This document shows positions 1 through 48,533 of a DNA stretch of 48,533 nucleotides, piece after piece (the stretch's first letter is position 1; each line of letters starts with the position of its first letter). Origin of the DNA: an uncultured beta proteobacterium (GTDB lineage Bacteria; Pseudomonadota; Gammaproteobacteria; Burkholderiales; Rhodocyclaceae); assembly GCA_903959855.1 (NCBI GenBank), contig CAJBYR010000025.1:1-48533 (forward strand), read 5' to 3'. The notes under the pieces are model-generated. The model was not told the origin of the DNA, ran no database searches, and worked only from the letters and a program-made list of their open reading frames with translations. The translations under genes were made by a program, and so were the position numbers.

Positions 1-64
1 AAATTCATGCCTTATGCCGCTCTGTCAAAGACCGACAAACTCCTTGCTGCCGAGCATTTCCTGA
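1..64. other. Left edge, no complete gene
   Basis: These 64 bases lie beyond the last recombinase-cassette gene. The plus strand is open from base 1 in one frame with host-like amino acid choice, so this could be the end of an interrupted host gene next to the attachment site. It is too short to judge. Confidence 0.2.
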
Positions 65-523
65 TCAGCCGATCGATTCGTGCTCGGCAATCAAGGATGC
101 GACAAGAGCCCGTTGCTCATCCCAAATTACCGGGTCCATTGCCGAGAAATCAAAAAGTCTGATCTGGTCCGGGAGGTCGTCGTCGAGGATTGCCGCGACT
201 AGATCAGGGGCCAGTGTCGTGAGCCGCAGCATCCTGGAAACATAAGGATTGCTTACCCCTTCGAGATCGGCAAGTTCCTGTTGAGTACGCACTTCGCCCG
301 AGTCGAGCATGCGTTGCCATCGGTGTGCTCGCGCCAGAGCTCGCTGGAGCGGGGTGGGCTCTTTATCCCATGGGCGAGGCTTCAGAACTTCCCCATCCGG
401 CAGCGTGACAAGTTTTCGGCCACTGCGACGTTTGAAATTGATCGGCACAGCAACGGCGATGCGGCCGTCGCTCGCTAATTGGATTTCTGCGTCACCAACC
501 CGCTGAATTTTGAGGTCGCTCAT
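65..523 (-). CDS. ParB-like helix-turn-helix protein of recombinase cassette
   Basis: A 152-residue protein with a ParB-type helix-turn-helix at about residues 79-104 (QQELADLEGVSNPYVSRML), followed by a hydrophobic helix. It lacks the ParB N-terminal nuclease/CTPase domain, so it is only a HTH relative. Its ATG overlaps the end of the recombinase gene by four bases, which implies translational coupling. Small HTH proteins of this kind often sit downstream of serine recombinases of the DUF2924-associated group. A role as recombination accessory or directionality factor is inference; plain autoregulation is the alternative. Confidence 0.75.
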   Translation of the reverse strand: MSDLKIQRVGDAEIQLASDGRIAVAVPINFKRRSGRKLVTLPDGEVLKPRPWDKEPTPLQRALARAHRWQRMLDSGEVRTQQELADLEGVSNPYVSRMLRLTTLAPDLVAAILDDDLPDQIRLFDFSAMDPVIWDEQRALVASLIAEHESIG

Positions 524-1872
524 GCCGCCACCTTGTCTTCACTACGCTGAGTGTTGAGTTCAAGAAGCACACGTTCGATTCCGTTCGTGCGCAGCCGGAG
601 TTCCAATTCATTGGGCGAAACCACCACTTTCTCGACCAGAAGACTGACCAAACGATGCTGCTCGACCGGAAACAATTCATTCCAAATTGCATCGAGCCGG
701 GTCAGCCCAACCGTAACCTTGGCCTCGTCTAGCGATGGGTCGAGAGCCGTGGCTTTTGGCACAACGTCGGCGATCAGATCCGGAGAGCGTAGCAAACCAC
801 GAAGTTGCTCGAGAACAGCCGATTCCAGTTCAGCGGCGGGCAGGCGGGGGAGTCCAGACGCACCTGCATGCTCCTTCAGGTCACGTTGCGACACGTAGTA
901 ACGGTAGACCCGCCCCGTTTTTCTTTTCGTGGTGTGCCAGGGAGCGAGAGCCCGGCCATCAACGCCGAAAACGAGTCCTTTCAACAAGAACGGGGTTTGA
1001 GCTCGCGTATTGTTGGCTCGCGCTCGGCCATTGGTGGCGAGAATAGCGTGTACGTCATCCCAGGTTTTCTGGTCGATCAAGGGCGGGTGCTGACCGGGAT
1101 ACCAGGCGGATTTGTGGCCGATCTCACCCAGATAGGTGCGATTTACCAGCATCTTGTAGATGAGACTCTTGTCTATTAGTTTTCCATGCCTGACCTTGCC
1201 GTCCTGGGTTGTCCATGCCTTCGAAGTGGCACCATCCAACTTCAGTTCGCGAACCAGCTTCGTGCTTGACCCCAACTCCACAAAGCGCTGAAAAATCTGC
1301 CGCACCAGCGTGGACTCCTGTGGATTCGGCACCAGCCGTCGATTCTCCACGTCATAACCAAGCGGCGGCATTCCGCCCATCCACATACCTTTGCGTTTGG
1401 ATGCGGCGATCTTGTCGCGGATTCGCTCACCCGTCACCTCGCGTTCAAATTGCGCGAAGGAAAGAAGTACGTTCAGCATCAACCTTCCCATGGAGGTTGT
1501 CGTATTGAACTGTTGGGTCACCGAGACAAAGGAAACGCCACGACGCTCGAATACTTCAACCATTTTCGAGAAGTCGGCCAGACTGCGGGTGAGTCGATCG
1601 ATCTTGTACACGACGACGATGTCGATTAAACCGCCCTCAATATCCTTCATGAGGCGTTTCAGTGCCGGCCGATCCATACTGCCGCCCGAGAATCCACCAT
1701 CGTCGTAGTCATCTGAGACAGGTATCCAGCCCTCAGCACGCTGGCTGGCGATGTAGGCATGACCCGCATCACGTTGCGCATCGATCGAGTTGTATTCCTG
1801 CTCCAGGCCTTCCTCACTGGACTTGCGGGTATAGACCGCGCACCGTTGGCGTCGCTTAAGGGCATCGCTCAT
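520..1872 (-). CDS. Serine site-specific recombinase (probable prophage integrase)
   Basis: The 450-residue protein has a serine recombinase catalytic domain at residues 10-155: YTRKSS with the likely nucleophile Ser18, the DRLTRS motif at 92-97, and the E-helix around 130-160. A Recombinase domain follows (about 165-280), then a degenerate beta-ribbon region near 290-330. The cysteine pairs of the usual zinc ribbon are missing and the C-terminal coiled coil is short, so it is at the small end for large serine recombinases. It is coupled to its neighbours by four-base overlaps on both sides. It is the only recombinase seen in the prophage, so it is the best integrase candidate. Confidence 0.92.
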   Translation of the reverse strand: MSDALKRRQRCAVYTRKSSEEGLEQEYNSIDAQRDAGHAYIASQRAEGWIPVSDDYDDGGFSGGSMDRPALKRLMKDIEGGLIDIVVVYKIDRLTRSLADFSKMVEVFERRGVSFVSVTQQFNTTTSMGRLMLNVLLSFAQFEREVTGERIRDKIAASKRKGMWMGGMPPLGYDVENRRLVPNPQESTLVRQIFQRFVELGSSTKLVRELKLDGATSKAWTTQDGKVRHGKLIDKSLIYKMLVNRTYLGEIGHKSAWYPGQHPPLIDQKTWDDVHAILATNGRARANNTRAQTPFLLKGLVFGVDGRALAPWHTTKRKTGRVYRYYVSQRDLKEHAGASGLPRLPAAELESAVLEQLRGLLRSPDLIADVVPKATALDPSLDEAKVTVGLTRLDAIWNELFPVEQHRLVSLLVEKVVVSPNELELRLRTNGIERVLLELNTQRSEDKVAA

Positions 1873-2351
1873 TTCGATTTCCTCGCCGGAGCCAAGGCCT
1901 TCAGGCCGAAGAACAATGGGCCTGACCAGCGCGTACCGGTGATTTCTCGGGCGATCATCGATAGTGTGGGGTAGCGACGTCCTTCAAATTCGTATTGACC
2001 ATCAGTGCCGACGACCACGCGATGCATTTGGCCCCGATATTCGCGCGTGATGACCGTGCCGGGCACTGGCCGAATGTCGCGGTCGGTTTTGCTGACCTTG
2101 CCGGTGGCCAGCAACTTATCGATGCGATTCGCATTTCGTTCGAGCAATCCATGATTCACCTTGCGAAAGGCGCGCTCTTGCAAACCGTAAGCAATTCGTC
2201 GCTCCAGAAATGCTCGATTGCTATTGGGCGACGTGCTCCCGTTAAGCTCGATCCATAAGGCGCGGAGATCGTCGATTGAGAAGTCAGGCAACTGGGCGAT
2301 CTGAGTCAGAACGCTCGGTGGTGCGGCAGGAGTGAGGTTTTGGCGGTTCAT
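1869..2351 (-). CDS. DUF2924 family protein
   Basis: The 160-residue basic protein matches the DUF2924 pattern: an N-terminal helical part with 'LRALWIELNG', an arginine-rich middle, and a C-terminal RAMA-like part ('GTVITREYRGQMHRVVV ... YEFEGRRYPTLSMIAREITG'). DUF2924 genes are regular upstream partners of this type of serine recombinase in proteobacterial mobile elements; the biochemical role is unknown. The stop overlaps the recombinase ATG by four bases. A copy of the recurrent 30-bp element lies 35 bases before the start codon, suggesting the cassette has its own expression signal here. Confidence 0.85.
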   Translation of the reverse strand: MNRQNLTPAAPPSVLTQIAQLPDFSIDDLRALWIELNGSTSPNSNRAFLERRIAYGLQERAFRKVNHGLLERNANRIDKLLATGKVSKTDRDIRPVPGTVITREYRGQMHRVVVGTDGQYEFEGRRYPTLSMIAREITGTRWSGPLFFGLKALAPARKSK

Positions 2352-2566
2352 TACGACTCCGTTTTAAGGTTGTTGACGGGGTCTGTATGAACGCGCTGGT
2401 GGGCAGGAAAGCCAAGCCCAAAACCACTAGCAGGCAACTCGATGCCTTCATCTGCTGACGGCCTAATACGAAAGCGCGCGAGGCCATTTGCCAGCAGGGA
2501 CGCCACCTCCTGGAGGCGCTGTTCGGGCGTCATTTTGTCCGGCGGGGTATGTTTGATTTCATGCAT
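2351..2566 (-). CDS. Small hypothetical protein of the recombinase cassette
   Basis: A 71-residue ORF with AAAGGA nine bases before the ATG, so it is probably translated. The N-terminal half (residues 1-45, 'MTPEQRLQEVASLLANGLARFR') forms a plausible amphipathic helix and resembles small ORFs that accompany DUF2924/recombinase cassettes. The last 23 residues are encoded by the 30-bp regulatory element and the leader of the next gene, and the stop overlaps the DUF2924 start. The C-terminal tail is therefore probably not a conserved protein segment. Function unknown. Confidence 0.6.
   Translation of the reverse strand: MHEIKHTPPDKMTPEQRLQEVASLLANGLARFRIRPSADEGIELPASGFGLGFPAHQRVHTDPVNNLKTES
2387..2416 (-). 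promoter_or_regulatory. Recurrent 30-bp element, copy 1
   Basis: Read on the minus strand it is CTTGGCTTT, ten variable bases, AGCGCGTTCAT, ending 35 bases before the DUF2924 start codon. Four more copies with identical length and invariant ends exist in the window (18944, 19419, 20741, 44230). It lies inside the 3' end of the preceding small ORF. Function unproven: promoter, protein-binding site or RNA leader. Confidence 0.7.
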
Positions 2567-2697
2567 TGGTGACCAGTCCTTTCAGTGCAAATCGCGTATG
2601 CGAAATTGTCCTGAAAGGCAGGCATCAAGGCCATGAGGGAGTTTCGGGCTCCGACATGCTGTTGCGGGTTATTGCGAAAAGTGCAGCAGAATTTCCG

Positions 2698-3612
2698 CTA
2701 TTTTCTGACGGGGGGCTGGCCATTTCGAATGAAGTGATCGAAGGTGTCCTCCTCCGACTCTTCATCATCGTGGCGAGGACGCTGCCATTCCGCATCCGGC
2801 ATCAACAGCAAAGTCAGTGTGTAGTCGTACTGCGCAGCGACCTTGGTCATCTCGGTCAGCGGCATTGAGGATGCCTCGCGTGGAAACCATGCTTGAGCCC
2901 GTGTCGTTTGTGTCTCATTAGCCGCCGACCAGTTATCGCTGTAGGCCAGAGCCGCACGCGGCATTTCGATAGTTCGTTTGCGTGTTGCGAAATAGGCTCC
3001 CGACTTGAATGCTGCCTGGTTTGATTTCGCCCACAACATGTGATCATCACGACTGGCGACCAAGATCGCGCGCTTGTCGGCGATTTCAGTCCATCGCAAC
3101 GCAGCGGCAGTTAGCGACACGCCGTAGCGATCTGCGCAGTGGCCGAGCAAATCGAAACTGACGGGGTGGCCATTCACCTGCCTTCTGAAATCATCCAGCG
3201 GCATCAGCAGGGTCGATGAGAACAAATCTGCTTCGGCTTCGATGTCTCGCTCATTGTTGTCACCCGTCTCAATGTCGTCGTCGCCGCACTCGAAAAGATC
3301 CTGCTGGTGGCGGTGAAGGATGTAGTGACCAAACTCATGCGCGATCGTGAAGCGCTTGCGGCCTTCTGATGGGGTGGCGCTGTTGTAGAGGATCAGCCAC
3401 TTCGAGCGCGCCTTGTTAGCTTTCAGCAGGCCATCGAAACCGTCCAGATCTTCGCCTTGGACTTTGTCGATCGGCGATTCTGCGAAACACTGCCGGGAAT
3501 ATTCGACGGCCAATTCATCCACCTTGACAGGAAACCGCTCCGCCCCCAACACCATGCTGAGCATGGTGGAGATGCGGTTGGCCTCGGCCATGGGCTTCTT
3601 TCCTTTCGTCAT
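2698..3612 (-). CDS. ImmA/IrrE family metallo-endopeptidase
   Basis: The 304-residue protein has the zinc-peptidase motif HEFGH at residues 92-96 and the third-ligand motif ExxAD at about 125-129, typical of ImmA/IrrE proteins, which cleave or antagonise a partner XRE repressor. The longest start overlaps the XRE stop (ATGA). A second ATG at 3591 has AAAGGAAAG eight bases upstream and may be the real start. The C-terminal ~120 residues are longer than minimal ImmA. By analogy with known ImmR/ImmA pairs it would relieve repression upon a stress or induction signal; that link is inference. Confidence 0.88.
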   Translation of the reverse strand: MTKGKKPMAEANRISTMLSMVLGAERFPVKVDELAVEYSRQCFAESPIDKVQGEDLDGFDGLLKANKARSKWLILYNSATPSEGRKRFTIAHEFGHYILHRHQQDLFECGDDDIETGDNNERDIEAEADLFSSTLLMPLDDFRRQVNGHPVSFDLLGHCADRYGVSLTAAALRWTEIADKRAILVASRDDHMLWAKSNQAAFKSGAYFATRKRTIEMPRAALAYSDNWSAANETQTTRAQAWFPREASSMPLTEMTKVAAQYDYTLTLLLMPDAEWQRPRHDDEESEEDTFDHFIRNGQPPVRK

Positions 3613-3929
3613 TCATCTTCCCAGGCGTCGATGATCTTGCGGATCTTCTTCTTGTCCGGTTCCGACATCGTTTTGTACTTGCGGAAGAACGCTTCGTCAA
3701 TCACTTCCTCGTCAGGGCTGGAGGTGGAATCGCTAAGCAGGAACTCTGTCGTGACCTCAAGCACGGTGGCGATCTTGCCTATCTTCTCGGCTGATGGCTT
3801 CGGGTCGTCTTTGTTCTCCAGTTCCCATATGTAGCTCTTACTGGAGTCTGTGAGCTCGGCCAGTTGTTCAAGGCTGAGCTTCTTTTCTTTCCGCAATGTA
3901 CGGATCTTGTCACCCAAGGGTGAAGGCAC
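3609..3929 (-). CDS. XRE-family transcriptional repressor
   Basis: About 106 residues from a GTG at 3929. This start is chosen because GAGGAG sits nine bases upstream and the product then begins right at the HTH (PLGDKIRTLRKEKKLSLEQLAEL). The upstream extension to 4079 reads through the promoter/operator region and is rejected. The HTH spans residues 5-65. The C-terminal tail is acidic then basic ('MSEPDKKKIRKII') and might be the interface with the peptidase. It is coupled to the ImmA/IrrE gene. It is the only XRE repressor seen, so it is either the prophage CI equivalent or the regulator of a private module. Confidence 0.88.
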   Translation of the reverse strand: MPSPLGDKIRTLRKEKKLSLEQLAELTDSSKSYIWELENKDDPKPSAEKIGKIATVLEVTTEFLLSDSTSSPDEEVIDEAFFRKYKTMSEPDKKKIRKIIDAWEDE

Positions 3930-3963
3930 CGTTTTCTCCTCAATTGTTAGCTGGAACAGGAAA

Positions 3964-3969
3964 ATAATA
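3964..3969 (-). promoter_or_regulatory. Candidate -10 box of the XRE/ImmA promoter
   Basis: On the minus strand this reads TATTAT, 35 bases upstream of the XRE GTG start. No good -35 box is seen, but a CGTTCGG half-site lies 8 bases upstream of it, which would suit autoregulation. Weak evidence on its own. Confidence 0.35.
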
Positions 3970-3977
3970 CCATCAGA

Positions 3978-3984
3978 CCGAACG
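3978..3984. promoter_or_regulatory. Operator half-site CCGAACG
   Basis: A single copy of the seven-base arm of the palindrome at 4035-4052. It lies between the two divergent promoters, upstream of the candidate -10 box for the repressor gene. Predicted to be bound by the XRE protein. Confidence 0.45.
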
Positions 3985-3997
3985 AAAGCGTACCTGC

Positions 3998-4027
3998 TTG
4001 ACAAACCCATATTCAATCGGAAATAAT
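3998..4027 (+). promoter_or_regulatory. Rightward sigma-70-like promoter
   Basis: TTGACA at 3998-4003 matches the -35 consensus fully. AATAAT at 4022-4027 matches five of six -10 bases with an 18-base spacer. It points toward the gene starting at 4137, leaving a leader of about 100 bases that contains the CGTTCGG palindrome. Confidence 0.65.
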
Positions 4028-4034
4028 GCGCTAT

Positions 4035-4052
4035 CGTTCGGTGTGCCGAACG
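4035..4052. promoter_or_regulatory. Perfect palindrome, probable XRE operator
   Basis: CGTTCGG, a TGTG spacer, then CCGAACG: perfect seven-base arms. It begins about eight bases after the -10 box of the rightward promoter, where bound repressor would block transcription start. A half-site recurs at 3978. A second small palindrome, CCTTTATAAAGG, lies at 4116-4127 just before the ribosome binding site. Confidence 0.6.
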
Positions 4053-4136
4053 TAATCGGTCTTTAAACCCCAACAACAAGGCGGGGCTGCTGGGCTGATC
4101 TCCACCCGATCCTCACCTTTATAAAGGGGTATGTCG

Positions 4137-5366
4137 ATGAATGATGCAGAAAACCTGTCCAAGCTGCTCGGCCATCTGCCGCCGGCAGTATTTCGTAAAT
4201 TTATGGTCGAAGAGTTTGAGTTGGCCATTCCAGATCTGGACAAGAAGGCGGCCAAGCGTGATCAGCGGGCAGAAATGGAATCGGCTCTTTCTGGGCTAGG
4301 CATCAACCATCGGCAACGCATTGAGGAAGTCGCCGAACGTATCGTGTTGCTGTCTGACGGGGCTGGGCAAGACGTTATCGAAGGCTTCCGTGATGACATC
4401 TTTGACCCCAAAGACCAGGAAGCCTTTGCCGCCATTCGCAATCAGTACGAACGCGCACTGTGGTTGCATCTCAACGCTCCGACCTTGTTTGACGAAGCAC
4501 TGAATGCCCGCCAAGCGGATGTTTTCCGTCAGAGCGCATCGTGTTACTCGGGATTCATTGCCCCCAAGGATCTTTCGGTTCTGGAGGATGAGTCTTCCCG
4601 GCAGGCATTTCACCATGCCGTCGCCGACGAATTGGGCTGCGAAATTGACTCAGTCGCGGTTCAGGTATTCAAGCGGCTACGTCCGGACACGCAAACAGGC
4701 GAGGAGATCGACCTCTATCAGATCAGCGTGCACCACAACCGGCCACCCGAAATTGTCGATTGTGTCCAGGCAAGCGAGCTTGTATCCCAAGAGGTCGTTC
4801 GGGCTGTTTCATCGCACATCACCTATGAGCCTGCCAATGGCCATCTCGAGGTTTTGTCAAAGGACACCGATGGCCGGGAAGCGCTGGCACGCATCGTCGC
4901 CGATTCTTTGCTGCAGTCACCCATCACCGGCGAAAAGATTCCGCTGAAGCAATACGACTACCAGAGCTTGGCTGGGCCGAGGAACTTCGACATCACGGGC
5001 GAACCTGTCGTCTCCGTCAAGGTGATCGAACTCGGCTACCTGGGTGACAACCACCGGTCACTCCTGGTGAAGATTTGGGCCAAGGATGCCGACGATATTC
5101 ATGCTGCCGCACGATCATTGATTTCGCCGGAGTTTGATTTCCGTGATCACCAGCTCAATTACGCGAAGATTTCGATTCGTACCAAGAAAGTCGGGGCAGA
5201 TCGTGCCAGGACGATTTCAGTGATTTTGCGAGAGGACAACAAGTGCAACATCAAGACCAAGCGGGAGAAGGATCGCGCACTCTGTGATCGCCTGCTCGCA
5301 AAATGGAATCTGGTGAAGGTCATCGGCAATGCCCCAGAAGAAACTCTCGACGCGCTCGCTGCTTGA
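4137..5366 (+). CDS. Unknown protein, first gene of repressor-controlled operon
   Basis: About 409 residues; I do not recognise the family. The ATG at 4137 is preferred over 4131 because AAAGGGG ends seven bases before it. The N-terminal 60 residues are helical and charged ('LPPAVFRKFMVEEFELAIPDLDKKAAKRDQRAE'), then a helical middle part to about 150, then a mixed alpha/beta C-terminal part with many beta-like stretches ('EPVVSVKVIELGYLG', 'YAKISIRTKKV'). No signal peptide or membrane helix is seen. It occupies the position of cro in a classical immunity region but is four to five times too long. The next gene overlaps it by 38 bases, so both are probably co-translated. Confidence 0.7.
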   Translation: MNDAENLSKLLGHLPPAVFRKFMVEEFELAIPDLDKKAAKRDQRAEMESALSGLGINHRQRIEEVAERIVLLSDGAGQDVIEGFRDDIFDPKDQEAFAAIRNQYERALWLHLNAPTLFDEALNARQADVFRQSASCYSGFIAPKDLSVLEDESSRQAFHHAVADELGCEIDSVAVQVFKRLRPDTQTGEEIDLYQISVHHNRPPEIVDCVQASELVSQEVVRAVSSHITYEPANGHLEVLSKDTDGREALARIVADSLLQSPITGEKIPLKQYDYQSLAGPRNFDITGEPVVSVKVIELGYLGDNHRSLLVKIWAKDADDIHAAARSLISPEFDFRDHQLNYAKISIRTKKVGADRARTISVILREDNKCNIKTKREKDRALCDRLLAKWNLVKVIGNAPEETLDALAA

Positions 5367-6336
5367 CCTGGTCGATCTGTTCGAGCAATCGAGCCAATCG
5401 ACCGTCGATGCCGATGGGCAACGGCTATACGGGGTACCCGGATGGGTTCTTTCGGGTAACTCGACGTTGTCCGACAAGCAACTTGAGGCTTGGACCGATT
5501 GCGTTGGCTATTCGGCATTCTTCCCTGCGCCATGCAGGGAAGACCGAGTGGCGGTTGAGATCAAGGAAGATGACGATCCTGATCGCTATAGCTATCGGTG
5601 CCCGGAAACCTTCCGGAAAAAGTACATCAGCTTGGCAACGGTTGCTGTTCGATCGGTTCGTATTCATCTATTTTTGAACTGCGTTGCTGATCTGCTCGAA
5701 ATTCCTCAAGCACTACGGCGCGGTATCGAAACTGCGGCCGTGGGTAATGCGCTGTGGAACATCGGCAAGATGCGTGTGGCTGGTCTGCAGGTTGACGTGT
5801 GGCTGGCTCGCAATCTTTCGACCTCAATGGAAGGCGTGTTCCAGCACCTGCAGAACAGTACATTGCCCGACCAAGGGGTGATCCTTTCCACCGGCGGCAA
5901 GCTGCCAGCGATTATTCATCCCCCGAGGCAATATCGAGTTATCCCAATCAAGGACGTGTTGGTCCCGCATGTGGCGCTTCCGCACATTGACACCGATCTC
6001 ATCCATCGAATATTGGTGGCCGCCCCCGGCGAGAAACTTGACGCATCGCTGCCAGTTCGGTTCGATCCCTATTCCAACACGCTGGTGATTGCCACGAAAT
6101 CCAGCAAACCATGGCCAATCAAAGGGGCGAAACAGATCGCTGCAGTCCGCTACCTCTTTGAGCAATTCGAGAATGGCCGGCGATGGGTGCCTGCCGGTGA
6201 AATTCTGGCGGCTGTGTATGGATCCAAGGAATCGGGACGCAGCCGCCGAATGCAAAACCTGTTCAGCGGAAATATGTTCTGGGAAGACTACATCGTGAAT
6301 AACGACGACGGTGAATACGGATTCAATCTTGAGTAG
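5329..6336 (+). CDS. Unknown protein with C-terminal winged-helix-like part
   Basis: A 335-residue protein overlapping its upstream partner by 38 bases; family not recognised. The last ~75 residues ('AVRYLFEQFENGRRWVPAGEILAAVYGS', a basic SGRSRR segment, then 'DGEYGFNLE') look like a winged helix-turn-helix ending in a beta wing. The N-terminal ~250 residues have a hydrophobic core pattern but no catalytic motif I can name. A rho-independent terminator follows 27 bases after the stop, so the two genes form a closed unit. DNA binding is inference from the C-terminus. Confidence 0.7.
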   Translation: MPQKKLSTRSLLDLVDLFEQSSQSTVDADGQRLYGVPGWVLSGNSTLSDKQLEAWTDCVGYSAFFPAPCREDRVAVEIKEDDDPDRYSYRCPETFRKKYISLATVAVRSVRIHLFLNCVADLLEIPQALRRGIETAAVGNALWNIGKMRVAGLQVDVWLARNLSTSMEGVFQHLQNSTLPDQGVILSTGGKLPAIIHPPRQYRVIPIKDVLVPHVALPHIDTDLIHRILVAAPGEKLDASLPVRFDPYSNTLVIATKSSKPWPIKGAKQIAAVRYLFEQFENGRRWVPAGEILAAVYGSKESGRSRRMQNLFSGNMFWEDYIVNNDDGEYGFNLE

Positions 6337-6363
6337 CCGTCGTCATCTCGCAGCACTCCGCAC

Positions 6364-6386
6364 AACCGCCTTTGGGCGGTTTTTTG
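6364..6386 (+). terminator. Rho-independent terminator
   Basis: AACCGCC (6364-6370), loop TTTG, GGCGGTT (6375-6381), then a run of T. It closes the two-gene operon and separates it from the early lytic operon. Confidence 0.85.
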
Positions 6387-6420
6387 CTTTCTAGACCCCC
6401 AATTTCCACGCTTTTGTTGC

Positions 6421-6464
6421 GCCCGTACACGAGCCCGTACATGGCGGCGGCGGACGCCCGTACA
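6421..6464. repeat. Three direct repeats of GCCCGTACA
   Basis: Copies at 6421-6429, 6433-6441 and 6456-6464, offset by 12 and 23 bases, so roughly on one face of the helix. They lie in the gap between the terminator and the AlpA-like gene. They could be operator or Xis-type binding sites for that protein. Function not established. Confidence 0.6.
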
Positions 6465-6518
6465 CCTCGAATCCGAAACTGATCTCACGTTTTCGCAATC
6501 ACCTGAAAGGAGATAAAC

Positions 6519-6731
6519 GTGAGTATCAAACACCTCAACCAACGCCATCTGGCCGACCGTTGGGACGTCAGCGAAGCCACACTGGAACGTTGGCGGACCG
6601 AAGGAATCGGACCCGTATTTTTGAAACTGCAAGGGCGCGTGCTGTATCGCGTCGAGGACGTCGAAGCCTTCGAGGTCGATAGCCTACGCAAGAGCACTTC
6701 CGAGCGCGTCATGGCCGGAGGTGCAGCATGA
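6519..6731 (+). CDS. AlpA/excisionase-like helix-turn-helix protein
   Basis: A 70-residue MerR-like HTH protein ('HLADRWDVSEATLERWRTEGIGPVF' followed by 'VLYRVEDVEAFE'), the pattern of AlpA, Xis and HTH_17 proteins. The start is GTG with AAAGGAG seven bases upstream. It is the first gene of the rightward early operon and overlaps the next gene by four bases. It probably binds the nearby GCCCGTACA repeats. Such proteins either activate early genes or assist excision. An excisionase role would be odd with a serine recombinase. Confidence 0.8.
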   Translation: MSIKHLNQRHLADRWDVSEATLERWRTEGIGPVFLKLQGRVLYRVEDVEAFEVDSLRKSTSERVMAGGAA

Positions 6732-7198
6732 ACCTCGTCACGCCCGACAAAATCCTCGCGACGCCAGTTAGCGAGCTCGCTGATCAGTCCAGCGATTCCC
6801 TGTTCCGGCTCAAGAATGATGCGGCTGATTTTATGGCCGCCGCCAAGGCCATCGTCGAGCACGTCGATCGAGCCCTGGACCTGAAGTACGTCGACCGCGC
6901 TCGCCAGCTGCGACTGGCTGCAAACAAGGATACCGGCGTCGTGCATTTCGATGACGGCAATGTTCGTGTCACCGCTGATCTTCCCAAGAAAGTCGAGTGG
7001 GACCAGAAGCAACTTCACGAACTCATCCTTCGCATCGCCTCCGGTGGCGACAACCCTGCCGAGTTCATCGAGACGTCCTACCGCGTCAGCGAAACCAAGT
7101 ACCAGGCCTGGCAGGAATCCCTGCGTTCCCAATTCACCCCCGCACGCACCGTCAAGGTTGGCAAAGCCACCTACCGGCTCGCGCTGCTCTCGGAGTAA
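6728..7198 (+). CDS. Hypothetical early phage protein
   Basis: A 156-residue protein coupled to the AlpA-like gene. It has a helical N-terminal half and a central 'LPKKVEWDQKQLHELI' segment, ending with 'SEFTPARTVKVGKATYRL'-like sequence of the kind I associate with phage early-region proteins that accompany Sak4-type recombination genes. No catalytic motif is visible. It is probably cytoplasmic and may act with the following recombination genes; function unknown. Confidence 0.7.
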   Translation: MNLVTPDKILATPVSELADQSSDSLFRLKNDAADFMAAAKAIVEHVDRALDLKYVDRARQLRLAANKDTGVVHFDDGNVRVTADLPKKVEWDQKQLHELILRIASGGDNPAEFIETSYRVSETKYQAWQESLRSQFTPARTVKVGKATYRLALLSE

Positions 7199-7203
7199 TC
7201 ATC

Positions 7204-7488
7204 ATGCTGAAAACCTTGATTGAAGCACTGCGCAAGAAGTCCATGTCTCTGTCGGACTTGCCAGAAACCATTCGTGTTCCCGGCCACGGTGGACGTCCCA
7301 CCATCGATGGTCTGCGACTCGAAGAGGCCAGCGTCGATGACCTCGCATTTGCTATTCGCGGAATCTCTGATCAGACGAGTCTGCTGCTTTCTCAGGAATC
7401 CGCACTTCGTCGTCTTCATGACCTGGCCCGCAACCGTGGCGCGATCGGCACCGACAAGGTCGGCGAGATTTTCGGTGGGGAGGTCTGA
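7204..7488 (+). CDS. Hypothetical early phage protein
   Basis: 94 residues starting at ATG 7204, with CGGAG upstream. The sequence is helical with a glycine/proline turn ('VPGHGGRPTIDGL') and ends 'DKVGEIFGGEV', one base before the next ATG. A longer reading in another frame crossing this gene is a shadow. Its position directly before the Sak4-like ATPase suggests a recombination or replication accessory. No family recognised. Confidence 0.65.
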   Translation: MLKTLIEALRKKSMSLSDLPETIRVPGHGGRPTIDGLRLEEASVDDLAFAIRGISDQTSLLLSQESALRRLHDLARNRGAIGTDKVGEIFGGEV

Positions 7489-7489
7489 G

Positions 7490-8293
7490 ATGGCCTTTCC
7501 CATCATCACCGCTGACCAGCGCCTCGCCGAAAACCGCCGCTCCTCGGGCGTCATCCTGGGGCCTGCTGGTGTCGGCAAGACCACCTTGCTCAAGACCACC
7601 GAGGCGCTCAGTGCCTTGTTCGTTGATATGGAGGATGGCGATCTCGCAGTGCGCGACTGGCCCTGCGACACCGTGCGCCCCCGGACGTGGCCGGAGTGTC
7701 GTGATCTGGCCTGCTTCATCGGTGGCCCGAATCCGGCGCTGCGCGACGATCAGTCCTACAGCCAGGCGCACTACGACCGTGTCTGCGATCAGTACGGCGA
7801 TCCGGCACTGCTCGGCAAGTACTCGCTGATTTTCGTCGACTCCATCACCGTCGCCGGCCGCCTGTGCCTGCAGTGGTCCAAAGGCCAGCCGCAAGCCTAT
7901 AGCGAGAAAACCGGTAAGCCTGACAACCGAGGCGCGTATGGCCTGCATGGCAGCGAACTGATTGCCTGGCTCACGCAGTGGCAACACATTCGCAGCAAGG
8001 ACGTGTGGCTGGTCGGCATCCTTGACGAGAAGTTGGACGACTTCAATCGGAAGGTGTTTTCGCCTCAGATCGACGGCTCCAAGGCCTCACTGGAACTGCC
8101 CGGCATCCTCGACCAGGTTATCTCGATGGTCGTCCTCAAAGCCGATGACGGCACGCCATATCGCGCATTCATCTGCCAGCACCTCAATCCCTGGGGCTAC
8201 CCCGCCAAAGACCGTTCCGGACGACTCGACGTCGTCGAGGAGCCGCATCTCGGCCGCCTCATTTCCAAGATCACCGCGCCCCGCGCGCAGTAA
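7490..8293 (+). CDS. Sak4-like AAA/RecA-fold ATPase (ssDNA recombination)
   Basis: 267 residues from ATG 7490, with GGGGAGG just upstream. Walker A is GPAGVGKTT at about residues 24-32; Walker B is in 'YSLIFVDSIT' near residues 116-125. Single-domain RecA-fold ATPases of this size next to an SSB-like gene are the Sak4 arrangement of phage single-strand annealing/recombination systems. It would act with the downstream SSB-like protein and the nuclease at 11072. The annotation follows motifs and neighbourhood; a generic 'phage nucleotide-binding protein' is the fallback. Confidence 0.8.
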   Translation: MAFPIITADQRLAENRRSSGVILGPAGVGKTTLLKTTEALSALFVDMEDGDLAVRDWPCDTVRPRTWPECRDLACFIGGPNPALRDDQSYSQAHYDRVCDQYGDPALLGKYSLIFVDSITVAGRLCLQWSKGQPQAYSEKTGKPDNRGAYGLHGSELIAWLTQWQHIRSKDVWLVGILDEKLDDFNRKVFSPQIDGSKASLELPGILDQVISMVVLKADDGTPYRAFICQHLNPWGYPAKDRSGRLDVVEEPHLGRLISKITAPRAQ

Positions 8294-8310
8294 CGCACAG
8301 GAGAAATTCC

Positions 8311-8943
8311 ATGAACAGTAATTCCAACAACGCCGCCTGGAACGATTTCAACGATGCCGAGGAGCAGCGCGAGTTCGCCCTGATTCCGCCCAAGACGCTG
8401 GCCAAGGTCATCATGAGCATTCGCCCGGGCGGTTACGACGACGCGAGTCAAGGCTGGACCGGCGGTTATGCCACCCGCTCGGACAAGACCGGTGCGGTGT
8501 ATCTCAACGCCAAGTTCACGATCCTCGAAGGCCCGTTTGCGAAGCGTGTGGTGTTCGGCCTGATTGGTCTCTACAGCCCCAAGGGTCCGGACTGGACGAA
8601 CATGGGCCGCAGCTTTCTGCGCGCCATCCTCAACTCGGCACGTGGTATCCATCCCGCCGATCAGACGCCCCAGGCGCAAACCGCGCGCCGCATTCGTGGC
8701 TTCGCCGATCTGGACGGTGTCGAGTTTGTTGTCCGCATTGATGTCGAAAAGGATCAGAACGGCGAGGACAAGAATGTCGTCAAAGCCGCGATCCAGCCCG
8801 ACAGCAAGGAGTACGCGGCATTGATGGGTGCCGTCAGTCGCGCACCTGTTCCCACCGGCGGATTCAGCAGCAGTGCGCCGGTGGCACACGCTGCGCCGGC
8901 TGCCGCCCCTGCTGTATCGACGCGGCCCACCTGGGCGCAGTAA
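8311..8943 (+). CDS. SSB-like DUF669-type single-strand DNA-binding protein
   Basis: A 210-residue acidic protein with a central OB-fold-like part ('GAVYLNAKFTILEGPFAKRVVFGLIGLYSPKG ... MGRSFLRAILNSARG') and an alanine/proline-rich disordered tail, as in phage DUF669 proteins. AGGAGA lies upstream of the ATG. Placement between a Sak4-like ATPase and a helicase supports ssDNA binding during replication and recombination. The tail ends in TWAQ and lacks the classical acidic DDDIPF tip of host SSB. Confidence 0.75.
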   Translation: MNSNSNNAAWNDFNDAEEQREFALIPPKTLAKVIMSIRPGGYDDASQGWTGGYATRSDKTGAVYLNAKFTILEGPFAKRVVFGLIGLYSPKGPDWTNMGRSFLRAILNSARGIHPADQTPQAQTARRIRGFADLDGVEFVVRIDVEKDQNGEDKNVVKAAIQPDSKEYAALMGAVSRAPVPTGGFSSSAPVAHAAPAAAPAVSTRPTWAQ

Positions 8944-8955
8944 GGAGGCACGGCC

Positions 8956-10626
8956 ATGATTCTCCGACCGCGCCAACGCGAGTTCGTCACGCGCTGTGTC
9001 GGGGCGCTCAAGACCCACGGCAATACGCTGGGGGTCGCCCCGACCGGTGCTGGCAAGACCATCTGCCTTTCCGGCACGGCGGGCGAGTTTCTCGCCCACC
9101 CTGATGCCAAGGCCTGTGTGCTGGCCCATCGCGACGAACTTACCGCGCAGAACCAGAGCAAGTTCTCGCGGGTAAATCCTGGCATCAGCACCTCGGTGTT
9201 CGATGCCCGTCAGAAGTCCTGGGAGGGTCAGGCCACGTTTGCGATGGTGCAAACCCTGGCCCGCAATCTCGACCAGTTGCCGACGCTGGATCTGCTGGTC
9301 ATCGACGAGGCGCACCACAGCGCCGCACCGACCTACCGGCAAGTGATCGACACAACACTCGCCAGAAATCCACATGCCCTGATCTACGGCGTCACCGCCA
9401 CACCCAATCGTGGTGACGGTAAAGGGCTGCGGGAAGTGTTCTCGAACGTGGCCGACCAGATCCGGTTGGGCGAACTCATCCGTTCCGGCCATCTGGTGTC
9501 ACCCCGCACCTTCGTCATCGATGTCGGCACCCGCGATGCGTTGGGTGGCGTGAGGAAACTGGCCGAGGACTACGACATGAACGCCGTGGCCACGATCATG
9601 AACACCTCGCCGGTCAATGCCGCAGTTGTCCGTCACTGGAAGGAGCGTGCATCGGGGCGCAAGACCATCGCCTTCGGCGCGACGGTGGCGCATGCCCAGG
9701 CTGTTTGTAATGCGTTCCTTGCCGAGAATGTATCAGCGGCCGTGGTGCATGGCGATATGTCAGAGGTCGACCGCAAGGCCACGCTCGCTGAGTTTGAGAC
9801 CGGCCACCTGACCGTCATCGTTAACGTCGCCGTCCTCACCGAGGGCTACGACTACACCCCGACCTCCTGCATCGTCCTGTTGCGCCCGAGTTCCTACAAA
9901 TCGACGCTGATTCAGATGATTGGTCGTGGTCTGCGTGTCGTCGATCCAGCCGAACACCCTGGCGTAATCAAGACCGACTGCGTCGTGCTCGATTTCGGCA
10001 CGGCCTCGCTGGTGCATGGCAGTCTCGAGCAGGAAGTCGATCTCGATGGATTTGAGGGAAACGGCGAGGCACCGACCAAAGAGTGCCCCAGTTGTGCGGC
10101 ACAGATTCCGATGGCGTCTCGTGAGTGTCCGCTGTGCGGCCATTCCTTCAAGCAGGAGGAGTCCGACGAGAAAGGTGTTCTCGACGATTTCGTGATGACC
10201 GAAATCGATCTGCTGAAGCGCTCGAATTTCTCATGGTGCGATCTCTTCGGCGACGACTGCGCTTTGCTGGCCGCCGGTTTCAAAGCTTGGGCCGGCGTGT
10301 TCTTTCTTGAAGGACGCTGGTACGCCGTCGGCGGCTTCGAGAAATCGCCGGTGCGATTGTTGGGCGTGGGCGAACGCACGGTCTGTCTGGCGCAAGCCAA
10401 CGACTGGCTCAACGAGCAGGAATCGGATGATGCGGCACACAAATCCCGGCGCTGGCTGAACGAGTTGCCGACCCCGGGCCAGTTGCGCTACCTGCCGCCC
10501 GAGGCTCGCGCCGATTTCGGTCTGACCCGCTATCAAGCCTCGGCACTGCTGACGTTCAAGTTCAACAAGCACGCCATCCAGCGGGTGGTGCATGCCGCGA
10601 ACCAAAGCTATCTGGAGGCCGCGTGA
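8956..10626 (+). CDS. SF2 DEAH-box helicase with zinc finger
   Basis: A 556-residue helicase. Motif I is APTGAGKT at residues 28-35, motif II DEAH at 117-120, motif III is in 'GVTATPNRGDGKG', and motif VI is in 'QMIGRGLRV'. A CxxC...CxxC zinc finger (CPSC ... CPLC) begins at residue 377. The family is UvsW/RecG-like or type III restriction-like SF2 helicases common in phage early regions. It likely unwinds forks or recombination intermediates. Its stop overlaps the next start by four bases. Confidence 0.9.
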   Translation: MILRPRQREFVTRCVGALKTHGNTLGVAPTGAGKTICLSGTAGEFLAHPDAKACVLAHRDELTAQNQSKFSRVNPGISTSVFDARQKSWEGQATFAMVQTLARNLDQLPTLDLLVIDEAHHSAAPTYRQVIDTTLARNPHALIYGVTATPNRGDGKGLREVFSNVADQIRLGELIRSGHLVSPRTFVIDVGTRDALGGVRKLAEDYDMNAVATIMNTSPVNAAVVRHWKERASGRKTIAFGATVAHAQAVCNAFLAENVSAAVVHGDMSEVDRKATLAEFETGHLTVIVNVAVLTEGYDYTPTSCIVLLRPSSYKSTLIQMIGRGLRVVDPAEHPGVIKTDCVVLDFGTASLVHGSLEQEVDLDGFEGNGEAPTKECPSCAAQIPMASRECPLCGHSFKQEESDEKGVLDDFVMTEIDLLKRSNFSWCDLFGDDCALLAAGFKAWAGVFFLEGRWYAVGGFEKSPVRLLGVGERTVCLAQANDWLNEQESDDAAHKSRRWLNELPTPGQLRYLPPEARADFGLTRYQASALLTFKFNKHAIQRVVHAANQSYLEAA

Positions 10627-11072
10627 AATGTGCAGTCTGCTCACGCGAAGCGCGCGGCTTCGGCTACTTCAACTCCGCGCTACGCCGGTCCGACCCGAGG
10701 CGTTACTCAGATCGGTGGGTGTTCTGCTCTATGCGCTGCATGAACGCGTTTTCCAAGGTCATGGAACGGCTGACCAGTGTGCAGGAGGACGCCGTGATTG
10801 ACCCCTCCGATCTGGAACTCGCCGCCATGCGCGCCGCGCTCGCCCCGCTCGGTGATTACGTCTCGACCATCGGCATGGACCGTCCACTGGCCGACTACCG
10901 CAAGGAGGAAGTCCTGCGTCTAGTCGAGGTCGTGGTCGACGCCTATCAGGCCCACATGCTCGACGAGCACGAACGTATGGCAGCGAAAGAGCGCGCCTTC
11001 TTCGAGCAGCGCCTGGCTGCTCAACCCAAGCCGCAACCCGCAAGCGGCTCCAACACAAGGATTCCCTTCTGA
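10623..11072 (+). CDS. DUF6511-like phage protein with N-terminal zinc finger
   Basis: 149 residues. Cysteines at the N-terminus (CAVC, then CSMRC about 28 residues later) look like a small zinc ribbon, followed by a helical body and a lysine/proline-rich tail. The layout resembles DUF6511 phage proteins from memory. The start overlaps the helicase stop and the stop overlaps the nuclease start, so it is translated as part of the same operon. Nucleic-acid binding is likely but not shown. Confidence 0.65.
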   Translation: MKCAVCSREARGFGYFNSALRRSDPRRYSDRWVFCSMRCMNAFSKVMERLTSVQEDAVIDPSDLELAAMRAALAPLGDYVSTIGMDRPLADYRKEEVLRLVEVVVDAYQAHMLDEHERMAAKERAFFEQRLAAQPKPQPASGSNTRIPF

Positions 11073-11830
11073 TGATCGACCTTAACCATCAACTCAAATT
11101 TCACGAGCAGGTGACAGTTCTCGTGGATGACGCCCTCCAGGCGGAAAACGCCACCCGCGAGAAGCGCCGTTATCTAGGCGGATCCCGCCTCGGTGTTGCC
11201 TGCGAGCGTGCCCTCCAGTTCGAATATGCCGATGCGCCAGTGGATGTCGGTGCCGAGTTCCCCGGCCGCACGCTGCGCATCTTCGAGGTCGGTCATGCCC
11301 TGGAAGACCTCGCCATTCGCTGGCTGCGTCTGGCTGGCTTCGATCTCTACACCAGGCGCAAGGATGGTGAGCAATTCGGCTTCGCCGTCGCCGACGGTCG
11401 TATCCAGGGGCACCTCGACGGCGTGATTGCCAATGCGCCGACCGATCTTGGCCTGACGTTCCCGATGCTCTGGGAGTGCAAGACCATGAACGACAAGAAT
11501 TGGCGTGACACCGTGAAGAAGGGAGTGGCGGTCGCAAAGCCGATCTATGCCGGCCAGATTGCGACCTATCAGGCGTACATGGAACCGTCTATCCCTGGTA
11601 TTTCCGACAACCCGGCGCTGTTCACCGCAATCAACAAGGACACCCAGGAGATTTGGTCTGAACTCGTGCCATTCGATGGCGGCTTGGCACAGCGAATGTC
11701 CGACCGCGCAGTGCGAGTGATTCGGGCCACGGAGGTCGGTGAGCAACTGCCGCGCATTGCCACTGAGCCGGGTTACTACGAGTGCAAGTACTGCGCGTGG
11801 GCGAACCGTTGCTGGAGTGCATCGGCATGA
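11072..11830 (+). CDS. PD-(D/E)XK exonuclease of RecB/Cas4 type
   Basis: A 252-residue nuclease. The core shows GHALE (residues 74-78), 'GHLDGV' with catalytic Asp116, and 'LWECKT' with Glu135 and Lys137, then QxxxY ('QIATYQAY'). A C-terminal cysteine cluster (CKYCAWANRC) plus an N-proximal Cys44 could bind an iron-sulfur cluster, as in AddB/Cas4-like nucleases. It probably resects DNA ends for the Sak4/SSB system. It is coupled to both neighbours by overlaps. Confidence 0.85.
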   Translation: MIDLNHQLKFHEQVTVLVDDALQAENATREKRRYLGGSRLGVACERALQFEYADAPVDVGAEFPGRTLRIFEVGHALEDLAIRWLRLAGFDLYTRRKDGEQFGFAVADGRIQGHLDGVIANAPTDLGLTFPMLWECKTMNDKNWRDTVKKGVAVAKPIYAGQIATYQAYMEPSIPGISDNPALFTAINKDTQEIWSELVPFDGGLAQRMSDRAVRVIRATEVGEQLPRIATEPGYYECKYCAWANRCWSASA

Positions 11831-14103
11831 TGGATTTCAACGATACCTCTGGCAGCACACCACAGAATCCGGACACCGAACGCGATGCTTTGCGTACAGA
11901 TTTGATCTGCCGGCTTGAGAGTGTTCTGTTTGCGCTTTATCCAGCCGGCAAGGTGCGCAAAGGCAAGTTTCTCATCGGCGACGTGCTCGGCAGCCCAGGC
12001 GACAGCCTTGAGATTGTGCTCGATGGCGACAAGGCGGGACTCTGGACGGATCGTGCTACGGGCGATGGCGGCGACATCTTTGATCTGATCGCCTGGCATC
12101 ACCAGATCGACACCAAGTCTGACTTCCCGCAAGTGATGAAGCTGGCCCACGACCTGACCGGGCGAACGACCGTCACCCCGCCCAAGAAGCACAAGAAGGA
12201 AGCGCTGATCGACGAGTTGGGCCCGGCCACGGCCAAGTGGGACTACTTCACGGCAGAAGGCCAACTGATCGGTTGCGTCTATCGCTACGACCCACCTGGG
12301 CGGCGCAAGGAGTTCCGTCCTTGGGATGCCAAGCGCAAGAAGATGGCCCCGCCGGATCCACGTCCGCTCTACAACCAGATGGGAATGGCCACGAGCGATG
12401 CCGTGGTACTGGGTGAAGGGGAGAAATGCGCACAGGTCTTGATCGATGCGGGCGTCGTGGCGACCACCGCCATGCACGGTGCCCATGCGCCGATCGAGAA
12501 AACCGACTGGTCACCCCTGGCCGGCAAGCACGTGCTGATCTGGCCCGACCGCGACAAAGCCGGATGGGACTATGCAATGGCAGCCGCCGACGCGGTGCTC
12601 ATGGTGGGCGCGCTGTCCTGCGCTGTGTTGATGCCACCGGAAGATAAATCCGAGGGATGGGATGTGGCCGATGCGTTGGCGGAAGGTTTCGATGTCCAGA
12701 GCTTTCTGGCGACGGGGCCACGCATCAGTGTTCTGCCACCGGCACAGGAAGAATCTGAGGCCCACGACGAGAATGCGGTCTGGGCCACAGATGACGCGCT
12801 GGCACTGTCTTTTACCCGCCGCTATGCCGAAGACTGGCGCTACTGCGCGCAGTGGGGCAAGTGGCTGGTGTGGACGGGCAACCGCTGGCAGGCCGACGAC
12901 ACCTTGCTGGTGACTCACCTCATGCGGCACATCTGCCGCGAGGCCGCCATCAAAGCGGATTCCCATCGGCTCGCCGCCAAACTTGCTTCGAGCAGCACCG
13001 TGGGCGGCGTTGATCGTCTGGCGCGCAGTGATCGCCAGCACGCATCCACGTCCGACGAGTGGGACCGTGACCCTTGGCTCGCCAATGCGCCGGGCGGCGT
13101 CATCGACCTGCGCACCGGCCAGGTACGAGCGCATGACCGGGCCGACCGGATGACCAAGATCGCCACCGCCACGCCGAACGGAGACTGTCCGCGCTGGTTG
13201 GCGTTTCTGGCCGACATCACCGAGGGCGATCGGGATTTGATGATCTATCTGCAGCGGGTCATCGGTTACTGCCTGACGGGTGTCACCTCCGAGCACGCGC
13301 TCTTTTTCTTGTACGGCACTGGGGCGAACGGCAAGTCGGTGTTCGTGAATGTGATCACCACGATCTTGGGTGATTACGCCGCCAACGCACCTATGGATAC
13401 GTTCATGGAAACGCGTAGCGACCGGCACCCGACTGATCTGGCCGGGCTACGCGGCGCGCGCTTTGTGTCCTCCATCGAAACCGAGCAAGGGCGGCGCTGG
13501 AACGAGTCCAAAGTGAAAGCCATCACAGGCGGCGACAAGGTCTCGGCGCGTTTTATGCGGCAGGATTTTTTCGAGTACGTACCGCAGTTCAAGTTGGTGA
13601 TTGCCGGCAACCACAAACCCTCGATTCGCAATGTGGACGAGGCGATGAAACGGCGACTGCACCTGATTCCGTTCACCGTCACCATCCCGCCCGAAAAACG
13701 TGACGGGAAGCTCACTGAAAAACTGCTCAAGGAACGTGACGGCATTCTGGCGTGGGCTGTGGAGGGTTGCGGCCTGTGGCGTCAGCACGGGCTGAAACCG
13801 CCCAAGGTCGTGGTGGAGGCAACCGATGAGTATTTCGAGGACGAGGACGCCATTGGCGAGTTCGTCGACGAGGAATGCTACGTTTCCGGCACGGCGCGCG
13901 AAGCTATTTCGATGGTCTTCCAGCGCTGGCGCGAGCGCGCTGAAAAACGTGGGGAGTATGTCGGCACCAGCCGCTGGTTGGTCGCCCAACTGCTCACGCG
14001 CGGCTTTGAAAAAACCCGACTCACAGGGGGAACGAAGGCAATAGCCGGACTCTCCCTCAAACCCCGGGAAACCAGTGGCTATCAGCCTTACCGGGATGAT
14101 TGA
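11827..14103 (+). CDS. Phage primase-helicase (toprim + P4/D5-type helicase)
   Basis: 758 residues from ATG 11827, overlapping the upstream stop as ATGA. A toprim-like domain lies at about residues 190-260 ('VVLGEGEKCAQVL', then 'IWPDRDKAGWDYA'). The C-terminal half is a D5/P4-type superfamily 3 helicase with Walker A GTGANGKS at 497-504 and a sensor segment 'KLVIAGNHKP'. It is the replicative primase-helicase of the phage. It is the last gene before the inverted-repeat region at 14111-14209, which makes that region an origin candidate. Confidence 0.92.
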   Translation: MMDFNDTSGSTPQNPDTERDALRTDLICRLESVLFALYPAGKVRKGKFLIGDVLGSPGDSLEIVLDGDKAGLWTDRATGDGGDIFDLIAWHHQIDTKSDFPQVMKLAHDLTGRTTVTPPKKHKKEALIDELGPATAKWDYFTAEGQLIGCVYRYDPPGRRKEFRPWDAKRKKMAPPDPRPLYNQMGMATSDAVVLGEGEKCAQVLIDAGVVATTAMHGAHAPIEKTDWSPLAGKHVLIWPDRDKAGWDYAMAAADAVLMVGALSCAVLMPPEDKSEGWDVADALAEGFDVQSFLATGPRISVLPPAQEESEAHDENAVWATDDALALSFTRRYAEDWRYCAQWGKWLVWTGNRWQADDTLLVTHLMRHICREAAIKADSHRLAAKLASSSTVGGVDRLARSDRQHASTSDEWDRDPWLANAPGGVIDLRTGQVRAHDRADRMTKIATATPNGDCPRWLAFLADITEGDRDLMIYLQRVIGYCLTGVTSEHALFFLYGTGANGKSVFVNVITTILGDYAANAPMDTFMETRSDRHPTDLAGLRGARFVSSIETEQGRRWNESKVKAITGGDKVSARFMRQDFFEYVPQFKLVIAGNHKPSIRNVDEAMKRRLHLIPFTVTIPPEKRDGKLTEKLLKERDGILAWAVEGCGLWRQHGLKPPKVVVEATDEYFEDEDAIGEFVDEECYVSGTAREAISMVFQRWRERAEKRGEYVGTSRWLVAQLLTRGFEKTRLTGGTKAIAGLSLKPRETSGYQPYRDD

Positions 14104-14110
14104 ACAGAGT

Positions 14111-14209
14111 GAGTGACCGAAATTGACCGTCCATTACATTCCCCTCTACACGTGTACGTGTACGCGCGCCTGTAGGAGTAACAGGAGTCTTGGTCAATTT
14201 GGGTCACTC
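14111..14209. repeat. Long inverted repeat with Z-DNA-prone loop
   Basis: The left arm GAGTGACCGAAATTGACC (14111-14128) and right arm GGTCAATTTGGGTCACTC (14192-14209) are complementary at 17 of 18 positions. The 63-base loop holds 23 strictly alternating purine/pyrimidine bases at 14147-14169 (TACACGTG...CGCGCGC). It lies directly between the primase-helicase and the resolvase gene. Candidate origin, attenuator or operator. Confidence 0.8.
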
Positions 14210-14236
14210 CGATCCGACATGGCATTGGAGATGAAC

Positions 14237-14701
14237 ATGAACATGACAATTCTGGCCCTCGACCTGGGCACACATACCGGGTGGGCACTGCACCAAATGG
14301 ATGACACCATTACCAGCGGCACCGAGAACTTCAAGCCGCATCGCTTCGAAGGCGGCGGCATGCGTTTCCTGCGCTTCAAGCAATGGCTCAACGAACTGCT
14401 GGCAGCCAGCGTCCACATCAACGCCGTGTACTTCGAGGAAGTCAGGCGGCACGCAGGGGTGGATGCCGCGCATGCCTACGGCGGTTTCATGGGCCACCTC
14501 ACCGCCTGGTGCGAGCACCACAACATCCCGTATCAGGGTGTTCCTGTCGGCACGATCAAGAAGCACGCAACCGGTAAGGGTAATGCAGGCAAGGACGAAA
14601 TGATCGTTGCGGCCAAAGTGCGCGGCCACAACCCTGTCGATGACAACGAAGCCGATGCCCTGGCGCTGCTGCACTGGGCCATCGAAACGCAGGAGTTGTG
14701 A
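14237..14701 (+). CDS. RuvC-like Holliday junction resolvase
   Basis: About 154 residues with RNase H-fold acidic residues: Asp9 in 'LALDLGTHTGWAL', Glu67/68 in 'VYFEEVRRH', and the C-terminal pair in 'NPVDDNEADALAL' (Asp136, Asp140). This is the layout of phage RuvC-like endonucleases. Four in-frame ATGs cluster at 14219-14243. 14237 is chosen because GGAG lies six bases upstream. It would resolve branched replication and recombination intermediates before packaging. Confidence 0.85.
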   Translation: MNMTILALDLGTHTGWALHQMDDTITSGTENFKPHRFEGGGMRFLRFKQWLNELLAASVHINAVYFEEVRRHAGVDAAHAYGGFMGHLTAWCEHHNIPYQGVPVGTIKKHATGKGNAGKDEMIVAAKVRGHNPVDDNEADALALLHWAIETQEL

Positions 14702-14702
14702 C

Positions 14703-14903
14703 ATGAAGGTATCGATACCTACGTATCGCTGCCCTCTCGGGCGCAGCACACAGCGCGTCGACCCGGACAGCATCAAACGCGAAGGCTGGCGCGAGCAACA
14801 CATTCTGGTTGTGGGTGCGAATGACGACCGTCTGGATTTCGTGGAACGTGAATTCGTTCGGCAGTTGGGCGAACGACTGTATGGGGATAAGCGCCGTGGT
14901 TGA
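14703..14903 (+). CDS. Small hypothetical phage protein
   Basis: 66 residues from ATG 14703, one base after the resolvase stop. It is basic and helical ('GWREQHILVVGANDDRLDFVEREFVRQLGERLYG'). The longer upstream reading overlaps the resolvase out of frame and is rejected. It overlaps the start of the next gene by a few bases. No family recognised. Confidence 0.6.
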   Translation: MKVSIPTYRCPLGRSTQRVDPDSIKREGWREQHILVVGANDDRLDFVEREFVRQLGERLYGDKRRG

Positions 14904-15312
14904 ATGGACAACAGAAGAGGTGGCTGCCCGGTTTGCCGAGGCAGCCGAGACGGGGCGACGTCTGCCCCGCGTCAAAGTGCAGGGCTACTTCAATGTCTGG
15001 CCTGCCTTCGCTCGGGAGGTATGGGAGTCGTCTCCTGATGACGAGTACGTCTATCGACCCTTGCCGCCCACCCCGCAGGCCATCGAGCGGATGATGGAGA
15101 CGATGCGCTGGGTGCTCTGGTTGGAGGAGGAGCAACGGCATCTCGTCTGGATGCGCGCCAAGGACATCGACTGGAAAGTCATCGCGCGGCGGATGGCCTG
15201 TCACCGCACGACGGCGTGGCGGGCATGGCAGAAAGCTTTGGCTACAGTCGCAGCGAACCTGAACGGAGTTGTTGACATCAATGTGGCTGATTGCCTGAGT
15301 GAAGTTACTTGA
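14896..15312 (+). CDS. DUF6362-like protein, possible late regulator
   Basis: About 138 residues from GTG 14896, preferred because GGGGAT lies seven bases upstream; ATG 14881 is the alternative. The N-terminus 'EWTTEEVAARFAEAAETGRRLP' and C-terminal HTH-like 'DWKVIARRMACHRTTAWRAWQKAL' match DUF6362 phage proteins as I remember them. The HTH looks like a sigma-region-4 or RinA-type module. It is the last gene of the early operon, in front of a structured leader and the packaging genes, the place where late transcription activators (Q, RinA) sit. Confidence 0.7.
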   Translation: MVEWTTEEVAARFAEAAETGRRLPRVKVQGYFNVWPAFAREVWESSPDDEYVYRPLPPTPQAIERMMETMRWVLWLEEEQRHLVWMRAKDIDWKVIARRMACHRTTAWRAWQKALATVAANLNGVVDINVADCLSEVT

Positions 15313-15445
15313 AACTACCGACGCTTTTCAATCGCTGCGGAATCATGAGGATGGTCGCGGGATTCATGCGCTTTTAGGGCTGCAACATTTCAGACGGATA
15401 TTGCTATTATTGCTGCTAAGGTCGCGAGCAAAGACCGACATGAAC

Positions 15446-15473
15446 CGAAGGCCACAGGAGACTGTGGCCTTCG
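15446..15473 (+). other. Perfect 12-bp hairpin with GAGA tetraloop
   Basis: The arm CGAAGGCCACAG (15446-15457) pairs perfectly with 15462-15473 around a GAGA loop, which fits the GNRA class. A second pairing, GCAAA (15428-15432) with TTTGC (15477-15481), could extend it. There is no T run, so it is more likely a structured RNA or attenuator part than a simple terminator. Confidence 0.6.
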
Positions 15474-15590
15474 TCGTTTGCGAGTCTGGATTTGCAGGTG
15501 GCCTGAAGTATTCGACGGGTCCTTCCTGGCCAAAAACCCATGCGGGAGGCGACAGCCCGGCATTTCGATAGCGTCAGACCGCGAAACGAG

Positions 15591-15641
15591 GTTACCGGGG
15601 TTACCAGTTACCACCCCGGTTACCACCTGAACCGAGTTACC
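15591..15641. repeat. Five GTTACC repeats
   Basis: GTTACC begins at 15591, 15600, 15607, 15619 and 15636, several extended to GTTACCAC. The offsets are 9, 7, 12 and 17 bases. The cluster sits immediately before the terminator and methyltransferase. Candidate binding array for the phage terminase small subunit, the ParB-like domains or a late regulator. Confidence 0.65.
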
Positions 15642-15653
15642 ACCCAATCTACG

Positions 15654-15677
15654 ACCCGCCCACTGTGGCGGGTTTTT
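15654..15677 (+). terminator. Terminator nine bases before methyltransferase start
   Basis: ACCCGCC (15654-15660), a six-base loop, GGCGGGT (15667-15673), continuing into TTTT. The ATG of the next gene lies at 15686, leaving no room for a promoter. Late read-through may need antitermination. Confidence 0.75.
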
Positions 15678-15685
15678 GCATTCAT

Positions 15686-17080
15686 ATGACCGAAAATCTG
15701 CGCGTCGAGTACCGGAAGGTCGAGACGCTGATCCCGTTCGCTCGCAATCCGCGCACGCATTCCGAAGCGCAGATCGCCAAGCTCGCGGCCAGCATCGTCG
15801 AGTTTGGCTGGACCAACCCGGTCCTGGTGGACGGTAGCCAAGGCCTCATTGCCGGCCACGGCCGTCTGGCCGCTGCCCGCAAGCTCGGACTCACCGAGGT
15901 GCCGGTCATCGAACTCGGACACCTCTCGCCGGCACAGAAGCGCGCCTACGTGATCGCCGACAACCGCCTGGCACTTGATGCGGGATGGGATGAAGAGATG
16001 CTCGCCGCCGAACTGGCGGAACTCACGGAGTCGGGTTACGACCTGACGCTGACCGGATTCTCAAACGAGGAAATTGAAGACTTACTGGTGGATGGTGGGG
16101 AAGGAACGGCCGAGGAGTCCTCGGCTGAGTCCGACGATGCTGCCGACGAGGTACCCGATACGCCGGCCAATCCGGTCACACGCCCCGGCGATGTCTGGCA
16201 ACTGGGTGCGCATCGCGTGATCTGTGGTGATGCCGCCGATGCCACCGTGGTCGCTGCCTTGATGGCCGGCGAACAGGCGGCGCTGTCCTTCACATCACCG
16301 CCCTACGGCAACCAGCGTGACTATACGAACACCATCATTGATTGGGATGCGCTGATGCGCGGCGTATTCAATCAATTGCCCATGGCCGCCAATGGTCAGG
16401 TGCTGGTCAATCTCGGACTGATTCACCGCGACAATGAAGTCATCCCGTACTGGGATGACTGGCTCGACTGGATGCGCACGCAGGGCTGGCGGCGTTTTGC
16501 CTGGTACGTCTGGGATCAGGGGCCGGGATTGCCCGGCGACTGGAATGGTCGGCTGGCACCTTCGTTCGAGTTTGTTTTCCACTTCAACCGCCAGGCACGG
16601 CAGGCCAACAAGATCATGCCCTGCAAGTTCGCTGGTCAGGAAACGCATCTACGCAAGGACGGCAGTTCCACGGCCATGCGCAAAAAAGATGGAACGATCG
16701 GTGGCTGGACGGCTGCCGGTACGCCCACGCAGGACACCAAGATTCCCGATTCCGTGATCCGCATCATGCGGCACAAGGGAAAGATCGGACAGGACATCGA
16801 TCACCCGGCCGTGTTTCCGGTGGCACTGCCAGAGCACATTCTGGAAACCTACACCGACGCTGGCGACATCGTGTTCGAACCGTTCTGCGGCTCCGGCACC
16901 ACGTTGCTTGCGGCACAACGGACTGGCCGCGTAGTGCGGGCCACCGAGATTGCGCCCGAGTATGTCGATGTGACCATCAAACGATTCCAGCAGAACTTCC
17001 CGGAGGTGCCTGTCACGCTGGCAACCACTGGCCAGACCTTTGAGTCGGTTGTCGCAGAACGCTTGGGAGCACAGGCATGA
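15686..17080 (+). CDS. ParB-fused DNA methyltransferase (SPPY type)
   Basis: 464 residues. Residues 1-100 form a ParB/Srx-like domain with 'LIPFARNPRTHS' and 'GHGRLAAARKLG'. The methyltransferase part has the catalytic TSPPY motif near residue 203 before the SAM-binding FCGSGTT motif near 399, i.e. beta-class order. SPPY favours N4-cytosine methylation, though this is not decisive. The ATG at 15686 fits the usual family start; no Shine-Dalgarno is seen because the terminator sits there. It probably shields phage DNA from host restriction. Confidence 0.88.
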   Translation: MTENLRVEYRKVETLIPFARNPRTHSEAQIAKLAASIVEFGWTNPVLVDGSQGLIAGHGRLAAARKLGLTEVPVIELGHLSPAQKRAYVIADNRLALDAGWDEEMLAAELAELTESGYDLTLTGFSNEEIEDLLVDGGEGTAEESSAESDDAADEVPDTPANPVTRPGDVWQLGAHRVICGDAADATVVAALMAGEQAALSFTSPPYGNQRDYTNTIIDWDALMRGVFNQLPMAANGQVLVNLGLIHRDNEVIPYWDDWLDWMRTQGWRRFAWYVWDQGPGLPGDWNGRLAPSFEFVFHFNRQARQANKIMPCKFAGQETHLRKDGSSTAMRKKDGTIGGWTAAGTPTQDTKIPDSVIRIMRHKGKIGQDIDHPAVFPVALPEHILETYTDAGDIVFEPFCGSGTTLLAAQRTGRVVRATEIAPEYVDVTIKRFQQNFPEVPVTLATTGQTFESVVAERLGAQA

Positions 17081-18420
17081 CGATCTCGTGGCTGGCCGAC
17101 AAAATCGAGCAGTGGCCGACAGGCAAACTGGTGCCCTACGCCCGCAACGCCCGGACGCACTCGGACTCGCAAGTGGCGCAGATCGCTGCATCGATTGCCG
17201 AATTCGGATTCACCAATCCGATCCTGGCCGGTAGCGACGGCGTTATCGTGGCCGGGCATGGCCGCCTAGCGGCAGCCCAGAAACTTGGCATCGCGACAGT
17301 GCCGGTCGTGATCCTTGATCACCTTACCCCGACGCAGCGTCGCGCCCTGGTGATTGCCGACAACCGCATCGCAGAAAATGCCGGATGGGACGATGCCATG
17401 TTGCAGGTGGAGCTGGCCGCGTTGCAGGACGACAACTTCGATCTGTCGCTAACCGGCTTCGATGCCGATGTACTTGCTGACTTGCTGGCAGGTGAAGAGA
17501 CCACAACCGAAGGCGATACCGACGAGGATTCCGTTCCCGCCGTCGGCCCGCCAATAACGCGCCCGGGGGATGTCTGGCTCTGTGGCAACCACCGCGTGAT
17601 CTGTGGTGACTCGACGGACGCTAGCACCTACGCCGCGCTTATGGCCGGCGAGATTGCCGAGATGGTGTTCACTGACCCACCCTACAACGTGGACTATGCC
17701 AACACCGCCAAGGACAAGATGCGGGGAACTGATCGCCCGATTCTGAACGACAACCTCGGTGCAGGATTCCACGACTTCCTGCTGGCAGCACTGACGCCCA
17801 CGTTGGCCCACTGCCGGGGCGGCATCTACGTGGCAATGTCATCGTCCGAACTCGACGTCCTGCAGTCTGCCTTTCGAACGGCTGGAGGCAAGTGGTCGAC
17901 GTTCATCATCTGGGCGAAGCACACCTTCACACTCGGGCATGCGGATTATCAGCGCCAGTTTGAGCCGATCTTGTACGGTTGGCCGGCAGATGGGACTCGG
18001 CACTGGTGCGGTGCGCGCGACCAGGGCGACGTCTGGAACATCAAGAAGCCGCACAAGAACGATTTGCACCCGACCATGAAGCCGGTCGAGTTGGTCGAAC
18101 GTGCGGTACGGAATTCCAGTCGGCCGGGGGACATCGTGCTGGACTCGTTCGGCGGCTCGGGAACAACGATGATCGCTTCCGAAAAAGCCGACCGCAAGGC
18201 GCGGCTGATCGAACTGGATCCGAAGTACGTCGATGTGATTGTTCGCCGCTGGCAGGACTATGCCGGGGCGAAAGCCATCAGGCAATCCGATGGCGTGGCG
18301 TTCGACGCGCTGTCAGTCGGTGGGGAACTCCGGCAGGAGGTCGCCGCTGGTGATGTCGGCCACGTAGCTGACGTTGCGGAACTCGCCGGGGTCGTCAGCG
18401 AGGTAGATGCCGCCGACTGA
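17077..18420 (+). CDS. ParB-fused DNA adenine methyltransferase (DPPY type)
   Basis: A 447-residue paralogue of the upstream enzyme, overlapping it by four bases. The ParB-like N-terminus ('VPYARNARTHS', 'GHGRLAAAQKLG') is followed by catalytic TDPPYNVDY near residue 200 and SAM-binding FGGSGTT near 360, again beta-class order. DPPY is typical of N6-adenine enzymes. The last ~35 residues are encoded opposite a minus-strand gene (18313-18519) and look like antisense-derived filler. The functional enzyme probably ends near residue 410. Confidence 0.88.
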   Translation: MTISWLADKIEQWPTGKLVPYARNARTHSDSQVAQIAASIAEFGFTNPILAGSDGVIVAGHGRLAAAQKLGIATVPVVILDHLTPTQRRALVIADNRIAENAGWDDAMLQVELAALQDDNFDLSLTGFDADVLADLLAGEETTTEGDTDEDSVPAVGPPITRPGDVWLCGNHRVICGDSTDASTYAALMAGEIAEMVFTDPPYNVDYANTAKDKMRGTDRPILNDNLGAGFHDFLLAALTPTLAHCRGGIYVAMSSSELDVLQSAFRTAGGKWSTFIIWAKHTFTLGHADYQRQFEPILYGWPADGTRHWCGARDQGDVWNIKKPHKNDLHPTMKPVELVERAVRNSSRPGDIVLDSFGGSGTTMIASEKADRKARLIELDPKYVDVIVRRWQDYAGAKAIRQSDGVAFDALSVGGELRQEVAAGDVGHVADVAELAGVVSEVDAAD

Positions 18421-18519
18421 CTGGATTGCCACCCCGTACTTGCGGGTGAGCGCAGTCAGTTCGGCGATGAACGTGTCGTAGTTGGCTTCGAGTTGCGGGG
18501 TGGTGACGACGGCGGCCAT
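18313..18519 (-). CDS. Small accessory phage protein
   Basis: 68 residues with a strong AAGGAG site upstream. The sequence reads like a real small protein: helical N-terminus ('LEANYDTFIAELTALTRKYGVAIQS') then beta strands ('VGGIYLADDP', 'VSYVADITSGDLLPEF'). It is the last gene of the minus-strand accessory operon and overlaps the methyltransferase 3' end by 108 bases on the opposite strand. Function unknown. Confidence 0.65.
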   Translation of the reverse strand: MAAVVTTPQLEANYDTFIAELTALTRKYGVAIQSVGGIYLADDPGEFRNVSYVADITSGDLLPEFPTD

Positions 18520-18529
18520 GGTGATCTCC

Positions 18530-18907
18530 TTACGCTGCTTCAGCTTCGATGGATTCGTCGGTCACTTCGCAGGGGATCACGAAGCCAGTCAAGTAAGGCA
18601 GCCCCTTGGGGATGCCGTAGTCCTTGCTGGTCTGGCGGCCAATCGTCCAGCCCGTCCACCGCGTCACTGCGGCGTCGATGGCCTGCTGGATCGTGTGGCC
18701 CCGGAGCATCTCGTTGAGGACGTCATCCGCAAAGTGGCGTCCGTGGCGGCTGTCGAGGAACAGCCTGACCGATTCGAGGGGCTGGTAGGTGGCATCCGAA
18801 ATTGCGGTCATCGCGATCGGCCAGGCGGCTGCGGCGGTGTCGTTCATCGTGCCAAAAAAGCCCCAGGCTTCGTTCTGGGTGGCGGGGATGGTTTGCTGGG
18901 TGGTCAT
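18530..18907 (-). CDS. Accessory phage protein of unknown function
   Basis: 125 residues starting at ATG 18907 with GAAGGAG upstream and element copy 2 ending 36 bases before the start. Its central part reads 'VRLFLDSRHGRHFADDVLNEMLRGHTIQQAIDAAVTRW', followed by 'GIPKGLPYLTGFVI'. I recognise the style from mobile-element accessory genes but cannot name a function. It is followed ten bases later by the 68-residue gene, so the two are probably co-expressed. Confidence 0.7.
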   Translation of the reverse strand: MTTQQTIPATQNEAWGFFGTMNDTAAAAWPIAMTAISDATYQPLESVRLFLDSRHGRHFADDVLNEMLRGHTIQQAIDAAVTRWTGWTIGRQTSKDYGIPKGLPYLTGFVIPCEVTDESIEAEAA

Positions 18908-18943
18908 CGTTATCTCCTTCGGGTTGATCGTTGCGACACCCGT

Positions 18944-18973
18944 ATGAACGCGCTGTCTGATTGTGAAGCCAAG
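18944..18973 (-). promoter_or_regulatory. Recurrent 30-bp element, copy 2
   Basis: Read on the minus strand: CTTGGCTTC, ten variable bases, AGCGCGTTCAT. It begins right after the TAG stop of the upstream 62-residue gene and ends 36 bases before the 18907 start codon. The in-frame stop directly in front of it shows this copy is not translated as an N-terminal extension of that gene. Confidence 0.75.
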
Positions 18974-19162
18974 CTATTTGTCGAACATTTTTGAATCATT
19001 TTCGCCGTCCATTTGATCGAGCAGACATACTGCCTGGCAGTCTCCGGCAAGGGCAATCCGCAGGGTGCGAAGTGCTTGATCTCGCGACACCTCGGGTCGA
19101 CGGTTTTCAAGCAGCCAGCGAATCGATGATTCCTGGTCGTTGCCTGTGTTGGTAGGTTCCAT
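18974..19162 (-). CDS. Small accessory phage protein
   Basis: 62 residues. The ATG at 19162 is chosen because GAGGAG lies seven bases upstream; the 19176 reading in another frame has no such site. It is acidic, with a helical pattern ('SSIRWLLENRRPEVSRDQALRTLRIALAGDC'). It sits 25 bases after the gene at 19188 in the minus-strand accessory operon. No family recognised. Confidence 0.55.
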   Translation of the reverse strand: MEPTNTGNDQESSIRWLLENRRPEVSRDQALRTLRIALAGDCQAVCLLDQMDGENDSKMFDK

Positions 19163-19187
19163 CTGTCACTCCTCAAAAGTTGGGGGC

Positions 19188-19382
19188 TTACTTGCGACCC
19201 GTCACGGCGGCGAGCTTGTTACGGGCAGACTCGGATTGCCACCGGCAAGGTCCTTTGCCGCACTTGGCTTCGGCGTCCCATCGGGCGAGGATCTCTGCAT
19301 CCGTCCAGCCCTTGGCGGTCAGGTAGGCATGGTCGTCAGCATCGTAATTCGTGTGCTGCTGGAGGGCGGTGTTGGTGTGCAT
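19188..19382 (-). CDS. Small accessory phage protein
   Basis: 64 residues from ATG 19382, with GAAGGAG upstream and element copy 3 ending 36 bases before the start. The longer reading to 19469 runs through the element and is rejected. The sequence contains 'DDHAYLTAKGWTDAEILARWDAEAKCGKGPC', which looks like a compact helical domain with two cysteines near the C-terminus. Function unknown. It is the first gene of the minus-strand accessory operon and is divergent from the HU gene. Confidence 0.6.
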   Translation of the reverse strand: MHTNTALQQHTNYDADDHAYLTAKGWTDAEILARWDAEAKCGKGPCRWQSESARNKLAAVTGRK

Positions 19383-19418
19383 GGTGATCTCCTTCGAGTT
19401 GATTGATGCGATGTGCGT

Positions 19419-19448
19419 ATGAACGCGCTTTTCAATCACGAAGCCAAG
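19419..19448 (-). promoter_or_regulatory. Recurrent 30-bp element, copy 3
   Basis: On the minus strand: CTTGGCTTC, then a variable core, then AGCGCGTTCAT, with AA rather than CA before GCGCG. It lies in the divergent gap between the 64-residue gene and the HU gene, 36 bases before the 19382 start. Confidence 0.75.
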
Positions 19449-19516
19449 CTCTTTATGATGGAAGTTCAATTGGTGGGAGAATCACCGGTTTTCCAAGCCA
19501 AGGGAGCGACACCACC

Positions 19517-19810
19517 ATGAATAAATCGGAACTGATTGAAGCACTGGCCACCAAGACTGAGGTCTCCAAGGCCGCTGCCGGCAAGTCCATCGATGCACTG
19601 CTCGAAATCATTACCGCGTCCGTTGCCAAGGGCAATGATGTCGCGCTGATTGGTTTCGGTACCTTCAAGGCATCCAAGCGTGCCGCACGTACTGGCAAGA
19701 ACCCCAAGACCGGCGAAGCGCTGAAAATTGCTGCGACAACGGTTCCAACCTTCAAGGCTGGCGCTGGCTTCAAGGCCGCTGTCGCCCCGAAGAAGAAAGC
19801 CAAGAAGTAA
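19517..19810 (+). CDS. HU-family DNA-binding protein
   Basis: 97 residues with the full HU/IHF pattern: 'MNKSELIEALATKTEVSKAA' helices, 'DVALIGFGTFKASKR' beta core, and the DNA-gripping arm 'RTGKNPKTGEALKI'. An extra lysine-rich C-terminal tail (PKKKAKK) is present. AGGGAG precedes the ATG. It is monocistronic and the only plus-strand gene of the accessory block. It may organise phage DNA, aid recombination or packaging, or stand in for host HU. Confidence 0.92.
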   Translation: MNKSELIEALATKTEVSKAAAGKSIDALLEIITASVAKGNDVALIGFGTFKASKRAARTGKNPKTGEALKIAATTVPTFKAGAGFKAAVAPKKKAKK

Positions 19811-19829
19811 TCCCCTCTCCATTGGGATA

Positions 19830-19872
19830 GATCAGGGCGGCTCCGGGTGACTGGACCGCCCTGATCGTTTTT
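19830..19872. terminator. Terminator between convergent HU and DUF3489 genes
   Basis: The 11-bp arm GATCAGGGCGG (19830-19840) pairs perfectly with 19856-19866 around a 15-base loop, followed by GTTTTT on the plus strand. It ends the HU transcript and may also serve the minus-strand gene. Confidence 0.75.
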
Positions 19873-19875
19873 GGA

Positions 19876-20430
19876 TCAAGCGATCCGGTAAGTACGCTCA
19901 CCGCCCTCGGCCTTGTCCGAGGTGAGGTTGAGCCCGAGTTTCTTTTTGAATGCCCCGGCAAAGGTGCCGCGTACCGTGTGCGCCTGCCATCCGGTGGCCG
20001 CGCATATCTGGCTGATGGTGGCCCCCTCGGGGCGCTGCAGCATCTGGATCACGGTGGCCTGCTTGCTGTTCTCGCGGGTACGGGGTTTGCCCTCGACGCC
20101 GACCTTGAGCAGACCTTTTGCCGCGTCCTGCTTTTCTTGCGCCCAGTTGGCCTCAGCCGCCGACACGGCGGCCTCAACCTCCGGGTCGGGGTGAATGGCC
20201 GCCGGCGTCGGTCGTACGCGCCCCAGGGCGTCGTAGCCCTCGGCCGCGACAAACCAGTCCTTGCCACCGTTGCTGGTGATCAGGGCTTTGTTGAATAAGC
20301 CGGAGATGACTTTTTGCCGGGCCCCGCCCTTGACCCCTTCCGGGAACCAGGTGAGGCGGCCATCCGGTTGGTCGGCCGCGTGGGTCAGAACGTGGTGTTG
20401 GGTGTCGGTGAGTTTGATTGTGGTGGTCAT
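19876..20430 (-). CDS. DUF3489 domain protein
   Basis: 184 residues from ATG 20430, with GGAGC seven bases upstream. The C-terminal ~70 residues ('SKQATVIQMLQRPEGATISQICAATGWQAHTVRGTFAGAFKKKLGL') are a clear DUF3489 winged-HTH-like domain. The N-terminal part ('LTDTQHHVLTHAADQPDGRLTWFP') also matches known members. These proteins are frequent in proteobacterial prophages and mobile elements, and a regulatory DNA-binding role is likely. The longer ORF to 20595 overlaps the next gene and is rejected. Confidence 0.85.
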   Translation of the reverse strand: MTTTIKLTDTQHHVLTHAADQPDGRLTWFPEGVKGGARQKVISGLFNKALITSNGGKDWFVAAEGYDALGRVRPTPAAIHPDPEVEAAVSAAEANWAQEKQDAAKGLLKVGVEGKPRTRENSKQATVIQMLQRPEGATISQICAATGWQAHTVRGTFAGAFKKKLGLNLTSDKAEGGERTYRIA

Positions 20431-20458
20431 GTTGAGCTCCGTGTAAGTGGGGTGTGGT

Positions 20459-20707
20459 TCAGTCTTCGAGGACGATGCGCCCGTCCAGCGTGATCCAGAG
20501 GCGGGCATCTTCGGGGGTGGCCATCTCCCGCGTCTCGCGGCCAGTGGACATCCAGACGCCGTCCTTGCCCGTAAAGGTGTAGGTCTTGCCGTCATGGACG
20601 ACCTCGACCGGTTTGCCCTGGTGAAACTCGACTTGGATGTCCATCCAGCCGCGCAGGTTATGGTTGGTGTCGATGACTTTGGCCTCGATGCTTTGTTTGC
20701 TGTTCAT
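20459..20707 (-). CDS. Small accessory phage protein
   Basis: 82 residues from ATG 20707, preceded by GAGGAAG. It is rich in beta-like stretches ('GWMDIQVEFHQGKPVEVVHDGKTYTFTGKDGVWMS', 'RLWITLDGRIVLED'). Element copy 4 ends 33 bases before the start. The longer reading to 20821 runs through that element into the terminase promoter region and is rejected. Function unknown. Confidence 0.6.
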   Translation of the reverse strand: MNSKQSIEAKVIDTNHNLRGWMDIQVEFHQGKPVEVVHDGKTYTFTGKDGVWMSTGRETREMATPEDARLWITLDGRIVLED

Positions 20708-20740
20708 GCTGTCTTCCTCGTGTGTGGTGATGGTGATTGC

Positions 20741-20770
20741 ATGAACGCGCTGTTCTGGAGGGAAGCCAAG
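20741..20770 (-). promoter_or_regulatory. Recurrent 30-bp element, copy 4
   Basis: On the minus strand: CTTGGCTTC, a variable core, then AGCGCGTTCAT. It lies in the divergent gap between the 82-residue accessory gene and the terminase small subunit gene, 33 bases before the 20707 start codon. Confidence 0.75.
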
Positions 20771-20819
20771 CAATGAATCGCGTCGTTTAAAAGCTTCTGC
20801 GATCGGCTTGATGTACATC

Positions 20820-21365
20820 ATGGGTCTGTCGATACGCGCCTACGCCCGCCATCGCGGCGTCTCTCATGTAGCGGTCAAAAAGGCGATCGATACCGGCCGC
20901 ATTACGCCGGAGGCAGATGGCTCGATTGAACCCAATCGCGCCGATCTCGAATGGGCGCAGAACACCCTGGCGGCACGCAAGCCTGCCGCTGCAAAAACAC
21001 CTTCGCCGGCAGCGGAACCAGTTCGCCCGGCGAGTGCTTCGGTTGAACCTGTCGCACCACCACTCTCTACTGGCGGCACCTCCTTGTTGCAGGCCAGGAC
21101 CGTCAACGAGGTCGTCAAGGCGCAGACCAACAAGGTGCGCCTCGCCCAACTCAAGGGTGACCTCGTTGATCGGTCACAAGCCATCGCCCATGTGTTTCGC
21201 CTGGCCCGCACGGAACGTGATGCCTGGCTCAACTGGCCAGCCCGGATATCGGCCGAGATGGCTGCCAGATTGGAAGTCGATGCCCATGGACTGCATGTCG
21301 CACTGGAATCTGCCGTGCGCGATCACCTGATCGAACTCGGTGATATGCGGCCTCGGGTGGATTGA
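20820..21365 (+). CDS. Terminase small subunit (Nu1-like DNA packaging protein)
   Basis: 181 residues. The N-terminal HTH ('SIRAYARHRGVSHVAVKKAIDTGRITPEADGSI') is that of Nu1-type small terminases, which bind the packaging site. An alanine/proline-rich linker follows, then a helical C-terminal part ('RTERDAWLNWPARISAEMAARL') that contacts the large subunit. ATG 20820 fits family starts better than 20811; the ribosome site is weak. The stop overlaps the next start (TGATG). Confidence 0.85.
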   Translation: MGLSIRAYARHRGVSHVAVKKAIDTGRITPEADGSIEPNRADLEWAQNTLAARKPAAAKTPSPAAEPVRPASASVEPVAPPLSTGGTSLLQARTVNEVVKAQTNKVRLAQLKGDLVDRSQAIAHVFRLARTERDAWLNWPARISAEMAARLEVDAHGLHVALESAVRDHLIELGDMRPRVD

Positions 21366-23332
21366 TGGAACAGGAAGAGTACGAAGGCGCCCTCGATATC
21401 GAGCGTGCCTGGCGGGAGGGGCTCGTCCCAGATCCGCTGCTGTCGGTATCGGAATGGTCGGATCGGCATCGCATGCTGTCCTCCAAGGCATCGTCAGAAC
21501 CGGGCCGCTGGCGCACCAGTCGCACCCCGTATCTGAAGGCGATCATGGATTGCCTGTCGCCGACCTCGCCGGTCGAGCGGGTGGTGTTCATGAAAGCCGC
21601 CCAATTGGGAGCAACCGAGATGGGCAGCAACTGGATCGGTTACGTAATTCATCACGCCCCGGGTCCGATGATGGCGGTCTGGCCGACCGTGGAAATGGCG
21701 AAGCGCAACTCGAAGCAACGGATTGATCCGCTGATCGATGAATCCTCGATCCTGCGTGAATTGATCGCACCAGCCAGGAGCCGCGACTCGGGCAACACGA
21801 TTCTGGCGAAGGAGTTTCGCGGTGGCGTCCTAGTGATGACCGGCGCGAACAGCGCGGTCGGCCTGCGTTCGATGCCGGTGCGGTATCTCTTTCTCGACGA
21901 GGTTGATGGTTATCCGATTGACGTCGACGGCGAAGGCAGTGCCGTAGCGCTGGCCGAGGCCCGTACCCGGACATTTTCCCGGCGCAAGATCTTCATCGTA
22001 TCGACGCCGACGATTGCCGGTGTTAGCACGATTGAGCGGGAATACGAGGCCAGTGATCAGCGCCGCTACTTTGTGCCTTGTCCGCACTGCGGTCACCGGC
22101 AGTGGCTGCGCTTCGAGCAACTGCGCTGGGAGCGTGGTGAGGATGGCAACTTCCCGGATACCGCTGCCTACGTATGCGAATCATGTGAGGTGCCAATTCC
22201 CGAGCACCATAAAACATGGATGCTCGAACACGGCGAATGGCGGGCCATGGCCGACGGTGCCAGCCGCACTGCCGGCTTTCACTTGTCGAGTTTGTACAGC
22301 CCGATCGGCTGGCGCAGTTGGAAAGATGTCGCGGCTGCCTGGGAGAGTGCCATCAGTAAGGAAGCCGGATCCGCTGCCGCCATCAAGACGTTCAAGAACA
22401 CCGAACTCGGGGAAACCTGGGTCGAAGAAGGCGAAGCACCCGACTGGCAGCGCTTGCTGGAACGCCGCGAGGACTACCGGATCGGGACCATCCCGGTTGG
22501 TGGCCTGCTGCTGACCGCCGGTGCCGACGTCCAGAAGGATCGTATCGAAGTTTCGATCTGGGCCTTTGGCCGAGGCAAGGAATCCTGGCTGGTCGAGCAT
22601 CGCGTACTGATGGGTGACACCGCCCGCGACGAGGTGTGGAAAGCACTGGCCAGCGTACTGCGGGAAACTTGGACGCATGAAACCGGCTGCCAGCTTGGAC
22701 TGGGTCGTCTTGCCCTGGATACCGGCTTCGCGACGCAGGAAGCCTATGCGTTTGTCCGGGGTGTGCGCGACCCGCGTCTGATGGCCGTCAAAGGCGTCGC
22801 CCGGGGTGCTGCCCTGGTTGGCACGCCGACTGCCGTCGATGCCACATCTGGCGGCAAGAAACTTCGCCGGGGCATCAAGGTATTTTCGGTCGCGGGTGGC
22901 ATTGCCAAGCTGGAGTTCTACAACAACCTCCGGAAGTCACCAGAGGTGGCCGACGACGGTCTGACGATCCGCTATCCGGCTGGCTTTGTTCATCTGCCCA
23001 AGGTGGATGCCGAGTTCTTGCAGCAACTGTGCGCCGAGCAGCTGATTACGCGGCGCGACCGGAATGGCTTCGCCATCCGCGAGTGGCAGAAGATGCGCGA
23101 GCGCAACGAGGCACTTGACTGCTATGTCTATGCCCGAGCCGCTGCCGCAGCCTCCGGCCTCGATCGCTTCGAGGATCGGCACTGGCGCGAACTTGAACGA
23201 CAACTCGGACTGTCTCCACCGGAGGCGGTCAATGAACAACCCGCCGAGGCCACCGATTCTGGTGGCCTTAGCGTTTCTGGAGCCAATCAACGACCAGCAC
23301 GCCGCCTGATCCGCAGCCGTTGGCTTAACTGA
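21365..23332 (+). CDS. Terminase large subunit, GpA family
   Basis: About 655 residues. The N-terminal ATPase has a lambda-type phosphate loop variant ('KAAQLGATE', lysine placed early as in lambda gpA) and a Walker B-like 'FLDEVDGY'. Zinc-type cysteines follow ('CPHCGHRQW', 'CESCEVP') as usual in the GpA family, with the nuclease domain in the C-terminal half. It packages DNA into the prohead with the small subunit. The length is normal for the family. The start overlaps the small subunit stop. Confidence 0.94.
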   Translation: MEQEEYEGALDIERAWREGLVPDPLLSVSEWSDRHRMLSSKASSEPGRWRTSRTPYLKAIMDCLSPTSPVERVVFMKAAQLGATEMGSNWIGYVIHHAPGPMMAVWPTVEMAKRNSKQRIDPLIDESSILRELIAPARSRDSGNTILAKEFRGGVLVMTGANSAVGLRSMPVRYLFLDEVDGYPIDVDGEGSAVALAEARTRTFSRRKIFIVSTPTIAGVSTIEREYEASDQRRYFVPCPHCGHRQWLRFEQLRWERGEDGNFPDTAAYVCESCEVPIPEHHKTWMLEHGEWRAMADGASRTAGFHLSSLYSPIGWRSWKDVAAAWESAISKEAGSAAAIKTFKNTELGETWVEEGEAPDWQRLLERREDYRIGTIPVGGLLLTAGADVQKDRIEVSIWAFGRGKESWLVEHRVLMGDTARDEVWKALASVLRETWTHETGCQLGLGRLALDTGFATQEAYAFVRGVRDPRLMAVKGVARGAALVGTPTAVDATSGGKKLRRGIKVFSVAGGIAKLEFYNNLRKSPEVADDGLTIRYPAGFVHLPKVDAEFLQQLCAEQLITRRDRNGFAIREWQKMRERNEALDCYVYARAAAAASGLDRFEDRHWRELERQLGLSPPEAVNEQPAEATDSGGLSVSGANQRPARRLIRSRWLN

Positions 23333-23341
23333 GGATGACGC

Positions 23342-23704
23342 ATGAGCCTGCAGTCGCAACTGAACAGCTTCGTGACGCGGGTTGCCGAGATGTTCCAGCA
23401 GGTCGAGTCCCGCACCGGCCCGTTGCACCAACTCAATACCTCAGCCAAGTCGGATCTGGTCACCGCGATCAACGAACTGGCTGCACGCGAGATCGGCAGC
23501 GGAGGCAGTGGCATTGCCTTCACGCACAGCCAGGTGTCGGCAGCGACGCCCTGGACGATCAACCACAACCTGGGGTTCCGACCCGCCGTGGCGATTCTCG
23601 ATAGCGGCGGTAACGAAGTCGAGGCCGATGTCGTGCACACCGGTCCCAACCAACTGGTCATTCACTTCGCCATTCCGGTCGCCGGGGTAGCGCGGCTTAC
23701 GTAG
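23342..23704 (+). CDS. Small fibre-like structural protein
   Basis: 120 residues: a helical N-terminus ('LQSQLNSFVTRVAEMFQQVESRTGPLHQL', trimerisation-like) and a ~60-residue beta domain with 'PWTINHNLGFRPAVAILDSGGNEVEADV', common at the C-termini of phage fibre and appendage proteins. The neighbouring gene at 23725 carries a related C-terminal domain. Its place between large terminase and the gpW-like gene is unusual and suggests a head- or neck-attached fibre rather than a tail-tip one. Confidence 0.65.
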   Translation: MSLQSQLNSFVTRVAEMFQQVESRTGPLHQLNTSAKSDLVTAINELAAREIGSGGSGIAFTHSQVSAATPWTINHNLGFRPAVAILDSGGNEVEADVVHTGPNQLVIHFAIPVAGVARLT

Positions 23705-23724
23705 TCACAACACAGGAGAATCAA

Positions 23725-24516
23725 ATGTCCCGCAAGCAACTCTCAGATCTAGACTTTGGCGGCGTTGCCCGCATCCGCAATCTCCCGGCCCCGGTGAATC
23801 CGGACGAACCAGTCCGCCAGCAGGATCTCAACTCTGCCGTCGAAGGTCTGGCGTGGAAAGATTCCTGTCGCGTTGCCAGCCAGGCCAACGTCAATCTGTC
23901 CTCGCCCGGCGCTTCCATTGATGGCATCACGCTGACTGTTGGCGATCGCGTGCTGGTCAAGGCACAGACGGTCGGCTCGGAGAACGGACTCTACATCTGG
24001 AACGGCGCGGCCGTCGCCATGACCCGCAGCCTCGATGCCTCGAGCAGCGGCGAACTGGAACAGGCGGTCGCTACCGTGGAGGAAGGTACCTCGGCCGGCA
24101 CCAGCTGGCGGCAGTCGGTAGTCAATTTCATTCTTGATTCGGCTGATGTGACCTGGCTGCAATTCGGTACCGCAATCGGTGCGGCTTCGGAAACCAGTTC
24201 CGGCATTGCCGAGATTGCCACCCAATCCGAAACCGATGCTGGCACTGACGATCAGCGCACCATCACGCCGCTGAAACTCAATGCCTGGGCGAACAAGACC
24301 CGTCGCGCCCAAGCCACGATCGGCGACGGTAGCAGCACCCAGTTCGACGTCAATCACAACTTCGCCACCCGCGATGTCGTGGTTCAGGTCTATCAAGCCT
24401 CCGGCAACTACGAGCAGGTGACCTGCGATGTGAGTCTGCCTACGACCAACACGGCACGTTTGAACTTCGCTGCAGCGCCGGCGAGCAATGCCTACCGTGT
24501 CGTGGTGATGGGGTAA
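23725..24516 (+). CDS. Tail/head fibre-like protein
   Basis: 263 residues. Residues ~40-150 carry the widespread phage fibre module ('WKDSCRVASQANVNL ... IDGITLTVGDRVLVKAQT ... NGLYIWNGAA', then 'EEGTSAGTSWRQ'). The central 'SGIAEIATQSETDAGTDDQRTITPLKL' is a known fibre shaft motif. The C-terminal ~65 residues ('QFDVNHNFATRDVVVQVY ...') resemble the end of the preceding gene. A GGAG site precedes it. Probably an adhesin or decorative fibre. Confidence 0.75.
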   Translation: MSRKQLSDLDFGGVARIRNLPAPVNPDEPVRQQDLNSAVEGLAWKDSCRVASQANVNLSSPGASIDGITLTVGDRVLVKAQTVGSENGLYIWNGAAVAMTRSLDASSSGELEQAVATVEEGTSAGTSWRQSVVNFILDSADVTWLQFGTAIGAASETSSGIAEIATQSETDAGTDDQRTITPLKLNAWANKTRRAQATIGDGSSTQFDVNHNFATRDVVVQVYQASGNYEQVTCDVSLPTTNTARLNFAAAPASNAYRVVVMG

Positions 24517-24519
24517 TCA

Positions 24520-25104
24520 GTGAAGGATCTGTCCTATCGCGTGGTGCCTGTCGTCGCGGCGCTGCCTGCCGCGTCGACCGCTATCGCCGGGGTCGTTGTG
24601 CGCCTGTCGTCCGACAACCATCCGTACTGGTGCGATGGCACGGCATGGATAGATCTGGTGCCGGAGCCGCGTCTAACCACCGTTCGACTGGCCGCTGACG
24701 TCACTAACAACACGACAACACTGGCGAATGTCACCGGTCTGGCCATTGCCCTGGTAGCCAACAGCACCTATGCGATCGATGCGCGTGTGATGTTCCAGAC
24801 AGCAGCGACCAATACCGGTCTCCGCCTCACGCAGACGGTACCAGGTGGCGCAACCCATGTCGCGCAATGGAACACACCGACGTCACTGACCGCGAGAACG
24901 CTGGCCAACCAGCGTGCCGCCGATACGGGAGCGGCAAGTACCGGCGTGGATGCCGCCAATGCCAACACGCTCGCGACCGGTTCTTTCCTGGTCATCACCG
25001 GGGCGACGGCCGGCAATCTTCAAATCCGCTTTGCCTCGGAAGTCGGTGGTTCAAACACCGTGGTCAAGGCAGGCAGCAATCTGGTGGCGATCAAAGTCGC
25101 CTGA
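24520..25104 (+). CDS. Virion structural protein, fibre-associated
   Basis: 194 residues from GTG 24520, with GGGG upstream. The N-terminus is 'YRVVPVVAALPAASTAIAGVVVRLSSDNHPYWCDGTAWIDL', a motif seen at the start of phage structural proteins. The rest is beta-rich with many small residues and threonines, like a capsid or fibre jelly-roll. It ends six bases before the gpW-like gene. No precise family is assigned. Confidence 0.6.
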   Translation: MKDLSYRVVPVVAALPAASTAIAGVVVRLSSDNHPYWCDGTAWIDLVPEPRLTTVRLAADVTNNTTTLANVTGLAIALVANSTYAIDARVMFQTAATNTGLRLTQTVPGGATHVAQWNTPTSLTARTLANQRAADTGAASTGVDAANANTLATGSFLVITGATAGNLQIRFASEVGGSNTVVKAGSNLVAIKVA

Positions 25105-25109
25105 CATCT

Positions 25110-25331
25110 ATGGCCTACACAGAAGATCAACTGACCGCCCTTGAAGCCGCACTCGCCAAAGGCGAGAAGCGCGTGACCTTCGGCGACAAGACCGTCGAGT
25201 ACCGCTCGGTCGACGAACTGAAAGAGGCGATTCGCGCTGTCGAGCGTGGCTTGTCCACACAGGCGGCCAACACGGGCCTGATCCCGCCAGCCCCCCGGCA
25301 GATCCGAATCCTTACCGGCAAGGGGTTCTGA
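25110..25331 (+). CDS. gpW-like head-tail joining protein
   Basis: 73 residues, close to the 68 of lambda gpW. The pattern is helix 'EDQLTALEAALAKGE', hairpin 'RVTFGDKTVEYRSVDELKEAI', helix, which matches the gpW fold. It overlaps the portal start by one base and sits directly in front of it, as in lambda. It seals the filled head and forms the tail attachment platform. Confidence 0.85.
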   Translation: MAYTEDQLTALEAALAKGEKRVTFGDKTVEYRSVDELKEAIRAVERGLSTQAANTGLIPPAPRQIRILTGKGF

Positions 25332-26842
25332 TGGCCTGGCTCAAAAATATCCGTCGCCGCCTGTTCGGCGGAACCCCGGTCTATGACGGAGCCGGACAGG
25401 GTCGTCGCATGCTCTCGTGGGCAGTATCGAATCCGGGGGCCATTGCAGCACTGGCCTACTCACAGGAAAGCCTGCGCGCCAAGAGCCGTGATCTGGTTCG
25501 ACGCAATGCCTGGGCGGCAGCAGGCGTCGATGCCTTCGTCGCCAACGCGATCGGCACCGGCATCAAACCGCAGAGCATGGTAGCGGATGCCGCGCAACGC
25601 GAAGCCATCCAGCGCCTGTGGTGGAACTGGTGCGAGTTTGCCGATGCCTCGAGTCTCACGGATTTCTATGGTTTGCAGGCACTGGCCTGCCGGGCCATGC
25701 TCGAAGGTGGTGAAGCGCTGGTGCGACTGCGCTGGCGGCGTCCGGAAGATGGCCTGCCGGTGGCGCTGCAGATTCAGGTGCTCGAAGCCGAGCATCTGCC
25801 CATGGGAATGAATCGGGAACTGACCAACGGCAACGTGATCCGGGCCGGTATCGAGTTTGACCGGCTTGGTCGTCGTGTGGCCTACCACCTGTACCGATCC
25901 CATCCGAACGATGGTGCGCTGGCGCCGATGTCGGGATCAGGTGGTCTCGACACGGTGCGCGTACCGGCTGACGAACTGATTCATCTGTTCCGACCGCTGC
26001 GTCCCGGCCAGATCCGGGGCGAGCCGTGGCTAGCGCGTGCACTAGTCAAACTCAACGAACTCGACCAGTACGACGATGCCGAACTGGTGCGCAAGAAAAC
26101 CGCTGCCATGTTCGCCGGCTTCATCACGCGCATGAGCCCCGAAGACAACCTGCTCGGCGAAGGCTCGGCGGACGCCAACGGGGTCGCCCTTGCTGGTCTG
26201 GAGCCAGGCACGCTGCAAATCCTCGAGCCGGGAGAGGACATCAAGTTCTCGGCCCCGGCTGATGTCGGCAGTTCCTACGCCGAGTTCATGCGCCAGCAGT
26301 TCCGTGCCGTGGCCGCCGCGATGGGGATTACCTACGAGATGCTCACCGGGGATCTCACCCAGGTTAACTACTCCTCGATACGCGCCGGACTGTTGGAGTT
26401 TCGCCGTCGCTGCGAAGCCCTCCAGCATGGCGTGATCGTCCATCAGCTATGTCGACCAATCTGGCGAGCCTGGATGGATCAGGCCGCACTGGAAGGTGCG
26501 TTACCGCTGCCAGGCTACAGCCGACGCCAGCGCGAGTACCAGGCGGTCAAGTGGATTCCCCAGGGCTGGCAGTGGGTCGATCCGCAGAAGGAATTCAATG
26601 CCATGAAGCTGGCTATCCGGGCGGGCCTGATGAGCCGGTCGGAAGCCATTTCGGCCTATGGCTACGACGCCGAAGATGTCGATCGCGAGATTGCGACGGA
26701 CAACCAGCGGGCCGACCAACTGGGGCTCGTCTTTGACTCGGACCCACGGCACGACAACGTGCCCAGTGTCCCGGTTGCCGAGACACCGGCTCGGCCTGAC
26801 CCGGCAGATCCGGCAGAACCCGCCGACCAACCAACGGAGTAA
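25331..26842 (+). CDS. Portal protein, lambda gpB family
   Basis: A 503-residue portal with family landmarks: 'RDLVRRNAWAAAGVDAFVANAIGTGI' near the N-terminus, 'EGGEALVRLRWR', 'HLFRPLRPGQIRGEPWLARAL', and the wing/clip segment 'GITYEMLTGDLTQVNYSSIRAGLLEF'. The C-terminus is proline-rich and probably disordered. The dodecameric portal is the channel for DNA packaging and ejection. Confidence 0.94.
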   Translation: MAWLKNIRRRLFGGTPVYDGAGQGRRMLSWAVSNPGAIAALAYSQESLRAKSRDLVRRNAWAAAGVDAFVANAIGTGIKPQSMVADAAQREAIQRLWWNWCEFADASSLTDFYGLQALACRAMLEGGEALVRLRWRRPEDGLPVALQIQVLEAEHLPMGMNRELTNGNVIRAGIEFDRLGRRVAYHLYRSHPNDGALAPMSGSGGLDTVRVPADELIHLFRPLRPGQIRGEPWLARALVKLNELDQYDDAELVRKKTAAMFAGFITRMSPEDNLLGEGSADANGVALAGLEPGTLQILEPGEDIKFSAPADVGSSYAEFMRQQFRAVAAAMGITYEMLTGDLTQVNYSSIRAGLLEFRRRCEALQHGVIVHQLCRPIWRAWMDQAALEGALPLPGYSRRQREYQAVKWIPQGWQWVDPQKEFNAMKLAIRAGLMSRSEAISAYGYDAEDVDREIATDNQRADQLGLVFDSDPRHDNVPSVPVAETPARPDPADPAEPADQPTE

Positions 26843-26845
26843 CCC

Positions 26846-28069
26846 ATGCTGCCTCATCTTGCATCCCGCCTGTTCGGGACGCCACTGCTCGTCCATCGCG
26901 CCAAACTGGACGTGATCCTGGCCGTGCTCGGCGACCGACTAAACATCCAACCGCCTGCCGCCGACTTAGCGCTGCCGGGACCACGCAAATTGCCCTCGGG
27001 AACCCCCGGCATTGCCGTCATCCCGGTGCATGGCACCCTGGTCAAACGCACCGCTGGCCTCGATGCGGCCTCGGGCCTCACCAGTTACGCCGAGATCGCC
27101 GCCATGCTGGATTCTGCACTGGCCGATCCACAGGTCGCCGGCATCCTGCTCGATATCGACTCTCCGGGTGGCGAAGCGTCAGGCAGTTTTGAACTGGCGC
27201 GGCGAGTACGTGAGGCGTCCGTCGTCAAACCCGTGTGGGCCGTAGCCAATGATGCGGCCTACTCGGCAGCCTACGCCATCGGCTCAGCGGCCAACCGCCT
27301 CATCGTGTCCGAGACCGGTGGGGTCGGTTCCATCGGCGTGATTGCACTGCACATCGATCAGTCGGTTAAGGATGCCAACGACGGCTACCGCTATACGGCG
27401 GTGACGGCCGGCACGCACAAGAATGATTTCTCGCCGCACCAGCCTCTGACCGATGAAGCGAAGGCCGAACTGCAGGCCGAGGTCGATCGGCTCTACGGAC
27501 TGTTTGTCGACCACGTGGCCGCGATGCGCACCTTGGCCACCGATGACGTGCGCTCCACCGAAGCCGGTCTGTACTTCGGTGGCAATGCCATCGCCGCCGG
27601 ACTGGCAGATGCAGTCGGCACCTTCGAGTCGGCCTTGACCGATTTCTCACTGTTTCTTAGCTCCCGAAGCCGCAAGTCGCCTCAGGCTCGGGCAGGCACT
27701 CGAACCGAGGCGGTCATTCCTTCAAAGGAGCATTCAATGCAAGACAACGAAACCCAGGTGGCCGAGATGATCGGCGTTGATCAAGCGGCAGTGATGATCG
27801 CCGAAGCCAAACGCGAAGTAACGCAGTCGGCACAAGCGATCGCCGAGTTGTGCTTGATCGCCGGCACGCCGGACAAAGCGGCCGAGTTCATCGCGGCCGG
27901 CAAAACCGAAGCCGAAGTGCGCCGGGTGCTGATCGAGGCCAGGGCGGCTCGCTCGGACGCGACACCGATTCAATCAACCATCCCTGCTGATGCCGGCACC
28001 CACGAGGTCTCCCGTCCGGAAGCCTCGCCGATCGTCAGCGCCGTCAAGAAACTCATTTCCAAGGAGTAA
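26846..28069 (+). CDS. Prohead protease of S49 type (lambda gpC-like)
   Basis: 407 residues. The S49/ClpP-fold protease covers about residues 1-280, with 'LLDIDSPGGEASGS' and likely nucleophile Ser140 in 'NDAAYSAAYAIGSAA'. The last ~110 residues are helical and scaffold-like. An in-frame ATG at 27737 with a strong AAAGGAG site could produce that part alone, as lambda C/Nu3 do. It matures the prohead by cleaving scaffold and portal. Confidence 0.92.
   Translation: MLPHLASRLFGTPLLVHRAKLDVILAVLGDRLNIQPPAADLALPGPRKLPSGTPGIAVIPVHGTLVKRTAGLDAASGLTSYAEIAAMLDSALADPQVAGILLDIDSPGGEASGSFELARRVREASVVKPVWAVANDAAYSAAYAIGSAANRLIVSETGGVGSIGVIALHIDQSVKDANDGYRYTAVTAGTHKNDFSPHQPLTDEAKAELQAEVDRLYGLFVDHVAAMRTLATDDVRSTEAGLYFGGNAIAAGLADAVGTFESALTDFSLFLSSRSRKSPQARAGTRTEAVIPSKEHSMQDNETQVAEMIGVDQAAVMIAEAKREVTQSAQAIAELCLIAGTPDKAAEFIAAGKTEAEVRRVLIEARAARSDATPIQSTIPADAGTHEVSRPEASPIVSAVKKLISKE
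27737..28069 (+). CDS. Nested scaffold protein (Nu3-like internal start)
   Basis: The in-frame ATG at 27737 has AAAGGAG seven bases upstream, better than the site of the full-length gene. It would yield a 110-residue helical, acidic protein ('ETQVAEMIGVDQAAVMIAEAKREVTQSAQAIAEL', ending 'VSAVKKLISKE'). The basic C-terminal tail is typical for capsid-binding scaffolds. This parallels the nested Nu3 scaffold of lambda gpC. Confidence 0.65.
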   Translation: MQDNETQVAEMIGVDQAAVMIAEAKREVTQSAQAIAELCLIAGTPDKAAEFIAAGKTEAEVRRVLIEARAARSDATPIQSTIPADAGTHEVSRPEASPIVSAVKKLISKE

Positions 28070-28072
28070 GCC

Positions 28073-28450
28073 ATGCCTGTCATGACCCAAAGCAAAAACC
28101 TCGGTGACGTCCTGAAGTACGAGGCGCCCAATCTGTATTCCCGCGAAGCTGCTGTCGTCGCCGCTGCCCAGAACCTGGCCATCGGCACCGTGCTCGGCCG
28201 CAAAACCGCTGACGGCAAGTTGCACGCGCTGGCACCCGCTGCCAGCGACGGTACCGAAGCGGCCATCGGCGTGCTGGCCACCGACACCGATGCCACGCTG
28301 ATCGATCGAGAGGACGCGCTCTTGATTGCCCGCCACGCCATCGTCGCTCGTAACGGGCTGATCTGGCCCGCTGGCATTACGGCACCGCAGAAGGCTGCCG
28401 CCACGGCGCAGCTCACCGCCCTCGGCATCCTCGTGCGCGACTCGGCTTAA
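28073..28450 (+). CDS. Head decoration protein (lambda gpD-like)
   Basis: 125 residues, near the 110 of lambda gpD. The pattern 'LGDVLKYEAPNLYSREAAVVAAAQNLAIGTVLGRKTADGK', 'IGVLATDTDAT' and 'LIARHAIVARNGLIWPAG' is characteristic of the HDPD family. It trimerises on the expanded capsid and stabilises it. It sits between protease/scaffold and capsid genes exactly as in lambda. Confidence 0.9.
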   Translation: MPVMTQSKNLGDVLKYEAPNLYSREAAVVAAAQNLAIGTVLGRKTADGKLHALAPAASDGTEAAIGVLATDTDATLIDREDALLIARHAIVARNGLIWPAGITAPQKAAATAQLTALGILVRDSA

Positions 28451-28474
28451 CCCTAAATATCTGGAGATCCAAAC

Positions 28475-29482
28475 ATGCAAAATCCTTTCGACAATCCCGG
28501 CTTCGCGATGGCAAGTCTGACGGCAGCGATCAATATCCTGCCCAACCGTTATGGCCGCCTCGAGCAACTCAACCTATTTCCGGCCAAACCGGTACGCACC
28601 CGCCAGATCATCGTCGAGGAATACGCCGGCAAGCTGAACCTGCTGCCGACCCGTCCGATTGGCTCGCCCGGTACGGTCGGTGAGCGTGGTACCCGCAAGC
28701 TGCGCTCCTTCGTCATCCCCCACATCCCGCACGACGATGTGGTGCTGCCCGAAGAAGTCCAGGGCATCCGTGCCTTCGGTTCCGAAACGGAGATGGAAGC
28801 CATCTCGGGTGTCATGGCACGGCATCTGGAAACCATGCGTAATAAGCATGCGATCACCCTGGAGCATCTGCGCATGGGCGCCCTCAAGGGCCAGATCCTC
28901 GATGCCGACGGCAGCACCATCTACGACCTGTTCGGCGAATTCGGTCTGTCGCAGGAAACGGTCGGCTTCGATCTGGCCAATGCCAACAGCGACATCAAGG
29001 GGCATTGCTATGACTTGCTGACGGCAATCGAGGACAAGTTACAAGGCGAGTTTATGACCGGTGTCCATGTGCTGTGTTCGCCAGAGTTCTTCCGTGCGCT
29101 CACCACGCACAAGGAGGTCAAGACCGCCTACACCAACTGGCAGCAGGGCATCATGCTCATCAGCGATGTGCGCTCCGGCTTTACCTATACCGGGGTGACC
29201 TTCGAGGAGTATCGCGGCCAAGCCTCCGACGGCAACGGCACCGTGCGCAAGTTCATCGCACCGGGAGAAGCCCATGCTTTCCCGCTCGGCACGGTCGACA
29301 CCTTCGGCACCTATTTCGCGCCGGCCGACTTCAACGAGACGGTCAATACGCTGGGGCAGTCGCTGTACGCCAAGCAGGAGCCACGCAAGTTCGAGCGCGG
29401 TACCGATCTGCACACGCAGTCGAACCCGTTGCCGATGTGCCACCGTCCCGGCGTTCTGCTGAAACTGACCGCAGCGGCGTGA
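28475..29482 (+). CDS. Major capsid protein (lambda gpE family)
   Basis: 335 residues against 341 in lambda gpE. Family landmarks are 'AAINILPNRYGRL', the E-loop region 'RGTRKLRSFVIPHIPHDDVVLPEEVQGIRAFG', 'LEHLRMGALKGQILDADG', and 'CSPEFFRALTTHKEVKTAY'. GGAG precedes the ATG. The stop overlaps the next start (TGATG). An HK97-fold shell protein. Confidence 0.95.
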   Translation: MQNPFDNPGFAMASLTAAINILPNRYGRLEQLNLFPAKPVRTRQIIVEEYAGKLNLLPTRPIGSPGTVGERGTRKLRSFVIPHIPHDDVVLPEEVQGIRAFGSETEMEAISGVMARHLETMRNKHAITLEHLRMGALKGQILDADGSTIYDLFGEFGLSQETVGFDLANANSDIKGHCYDLLTAIEDKLQGEFMTGVHVLCSPEFFRALTTHKEVKTAYTNWQQGIMLISDVRSGFTYTGVTFEEYRGQASDGNGTVRKFIAPGEAHAFPLGTVDTFGTYFAPADFNETVNTLGQSLYAKQEPRKFERGTDLHTQSNPLPMCHRPGVLLKLTAAA

Positions 29483-29766
29483 TGGTCTCGCTGACAGACC
29501 TCTACGCGGCCGCCGGCCGGGCCGGGTTGCTGACGCCTGCGGTGATCGGGAGTACGGAAGTGCTGGTGGATTTCCGTGCTCCCGATGCCGAGGTGCTGGA
29601 TGGCCTGGGCTTGAGTTCCGACTATGCGATTCGCTACCCGGCCAGCGACGTCATGCTGGACTCGGGGCACGAACTCGTCATCGGCGGTGTGAGCTATCGC
29701 GTCCGTGAGGTGCGACTGGTGGGCGATGGCTCGGAGGCTCGGGCAACACTCACGAGGTTGTCATGA
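29482..29766 (+). CDS. Head-tail joining protein (gpFII-like)
   Basis: 94 residues, beta-rich ('EVLVDFRAPDAEVLDG', 'YAIRYPASDVMLDSGHELVIGGVSYRVREVRLVGDGSEARATL'), matching the size and pattern of ATP-binding-sugar-like FII head-tail connectors. It is coupled to the capsid gene and overlaps the following gene by four bases. Confidence 0.75.
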   Translation: MVSLTDLYAAAGRAGLLTPAVIGSTEVLVDFRAPDAEVLDGLGLSSDYAIRYPASDVMLDSGHELVIGGVSYRVREVRLVGDGSEARATLTRLS

Positions 29767-30191
29767 ATTCGCGGCGGGAGTTGTTGATCCGGGCGGTCAT
29801 GGGTTGCTGCCAGACGGCCGTCGCACCAGCATCGGTGCTGCGGCAACCCACTACCGCGATTGCCCGTGACCAAACGCCGGTACTCATCCTTGTCATCGTC
29901 TCGGACGCACCGGTCAAGCGCAGTAACGACCGGATGGAACGTGAACTGGTGATCCGTCTAACCGGATACGCCCGCGACCCGACCGATGGCTATGCCGTGG
30001 CCGACGATCTGTTGTGCCGTGCGCATCTGGCGCTGCTGACAGACACCACGCTCGGCGGACTCGCCTTGAGTCTGGCCGAGATGGAGGCGGACTACCAGGC
30101 TGAAGACGCCGACGTCGAAGCCATTGCCATCCCGGCGTTCTATCGCATCACCTACCGAACCCTCGTTTCCGACATTTCTCAAGGAGGCTGA
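29763..30191 (+). CDS. Tail terminator-like protein (gpU-type)
   Basis: 142 residues with 'RRELLIRAVMGCC' at the N-terminus, a beta strand 'PVLILVIVSDAPVKRSNDRMERELVIRLTGYAR' and the late 'ALSLAEMEADYQAEDADVEAIAIPAFYRITYRT'. Length, strand pattern and position between connector and tail tube fit phage tail terminators (lambda gpU, minor tail). The function is inferred from position more than motif. Confidence 0.65.
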   Translation: MNSRRELLIRAVMGCCQTAVAPASVLRQPTTAIARDQTPVLILVIVSDAPVKRSNDRMERELVIRLTGYARDPTDGYAVADDLLCRAHLALLTDTTLGGLALSLAEMEADYQAEDADVEAIAIPAFYRITYRTLVSDISQGG

Positions 30192-30192
30192 G

Positions 30193-30393
30193 ATGCCCAA
30201 CCTACGACTCAAAGTCACCCACACCCATGCCGGTGTGGCCTATCCCCCCGGTCATGTCATCGACGTCGATGACCACACAGCCCGTTGGCTCACCGAACGC
30301 GATATCGGTACTCCTGCCAACAGCGACCCCGTGCCCGTTGCCGATCCGGTGGAGCCTATCAAACCCCGTTCCGCTAAGACCCCCAAGGAGTAA
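30193..30393 (+). CDS. Small phage protein, DUF7210-like
   Basis: 66 residues from ATG 30193, with AAGGAGG upstream. The pattern 'RLKVTHTHAGVAYPPGHVIDVDDHTARWLTERDIG' plus a charged proline/lysine tail matches small proteins often found between tail terminator and tail tube genes in phages of this layout. Function unknown. Confidence 0.65.
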   Translation: MPNLRLKVTHTHAGVAYPPGHVIDVDDHTARWLTERDIGTPANSDPVPVADPVEPIKPRSAKTPKE

Positions 30394-30399
30394 TTCACC

Positions 30400-31155
30400 A
30401 TGTCCTACTACGCAAGCTTCCAAGGCCGGGTCTATCTCGGCGAACGCAACGTCAATGGCGAACCGATAAATGTCCGCACGCCGGGCAACGTGGCTGATCT
30501 GTCGTTGTCCCTCAAGACGGACGTCATCGAGCACTACGAAAGCCAGACCGGCCAACGCGCCGTCGATCTGCGCCTGGTGAAACAGAAGTCCGCCACCGTC
30601 GCGCTGACCATCGAGGAGTTCACCAAAGAAAACCTCGCCCTGGCCCTTTACGGCAATCACGAAACTGGCACGGGCGGCAGCGTCACCAACGAAACCATCG
30701 GCGGTGCCACCCCGGTGGTTGGCGACCGCTACTTCCTCGCCCATCCCAAGGTCTCGGCCTTGTCGATTGTCGATTCAGCGGGCACGCCGGCCACCCTGAC
30801 GCTGGGCACGCACTACACGGCGGACGTGGATTTCGGTGCCATCCAGTTCCTTGATGTGACGGGTCTGACGGCTCCTTTCAAGGCCAGCTACACCTACGGT
30901 GCAGTGACCGAGATCGGCATCTTCACGCAGCCCTTGCCGGAACGCTTCCTGCGACTCGAAGGCGTCAATACGGCGGCCAGCAATGCCAAGGTGCTTATCG
31001 AGTTGTACCGCGTCGCTTTCGACCCGCTGAAGAAGTTCGACATCATTTCGAACGACCTCAACAAGTTCGAAATGGAAGGCTCTCTGCTGGCGGATTCGTC
31101 CAAACCATACGACGCGGTGCTCGGCCAGTTTGGTCGCATCGTCCAGTTGGGTTAA
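30400..31155 (+). CDS. Major tail tube protein
   Basis: 251 residues. 'YASFQGRVYLGERNVNGEPINVRTPGNVADLSL' opens the tube fold, followed by an internal beta-rich insertion (about residues 105-170, 'TPATLTLGTHYTADVDFGAIQF') and a closing 'FLRLEGVNTAASNAKVLIELYRVAFDPL ... FEMEGSLL'. This pattern is typical of siphovirus tube proteins (lambda gpV class). AAGGAG precedes the ATG. The next two genes encode its assembly chaperones. Confidence 0.85.
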   Translation: MSYYASFQGRVYLGERNVNGEPINVRTPGNVADLSLSLKTDVIEHYESQTGQRAVDLRLVKQKSATVALTIEEFTKENLALALYGNHETGTGGSVTNETIGGATPVVGDRYFLAHPKVSALSIVDSAGTPATLTLGTHYTADVDFGAIQFLDVTGLTAPFKASYTYGAVTEIGIFTQPLPERFLRLEGVNTAASNAKVLIELYRVAFDPLKKFDIISNDLNKFEMEGSLLADSSKPYDAVLGQFGRIVQLG

Positions 31156-31160
31156 GCGCC

Positions 31161-31583
31161 ATGACAGAAAATACCCTCGCAGCGCTGCCGCCCGTACCTG
31201 AGCCGCTGGTCATTGCCGGCGAAACCCTGGAAATCAGCCCACTCAAGGTCGGCGAACTGCCGGCCTTCGCCCGGGCGGTTCGTTCTATCGCCAGCAAAGT
31301 CACGTCCGATCCGGACTGGCTGCGTTTGCTCTCGGAAGATGGTGAATCGGTCATTCTGGCACTCGCCATTGCCTGTCGGCGTCCGCCCGACTGGGTGGCC
31401 GCGCTGGCGATCGATGAGGCCATTCGTCTGGCCGAATCAATCTTCGGGGCCAATGCCGATTTTTTTATCCAGCGCGTGGTCCCGGAAATCACCCGGGTGA
31501 GTCAGCAAATCACGACGGTGATCCCTGGGGCGATGCCATCACCCGGCTCCTCGGGGCCGGACATGGCTACGCCGACCTCCTGA
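31161..31583 (+). CDS. Tail assembly chaperone, unshifted form (gpG-like)
   Basis: 140 residues: 'PLVIAGETLEISPLKVGELPAFARAVRSIA' then helical 'AALAIDEAIRLAESIFGANADFF'. It lies exactly where lambda has G, between tube and tape measure. After the heptamer of T at 31460-31466 the zero frame continues for about 38 low-complexity residues. The shorter and longer forms together would chaperone the tape measure protein. Confidence 0.8.
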   Translation: MTENTLAALPPVPEPLVIAGETLEISPLKVGELPAFARAVRSIASKVTSDPDWLRLLSEDGESVILALAIACRRPPDWVAALAIDEAIRLAESIFGANADFFIQRVVPEITRVSQQITTVIPGAMPSPGSSGPDMATPTS

Positions 31584-31732
31584 ACTACACGCTGACTCAG
31601 GTCGGGGCATTCCTCGCTGCCGCAGATCGGGCCGAGCGTGGACAACTCGCGGTCCACTTTGCCTTGCTGGTGACCGCCACCCATGGTGGCAGTGCCGAGA
31701 TCAAGGCCTTGCTCAAGGAACTCAATGCATGA
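31161..31732 (+). CDS. Tail assembly chaperone, -1 frameshift fusion (gpGT-like)
   Basis: Slipping back one base on seven T at 31460-31466 joins the first 102 codons to an 88-codon open frame, giving about 190 residues. The new C-terminus contains 'GYADLLNYTLTQVGAFLAAADRAERGQLAVHFALLVTATHGG', a typical chaperone extension. It ends with a TGA that overlaps the next ATG by four bases. That coupling and the coding-like extension are the evidence that the second frame is translated. Coordinates span both frames. Confidence 0.8.
31460..31466 (+). promoter_or_regulatory. Slippery heptamer T-TTT-TTT for -1 frameshift
   Basis: In the zero frame it reads GAT TTT TTT ATC. The seven T satisfy X-XXY-YYZ with X, Y and Z all T. 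The -1 frame is open from here to 31732. It is the only such run of T in this gene. Confidence 0.75.
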
Positions 31733-32382
31733 AACTGTCGCTGACTACCTCGGGCTTGCTCGATCCGCAGCGGCTTGATAGCTGGATTCCCGAGAAGCGC
31801 CGGGCGATCCGCAAGGCGGTGGAAGCCGGCATGAAGTCCGCTGGCAAGGAGATCGCGCAAACCGTGCAGTCGCGCATGCAAGCCGCTTTCAAGGTCAGGA
31901 AGGTCGGCTTCGTCAGGTCAATGCGGCACAAGCTCTACGCTGGCAGCCCGGAGAAGTTTCCGGCACTGCTGATCGGCTCGAAGATTCCCTGGCTCGGCAT
32001 TCATATGCGGGGCGGCACGATTGCTGGCCGGATGCTGATTCCCTTGCTGCCGGAACATCAGCGTCTGGGTCGCAAAGCCTTCCGCCGCGTGATCGATGGC
32101 CTGATGCGCACCGGTAACGCCTTCTTCATCCAGAAGAACGGCAAGGTGATCCTGATGGCGGAAGTCATCAAAGAAAACACCGCCGAACTGCGCCGCTTCA
32201 AACGGGCCGAGCGTGGTCGTACCGGTGCCAAGTCCATCAAACGTGGCCAGGAGATTCCGATTGCCGTGCTGGTCCCAACGGTCACCTTGCGTGGCCGGCT
32301 GGATCTGCCCGGCATTGTCCGTTCACAACTACCGAAATTGTCCGCCTCCATCCTGCAGCAACTGAACACCCATGGCCTCTGA
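31729..32382 (+). CDS. DUF6441-like tail completion protein
   Basis: 217 basic residues: 'KRRAIRKAVEAGMKSAGKEIAQTVQSRMQAAFKV' and 'KNGKVILMAEVIKENTAELRRFKRAERGRTGAKSIKRGQEIPIAVLVP'. The pattern and position between the chaperone and the tape measure resemble DUF6441 / minor tail Z-like proteins as I recall them. It overlaps the tape measure gene by 11 bases. Role in tail completion is inference. Confidence 0.6.
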   Translation: MKLSLTTSGLLDPQRLDSWIPEKRRAIRKAVEAGMKSAGKEIAQTVQSRMQAAFKVRKVGFVRSMRHKLYAGSPEKFPALLIGSKIPWLGIHMRGGTIAGRMLIPLLPEHQRLGRKAFRRVIDGLMRTGNAFFIQKNGKVILMAEVIKENTAELRRFKRAERGRTGAKSIKRGQEIPIAVLVPTVTLRGRLDLPGIVRSQLPKLSASILQQLNTHGL

Positions 32383-35341
32383 CCGCGCCCAGATCCTGAT
32401 TACTGCCGTCGACCAGACCCGGTCGGCGCTCGCCCAGGTCAAGGCCAACCTCGAAGGCCTCTCGTCGGCGGCCAGCAAGGTCAATGGCGTGCTGGCCGGA
32501 CTGGGCGCGGCGCTGTCACTCGGTACCCTCGTGGCCGCCGGCAAGGCCGCACTCGATACCGCCGACAACCTCTCAAAACTATCGCAAAAAACCGGCATCT
32601 CGGTCGAGTCACTGTCCCTGCTGAAACCCATCGCCGAGCAATCGGGCGTGTCGCTGGAGGGACTGGCCAAAGGGATGCAGAAACTCGCCACCGCGATGGT
32701 CGCGGCAGCCGGTGGCTCCAAGGAACAAATCGAAGTCTTTAGCCGGCTCGGCGTCTCGGTCAAAGACGCCACCGGGCAACTGCGTCCGACCGAGGATGTC
32801 CTGCTCGATCTGGCTGACGCCTTTGCCGCCATGCCCGATGGCGCAGAAAAGTCCGCCCTGGCCGTGAAGCTCTTTGGCAAGAGTGGCGTCGAACTGATCC
32901 CGTTCCTCAACCAGGGGCGGGCCGGGATCGAGGAACTCAAGCAGAAGTTCAAGGAACTCGGCCTCGAGATCAGTGGCGATACGGCCAAGGCCGCCGAGAA
33001 GTTCAACGACACCCTCGACACCGTCAAGCAGGCGCTGTCGGCTATCGCCATGAAGGTGGCCGAGGCTGCATTGCCGGCCCTGCAGAGCCTGGCCGATGGT
33101 CTGGTCAAAATAACCAGCCACGGCGAAGAAATCATGACCGTGCTGCGCGTGCTTGGTGAAGTGATTGTCACGGTGCTTGCGGTAAGAGGTGTAGCGGCGG
33201 TCGCAGCACTAGGTGGCGCGATAACGGCGCTGAAGGCCGTCCTGATGCGCTTCCTGCCGGTACTGGCTGCCGTCGCCGTCTGGGAGATGGGCCGGGGCAT
33301 CGTCAAGATGGTCGAGGACATCCGGGCGACCAACAAGGCCATCGACGATCTCAACCGGCAACGCCAGCAGTTACAGCAGCTGACGGCCGCGATGGAGGAA
33401 CTGGCAAACACCGGCACGCTCTCCGTCAAAACCCAGATGATGCTGGCGGCCCAAGCCGCCGAACGCCTGAAGTCGGCACTACCGGCCACGGCCGATGCGC
33501 TGCGCGCCATTCATGGTGCGGCCACCCAGGCCGGCGAAGCGATCCGGCAGGCACTCGATGCCGAAACCAAGAAAGCCGCCGAGACGGTCAAGCAACTCTC
33601 GGCCAGTTACAAGCAGGTCGCCGCTGACATCAAGACGATCTGGGATGCCCGTGTCGCCGACATCGAAGCGAACTACAAGCGGCAGGAAGCGGCTGCCCAG
33701 AATGCGGCGCGCTCCGAGTCGGCGGCGATTCGCGAGTCCACGCAGTCGTTGCTCACCGCTGAGCGCGAGAAATTGGCGGCCGTTGAAGCCGGTGCCAAGC
33801 AGATGGAGTCGGCCTGGAAAGCGACCTATGGGCAGGCCGTGGCACTGGCCCGTGCCGCCGGTCAGGATGTGCAGGCAATCGAGCGGCAAGCAGTCGAAGC
33901 GCGCATCGCCATCTACAGCCAGTTGGAGTCGGCCTACCGCGCCACGGTCGACCGGCTGATTGCCGAGGAGCAGCGCCATCTGCAGGCCGCCAAGGCGGCC
34001 GATGAAGCCCGGCTCAACCTGCGCATGTCGGTTGAGGACCGTATTCGGGAATTGTCCCGCAAGGGCATGGATGAGTATGCGGCCTACCAGGACCGGCTCC
34101 GCCAGATCGACGAGAAGCAGGCACAAGCTCGTGCCGCGCTCGCGGCAGGCAACTACGACCAGGCCAAGAAACTCGCCGAGGAAGCGATCTCCCTGGCCGA
34201 ACGCACCGCCTCTGCCGTAACCAAGCAGGTCGAGCAGAACGGCAAGACGGTCACCCAGACCGTGGTGTCAGAAGGCCAGGCTGCCGCAACTGCCATTGGT
34301 GAAATCAAGGAGGCCGCCGGCATTGCCGATGCGGCGCTCAAAGGTTTGGGTGATGCGCACAAGCAGGCCGCCACGGCTGCCGGACAGGGGGCTGACGAAG
34401 CCAAGCGTGCGCTGGCGTCTGTGTCCGATGAGCTCGACAAACTGCGCCAGCAACTGCTCGCTCAGGACAAACTCAAACTCGACGTCGACATCGAGGCCGC
34501 CAAGACCGGCATCGAGAAAATCAAGGCACTGACCGAGGCACTGGAACTGGTCGCCAAGATCCAGGCGGACACCAAGGAAGCTCAAGCCTCCCTGGAAAAG
34601 CTCAAGTCCGATGCCGACAATCTGGAACTGCTGGCCAAGGTCGAAGCCGACACCAGCAAGGCGATCGCTGACATCGATCAACTCAAGAGCACGCTGGCCA
34701 GCGCCAAGGTCGACATTCCGGCCACCGTGTCCTTCGATCAAACCCGCCAGCAACTCGCTTCGTTTGCGCAGGATGCCAAGACGGTCTTGTCTGCCCCGAC
34801 CTCGGCCACGCACACCGTGCAGCCGGATCTCAATCAGTTTCGGGCAGCGGTCTCTGAACTGCTGCGGCCTACGTCGAGCAACCACACGATCTACGTCACC
34901 AAGGTCTATACCAATGCCCAGGGTGGCCTGATCCAGAAACTGGCCGAGGGCGGCCAGGCAATCACCGCAGGATTCCGTCGCATGGCGGGACGCATTACCG
35001 GGCCGGGTACGGAGACCTCCGACTCGGTCCCGGCCTTGCTGTCGCACGGCGAGTTCGTCATCCGTGCCGCCAGCGTGCGCAAATTCGGCGAGAGTTTCTT
35101 TGCTTCGCTCAATGCCGGCTTCCTTCCGCCCGTTCCCAACGTGGCGCGTTTCGCGCTGGGTGGCGCGGTGGGCAATACGGTCAGCCAGGTCGCCATGTTG
35201 GCGGGTGACTCGGGAGAGCCGGCCCGCGATGTGATTGATCTGCGCTTTAACGTTGGTGGCAAGGCGCACACCGTGCAGTCCTCGCGCCAGACGGCCATGC
35301 AACTGGCGCAGGCCCTGCGCGAACTGTCGCGGGGGGCGTGA
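32372..35341 (+). CDS. Tape measure protein
   Basis: 989 residues, the longest gene of the window, with a tape measure architecture: N-terminal 'ITAVDQTRSALAQVKANLEGLSSAASKVNGVLAGLGAALSL', a 'LSKLSQKTGISVESLS' segment, hydrophobic helices near residues 255-310, a long coiled-coil core (about 320-830), and a C-terminal glycine/hydrophobic part ('SDSVPALLSHGEFVIRAASVRKFG') typical of phage tape measures. Siphovirus scaling of about 1.5 angstroms per residue would suggest a tail of roughly 150 nm. It overlaps the next start (TGATG). Confidence 0.93.
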   Translation: MASDRAQILITAVDQTRSALAQVKANLEGLSSAASKVNGVLAGLGAALSLGTLVAAGKAALDTADNLSKLSQKTGISVESLSLLKPIAEQSGVSLEGLAKGMQKLATAMVAAAGGSKEQIEVFSRLGVSVKDATGQLRPTEDVLLDLADAFAAMPDGAEKSALAVKLFGKSGVELIPFLNQGRAGIEELKQKFKELGLEISGDTAKAAEKFNDTLDTVKQALSAIAMKVAEAALPALQSLADGLVKITSHGEEIMTVLRVLGEVIVTVLAVRGVAAVAALGGAITALKAVLMRFLPVLAAVAVWEMGRGIVKMVEDIRATNKAIDDLNRQRQQLQQLTAAMEELANTGTLSVKTQMMLAAQAAERLKSALPATADALRAIHGAATQAGEAIRQALDAETKKAAETVKQLSASYKQVAADIKTIWDARVADIEANYKRQEAAAQNAARSESAAIRESTQSLLTAEREKLAAVEAGAKQMESAWKATYGQAVALARAAGQDVQAIERQAVEARIAIYSQLESAYRATVDRLIAEEQRHLQAAKAADEARLNLRMSVEDRIRELSRKGMDEYAAYQDRLRQIDEKQAQARAALAAGNYDQAKKLAEEAISLAERTASAVTKQVEQNGKTVTQTVVSEGQAAATAIGEIKEAAGIADAALKGLGDAHKQAATAAGQGADEAKRALASVSDELDKLRQQLLAQDKLKLDVDIEAAKTGIEKIKALTEALELVAKIQADTKEAQASLEKLKSDADNLELLAKVEADTSKAIADIDQLKSTLASAKVDIPATVSFDQTRQQLASFAQDAKTVLSAPTSATHTVQPDLNQFRAAVSELLRPTSSNHTIYVTKVYTNAQGGLIQKLAEGGQAITAGFRRMAGRITGPGTETSDSVPALLSHGEFVIRAASVRKFGESFFASLNAGFLPPVPNVARFALGGAVGNTVSQVAMLAGDSGEPARDVIDLRFNVGGKAHTVQSSRQTAMQLAQALRELSRGA

Positions 35342-37785
35342 TGCAGCAACCCGTCAAACTCAGTTATTTCGTCTGTACCTGGGCAGAAGCGCAAGATGAA
35401 GTGCATCGCCAGCGTCCCTGCGACTGGTGGATCTATGACTGGCCAAGCACCGACTACTACTGGCTGTTCGGCAACTACTACTGGTGGATGCAGCCGATGC
35501 CGGCCCATAGTCCGCTGGCCCGGCGCTATTACGACCAGGTCACCGCCGAACTCAACAATGCGATCAGCCAATCCGTCGGCAGTTGTGAGGCCCGGCGCTA
35601 TGTCACCGACTCCAATACGCCCGGTCTCAGCCTCCGGGTGGCGTCACGTCTGAAGGGCGGCGCACTGGGCTATTCCGATGCGAGTGGAAACGCGGGCCTT
35701 GCTGCTCGGTTGAACATCCCGTTCAATCCGAATAGTGGTTCCGGCGGCAGCAACAACGATCCCTATGCATGCACTGGCGGCACCGGTGGTGGTTCGGGTG
35801 GGGGTGGCACGGGTGGTGGCGGCGGTGGCGGTGGTGGGGGCGGCACGCCGCCACTGGTGCCTCTCGAACTCTTCATGGAGCCGATCGATTTCGGTTATGT
35901 GATTCACGGCCCCGGGGGTGGCAACTTCCGCTGGGAATGGCGTGATCAGCCGAACCCCCTGCCGGCAGGCGATCCGTACTTCATCCACTACGAGCGCACT
36001 CTGCGCTTTACCGGTGGCAACGGCTATGAGTTCCTGGGCGGACTGCATCTGGTGATCGACAAGTTGGCCGATCTTTGGGTGCGCTTCCAGCAACATCCCA
36101 TTCCGCCGGCACTGGCCAGTCGCGTCGATCCGAATCAGGTGCTGCGCTACGAGGTCTCGAAAGGCGGTGGCTACTTCAATATCGCAGCAGCCATCGAAGT
36201 GCTGCATGTCGAGTCGGGCCAGATCTACAGCACCAGCGTGCACGGCAACTATGCGCCGGGGTACATGCCGGGCTACGGCTGGTGGCCCAATGGCAGCGGT
36301 TGGGAGAACATGTCACCCGACGCTGGCGGTGTCATCCGGCATTACAACGTCGATTGGTTTTACTGGATCAACACGCTGGATCCGGGTGCCATTGGGCTGC
36401 CGACGACAGGCACTTACCGGATGCGCTACATCCTGCTGGCGTATGGCTATCAGACCTACTCGCGTCAGGTGACCAGCAATGCGCTCGGTCTCAGCGGCGA
36501 CACGCGAATGTCGTGGAAGTCGCTCTGGCTTTCGCACATGCCCTCCCTGATTACCTACACGCCGGGAATGACCGACGGCATCATTCCGCCGTTCGAATAC
36601 ACCTACACGCGCAGCCCGGTACTCACCAGTGGCATCGTCTTCGATGCGGTGTTCGACATGAAGAACATCACGACCTTCCGCTGTGTGCTGAAGGTCGGCA
36701 ACAACCACGACTTCGCCATCGGTGTTGTCGTCCAGGCGTCCGGCTGGCAATGCTGGGTCCATCTGGAACCGGGCGAAGTTAAGTATCTGGCGGGTGCCGT
36801 ATCGATTTCCGGGATGGCGAACTGGAATGCCTACCCCTTGCATCCTTTGAGCACCTATTACGGTTGGAATGGAAACTGGGGCAGCAGCTACATCTCGGTG
36901 TACAACGGCCAGTGCAATATTTCGTTCAGCCTGTTCCTGACGGCACCCACACCACCGGAAACTACGCCGGCAAACCTGCCGGCACTGAAGGCGACGCAGC
37001 GCTGGTATTGGGATCTCGCAAGTTGGGGCCCGCAGTACGAACCGGAATGGGGAGCTATCAAGCGATTTGCGTCTGACGGCCGCTATGACTACGACTTCGT
37101 TCTCAGCCAGTACAACCTGTCGGCCTATGCGCTGGCCTCGATCACCCGCTCGATCACCAAGCCGAATTACCAGACGCCGATAGACCCGACGACCTATTTC
37201 TTCACCGGCTACAACACCGACATGTACGACTGGTCGAGCCCCTGGCACAAGCGACCGTGGCCCGCTTACTCGGGATGGGGCAGTCTCTCGGCACCGATCA
37301 AGATCAACGGTGAGCAACTGATATGGAACGGCTCACAGAATGTCTGGGTGCCGGTCAGTGAAATCACGATCTCGCTGACCCGGGTCATGATGCAGCAAGT
37401 GGCGGCCTTGCTCGGCGTGACGGAATACTGCGTCATGGATGGCGACGATATCCGCTGGTTTCAGCCCCATCCGACCACCGGGGCCTGGCACAACGTGTTG
37501 TGGATCGACCGCTTCTATACACGCGGCGGCACGATGCTCGACCAGACGGCGATGCGCAACGCGTTCCAGACCGTGATCGCCAACAACGCCGGCAACTGGT
37601 CGAACTACCGGAACATCGTCATTCATCCGTCAGTGCGCTTCGGCAGCTTTCTGGACAACGGCGGCTTCGAGGTCGGTGACTACCTTCTTGGCGAAAACGG
37701 TGAATTCACCGAGGTATCAAGCCTGTCTTCACTGAGTTCGGTCAGCACCAAGTTCCTGTACCACATCGCCACTACCTTCCAGTAG
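35341..37785 (+). CDS. Large tail protein with polyglycine linker
   Basis: About 814 residues, coupled to the tape measure gene. Residues 1-140 are very rich in Trp and Tyr ('WWIYDWPSTDYYWLFGNYYWW'). A glycine/serine/threonine tract (about residues 143-172) built of GGN codons follows, and then a 600-residue beta-rich body with many aromatic and asparagine residues. No lambda tail-tip homology is visible. The position after the tape measure suggests a distal tail or tail-tip component, perhaps receptor-contacting. Slippage in the GGN tract could vary linker length. Confidence 0.75.
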   Translation: MQQPVKLSYFVCTWAEAQDEVHRQRPCDWWIYDWPSTDYYWLFGNYYWWMQPMPAHSPLARRYYDQVTAELNNAISQSVGSCEARRYVTDSNTPGLSLRVASRLKGGALGYSDASGNAGLAARLNIPFNPNSGSGGSNNDPYACTGGTGGGSGGGGTGGGGGGGGGGGTPPLVPLELFMEPIDFGYVIHGPGGGNFRWEWRDQPNPLPAGDPYFIHYERTLRFTGGNGYEFLGGLHLVIDKLADLWVRFQQHPIPPALASRVDPNQVLRYEVSKGGGYFNIAAAIEVLHVESGQIYSTSVHGNYAPGYMPGYGWWPNGSGWENMSPDAGGVIRHYNVDWFYWINTLDPGAIGLPTTGTYRMRYILLAYGYQTYSRQVTSNALGLSGDTRMSWKSLWLSHMPSLITYTPGMTDGIIPPFEYTYTRSPVLTSGIVFDAVFDMKNITTFRCVLKVGNNHDFAIGVVVQASGWQCWVHLEPGEVKYLAGAVSISGMANWNAYPLHPLSTYYGWNGNWGSSYISVYNGQCNISFSLFLTAPTPPETTPANLPALKATQRWYWDLASWGPQYEPEWGAIKRFASDGRYDYDFVLSQYNLSAYALASITRSITKPNYQTPIDPTTYFFTGYNTDMYDWSSPWHKRPWPAYSGWGSLSAPIKINGEQLIWNGSQNVWVPVSEITISLTRVMMQQVAALLGVTEYCVMDGDDIRWFQPHPTTGAWHNVLWIDRFYTRGGTMLDQTAMRNAFQTVIANNAGNWSNYRNIVIHPSVRFGSFLDNGGFEVGDYLLGENGEFTEVSSLSSLSSVSTKFLYHIATTFQ

Positions 37786-37812
37786 CTGCCCAGGCAGCCG
37801 AGGACACTCGCC

Positions 37813-38193
37813 ATGATTACTTTGGACGGCATTGCCTTGCCGGCAGGACTCCTATGGTCCGATGAATTCGCCATCGCCCGCGTGGCCCAGACCGTGCGCC
37901 GCACCCTAGATGGTTCGGTGGTGGTGTTTTACGGCGAATTGCGCGCTGGTTTGCCGATCACCCTGGAGTCCGAACCGGATGCCGGCTGGCTGACCAGAAC
38001 GCAGATCGAGGCGCTGGCCTTGCGGGCAGCGAGCCCCGGCGGCGTCTACCCGCTTGTCCTGCGCGGCCAGACCTGGACGGTGATGTTCCGCCACCAGGAC
38101 GCGCCGGCCTTCGAGGCAAAGCCGCTGGTGTCGGTGGCCAATCCCCAATCCGGCGACTTCTACATCGCCACTTTGAAACTCATGACTGTCTAG
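37813..38193 (+). CDS. Tail-tip-region hypothetical protein
   Basis: 126 residues with 'ITLDGIALPAGLLWSDEFAIARVAQTVRRTLDGSVVVFYGELRAGLPITLE' and 'YPLVLRGQTWTVMFRHQDAPAFEAKPLV'. The alternating strands resemble a distal-tail-type beta fold. GAGGA precedes the ATG. It is probably a tail hub or distal tail component. No family name assigned. Confidence 0.65.
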   Translation: MITLDGIALPAGLLWSDEFAIARVAQTVRRTLDGSVVVFYGELRAGLPITLESEPDAGWLTRTQIEALALRAASPGGVYPLVLRGQTWTVMFRHQDAPAFEAKPLVSVANPQSGDFYIATLKLMTV

Positions 38194-38203
38194 GAGTTAA
38201 ACC

Positions 38204-39214
38204 ATGCCCATACTCGACAACGAAATTGTCTGGCGACCTGCTGCCCTGATGTCGGACGTGATGCCCACCCAGAACGGTGGCCGGATGAGCTTTGCCCAAC
38301 TGGTGTCGGGCGTGAAGAACAATCTCTTCCCGGACGTCTCGCAATCCGAGCGGCTGGCCGGCGCAGTGAAGTGGCGCAAAGCGTTCATCCACATCAACAG
38401 TGCGCAGGACACAGCACTCTTGAACGCGCGCCTGTTCCTCGATGCGCTGACACCGGCCGGTGACTTCGTGACTTTCCATCCGGGAGCGCAGACCGATACC
38501 GAGGATCAGGTGGGGAGCCGTCCGTATGGCATCGGGACGCTGCACTCCGATGCCGGTGGCGGTGCCACACAGATTCAGGTGGCCTGCGAAAACAACAGCC
38601 AGTACACGAGTCTGCAACCGTTTCGCACGGGTGATCTGGTGCGCATCTCGGATCGCCCCAGCACCGGCGGTGCCGGCAACGAGGAATGGGTGCAGCTGAC
38701 CAACGTGGTCTTTGCGGCGGACTTTGCCACGCTCGATCTGGCCACGCCGCTCGCCAATGGGTATGCGACCGCCAATACCCTGGTATCCACTGTCTATGAA
38801 CAGGCCAGTGTCGTCGCGGTCGGGAACAACTTTGCCTTGACCAGCGGGACCGGGTCATTTGACTCGGTGACTGTCGGCAACTTCGTGGCGCACAACAAGG
38901 GCGCCATCGACGAACACTGGACGCTGTCCTTCTTCAGCGATACCGGATTCACGGTGTCCGGCGTCGTGGTGGGTGGTCTGCCGGAAGGTGGATCGACCAG
39001 CGCCGATTACATGCCGATCAACCCGGTCACCGGCACGCCGTATTTCACGCTCAAAGCGTCGGCCTGGGCAGGCACCTTCCAGGGCGGCAACCAGGCGACG
39101 TTTGACACGATCCCGGCTGCGATTCCCCTCTGGTACCGGCGACAGGTCCCGGCCGGTACCTTTAGCCTGGCCAACGACTACGCTTCGCTGGCGATTCACG
39201 GGGAGAGTGCGTGA
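38204..39214 (+). CDS. Tail-tip-region hypothetical protein
   Basis: 336 residues. The N-terminus ('PILDNEIVWRPAALMSDVMPTQNGGRMSFAQLVSG') leads to a middle part with repeated small beta strands ('VRISDRPSTGGAGNEEWVQLTNVVFAADFATLDLATPL'), as in phage structural proteins with inserted Ig-like or jelly-roll domains. The stop overlaps the next start (TGATG). Unknown function; structural by context. Confidence 0.65.
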   Translation: MPILDNEIVWRPAALMSDVMPTQNGGRMSFAQLVSGVKNNLFPDVSQSERLAGAVKWRKAFIHINSAQDTALLNARLFLDALTPAGDFVTFHPGAQTDTEDQVGSRPYGIGTLHSDAGGGATQIQVACENNSQYTSLQPFRTGDLVRISDRPSTGGAGNEEWVQLTNVVFAADFATLDLATPLANGYATANTLVSTVYEQASVVAVGNNFALTSGTGSFDSVTVGNFVAHNKGAIDEHWTLSFFSDTGFTVSGVVVGGLPEGGSTSADYMPINPVTGTPYFTLKASAWAGTFQGGNQATFDTIPAAIPLWYRRQVPAGTFSLANDYASLAIHGESA

Positions 39215-40068
39215 TGGCACGCCTCGGTCTCAAGAAAACCTATCCCAACGGGACCTTCGACAAAGCCGCCGTCGCGTCCCTGTACAGCAATCTGCGCAAC
39301 ATGGTCGTCGATGCCGGGTTCGTAGTGGCGTTCGAGATCCCGACCGCCGTCGACTTCCTGCGTATGGGCTCGCCTGCGGGAACGGCCGATGATGACGTGC
39401 CGCATTGGGCCTTCGAGTATGTCGATCAGGGCAGTTACGGCGAGATTCGCGCCTACCCGGTCTTTGGCAATCACTATCTCGACGCAGACGCCTACAAGCA
39501 CGCCTACACCATCGTCAATTCCGGCTGGGTCTATGAAGAAATCACGCTCTGGTTTGCCTGTGATGGCGCGGCCGGCTGGTGGTGGCTGCACGCAACCCAG
39601 GTGGATACCAACAGCGCGACCGGCGTGTCGATGCGCTTTGCCGTGGCGGGGACTACCTCGCGCCGCTACGCCTCCGATATGCACCAGGGCATTTGCTCCC
39701 GGTATGGCATCTGGGATGCCTGGGGTGACTGGGAGCCGGCCTATTCGATCACCGAGGAGGGGCTGCTCGAACTGCAACCCTGGACCGGCACCTGGTCGCC
39801 GTTTGGCGAGGGTTGGACCTTCAATGGCAAGCGCCAACCCGGTTCGCCCTTACCCAAGATGGCGGTGCCGCAGTTTCCCAATCGGGATGGCGACATCGGT
39901 GCCTGCATCCTCGGGGAGTTCAACGAGATCCTTGTGCTGACCGATGGCTACGCGCAGGAAGAAACGGTCGTTCCCGGCTGGGTGGCGATGACCGGTGATG
40001 AATGGGATCAACCCTATGCGGTGCCGACCCCTGCGCAGTTCGTCGATCCGGATGCACAACCGCTATGA
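39214..40068 (+). CDS. Tail-tip-region hypothetical protein
   Basis: 284 residues, Trp- and Tyr-rich ('WVYEEITLWFACDGAAGWWWLHATQ', 'SRYGIWDAWGDWEPAYSIT'). The aromatic richness recalls the 814-residue tail protein and suggests a related surface or carbohydrate-binding role, but this is only an impression. It is coupled to both neighbours by overlaps. Confidence 0.6.
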   Translation: MARLGLKKTYPNGTFDKAAVASLYSNLRNMVVDAGFVVAFEIPTAVDFLRMGSPAGTADDDVPHWAFEYVDQGSYGEIRAYPVFGNHYLDADAYKHAYTIVNSGWVYEEITLWFACDGAAGWWWLHATQVDTNSATGVSMRFAVAGTTSRRYASDMHQGICSRYGIWDAWGDWEPAYSITEEGLLELQPWTGTWSPFGEGWTFNGKRQPGSPLPKMAVPQFPNRDGDIGACILGEFNEILVLTDGYAQEETVVPGWVAMTGDEWDQPYAVPTPAQFVDPDAQPL

Positions 40069-41600
40069 CCCTGGGCATCTCGCTCGCTCTGACGTTTTGC
40101 GCTGGCCTGTATGCCGACTCGGGACCGACGATACTCAAGCAGCGGTTCAGCGCGAACTGGGGCAAGACCGAGATCTTCGTCCGCAATGCCTCACCCTGGG
40201 ATCTGACCCGGGAACGTGCCTGGCAGCACGCTGAAAGTTGGTCGATCCGCTTTGCCTCGAATCACGTTGCACCCTATGGACTGCGTCTGGAGGGTGGCCA
40301 GCGTGTGCTGTACGGTGACATGCGGGTCAATCGCCAGCAGTTGGCACTGGGCTATGGCGATGCCCACCTTGCCCGGGCGCGGCATCAGATCGTCTATACC
40401 GATCTGGGACGCTGCCAGAAGTCCTTCCGGATGCCTTACTGGCTCACGCAGCGCGTGTATGTGGCGCATCAGTTGGCCTATGACGTGACCAATGTCGATC
40501 CGGTGACGAAGCGGCTGATGGCCTCCTGGTCGCTGCTCGACGGGGCGCGTCTGCAGGCGGTGATGAACAGCCCGGAACTGATCTGGAACGGACAACGGAT
40601 CCGCATCGTCCAGGCCACGCTCTCATGCGACGAGGACAGCCCGGTCTGGATCGCACAAATCGAAGTGGCGGCTGTGGCTGATTTTGCGCTGATCGCGATC
40701 GGTGACGACATCACACTGACCCTCGGGCTGGAAACCTTTGCCTTCGTCATCGATGGCAAGACCCTGTCGCGTGAAAGCATCGACGCTCAGCGCTGCAACC
40801 TGACCGCCGTGTCGCCGCTGGCCTTGCTCGATGCCCCGTTCGCTGGCACCACCCGCTATTACGAGTCCGACGCCATCTCCGCCGAAGCCGCTGTCGAAAA
40901 CCTGATCGGCCCCGTCGATTGGCAACTGCCGAGTTGGACCATTCCCGCCGGGCGCCTCCTTCTGGAAAACGTCACGCCACTGGCCGCAGCCCGGAACATC
41001 GTCGCGGCCATCGGCGGCATCATCGAAAGCAATCCGGAGGGTTCGGTGGTGTGCCGACGCCGACACCCAATCAGCATCCCACAGTACGGTGCCACCCAGC
41101 CTGCCGGCAGCCTGTTCGACGCCGATGTGCTCTCGGTGAGTTCACAGATTGCGCCGATGCGCGGCTACAACCGGGTCACGATCGCCAACGAAGAAGGGGC
41201 AACGGGTTCCGCGTCTGACCGGATCGAGTTTGTGGTGGATCCAGACGACCCGTATCGCGGCACGGTGCGCGCGTATTTGTCGGTTTCCCGTCCAGTGGCG
41301 CTGGTGCATACCGGCCACGCCAGCACGGTGGTCGCCAGCCTCGGCGCGGTGACGCGCACGGAAACCGAGACCGTGGAATTCATCGAGGGGCAGTCCAGTA
41401 CGCGCTATCCGGTCGCAGCCATCACCAGCAGCATCTGGCAACACAGCGCGCTTGGGGCATTCGTTGCCGATGGGCAGGGTTTGGTGGCTGCCGCGCCCGG
41501 CTGCAGCCTGTTGCGCATCGCCTATACGACGACATCGCTCGACTGGCGCGTCGCACTTCCGGTCGATGAGGAAGTGCAATTCGTCCTGGTCGACGCCTGA
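40065..41600 (+). CDS. Tail hub/baseplate-like protein
   Basis: 511 residues from ATG 40065, overlapping the upstream stop by four bases; the reading from 40002 is an out-of-place extension. The segment 'VTPLAAARNIVAAIGGIIESNPEGSVVCRRRHPIS' resembles the part of tail hub proteins where a beta domain is followed by 'A..IA..IGG..E..P.G.L..R'. With 'ITLTLGLETFAFVIDGKTLS' before it, I infer a gp27/hub-like protein. The assignment is tentative. Confidence 0.6.
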   Translation: MTLGISLALTFCAGLYADSGPTILKQRFSANWGKTEIFVRNASPWDLTRERAWQHAESWSIRFASNHVAPYGLRLEGGQRVLYGDMRVNRQQLALGYGDAHLARARHQIVYTDLGRCQKSFRMPYWLTQRVYVAHQLAYDVTNVDPVTKRLMASWSLLDGARLQAVMNSPELIWNGQRIRIVQATLSCDEDSPVWIAQIEVAAVADFALIAIGDDITLTLGLETFAFVIDGKTLSRESIDAQRCNLTAVSPLALLDAPFAGTTRYYESDAISAEAAVENLIGPVDWQLPSWTIPAGRLLLENVTPLAAARNIVAAIGGIIESNPEGSVVCRRRHPISIPQYGATQPAGSLFDADVLSVSSQIAPMRGYNRVTIANEEGATGSASDRIEFVVDPDDPYRGTVRAYLSVSRPVALVHTGHASTVVASLGAVTRTETETVEFIEGQSSTRYPVAAITSSIWQHSALGAFVADGQGLVAAAPGCSLLRIAYTTTSLDWRVALPVDEEVQFVLVDA

Positions 41601-41621
41601 TCACATTGAAGAGGATTTTCC

Positions 41622-42128
41622 ATGGCCAATGCCACCATTCGTGTCCAGTTTGGCAACCCGGACGGGTCCGAGGCTGCCGGTCACCTGTCGGCCGAGATCG
41701 ATACCCGGCCCGGTGGTCTGAACGGCGGACGCACCTCGTTCAACCCAGGCGAAACGGCTTACATCCTGGTCTACAAGTCCGACAACGTCAGCATTACCGA
41801 CACCATCTGTTCGGCCGGATCACTATCCAGCCAAGGTACGGCGGTGGTGAGTGTGACCGAGGAGATCATGTTCGAGGATGCCGACACGGCCAATCTGGGT
41901 AAGCCGGCGCGTACCGGCATTTCGCAGACCGTCTGGTACGGCCGCAGCCTTGGTGGACTCTCGCTCCAGTCGGACAAGGTCACCGTCAAAGCGGCAGCCA
42001 AGGGGGTGGGTGTGGCCAAGGTCACCTACGATGCGCTGGCATCGGTCTATGCCTTGTCGTCGCCCTCGACGCTCAATGGCGAGACAGACTTCTCGATCCT
42101 GGCGCTGATCAAGGGGACCGCATCTTGA
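41622..42128 (+). CDS. Tail-tip-region structural protein
   Basis: 168 residues, beta-rich with regular strands ('ATIRVQFGNPDGSEAAG', 'ETAYILVYKSDNVSITDTICSAGSL', 'AAKGVGVAKVTYDALASVYALSSP'). It looks like a single jelly-roll or Ig-like module. AAGAGGA precedes the ATG. Structural by context only. Confidence 0.6.
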   Translation: MANATIRVQFGNPDGSEAAGHLSAEIDTRPGGLNGGRTSFNPGETAYILVYKSDNVSITDTICSAGSLSSQGTAVVSVTEEIMFEDADTANLGKPARTGISQTVWYGRSLGGLSLQSDKVTVKAAAKGVGVAKVTYDALASVYALSSPSTLNGETDFSILALIKGTAS

Positions 42129-42138
42129 GGAACTACCC

Positions 42139-42435
42139 ATGATCATCGAGGTGTATCGCCAGGATGGTGCGCGGGAGGGTTCGCCCATCGTCGAGCCACT
42201 GTTGGCAGACGAGGCGTTGATCCATCGCGGGACGGCAGAAATGGATGCCAACGCGAATGCCTTCAACCAGATCGACATGGCAGTGGTGTTCCGGCCCGGC
42301 TTCCGGCTGGGCCAGATCATTGAGGCCACGGATCCATCGACTGCCAGCCCCTACCGGGCCAAGGTGACCGGCATTCAGATCACGGTCTCCGAGGCGTCCA
42401 TCGACGCCAACCTGACGCTGGAGCAACCGCGATGA
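42139..42435 (+). CDS. Small tail-tip-region protein
   Basis: 98 residues. 'EALIHRGTAEMDANANAFNQIDMAVVFRPGFRLGQIIEATD' followed by 'YRAKVTGIQITVSEASIDANLTLEQPR' resembles the strand pattern at the end of hub or D-like baseplate proteins. It could be a split part of a hub complex with the 511-residue protein. It overlaps the next gene by four bases. Confidence 0.55.
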   Translation: MIIEVYRQDGAREGSPIVEPLLADEALIHRGTAEMDANANAFNQIDMAVVFRPGFRLGQIIEATDPSTASPYRAKVTGIQITVSEASIDANLTLEQPR

Positions 42436-42650
42436 CGTTTCCACTGAAGGCACTGACGCGACTGCTGGCCCCGGAGTCATCCGAGGTCGGCTCGGTCGTT
42501 GGTATTGAAGGCAGTGTGATTCGGGTCGCGACCGCTCGAGGCGCGGTCATGGCGCGCACCGTCGATACGCTGGCGGTAGGAGACCGTGTGCAGGTTCGCA
42601 ATGGCATGGCCACCAAGTCACCGGTGGCGCGGCAGATTTATCCCGTTTGA
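42432..42650 (+). CDS. Small OB-like phage protein
   Basis: 72 residues: 'VGSVVGIEGSVIRVATARGAVMARTVDTLAVGDRVQVRNGMAT', which reads as a five-stranded OB-like barrel similar to the N-domains of baseplate spike (V-like) proteins. No helical spike follows. Tail-tip role inferred from neighbours. Confidence 0.55.
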   Translation: MTFPLKALTRLLAPESSEVGSVVGIEGSVIRVATARGAVMARTVDTLAVGDRVQVRNGMATKSPVARQIYPV

Positions 42651-42660
42651 GGAGGTTGGA

Positions 42661-42909
42661 ATGGCAACACAAGAAACGTTTCTGGAACGCATGCAGCCGG
42701 TGCTCGATGCGATGCCCGAAGGCCCCGATAAAGAAAAGCTGCTCGCCCTGATCGAGTCGCAGGACACCGTCGAACGACCGGACGTGCCACCCAAGGATCG
42801 CGCCCGGGCACTACGCCGGCTGACACAGATCGACAGCACGACCAATACCAATGACCGAACACCAAGTCACGGTCGAGGTCGGGTGAGCACTCAAGGTCGG
42901 CCGGCATAA
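42661..42909 (+). CDS. Small hypothetical phage protein
   Basis: 82 residues from ATG 42661 with an excellent GAGGAGG site. It is acidic and helical ('FLERMQPVLDAMPEGPDKEKLLALIESQD'), then a basic tail. A short hairpin follows, so it is probably the last gene of the tail operon. No family recognised. Confidence 0.6.
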   Translation: MATQETFLERMQPVLDAMPEGPDKEKLLALIESQDTVERPDVPPKDRARALRRLTQIDSTTNTNDRTPSHGRGRVSTQGRPA

Positions 42910-42934
42910 CGACAAGTTCAGGTTCACACCCGCG

Positions 42935-42955
42935 AGCCCACCCACGAGGTGGGCT
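42935..42955 (+). terminator. Hairpin, weak terminator candidate
   Basis: AGCCCACC, loop CACGA, GGTGGGCT: a perfect 8-bp stem between tail and lysis genes. Only a short ATTT follows after five bases, so termination would be weak. It may be an attenuator. Confidence 0.4.
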
Positions 42956-42978
42956 TCGCATTTCTGGAGGATGAAAAC

Positions 42979-43272
42979 ATGGATGCAAACCAAGTGGAGC
43001 GGCGAAAGATGGTGACGCTGCCGCAAGAAGAGTTCGAGGCGATTCTCGAGCGTGCCGCAGAACGCGGCGCACGGCATGCACTGCATGAGGTTGGGCTCGA
43101 TGGCGAGGATGCGGCGCACGACATTCGCGAGTTGCGCAATCTGCTCGATGCCTTCAACGAGGCCAAGAAAACCGCTGGCCTGACCATCATCAAGATGATG
43201 GTGACCGGGTTCGTGATGGTGTTGCTTGCCGGGACGATCCTGAAACTCAAAGTATTCGGGGGGACGCCATGA
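42979..43272 (+). CDS. DUF6127-like single-membrane-helix protein
   Basis: 97 residues from ATG 42979, with GGAGG upstream. An acidic helical N-terminal part ('LPQEEFEAILERAAERGARHALHEVGLDGEDAAHDIRELRNLLDAF') is followed by one membrane helix at about residues 68-90. The layout fits DUF6127 proteins, which accompany holins. It probably assists lysis or regulates holin timing; this is inferred. Confidence 0.7.
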   Translation: MDANQVERRKMVTLPQEEFEAILERAAERGARHALHEVGLDGEDAAHDIRELRNLLDAFNEAKKTAGLTIIKMMVTGFVMVLLAGTILKLKVFGGTP

Positions 43273-43745
43273 TCGAGACTCTACTGGGTGGTCTGCTGGG
43301 TGGTGCGTTTCGCCTGGCTCCCGAAATCCTGAAATGGATGGACCGCAATGGCGAGCGCAGCCACGAACTGGCGATGCAGGACAAGGCGCTGGAGTTCGAA
43401 AAACTGCGTGGCGCGCAGCGTATGGGCGAAATTGGTGCTGCTGCCGATGCGGCGTGGAATACCGGAGCCATCGATGCCTTACGCGAGGCGGTAGCGGCGC
43501 AGGGGCAGCGTTCCGGCGTGCGCTGGGCCGATGCCTTGTCGATCAGCGTACGGCCAGTGATCACGTATTGGTTCATGCTGCTTTACTGTGCGGCCAAGAC
43601 GGCGGCGTTTGTTGCGGCAGTAACGGCTGGCGCTGGTTGGGGTACGGCGATCCTGCATGCCTGGACGGAAGCGGATCAGGCGCTGTGGGCCGGCGTTCTG
43701 AATTTCTGGTTCCTCGGGCGTGTATTTGACCGGGTGCGATCGTGA
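43269..43745 (+). CDS. Holin-like membrane protein
   Basis: 158 residues: amphipathic N-terminal helix ('TLLGGLLGGAFRLAPEILKWM'), a charged middle, then hydrophobic segments around residues 95-120 ('PVITYWFMLLYCAAKTAAFVAAVTAG') and 138-155. The pattern matches the three-helix holin family found in phages and gene-transfer agents. It overlaps the endolysin start (TGATG). It would release the endolysin, which has no signal sequence of its own. Confidence 0.75.
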   Translation: MIETLLGGLLGGAFRLAPEILKWMDRNGERSHELAMQDKALEFEKLRGAQRMGEIGAAADAAWNTGAIDALREAVAAQGQRSGVRWADALSISVRPVITYWFMLLYCAAKTAAFVAAVTAGAGWGTAILHAWTEADQALWAGVLNFWFLGRVFDRVRS

Positions 43746-44209
43746 TGGATGTGCCGCAGGCGGCCATCGAGCTTGCCAAACGCTTCGAGGGATTCGAACG
43801 CAAGGTGAAGCGCGGCATCGAAATTACGGCTGTCCCCTACATTTGTCCGGCAGGCTTCTGGACGATTGGCTACGGCCACCTGTGCGACCCAAAGCATCCG
43901 CCGATCACCGAAGCAGAAGCCGACATCTATCTGGCGCGTGATCTGCAAACGGCTCTGGCGGCGACGTTGCGCTACTGCCCGGTGCTGGCTACCGAGCCCG
44001 AGGGGCGGCTGGCAGCCATCGTAGATTTCACGTTCAACCTGGGGGCTGGGCGGTTGCAGACATCAACCCTGCGGCGGCGAATTAACCAGATGGATTGGGC
44101 CGCTGCCGGTAGGGAACTACGCAGATGGGTCTATGGCGGAGGAAAAGTGCTGCCCGGACTTGTCACGCGACGTGAGGCTGAGGCTGCGCTACTACTTCGT
44201 AACGCATGA
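43745..44209 (+). CDS. Endolysin, GH24 lysozyme
   Basis: 154 residues from ATG 43745. It is a T4-lysozyme-type glycosidase with catalytic Glu15 ('AKRFEGFE') and 'GFWTIGYGH'. At the position of the usual Asp the sequence reads 'PYICPAGFWT', giving a Glu15-Cys34-Thr40 set instead of Glu-Asp-Thr. There is no signal peptide or SAR helix, so export depends on the holin. Confidence 0.92.
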   Translation: MDVPQAAIELAKRFEGFERKVKRGIEITAVPYICPAGFWTIGYGHLCDPKHPPITEAEADIYLARDLQTALAATLRYCPVLATEPEGRLAAIVDFTFNLGAGRLQTSTLRRRINQMDWAAAGRELRRWVYGGGKVLPGLVTRREAEAALLLRNA

Positions 44210-44229
44210 TCCGGAAATGCCCGTAAGAG

Positions 44230-44259
44230 CTTGGCTTTCAAGCCGAACAGCGCGTTCAT
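44230..44259 (+). promoter_or_regulatory. Recurrent 30-bp element, copy 5
   Basis: CTTGGCTTT, a variable core, then AGCGCGTTCAT, here on the plus strand. It is intergenic between endolysin and the last prophage gene, ending 25 bases before ATG 44285. It flips strand together with the gene it precedes, which argues for an oriented expression signal. Confidence 0.75.
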
Positions 44260-44284
44260 GTCATCTCCCGCAATGAAGGAGCTA

Positions 44285-44578
44285 ATGATGACCAACCGAT
44301 ACAAGCGAGCCGTGATCGAGGACATTTCCTGCCACGGCATTGATGACGCCACTCAATCAAATCTGCTCGATCTCTTTGAGCACGCGATGAAGTCCATCGC
44401 AACCACCCTGGCACGCGAAGCCAGATTCGACACGGCCGACTTTGCCTCGGCCCCGCAACATGGGTGCGGAGGCTTTCATTTGATCGTAAGCCGCCTACGC
44501 GCTGACGGTCGCGAAACCTGGCGTGGCGAATTCAGCAAGGGCGATCAGCAACTCACTGTGTTCGGCTGCCTCGAATAG
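44285..44578 (+). CDS. Accessory protein at the right prophage end
   Basis: 97 residues; the start is 44285 or 44288 (ATGATG) with AAGGAG upstream. The sequence is 'AVIEDISCHGIDDATQSNLLDLFEHAMKSIATTLAREA' then 'GGFHLIVSRLRADGRETWRGEFSKGDQQLTVFG', a helix-plus-sheet layout. It carries element copy 5, like the accessory genes of the middle block, so it belongs to the prophage. Position after the endolysin is a classic site for morons. Function unknown. Confidence 0.65.
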   Translation: MMTNRYKRAVIEDISCHGIDDATQSNLLDLFEHAMKSIATTLAREARFDTADFASAPQHGCGGFHLIVSRLRADGRETWRGEFSKGDQQLTVFGCLE

Positions 44579-44593
44579 TCCTGCGACTATTCG
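44572..44593. repeat. Inverted repeat at the prophage/BREX border
   Basis: CGAATAGTC and GACTATTCG, perfect nine-base arms around CTGC. Each arm contains the stop codon of one of two convergent genes (44578 plus, 44587 minus). No T run. It may be a bidirectional stop structure or mark the attachment region. Confidence 0.5.
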
Positions 44594-45528
44594 GCCACCT
44601 TCGGTACATCCCAATCCGCCAGGCGGGCCTCGCCCGTCTGATAAAACTGCTTCACCAGCTTCACGTACTCGAGGAAGTCCTTGTTCTCGGTGGCCAGTCG
44701 GTTGGCGGTGTCCCAATCGATCTCGCCACGTTCTTTTGCCGGAATCAGTACCTGGCTTTCAGACGGGTTTTCAACATCAAGCTTAATCAGTCCGATGCCA
44801 TGCGCCGCAAACAGCATGCGCAGTTCCTTGAGGGTTTCCTGGCCTTCGATTTCGCCTGCTACGAGATAGCCGAAGTTAGACCAGGACGAGTTGGACACCG
44901 CTTGGAAAAACGCTTCGCGGACGTTCGACCGATTGATCAGCAACTTCACCTCGAATGACCACAACTTGGTGCGCTTGTCCGAGTATTGATTGACGCAGTC
45001 CTTCACTTCCTGGTGCCAATCGGACCCCAGGTCTTCCATGCCAACCAAGTCTGGGTAAAGCCAGCGGTTGCCGTTGGGGCCACGCTTATTGGACGAGCGC
45101 TTCTCATCGATGCGTTTCGAATAGACGCCGAACTCCGCCCACAAATACGTGGACAGCAACGGGTACAGGCCATGCTCCCCGAGCTTGGGATCCTCTTTAC
45201 CCGTTGTGGTTGATCCACTCCCGCTCTCAACTGCAGCCACTTCGGCACTGTCCGACTTTTCAGAGAAGTAATACTTGCGTGGCCTGCCTTCCGTGATCTT
45301 TAGTCCCGGATGCTTCTTCTGCAGAACTGGACGCCGCGAGCCGATTTCCGCGACCAGCTGTTGCAGCAAGTCAGTATCGGTATCCAATGCCTGGCTGTTC
45401 GCCTTCTTCGCCTGACATTCTTCGGGGAAGGTGGCGAAGATCCACTCTGCAATCTGTCGAGCAGAAAACTTCTCGTCTGGATGAGCCGTGAGAAAGTCGA
45501 GAACTGCTTTGCCAAGATTAAGCGCCAT
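44587..45528 (-). CDS. HARE-HTH plus PD-(D/E)XK nuclease-like protein (HrgA-like)
   Basis: 313 residues. Residues 1-88 fit a HARE-HTH domain ('LGKAVLDFLTAHPDEKFSARQIAEWIF ... ITEGRPRKYYF'). A serine/threonine-rich linker leads to a restriction-fold domain with 'WLYPDLVG' (Asp160) and 'LWSFEVKLL' (Glu193, Lys195), the D...E-x-K signature. Proteins of this build are known as HrgA/COG2958 and lie near restriction loci. It sits 18 bases after BrxL on the same strand, so it is probably an accessory gene of the BREX operon. Confidence 0.75.
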   Translation of the reverse strand: MALNLGKAVLDFLTAHPDEKFSARQIAEWIFATFPEECQAKKANSQALDTDTDLLQQLVAEIGSRRPVLQKKHPGLKITEGRPRKYYFSEKSDSAEVAAVESGSGSTTTGKEDPKLGEHGLYPLLSTYLWAEFGVYSKRIDEKRSSNKRGPNGNRWLYPDLVGMEDLGSDWHQEVKDCVNQYSDKRTKLWSFEVKLLINRSNVREAFFQAVSNSSWSNFGYLVAGEIEGQETLKELRMLFAAHGIGLIKLDVENPSESQVLIPAKERGEIDWDTANRLATENKDFLEYVKLVKQFYQTGEARLADWDVPKVAE

Positions 45529-45546
45529 GTTGTTTTCCCCTTCGAA

Positions 45547-47595
45547 TCACTCGGCCATGGCCTTCAACAGTGCATCTTTGGCATCGGAATAGAACTGGAT
45601 GTCGATCTTGGTGGCCATGTCATCGGACAGGTCGACCAACTGGCGACGGCAGGCAACGGGCATCAGCAGCGCAGTTGCACCTTTCTCCACGGCGATTTCG
45701 GCAATCGTCACCGCGTTATGTACGGGCTCAATCGAGCCGCCGAGATTGATTTCGCCCACGATGATCAACCCCCCGCGCACGCTTCGTTTCAGCAGCGACG
45801 TGCATAGCGCAACCAATGAAGCCACACCTAACTTTGCGCCAGACTTGGCCGCGTCAAACGCACGAAGTTGCACCGTGAATTCGTGCTGCCTGGGATCCTT
45901 GTCGCCGACCAACTGAACAGATCGGGCGTACAGATTCTGCTCGGCGAAGCCCATGCTCTCGCGGAAGGCTTGGGGAATGGGTTTGTTGAGCACTTTGACC
46001 CCGGAGCCTGGCCCTTCATTGACATCCACTCGGTACAGACCAGAGTTCTCATCAACACCACCAGGGCTGATACTCCAGACCTGGCCTGGCTCTAGCGGGT
46101 CACCGCCAATGCTGTTGTCGCTTTGCAGTTCCGGCGTCGACACAAACTTCTCTACACCGTCGGTGCCCATGGTGTAGCTGAAATGCGTGTTGCGAAACTC
46201 AGCGGCGCCGACGCGCTTCTGTTGCTCCTTCACGCGGCGTCGCACTTCCATCGCAATGCGAACTGCCCATTCGAGGTCTTCCTCGGCCACCGTATCTTCG
46301 GCACTTGGGTGAAGCAGTTTCAACAGACCGCTGACAGTCTTATTCACGGCATTGGTGTCACGGCCCGAGAGTGCGCCACCGAAGAAAACGCGATTCTGCA
46401 ATTCGCTGACCCGGCTCTGATTCCGCAGTTGGGTCCAGCATTCCGAGAGGAAATCGCTCACCAGCCCGAAATGGTCGGTTACCAGATCCTTGTTGATCTT
46501 CGGTACATCCCAACCAGGCAAGAACGCGTGGATGCGATCCATAAACGCGGTGTCATTGCGCATTTCCGGTGGCAAGGGGCCAAACAAATGGCCGATGCGC
46601 TGCTGGTTTTCAACATCGACATCAAAGTTACCTACCAAGACGATGCTGCCATCCGCGCGGATGCTTTCCTTGCCACGGCTGAATTCGCCGGACTCCATGT
46701 AGCCCTTCATGATGTTTACACCATCCTTCTGGTCGAAGGAAATGCCGGAAACCTCGTCAAAGCAGACCACGTCGTATTGGCAGACCAAGCCCCGGCGGCC
46801 CTTGGCAGTGTTCTCCACGAACATCTTTGCCACCGTGGCCTTGCCGCCAGAAATCAGATGGGCATAGGGCGAAACCTGCTGGAACAAATGGCTCTTGCCG
46901 GTGCCGCGAGGGCCAAGCTCCACAAGGTTGTAATTGCGCTCGACAAAAGGGACCATGCGCAGGAGCAGTGCATTTTTCTGCCGTGCACTCAAAGCGCTCG
47001 CCTCAATGCCGATTGAGCGTAGCAGAAACTCTTTCCACTCCTCGGTGGTGAATTCGCGACGCGCCTTCGCCAGGGTATCCAGGACATCGCGTTTCGAGAG
47101 CTGAATCTCGCGGAGGGAGGTAATACCAAACGGACGCCCCTTGCTCTCCTGGGCAATGGCCACATCGAAGGTCACCCCTAGCTCGGCGTAAAAGCCGCCA
47201 GTCAGCATGCGTTCGTGTTGATTCACCAAGTCGCTGCTGATGCGAACATCGTTCAGGCGCAAGCTCGGCAAACTCGCCACATACTCGCCTTTGTTGTCGA
47301 CCCGAGCGGTAATCAGGTCGATGATCTTCACCTCGCCCGTTTCAAGTGCTCTTGCCTTGAATAACTCTTCCTCGCCCGCCTTGATTGTCCGGGACTTCAA
47401 CTGGCGTTGGACAATCTCCAGACCTTCGTCGATTTCCTCTTGTACCGTGCTGGCGCAATAGCGGCCGAGCATGAACTCGACAACATAGGTGGGGACCGGA
47501 AACTGCCGACTAAACGTGCGGACTAGGTCTTTCCGGACCAGATACCCTTCCAGTACGGAAGCGGCCTTGCGATCAATCTGATCCAATTCAATCAT
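45547..47595 (-). CDS. brxL: BREX protein BrxL (AAA+ with Lon-like C-terminal domain)
   Basis: 682 residues, the usual size of type I BrxL. The N-terminal region ('FPVPTYVVEFMLGRYC') is followed by an AAA+ core with Walker A GPRGTGKSH near residue 230 and Walker B 'VVCFDEVSG'. A Lon-protease-like domain ends the protein. I do not see the canonical Lon serine motif GPSAG (the matching segment reads SGAKLGVAS) nor its lysine partner. GGAGG within the last codons of pglZ precedes the ATG. BrxL is needed for phage restriction in type I BREX. Confidence 0.9.
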   Translation of the reverse strand: MIELDQIDRKAASVLEGYLVRKDLVRTFSRQFPVPTYVVEFMLGRYCASTVQEEIDEGLEIVQRQLKSRTIKAGEEELFKARALETGEVKIIDLITARVDNKGEYVASLPSLRLNDVRISSDLVNQHERMLTGGFYAELGVTFDVAIAQESKGRPFGITSLREIQLSKRDVLDTLAKARREFTTEEWKEFLLRSIGIEASALSARQKNALLLRMVPFVERNYNLVELGPRGTGKSHLFQQVSPYAHLISGGKATVAKMFVENTAKGRRGLVCQYDVVCFDEVSGISFDQKDGVNIMKGYMESGEFSRGKESIRADGSIVLVGNFDVDVENQQRIGHLFGPLPPEMRNDTAFMDRIHAFLPGWDVPKINKDLVTDHFGLVSDFLSECWTQLRNQSRVSELQNRVFFGGALSGRDTNAVNKTVSGLLKLLHPSAEDTVAEEDLEWAVRIAMEVRRRVKEQQKRVGAAEFRNTHFSYTMGTDGVEKFVSTPELQSDNSIGGDPLEPGQVWSISPGGVDENSGLYRVDVNEGPGSGVKVLNKPIPQAFRESMGFAEQNLYARSVQLVGDKDPRQHEFTVQLRAFDAAKSGAKLGVASLVALCTSLLKRSVRGGLIIVGEINLGGSIEPVHNAVTIAEIAVEKGATALLMPVACRRQLVDLSDDMATKIDIQFYSDAKDALLKAMAE

Positions 47596-47598
47596 TCA

Positions 47599-48533
47599 TC
47601 ATCCTCCACCAATCTTGGTGCTTGCTTCGGCCACCAACTCGCCTGTCGCACTGAGCAAGACCAGAAACGCGTCGTTACCCTCCAGGCGTTCATTCTCAAC
47701 CACCACTGATGCTGTACCGTTTTCTCTGAGTGGCTTCACACTTACCACCACGCTGGATGCCGGGTTGCCCGCTTGGGTGCGAATATCCAGAGACAGGTTG
47801 CCAAACTGGCCATCAACAGCAACCGTGCAGCGCAGCCCCTTCCATGCAATGTCCGTCACTTCCGCCATTGGTTTGCCCGTGGCAGCGCCGCCCCTGGTCA
47901 CCATCAATTCCAGAGTCAGGCACTCCTGCAAACTCAATCCGCCATGGTTGTAGTCCACCGATTTGCCGTAGCAGCTCACGCCGTCGGCCAAGGCGAACTG
48001 CTGGCTCGGGTTCCAGAACCAGGGGTACAACCGCTCGCTGGTAGAAGCGCCTGGCTTGATCGATGCGCAGCGTCCCCATTTGTTGTCAGTAAGGTCTTTG
48101 GACATTTGAATTGTTGGCAACTTGCCCGGCATGAGTAACCAGCCGTGGTCAGTCACCACCCTAACGCTGTTCCAACCCGCAGCCAACAAGGCGGCGATGC
48201 GTTCTGCAATTTCTGCGAGAAGCAGGTCGATATGCTTGGCCAGCTTCCAGCCGCGCGCATGCCCCTCGCTGTCAATGTCGCCAAATTCGCACCACGCGTT
48301 GCCCTGGCCGTCACCGTTTTCAGTGCGGTCCAGCATCTTCCAGTGGTTGTCGTTCAGTAGTTTCTTTAGGTGGTAACCCCCCTTGAGGGACTGGCCCGTA
48401 GCGGCGACACAAGGTTCGAAGTCATCGCAGTCATCGGTGCCGCTAATCTTGTTGCGCACAGGCGACGCAGCAGCCTTGCCTGTTGCCGTCACGCTGGGCA
48501 ACGCTGTCCAGCTCATGGTTTTTGCTACCTGGC
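47599..48533 (-). CDS. pglZ: BREX phosphatase-domain protein PglZ, C-terminal part
   Basis: The frame is open to the window edge, so about 311 C-terminal residues are visible of a protein usually near 850-950. 'SWTALPSVTATGKAA' and 'VRVVTDHGWLLMPG' are phosphatase-core motifs of PglZ. 'RCASIKPGAS ... YPWFWNP ... YNHGGLSLQEC' is the conserved segment that follows. This pattern recalls PglZ type B of BREX-1. It is followed three bases later by brxL, as in known BREX operons. Confidence 0.88.
   Translation of the reverse strand, partial: QVAKTMSWTALPSVTATGKAAASPVRNKISGTDDCDDFEPCVAATGQSLKGGYHLKKLLNDNHWKMLDRTENGDGQGNAWCEFGDIDSEGHARGWKLAKHIDLLLAEIAERIAALLAAGWNSVRVVTDHGWLLMPGKLPTIQMSKDLTDNKWGRCASIKPGASTSERLYPWFWNPSQQFALADGVSCYGKSVDYNHGGLSLQECLTLELMVTRGGAATGKPMAEVTDIAWKGLRCTVAVDGQFGNLSLDIRTQAGNPASSVVVSVKPLRENGTASVVVENERLEGNDAFLVLLSATGELVAEASTKIGGG

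Follow-up and report, generated by a model that had tools for sequence, protein, structure and literature searches.

A 30-base oriented element lies in five exact copies within the window, the stretch of 48,533 nucleotides analysed here, and it is widespread, not a local repeat. We regard it as probably a promoter for bacterial RNA polymerase, used by temperate phages of one large group and by elements related to them; it would have a dedicated reader, would ancestrally have driven a DUF2924 operon and would have been copied from there to positions before accessory genes.

A scan of the window located the pattern CTTGGCTTY-N10-AGCGCGTTCAT, with 0 mismatches, at 2387–2416, 18944–18973, 19419–19448 and 20741–20770 on the minus strand and at 44230–44259 on the plus strand (hereafter copies 1 to 5), as the initial annotation had proposed from the sequence. 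With up to 3 mismatches allowed, the maximum among 100 dinucleotide-preserving shuffles of the window was 0 matches. The copies end 35, 36, 36, 33 and 25 nt, respectively, before an ATG start codon, in agreement with the 25–36 bases claimed. The annotation had also described one copy as having AA for CA before GCGCG; copy 3 does have A instead of C before AGCGCG, and AGCGCG itself is unchanged in all five. The rest of the host genome contained three copies with 2 mismatches (in C85, C132 and C234), two of which are 1 mismatch away from a wider AGM pattern, and five with 3 mismatches; a backward control pattern gave 0 matches in this genome.

Copy 1 precedes a presumed operon on the minus strand, consisting of a DUF2924 gene (1869–2351; Pfam PF11149, E 1.1e-39), a large serine recombinase gene (520–1872; Pfam Resolvase and Recombinase) and, as the last gene, that of a small ParB-HTH protein (65–523; HTH_ParB, E 3.4e-4, below the cut-off of 22.6 bits at 21.1). 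Behind copies 2, 3 and 4 lie small minus-strand genes at 18530–18907 (named family A3 here; no Pfam family), 19188–19382 and 20459–20707 (both open reading frames with no Pfam or PADLOC family), and a DUF3489 gene (19876–20433, minus; PF11994, E 1.8e-33) is probably co-transcribed from copy 4. Copy 5, which changes strand with its gene, precedes a small plus-strand gene after the lysozyme gene (44285–44578; no Pfam family), whose homologues elsewhere also have the element; it belongs to a BLAST cluster of 10 (representative L041) and shares 60% identity with a G013 protein. Among the five genes directly downstream of the copies, only DUF2924 has a Pfam family.

The element occurs in at least 120 IMG/VR stretches and at least 117 genome stretches, and in 13 of the 369 genomes of the host's class (the host's own genome counted), and the hosts that bear it span different phyla, Nitrospira among them. 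Acidithiobacillus phage AcaML1 (JX507079) has four exact copies, one of them ahead of its DUF2924-recombinase operon; its feature table has no entry marking the element and annotates Gp33 across one copy. DUF2924 was found in 11 of the 13 element-bearing genomes versus 0 of 40 genomes without the element, a comparison set hand-picked, mostly for larger genomes, from 356, and this co-occurrence arises partly by construction because DUF2924 is a main target. In both element-bearing genomes that lack DUF2924, the copies look like decayed prophage pieces, and in the decayed copy at locus L568 the DUF2924 gene is missing directly after the leader.

An ATG with a Shine-Dalgarno sequence and an open reading frame of at least 30 amino acids followed within 60 nt of 186 of 199 copies (5 from the window, the rest from IMG/VR), whereas 212 of 3,980 random positions in the same loci (5.3%) passed the same test. 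The initial annotation had named a lack of motif enrichment ahead of start codons in related mobile elements as what would refute it, and the enrichment observed was clear. The element ends 25–57 nt before the start codon. When up to 2 mismatches were allowed, 411 of 416 copies gave an open reading frame, and these fell into 39 BLAST clusters, 25 with two or more members (counted without loci L001–L005, L009–L013 and L253–L261 and copies near a locus end). The targets are many unrelated small genes; the commonest is the DUF2924-recombinase operon, and its being the most frequent target is the single link between the element and integration.

The position and spacing counts on motif-collected loci leave out L001–L013 and copies near a locus end. 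Among 238 loci sampled by protein, not by motif, 261 distinct sites had one half-to-half spacing and 0 had any of 13 others; with a shorter core, the former number rose to 282 and the latter to 1. Homologues of A3 sampled by protein had the element within 3 mismatches in 79 of 79 loci examined, and those of DUF3489 had their own element within 1 mismatch in 59 of 77 (these counts leave out 2 short DUF3489 loci as well as L045 and L410, one from the DUF3489 list and the other from that of A3). Start-codon position, homologue loci and protein-sampled spacing thus agree in identifying an oriented cis-element common to small accessory genes and an integration operon.

To describe the anatomy of the element we used 220 non-redundant copies, obtained from 413 by dropping those above 80% identity and leaving out copies near a locus end; conservation within the 30 bp is inflated in this set because the copies were collected with the motif itself, a bias that the protein-sampled loci and the comparisons of DUF2924 operons escape. 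The layout comprises a −35-like TTGGCT, a 17-bp spacer, a −10-like GTTCAT, a Y-R-Y shortly after it (Y36 99%, R37 73%, Y38 94%) and a U-poor leader. The A/T fraction is 0.82, 0.69 and 0.61 at −4, −15 and −24, and the upstream A/T peaks recur every ~10 bp, with a period-10 power of 0.106 (the top of 12 periods tried) versus at most 0.0087 among 500 row-shifted controls. Generic features of bacterial promoters are therefore present: two elements ~17 bp apart, a purine (in 73% of copies) at the predicted start, in the range 6–8 nt after the second, and phased, UP-like upstream A/T. Two observations sit less easily with a promoter. Promoters usually tolerate a one-base change of the spacer, whereas the spacing of the element shows no such tolerance. 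In addition, 25 of the 220 copies, versus 2.6 expected, have an upstream stretch able to pair along the whole of the first nine bases when G-U pairs are counted, which the promoter reading leaves unexplained.

The −10-like part does not fit sigma-70. The best match to TATAAT is 3/6 in all 220 copies, A at −11 occurs in 0 of 220, and T at −7 is present; shuffling of letters gives ~23 copies with a match of 4/6 or more, compared with none observed. The poor sigma-70 match reported initially is thus supported. An ordinary host sigma-70 promoter with odd boxes and a strong UP element, read by no dedicated protein and conserved by recent phage spread, appears unlikely to us. The −35/−10 spacing, the UP-like phasing, the 4/6 letters that TTGGCT shares with TTGACA (3–4/6 in variant classes) and the occurrence of the same element across host phyla including Nitrospira, to all of which core RNA polymerase is common, are consistent with it, but the −10 misfit is not, and the near-invariance of AGMGCG and the spacer exceeds what sigma-70 needs. 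Recent spread is also at odds with the variation of N10 and the leaders, from which it follows that there was time enough to drift.

In the promoter reading that we favour, the left half CTTGGCTTY would occupy the −35 place and the right end GCGTTCAT the −10 place, with 17 bp fixed between TTGGCT and GTTCAT, and transcription would start 7 bases past the motif, at Y-R-Y, so that the transcript begins with a short leader, poor in U, that contains a Shine-Dalgarno sequence. The misfit of the −10 part to sigma-70 and the near-invariance of ~20 bases make it probable that both halves are recognised by a dedicated reader, either a phage-borne specificity factor or an activator that works together with the RNA polymerase of the host. 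Its original target was apparently the integration operon of DUF2924, serine recombinase and (ParB-HTH); in the phage group of the window, the element would have been copied ahead of numerous small accessory genes, making them one co-regulated set.

Comparison of DUF2924 operons in further phages showed that their promoter regions keep the N10 geometry with different letters; phage WO has a DUF2924 homologue with no element in the 150 nt upstream. We also considered whether the class of the element is set by the host. The class II pattern occurred in 0 of 56 genomes, a sample that seems to be of the window's own class, so that this result says nothing on Alphaproteobacteria. The label 'Alphaproteobacteria' of locus L196 may be wrong.

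As to what might read the element, the initial annotation had suggested a special sigma factor. No common phage sigma emerged: among 32 motif-bearing phage records, some of them fragments, sigma region 2 scored above the family cut-off in two, the related G019 and G041, and below it in a third, and we rejected a phage sigma factor as the reader. The DUF6362 protein (14881–15312, plus; PF19889, E 1.4e-36) was attractive because the Foldseek matches of its structure model, which has a sigma-region-4-like fold (pLDDT 76.7, pTM 0.65), include sigma factors and the antiterminator Q21 (all with E above 0.2) and because 38 of 49 records have DUF6362. It is not favoured, since AcaML1 and the 49-kb records G019 and G041, in which DUF6362 was not found, carry exact copies together with DUF6456, and since class I phages differ from one another in its recognition helix. 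The 35 records searched with both models contained DUF6362 in 16, DUF6456 in 9, both in 0 and neither in 10 (several of them fragments). DUF6362 looks more like a late-gene regulator. DUF3489, which all 19 class I phages have, is a poor candidate, as it was not found in the one-contig genome G202, which bears the element and DUF2924. The ParB-HTH protein (in 16 of the 19 class I phages and in 7 of the 8 others, among the latter G066, of which 20 kb were covered and which actually has a class I element) is likewise a poor candidate, because a comparison of 23 phages, including 16 of class I, showed wide variation in its recognition region. DUF2924 and host RNA polymerase remain as candidates.

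The structure model of DUF2924 (pLDDT 79.5, pTM 0.40) has its best PDB matches in MPND, including its complex with DNA (E 0.067, prob 0.98, ~60 residues), and its C-terminal half is predicted to resemble the RAMA domain, a domain solved with DNA. It is conceivable, if rather improbable, that DUF2924 acts as a non-sigma specificity factor that brings host RNA polymerase to CTTGGCTTY-N10-AGMGCGTTCAT or opens it there, perhaps under the control of the phage's own DNA methyltransferases, and so joins integration and accessory genes in one regulon across bacterial phyla.

A phage protein such as DUF2924 or the ParB-HTH protein could instead bind the element as an operator and keep the genes repressed or silenced in the lysogenic state, with the actual promoter at another place or overlapping the site. 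The bipartite site with its fixed spacing, the genes for both proteins directly after the element, and the presence of DUF2924 in 11 of 13 element-bearing genomes, the other two having what look like decayed pieces, against none of 40 others would fit such a role. Against it, that co-occurrence is in part built in, the ParB-HTH recognition region is variable, and sigma-70 promoter scans recognised no other promoter in the window regions, although these scans say little because shuffles expect only 0.2–0.6 sites. We consider an operator doubtful.

The initial annotation had further raised the possibility of a structured leader. Consensus folding of the 220 copies yielded no pair, and Rfam covariance models gave no match at any of the five window copies up to E 5. 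Compared with mononucleotide shuffles over a sample of 120 of the 220 copies, the leader was slightly less structured (mean z +0.43); leaning the other way, the motif plus 45 nt was slightly more structured (mean z −0.67 versus −0.16 for an upstream control). The segments GAAC and GUUC at positions 16–19 and 25–28 can form four pairs in 104 of the 220 copies, but full pairing is missing in the other 116 even though the 3′ arm hardly varies. Thus, the structured leader was not upheld. If the element worked instead as part of an RNA leader, through a phage protein that binds it or through an effect on translation, this would suit the confinement of the distances to 25–57 nt, the partial pairing and the slightly better folding of the motif plus 45 nt; yet the A/T phasing lies upstream of the element, and we judge this reading very improbable. 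Least probable of all is a recombination boundary for swapping gene cassettes between phages, not a control element, which would accord with the cassette-like gene clusters and the decayed copy at L568, but not with the orientation of 186 of 199 copies towards a start codon with a Shine-Dalgarno sequence, the UP-like phasing, or DUF2924-promoter variants that conserve geometry rather than sequence.

The element has partial parallels among known systems. T4-type and other phages have repeated extended early promoters before small genes of unknown function, which fit host sigma-70 well; the element likewise has many copies, each before a small gene, but fits sigma-70 poorly and also precedes the integration operon of temperate phages. 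Phage lambda has three CII-dependent promoters, including the integrase promoter, that match sigma-70 poorly and need the phage activator, whose sites are TTGC repeats flanking −35. The element shares the poor sigma-70 fit with this set, which includes an integrase promoter, but its conserved bases run from −35 to −10.

Cluster K mycobacteriophages, as described in two papers, have a 13-bp conserved sequence (SAS) that includes the Shine-Dalgarno and usually lies 3–9 bp before the start, and a 46–47-bp motif (ESAS; seven in Adephagia) with putative promoter hexamers 17–18 bp apart, SigA-like and within a 17-bp imperfect inverted repeat (PMC3203893, PMC11373665). In those accounts, SAS and ESAS resemble the element in being oriented, repeated and conserved and in standing, in temperate phages, ahead of numerous small genes unrelated to one another. 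SAS, however, sits on the ribosome site, whereas the element ends 25–57 nt before the start; relative to ESAS as described there, the element is without a sigma-70-like −10, and only 25 of its 220 copies have the complete upstream arm. It also differs from both, so far as these sources describe them, in its one fixed spacing, the lack of a general inverted repeat and its other hosts. Among the matches listed in the open-licence PMC literature, including those to the string CTTGGCTT and longer strings, we found no description of the element; by title, no phage paper was among the listed matches to CTTGGCTT, and none of those to the longer strings was on phage elements.

The element, being one and readily recognised, gives access to the way in which a large group of environmental temperate phages is regulated, and with them the many small accessory genes of unknown function that share it. 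It predicts gene starts and marks decayed prophages. It also makes two questions testable: what protein reads a promoter unlike those of sigma-70 in Burkholderiales and also in hosts as distant from them as Nitrospira, and at what time the accessory genes that share the element switch on.

The initial annotation had proposed five copies of a 30-bp element in the window, and all five were recovered as exact copies of the class I pattern CTTGGCTTY-N10-AGMGCGTTCAT (2387–2416, 18944–18973, 19419–19448 and 20741–20770 on the minus strand, 44230–44259 on the plus strand), each with a start codon 25–36 nt downstream, as claimed. One hundred shuffles of the window gave no match to the element, even with up to 3 mismatches allowed. 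The window is a single contig carrying a prophage, whose genes were assigned by Pfam and by identity to the Acidithiobacillus phage AcaML1 (JX507079). From the left, it contains the recombinase operon, replication-type genes, two DNA methyltransferases, whose start we read as ParB-like, and a minus-strand cluster of small genes that holds three of the five copies. The terminase, portal, protease, capsid and lysozyme genes lie beyond, and the fifth copy follows the lysozyme gene. Within the small-gene cluster, an HU-like gene (19517–19810) occupies the opposite, plus strand; a stretch 97% identical to its region occurs in another contig of the same genome. Right of the lysozyme end are the BREX defence genes for BrxL and the C-terminal part of PglZ (45547–48516, minus), cut by the contig end; in AcaML1 the lysozyme gene is followed by genes for McrB, McrC and Dcm. 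A weak Rfam match to Burkholderiales-2 RNA lies at 33433–33503 (minus), with 31.4 bits where the gathering score is 67.9.

The promoter-like element is real, widespread and of temperate phages. Scans with the class I pattern returned at least 120 stretches of IMG/VR (204 matches, 173 of them unique, in those listed plus the window) and at least 117 of the reference genomes, where the titles among the matches listed were mostly Beta- and Gammaproteobacteria and included Candidatus Nitrospira defluvii. The latter contains four copies with at most one mismatch, and also a prophage that is a close relative of the window's (large terminase 83% and RuvC-like protein 85% identical). Thirteen of 369 genomes of the host's class, the window's own among them, carry the element within one mismatch, eight of these in 3–9 copies; a backward control pattern had no match in the 369. 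Among the papers listed by the literature searches, none was found to describe the element. AcaML1 has four exact copies. One of them, along with a small opposite-strand ORF, is overlapped by the annotated terminase small subunit Gp33 (21967–22479), an annotation that may be spurious because the window's presumed small subunit matches Gp23 instead.

Of the 199 copies with enough room (5 from the window), 186 were followed within 60 nt by an ATG that has a Shine-Dalgarno sequence and opens an ORF of 30 aa or more, versus 212 of 3,980 positions drawn at random from those loci. When up to 2 mismatches were allowed, 411 of 416 copies yielded a downstream ORF. These ORFs grouped into 39 BLAST clusters, of which 25 had at least two members and some small ones were frame artefacts or chance sites. 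The largest were DUF2924 (98), the DUF6900 family (62), DUF3489 (62) and A3 (49), the family of the small gene at 18530–18907 (minus). No host housekeeping gene was recognised among the clusters with two or more members, the other 14 having a single member each.

Loci were also sampled by protein, not by motif. Of 80 A3 homologues fetched, 79 were examined and all had the element within 3 mismatches. A looser pattern fits 76 of them; the left half and AGMGCG are nearly invariant, and the element ends with TTACT in 39 cases, with TTCAT in 30 and with either TCAAT or TGAAT in 7. The element was present within 1 mismatch for 59 of 77 DUF3489 homologues, several of the remaining 18 visibly coming after the end of another gene, and for 26 of 80 DUF2924 homologues. 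Across these 238 loci, both halves occurred at exactly one spacing (261 distinct sites) and at none of 13 others; a shorter core gave 282 sites at the usual spacing and 1 at another.

The anatomy of 220 non-redundant copies, collected with the motif itself so that conservation within the 30 bp is inflated, supports well the reading of this sequence as a putative promoter. TTGGCT (positions 2–7) and GTTCAT (25–30) are 17 bp apart; beyond the motif, pyrimidines occupy position 36 in 99% and position 38 in 94% of copies, and purines occupy position 37 in 73%. The A/T content has maxima at -4, -15 and -24 of the element (about -41, -52 and -61 relative to a start at 37), a placement resembling UP elements, and the share of T drops from 18% upstream to 11% within the leader. 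A consensus RNA fold of the 220 copies contained no pair; among 120 of them, single folds were slightly weaker than shuffles for the leader (z +0.43) and slightly stronger for the motif plus 45 nt (z -0.67). In 25 of 220 copies, against 2.6 expected, an upstream stretch pairs with all nine first bases, G-U allowed; it may be the terminator of the upstream gene. Host RNA polymerase alone would, on a less probable rival view, suffice to read the element. The best match to TATAAT in the 220 copies was 3/6, A at -11 was never present, and three window regions had no sigma-70 site, where shuffles expect only 0.2–0.6.

A dedicated reader is likely, and the proteins weighed are candidates only. DUF2924 occurs in 18 of 19 class I phages, in 8 of 8 other phages, which were selected by it, and in 11 of 13 genomes with the element against 0 of 40 without; in the two that lack it, the element seems to sit in remnants of decayed prophages. 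Since DUF2924 is itself a main target of the element, part of this association is built in. The C-terminal half of the window's DUF2924 (1869–2351, minus) resembles RAMA-type MPND solved with DNA (E 0.067, probability 0.98), and looks like a RAMA domain. DUF3489 was found in 19 of 19 class I phages, and 8 of the 13 genomes that carry the element have it against 0 of the 40 that do not; it is a poor candidate, being not found in the element-bearing one-contig genome G202. DUF6362, present in 38 of 49 records, is likewise not favoured, since AcaML1 and the phage records G019 and G041 carry DUF6456 in its place. None of the 35 records searched for DUF6362 as well as DUF6456 contained the two at once, so each may be a regulator of late genes; the model of the window's DUF6362 (14881–15312, plus) is similar to sigma factors and to the antiterminator Q21, with all E above 0.2. 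Sigma region 2 exceeded the cut-off in only 2 of 32 records; a phage-encoded sigma-70-like protein matching region 2 occurs in G041 (8904–9602 of its locus) and G019.

In many DUF2924 operons that lack the class I element, the geometry is retained but the letters differ, for example CTCGACTTC-N10-AGAGCGGTCAT in phage G050, CTTCACTTC-N10-GGAGCGGTCAT in G055, and CTACACTTC-N10-AATGCCGTCAT in G056, the last with a closely similar copy in Shinella, an alphaproteobacterium. Another leader (GGGGCTCGGGGTGGTA...), unrelated to the element, precedes DUF3489 in G050, G054 and G056, phages with variant elements. Because the geometry is kept, the integration-operon promoter looks ancestral, and the amplification before accessory genes seems peculiar to the class I group. 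As a guess, the element would drive expression in lysogens.
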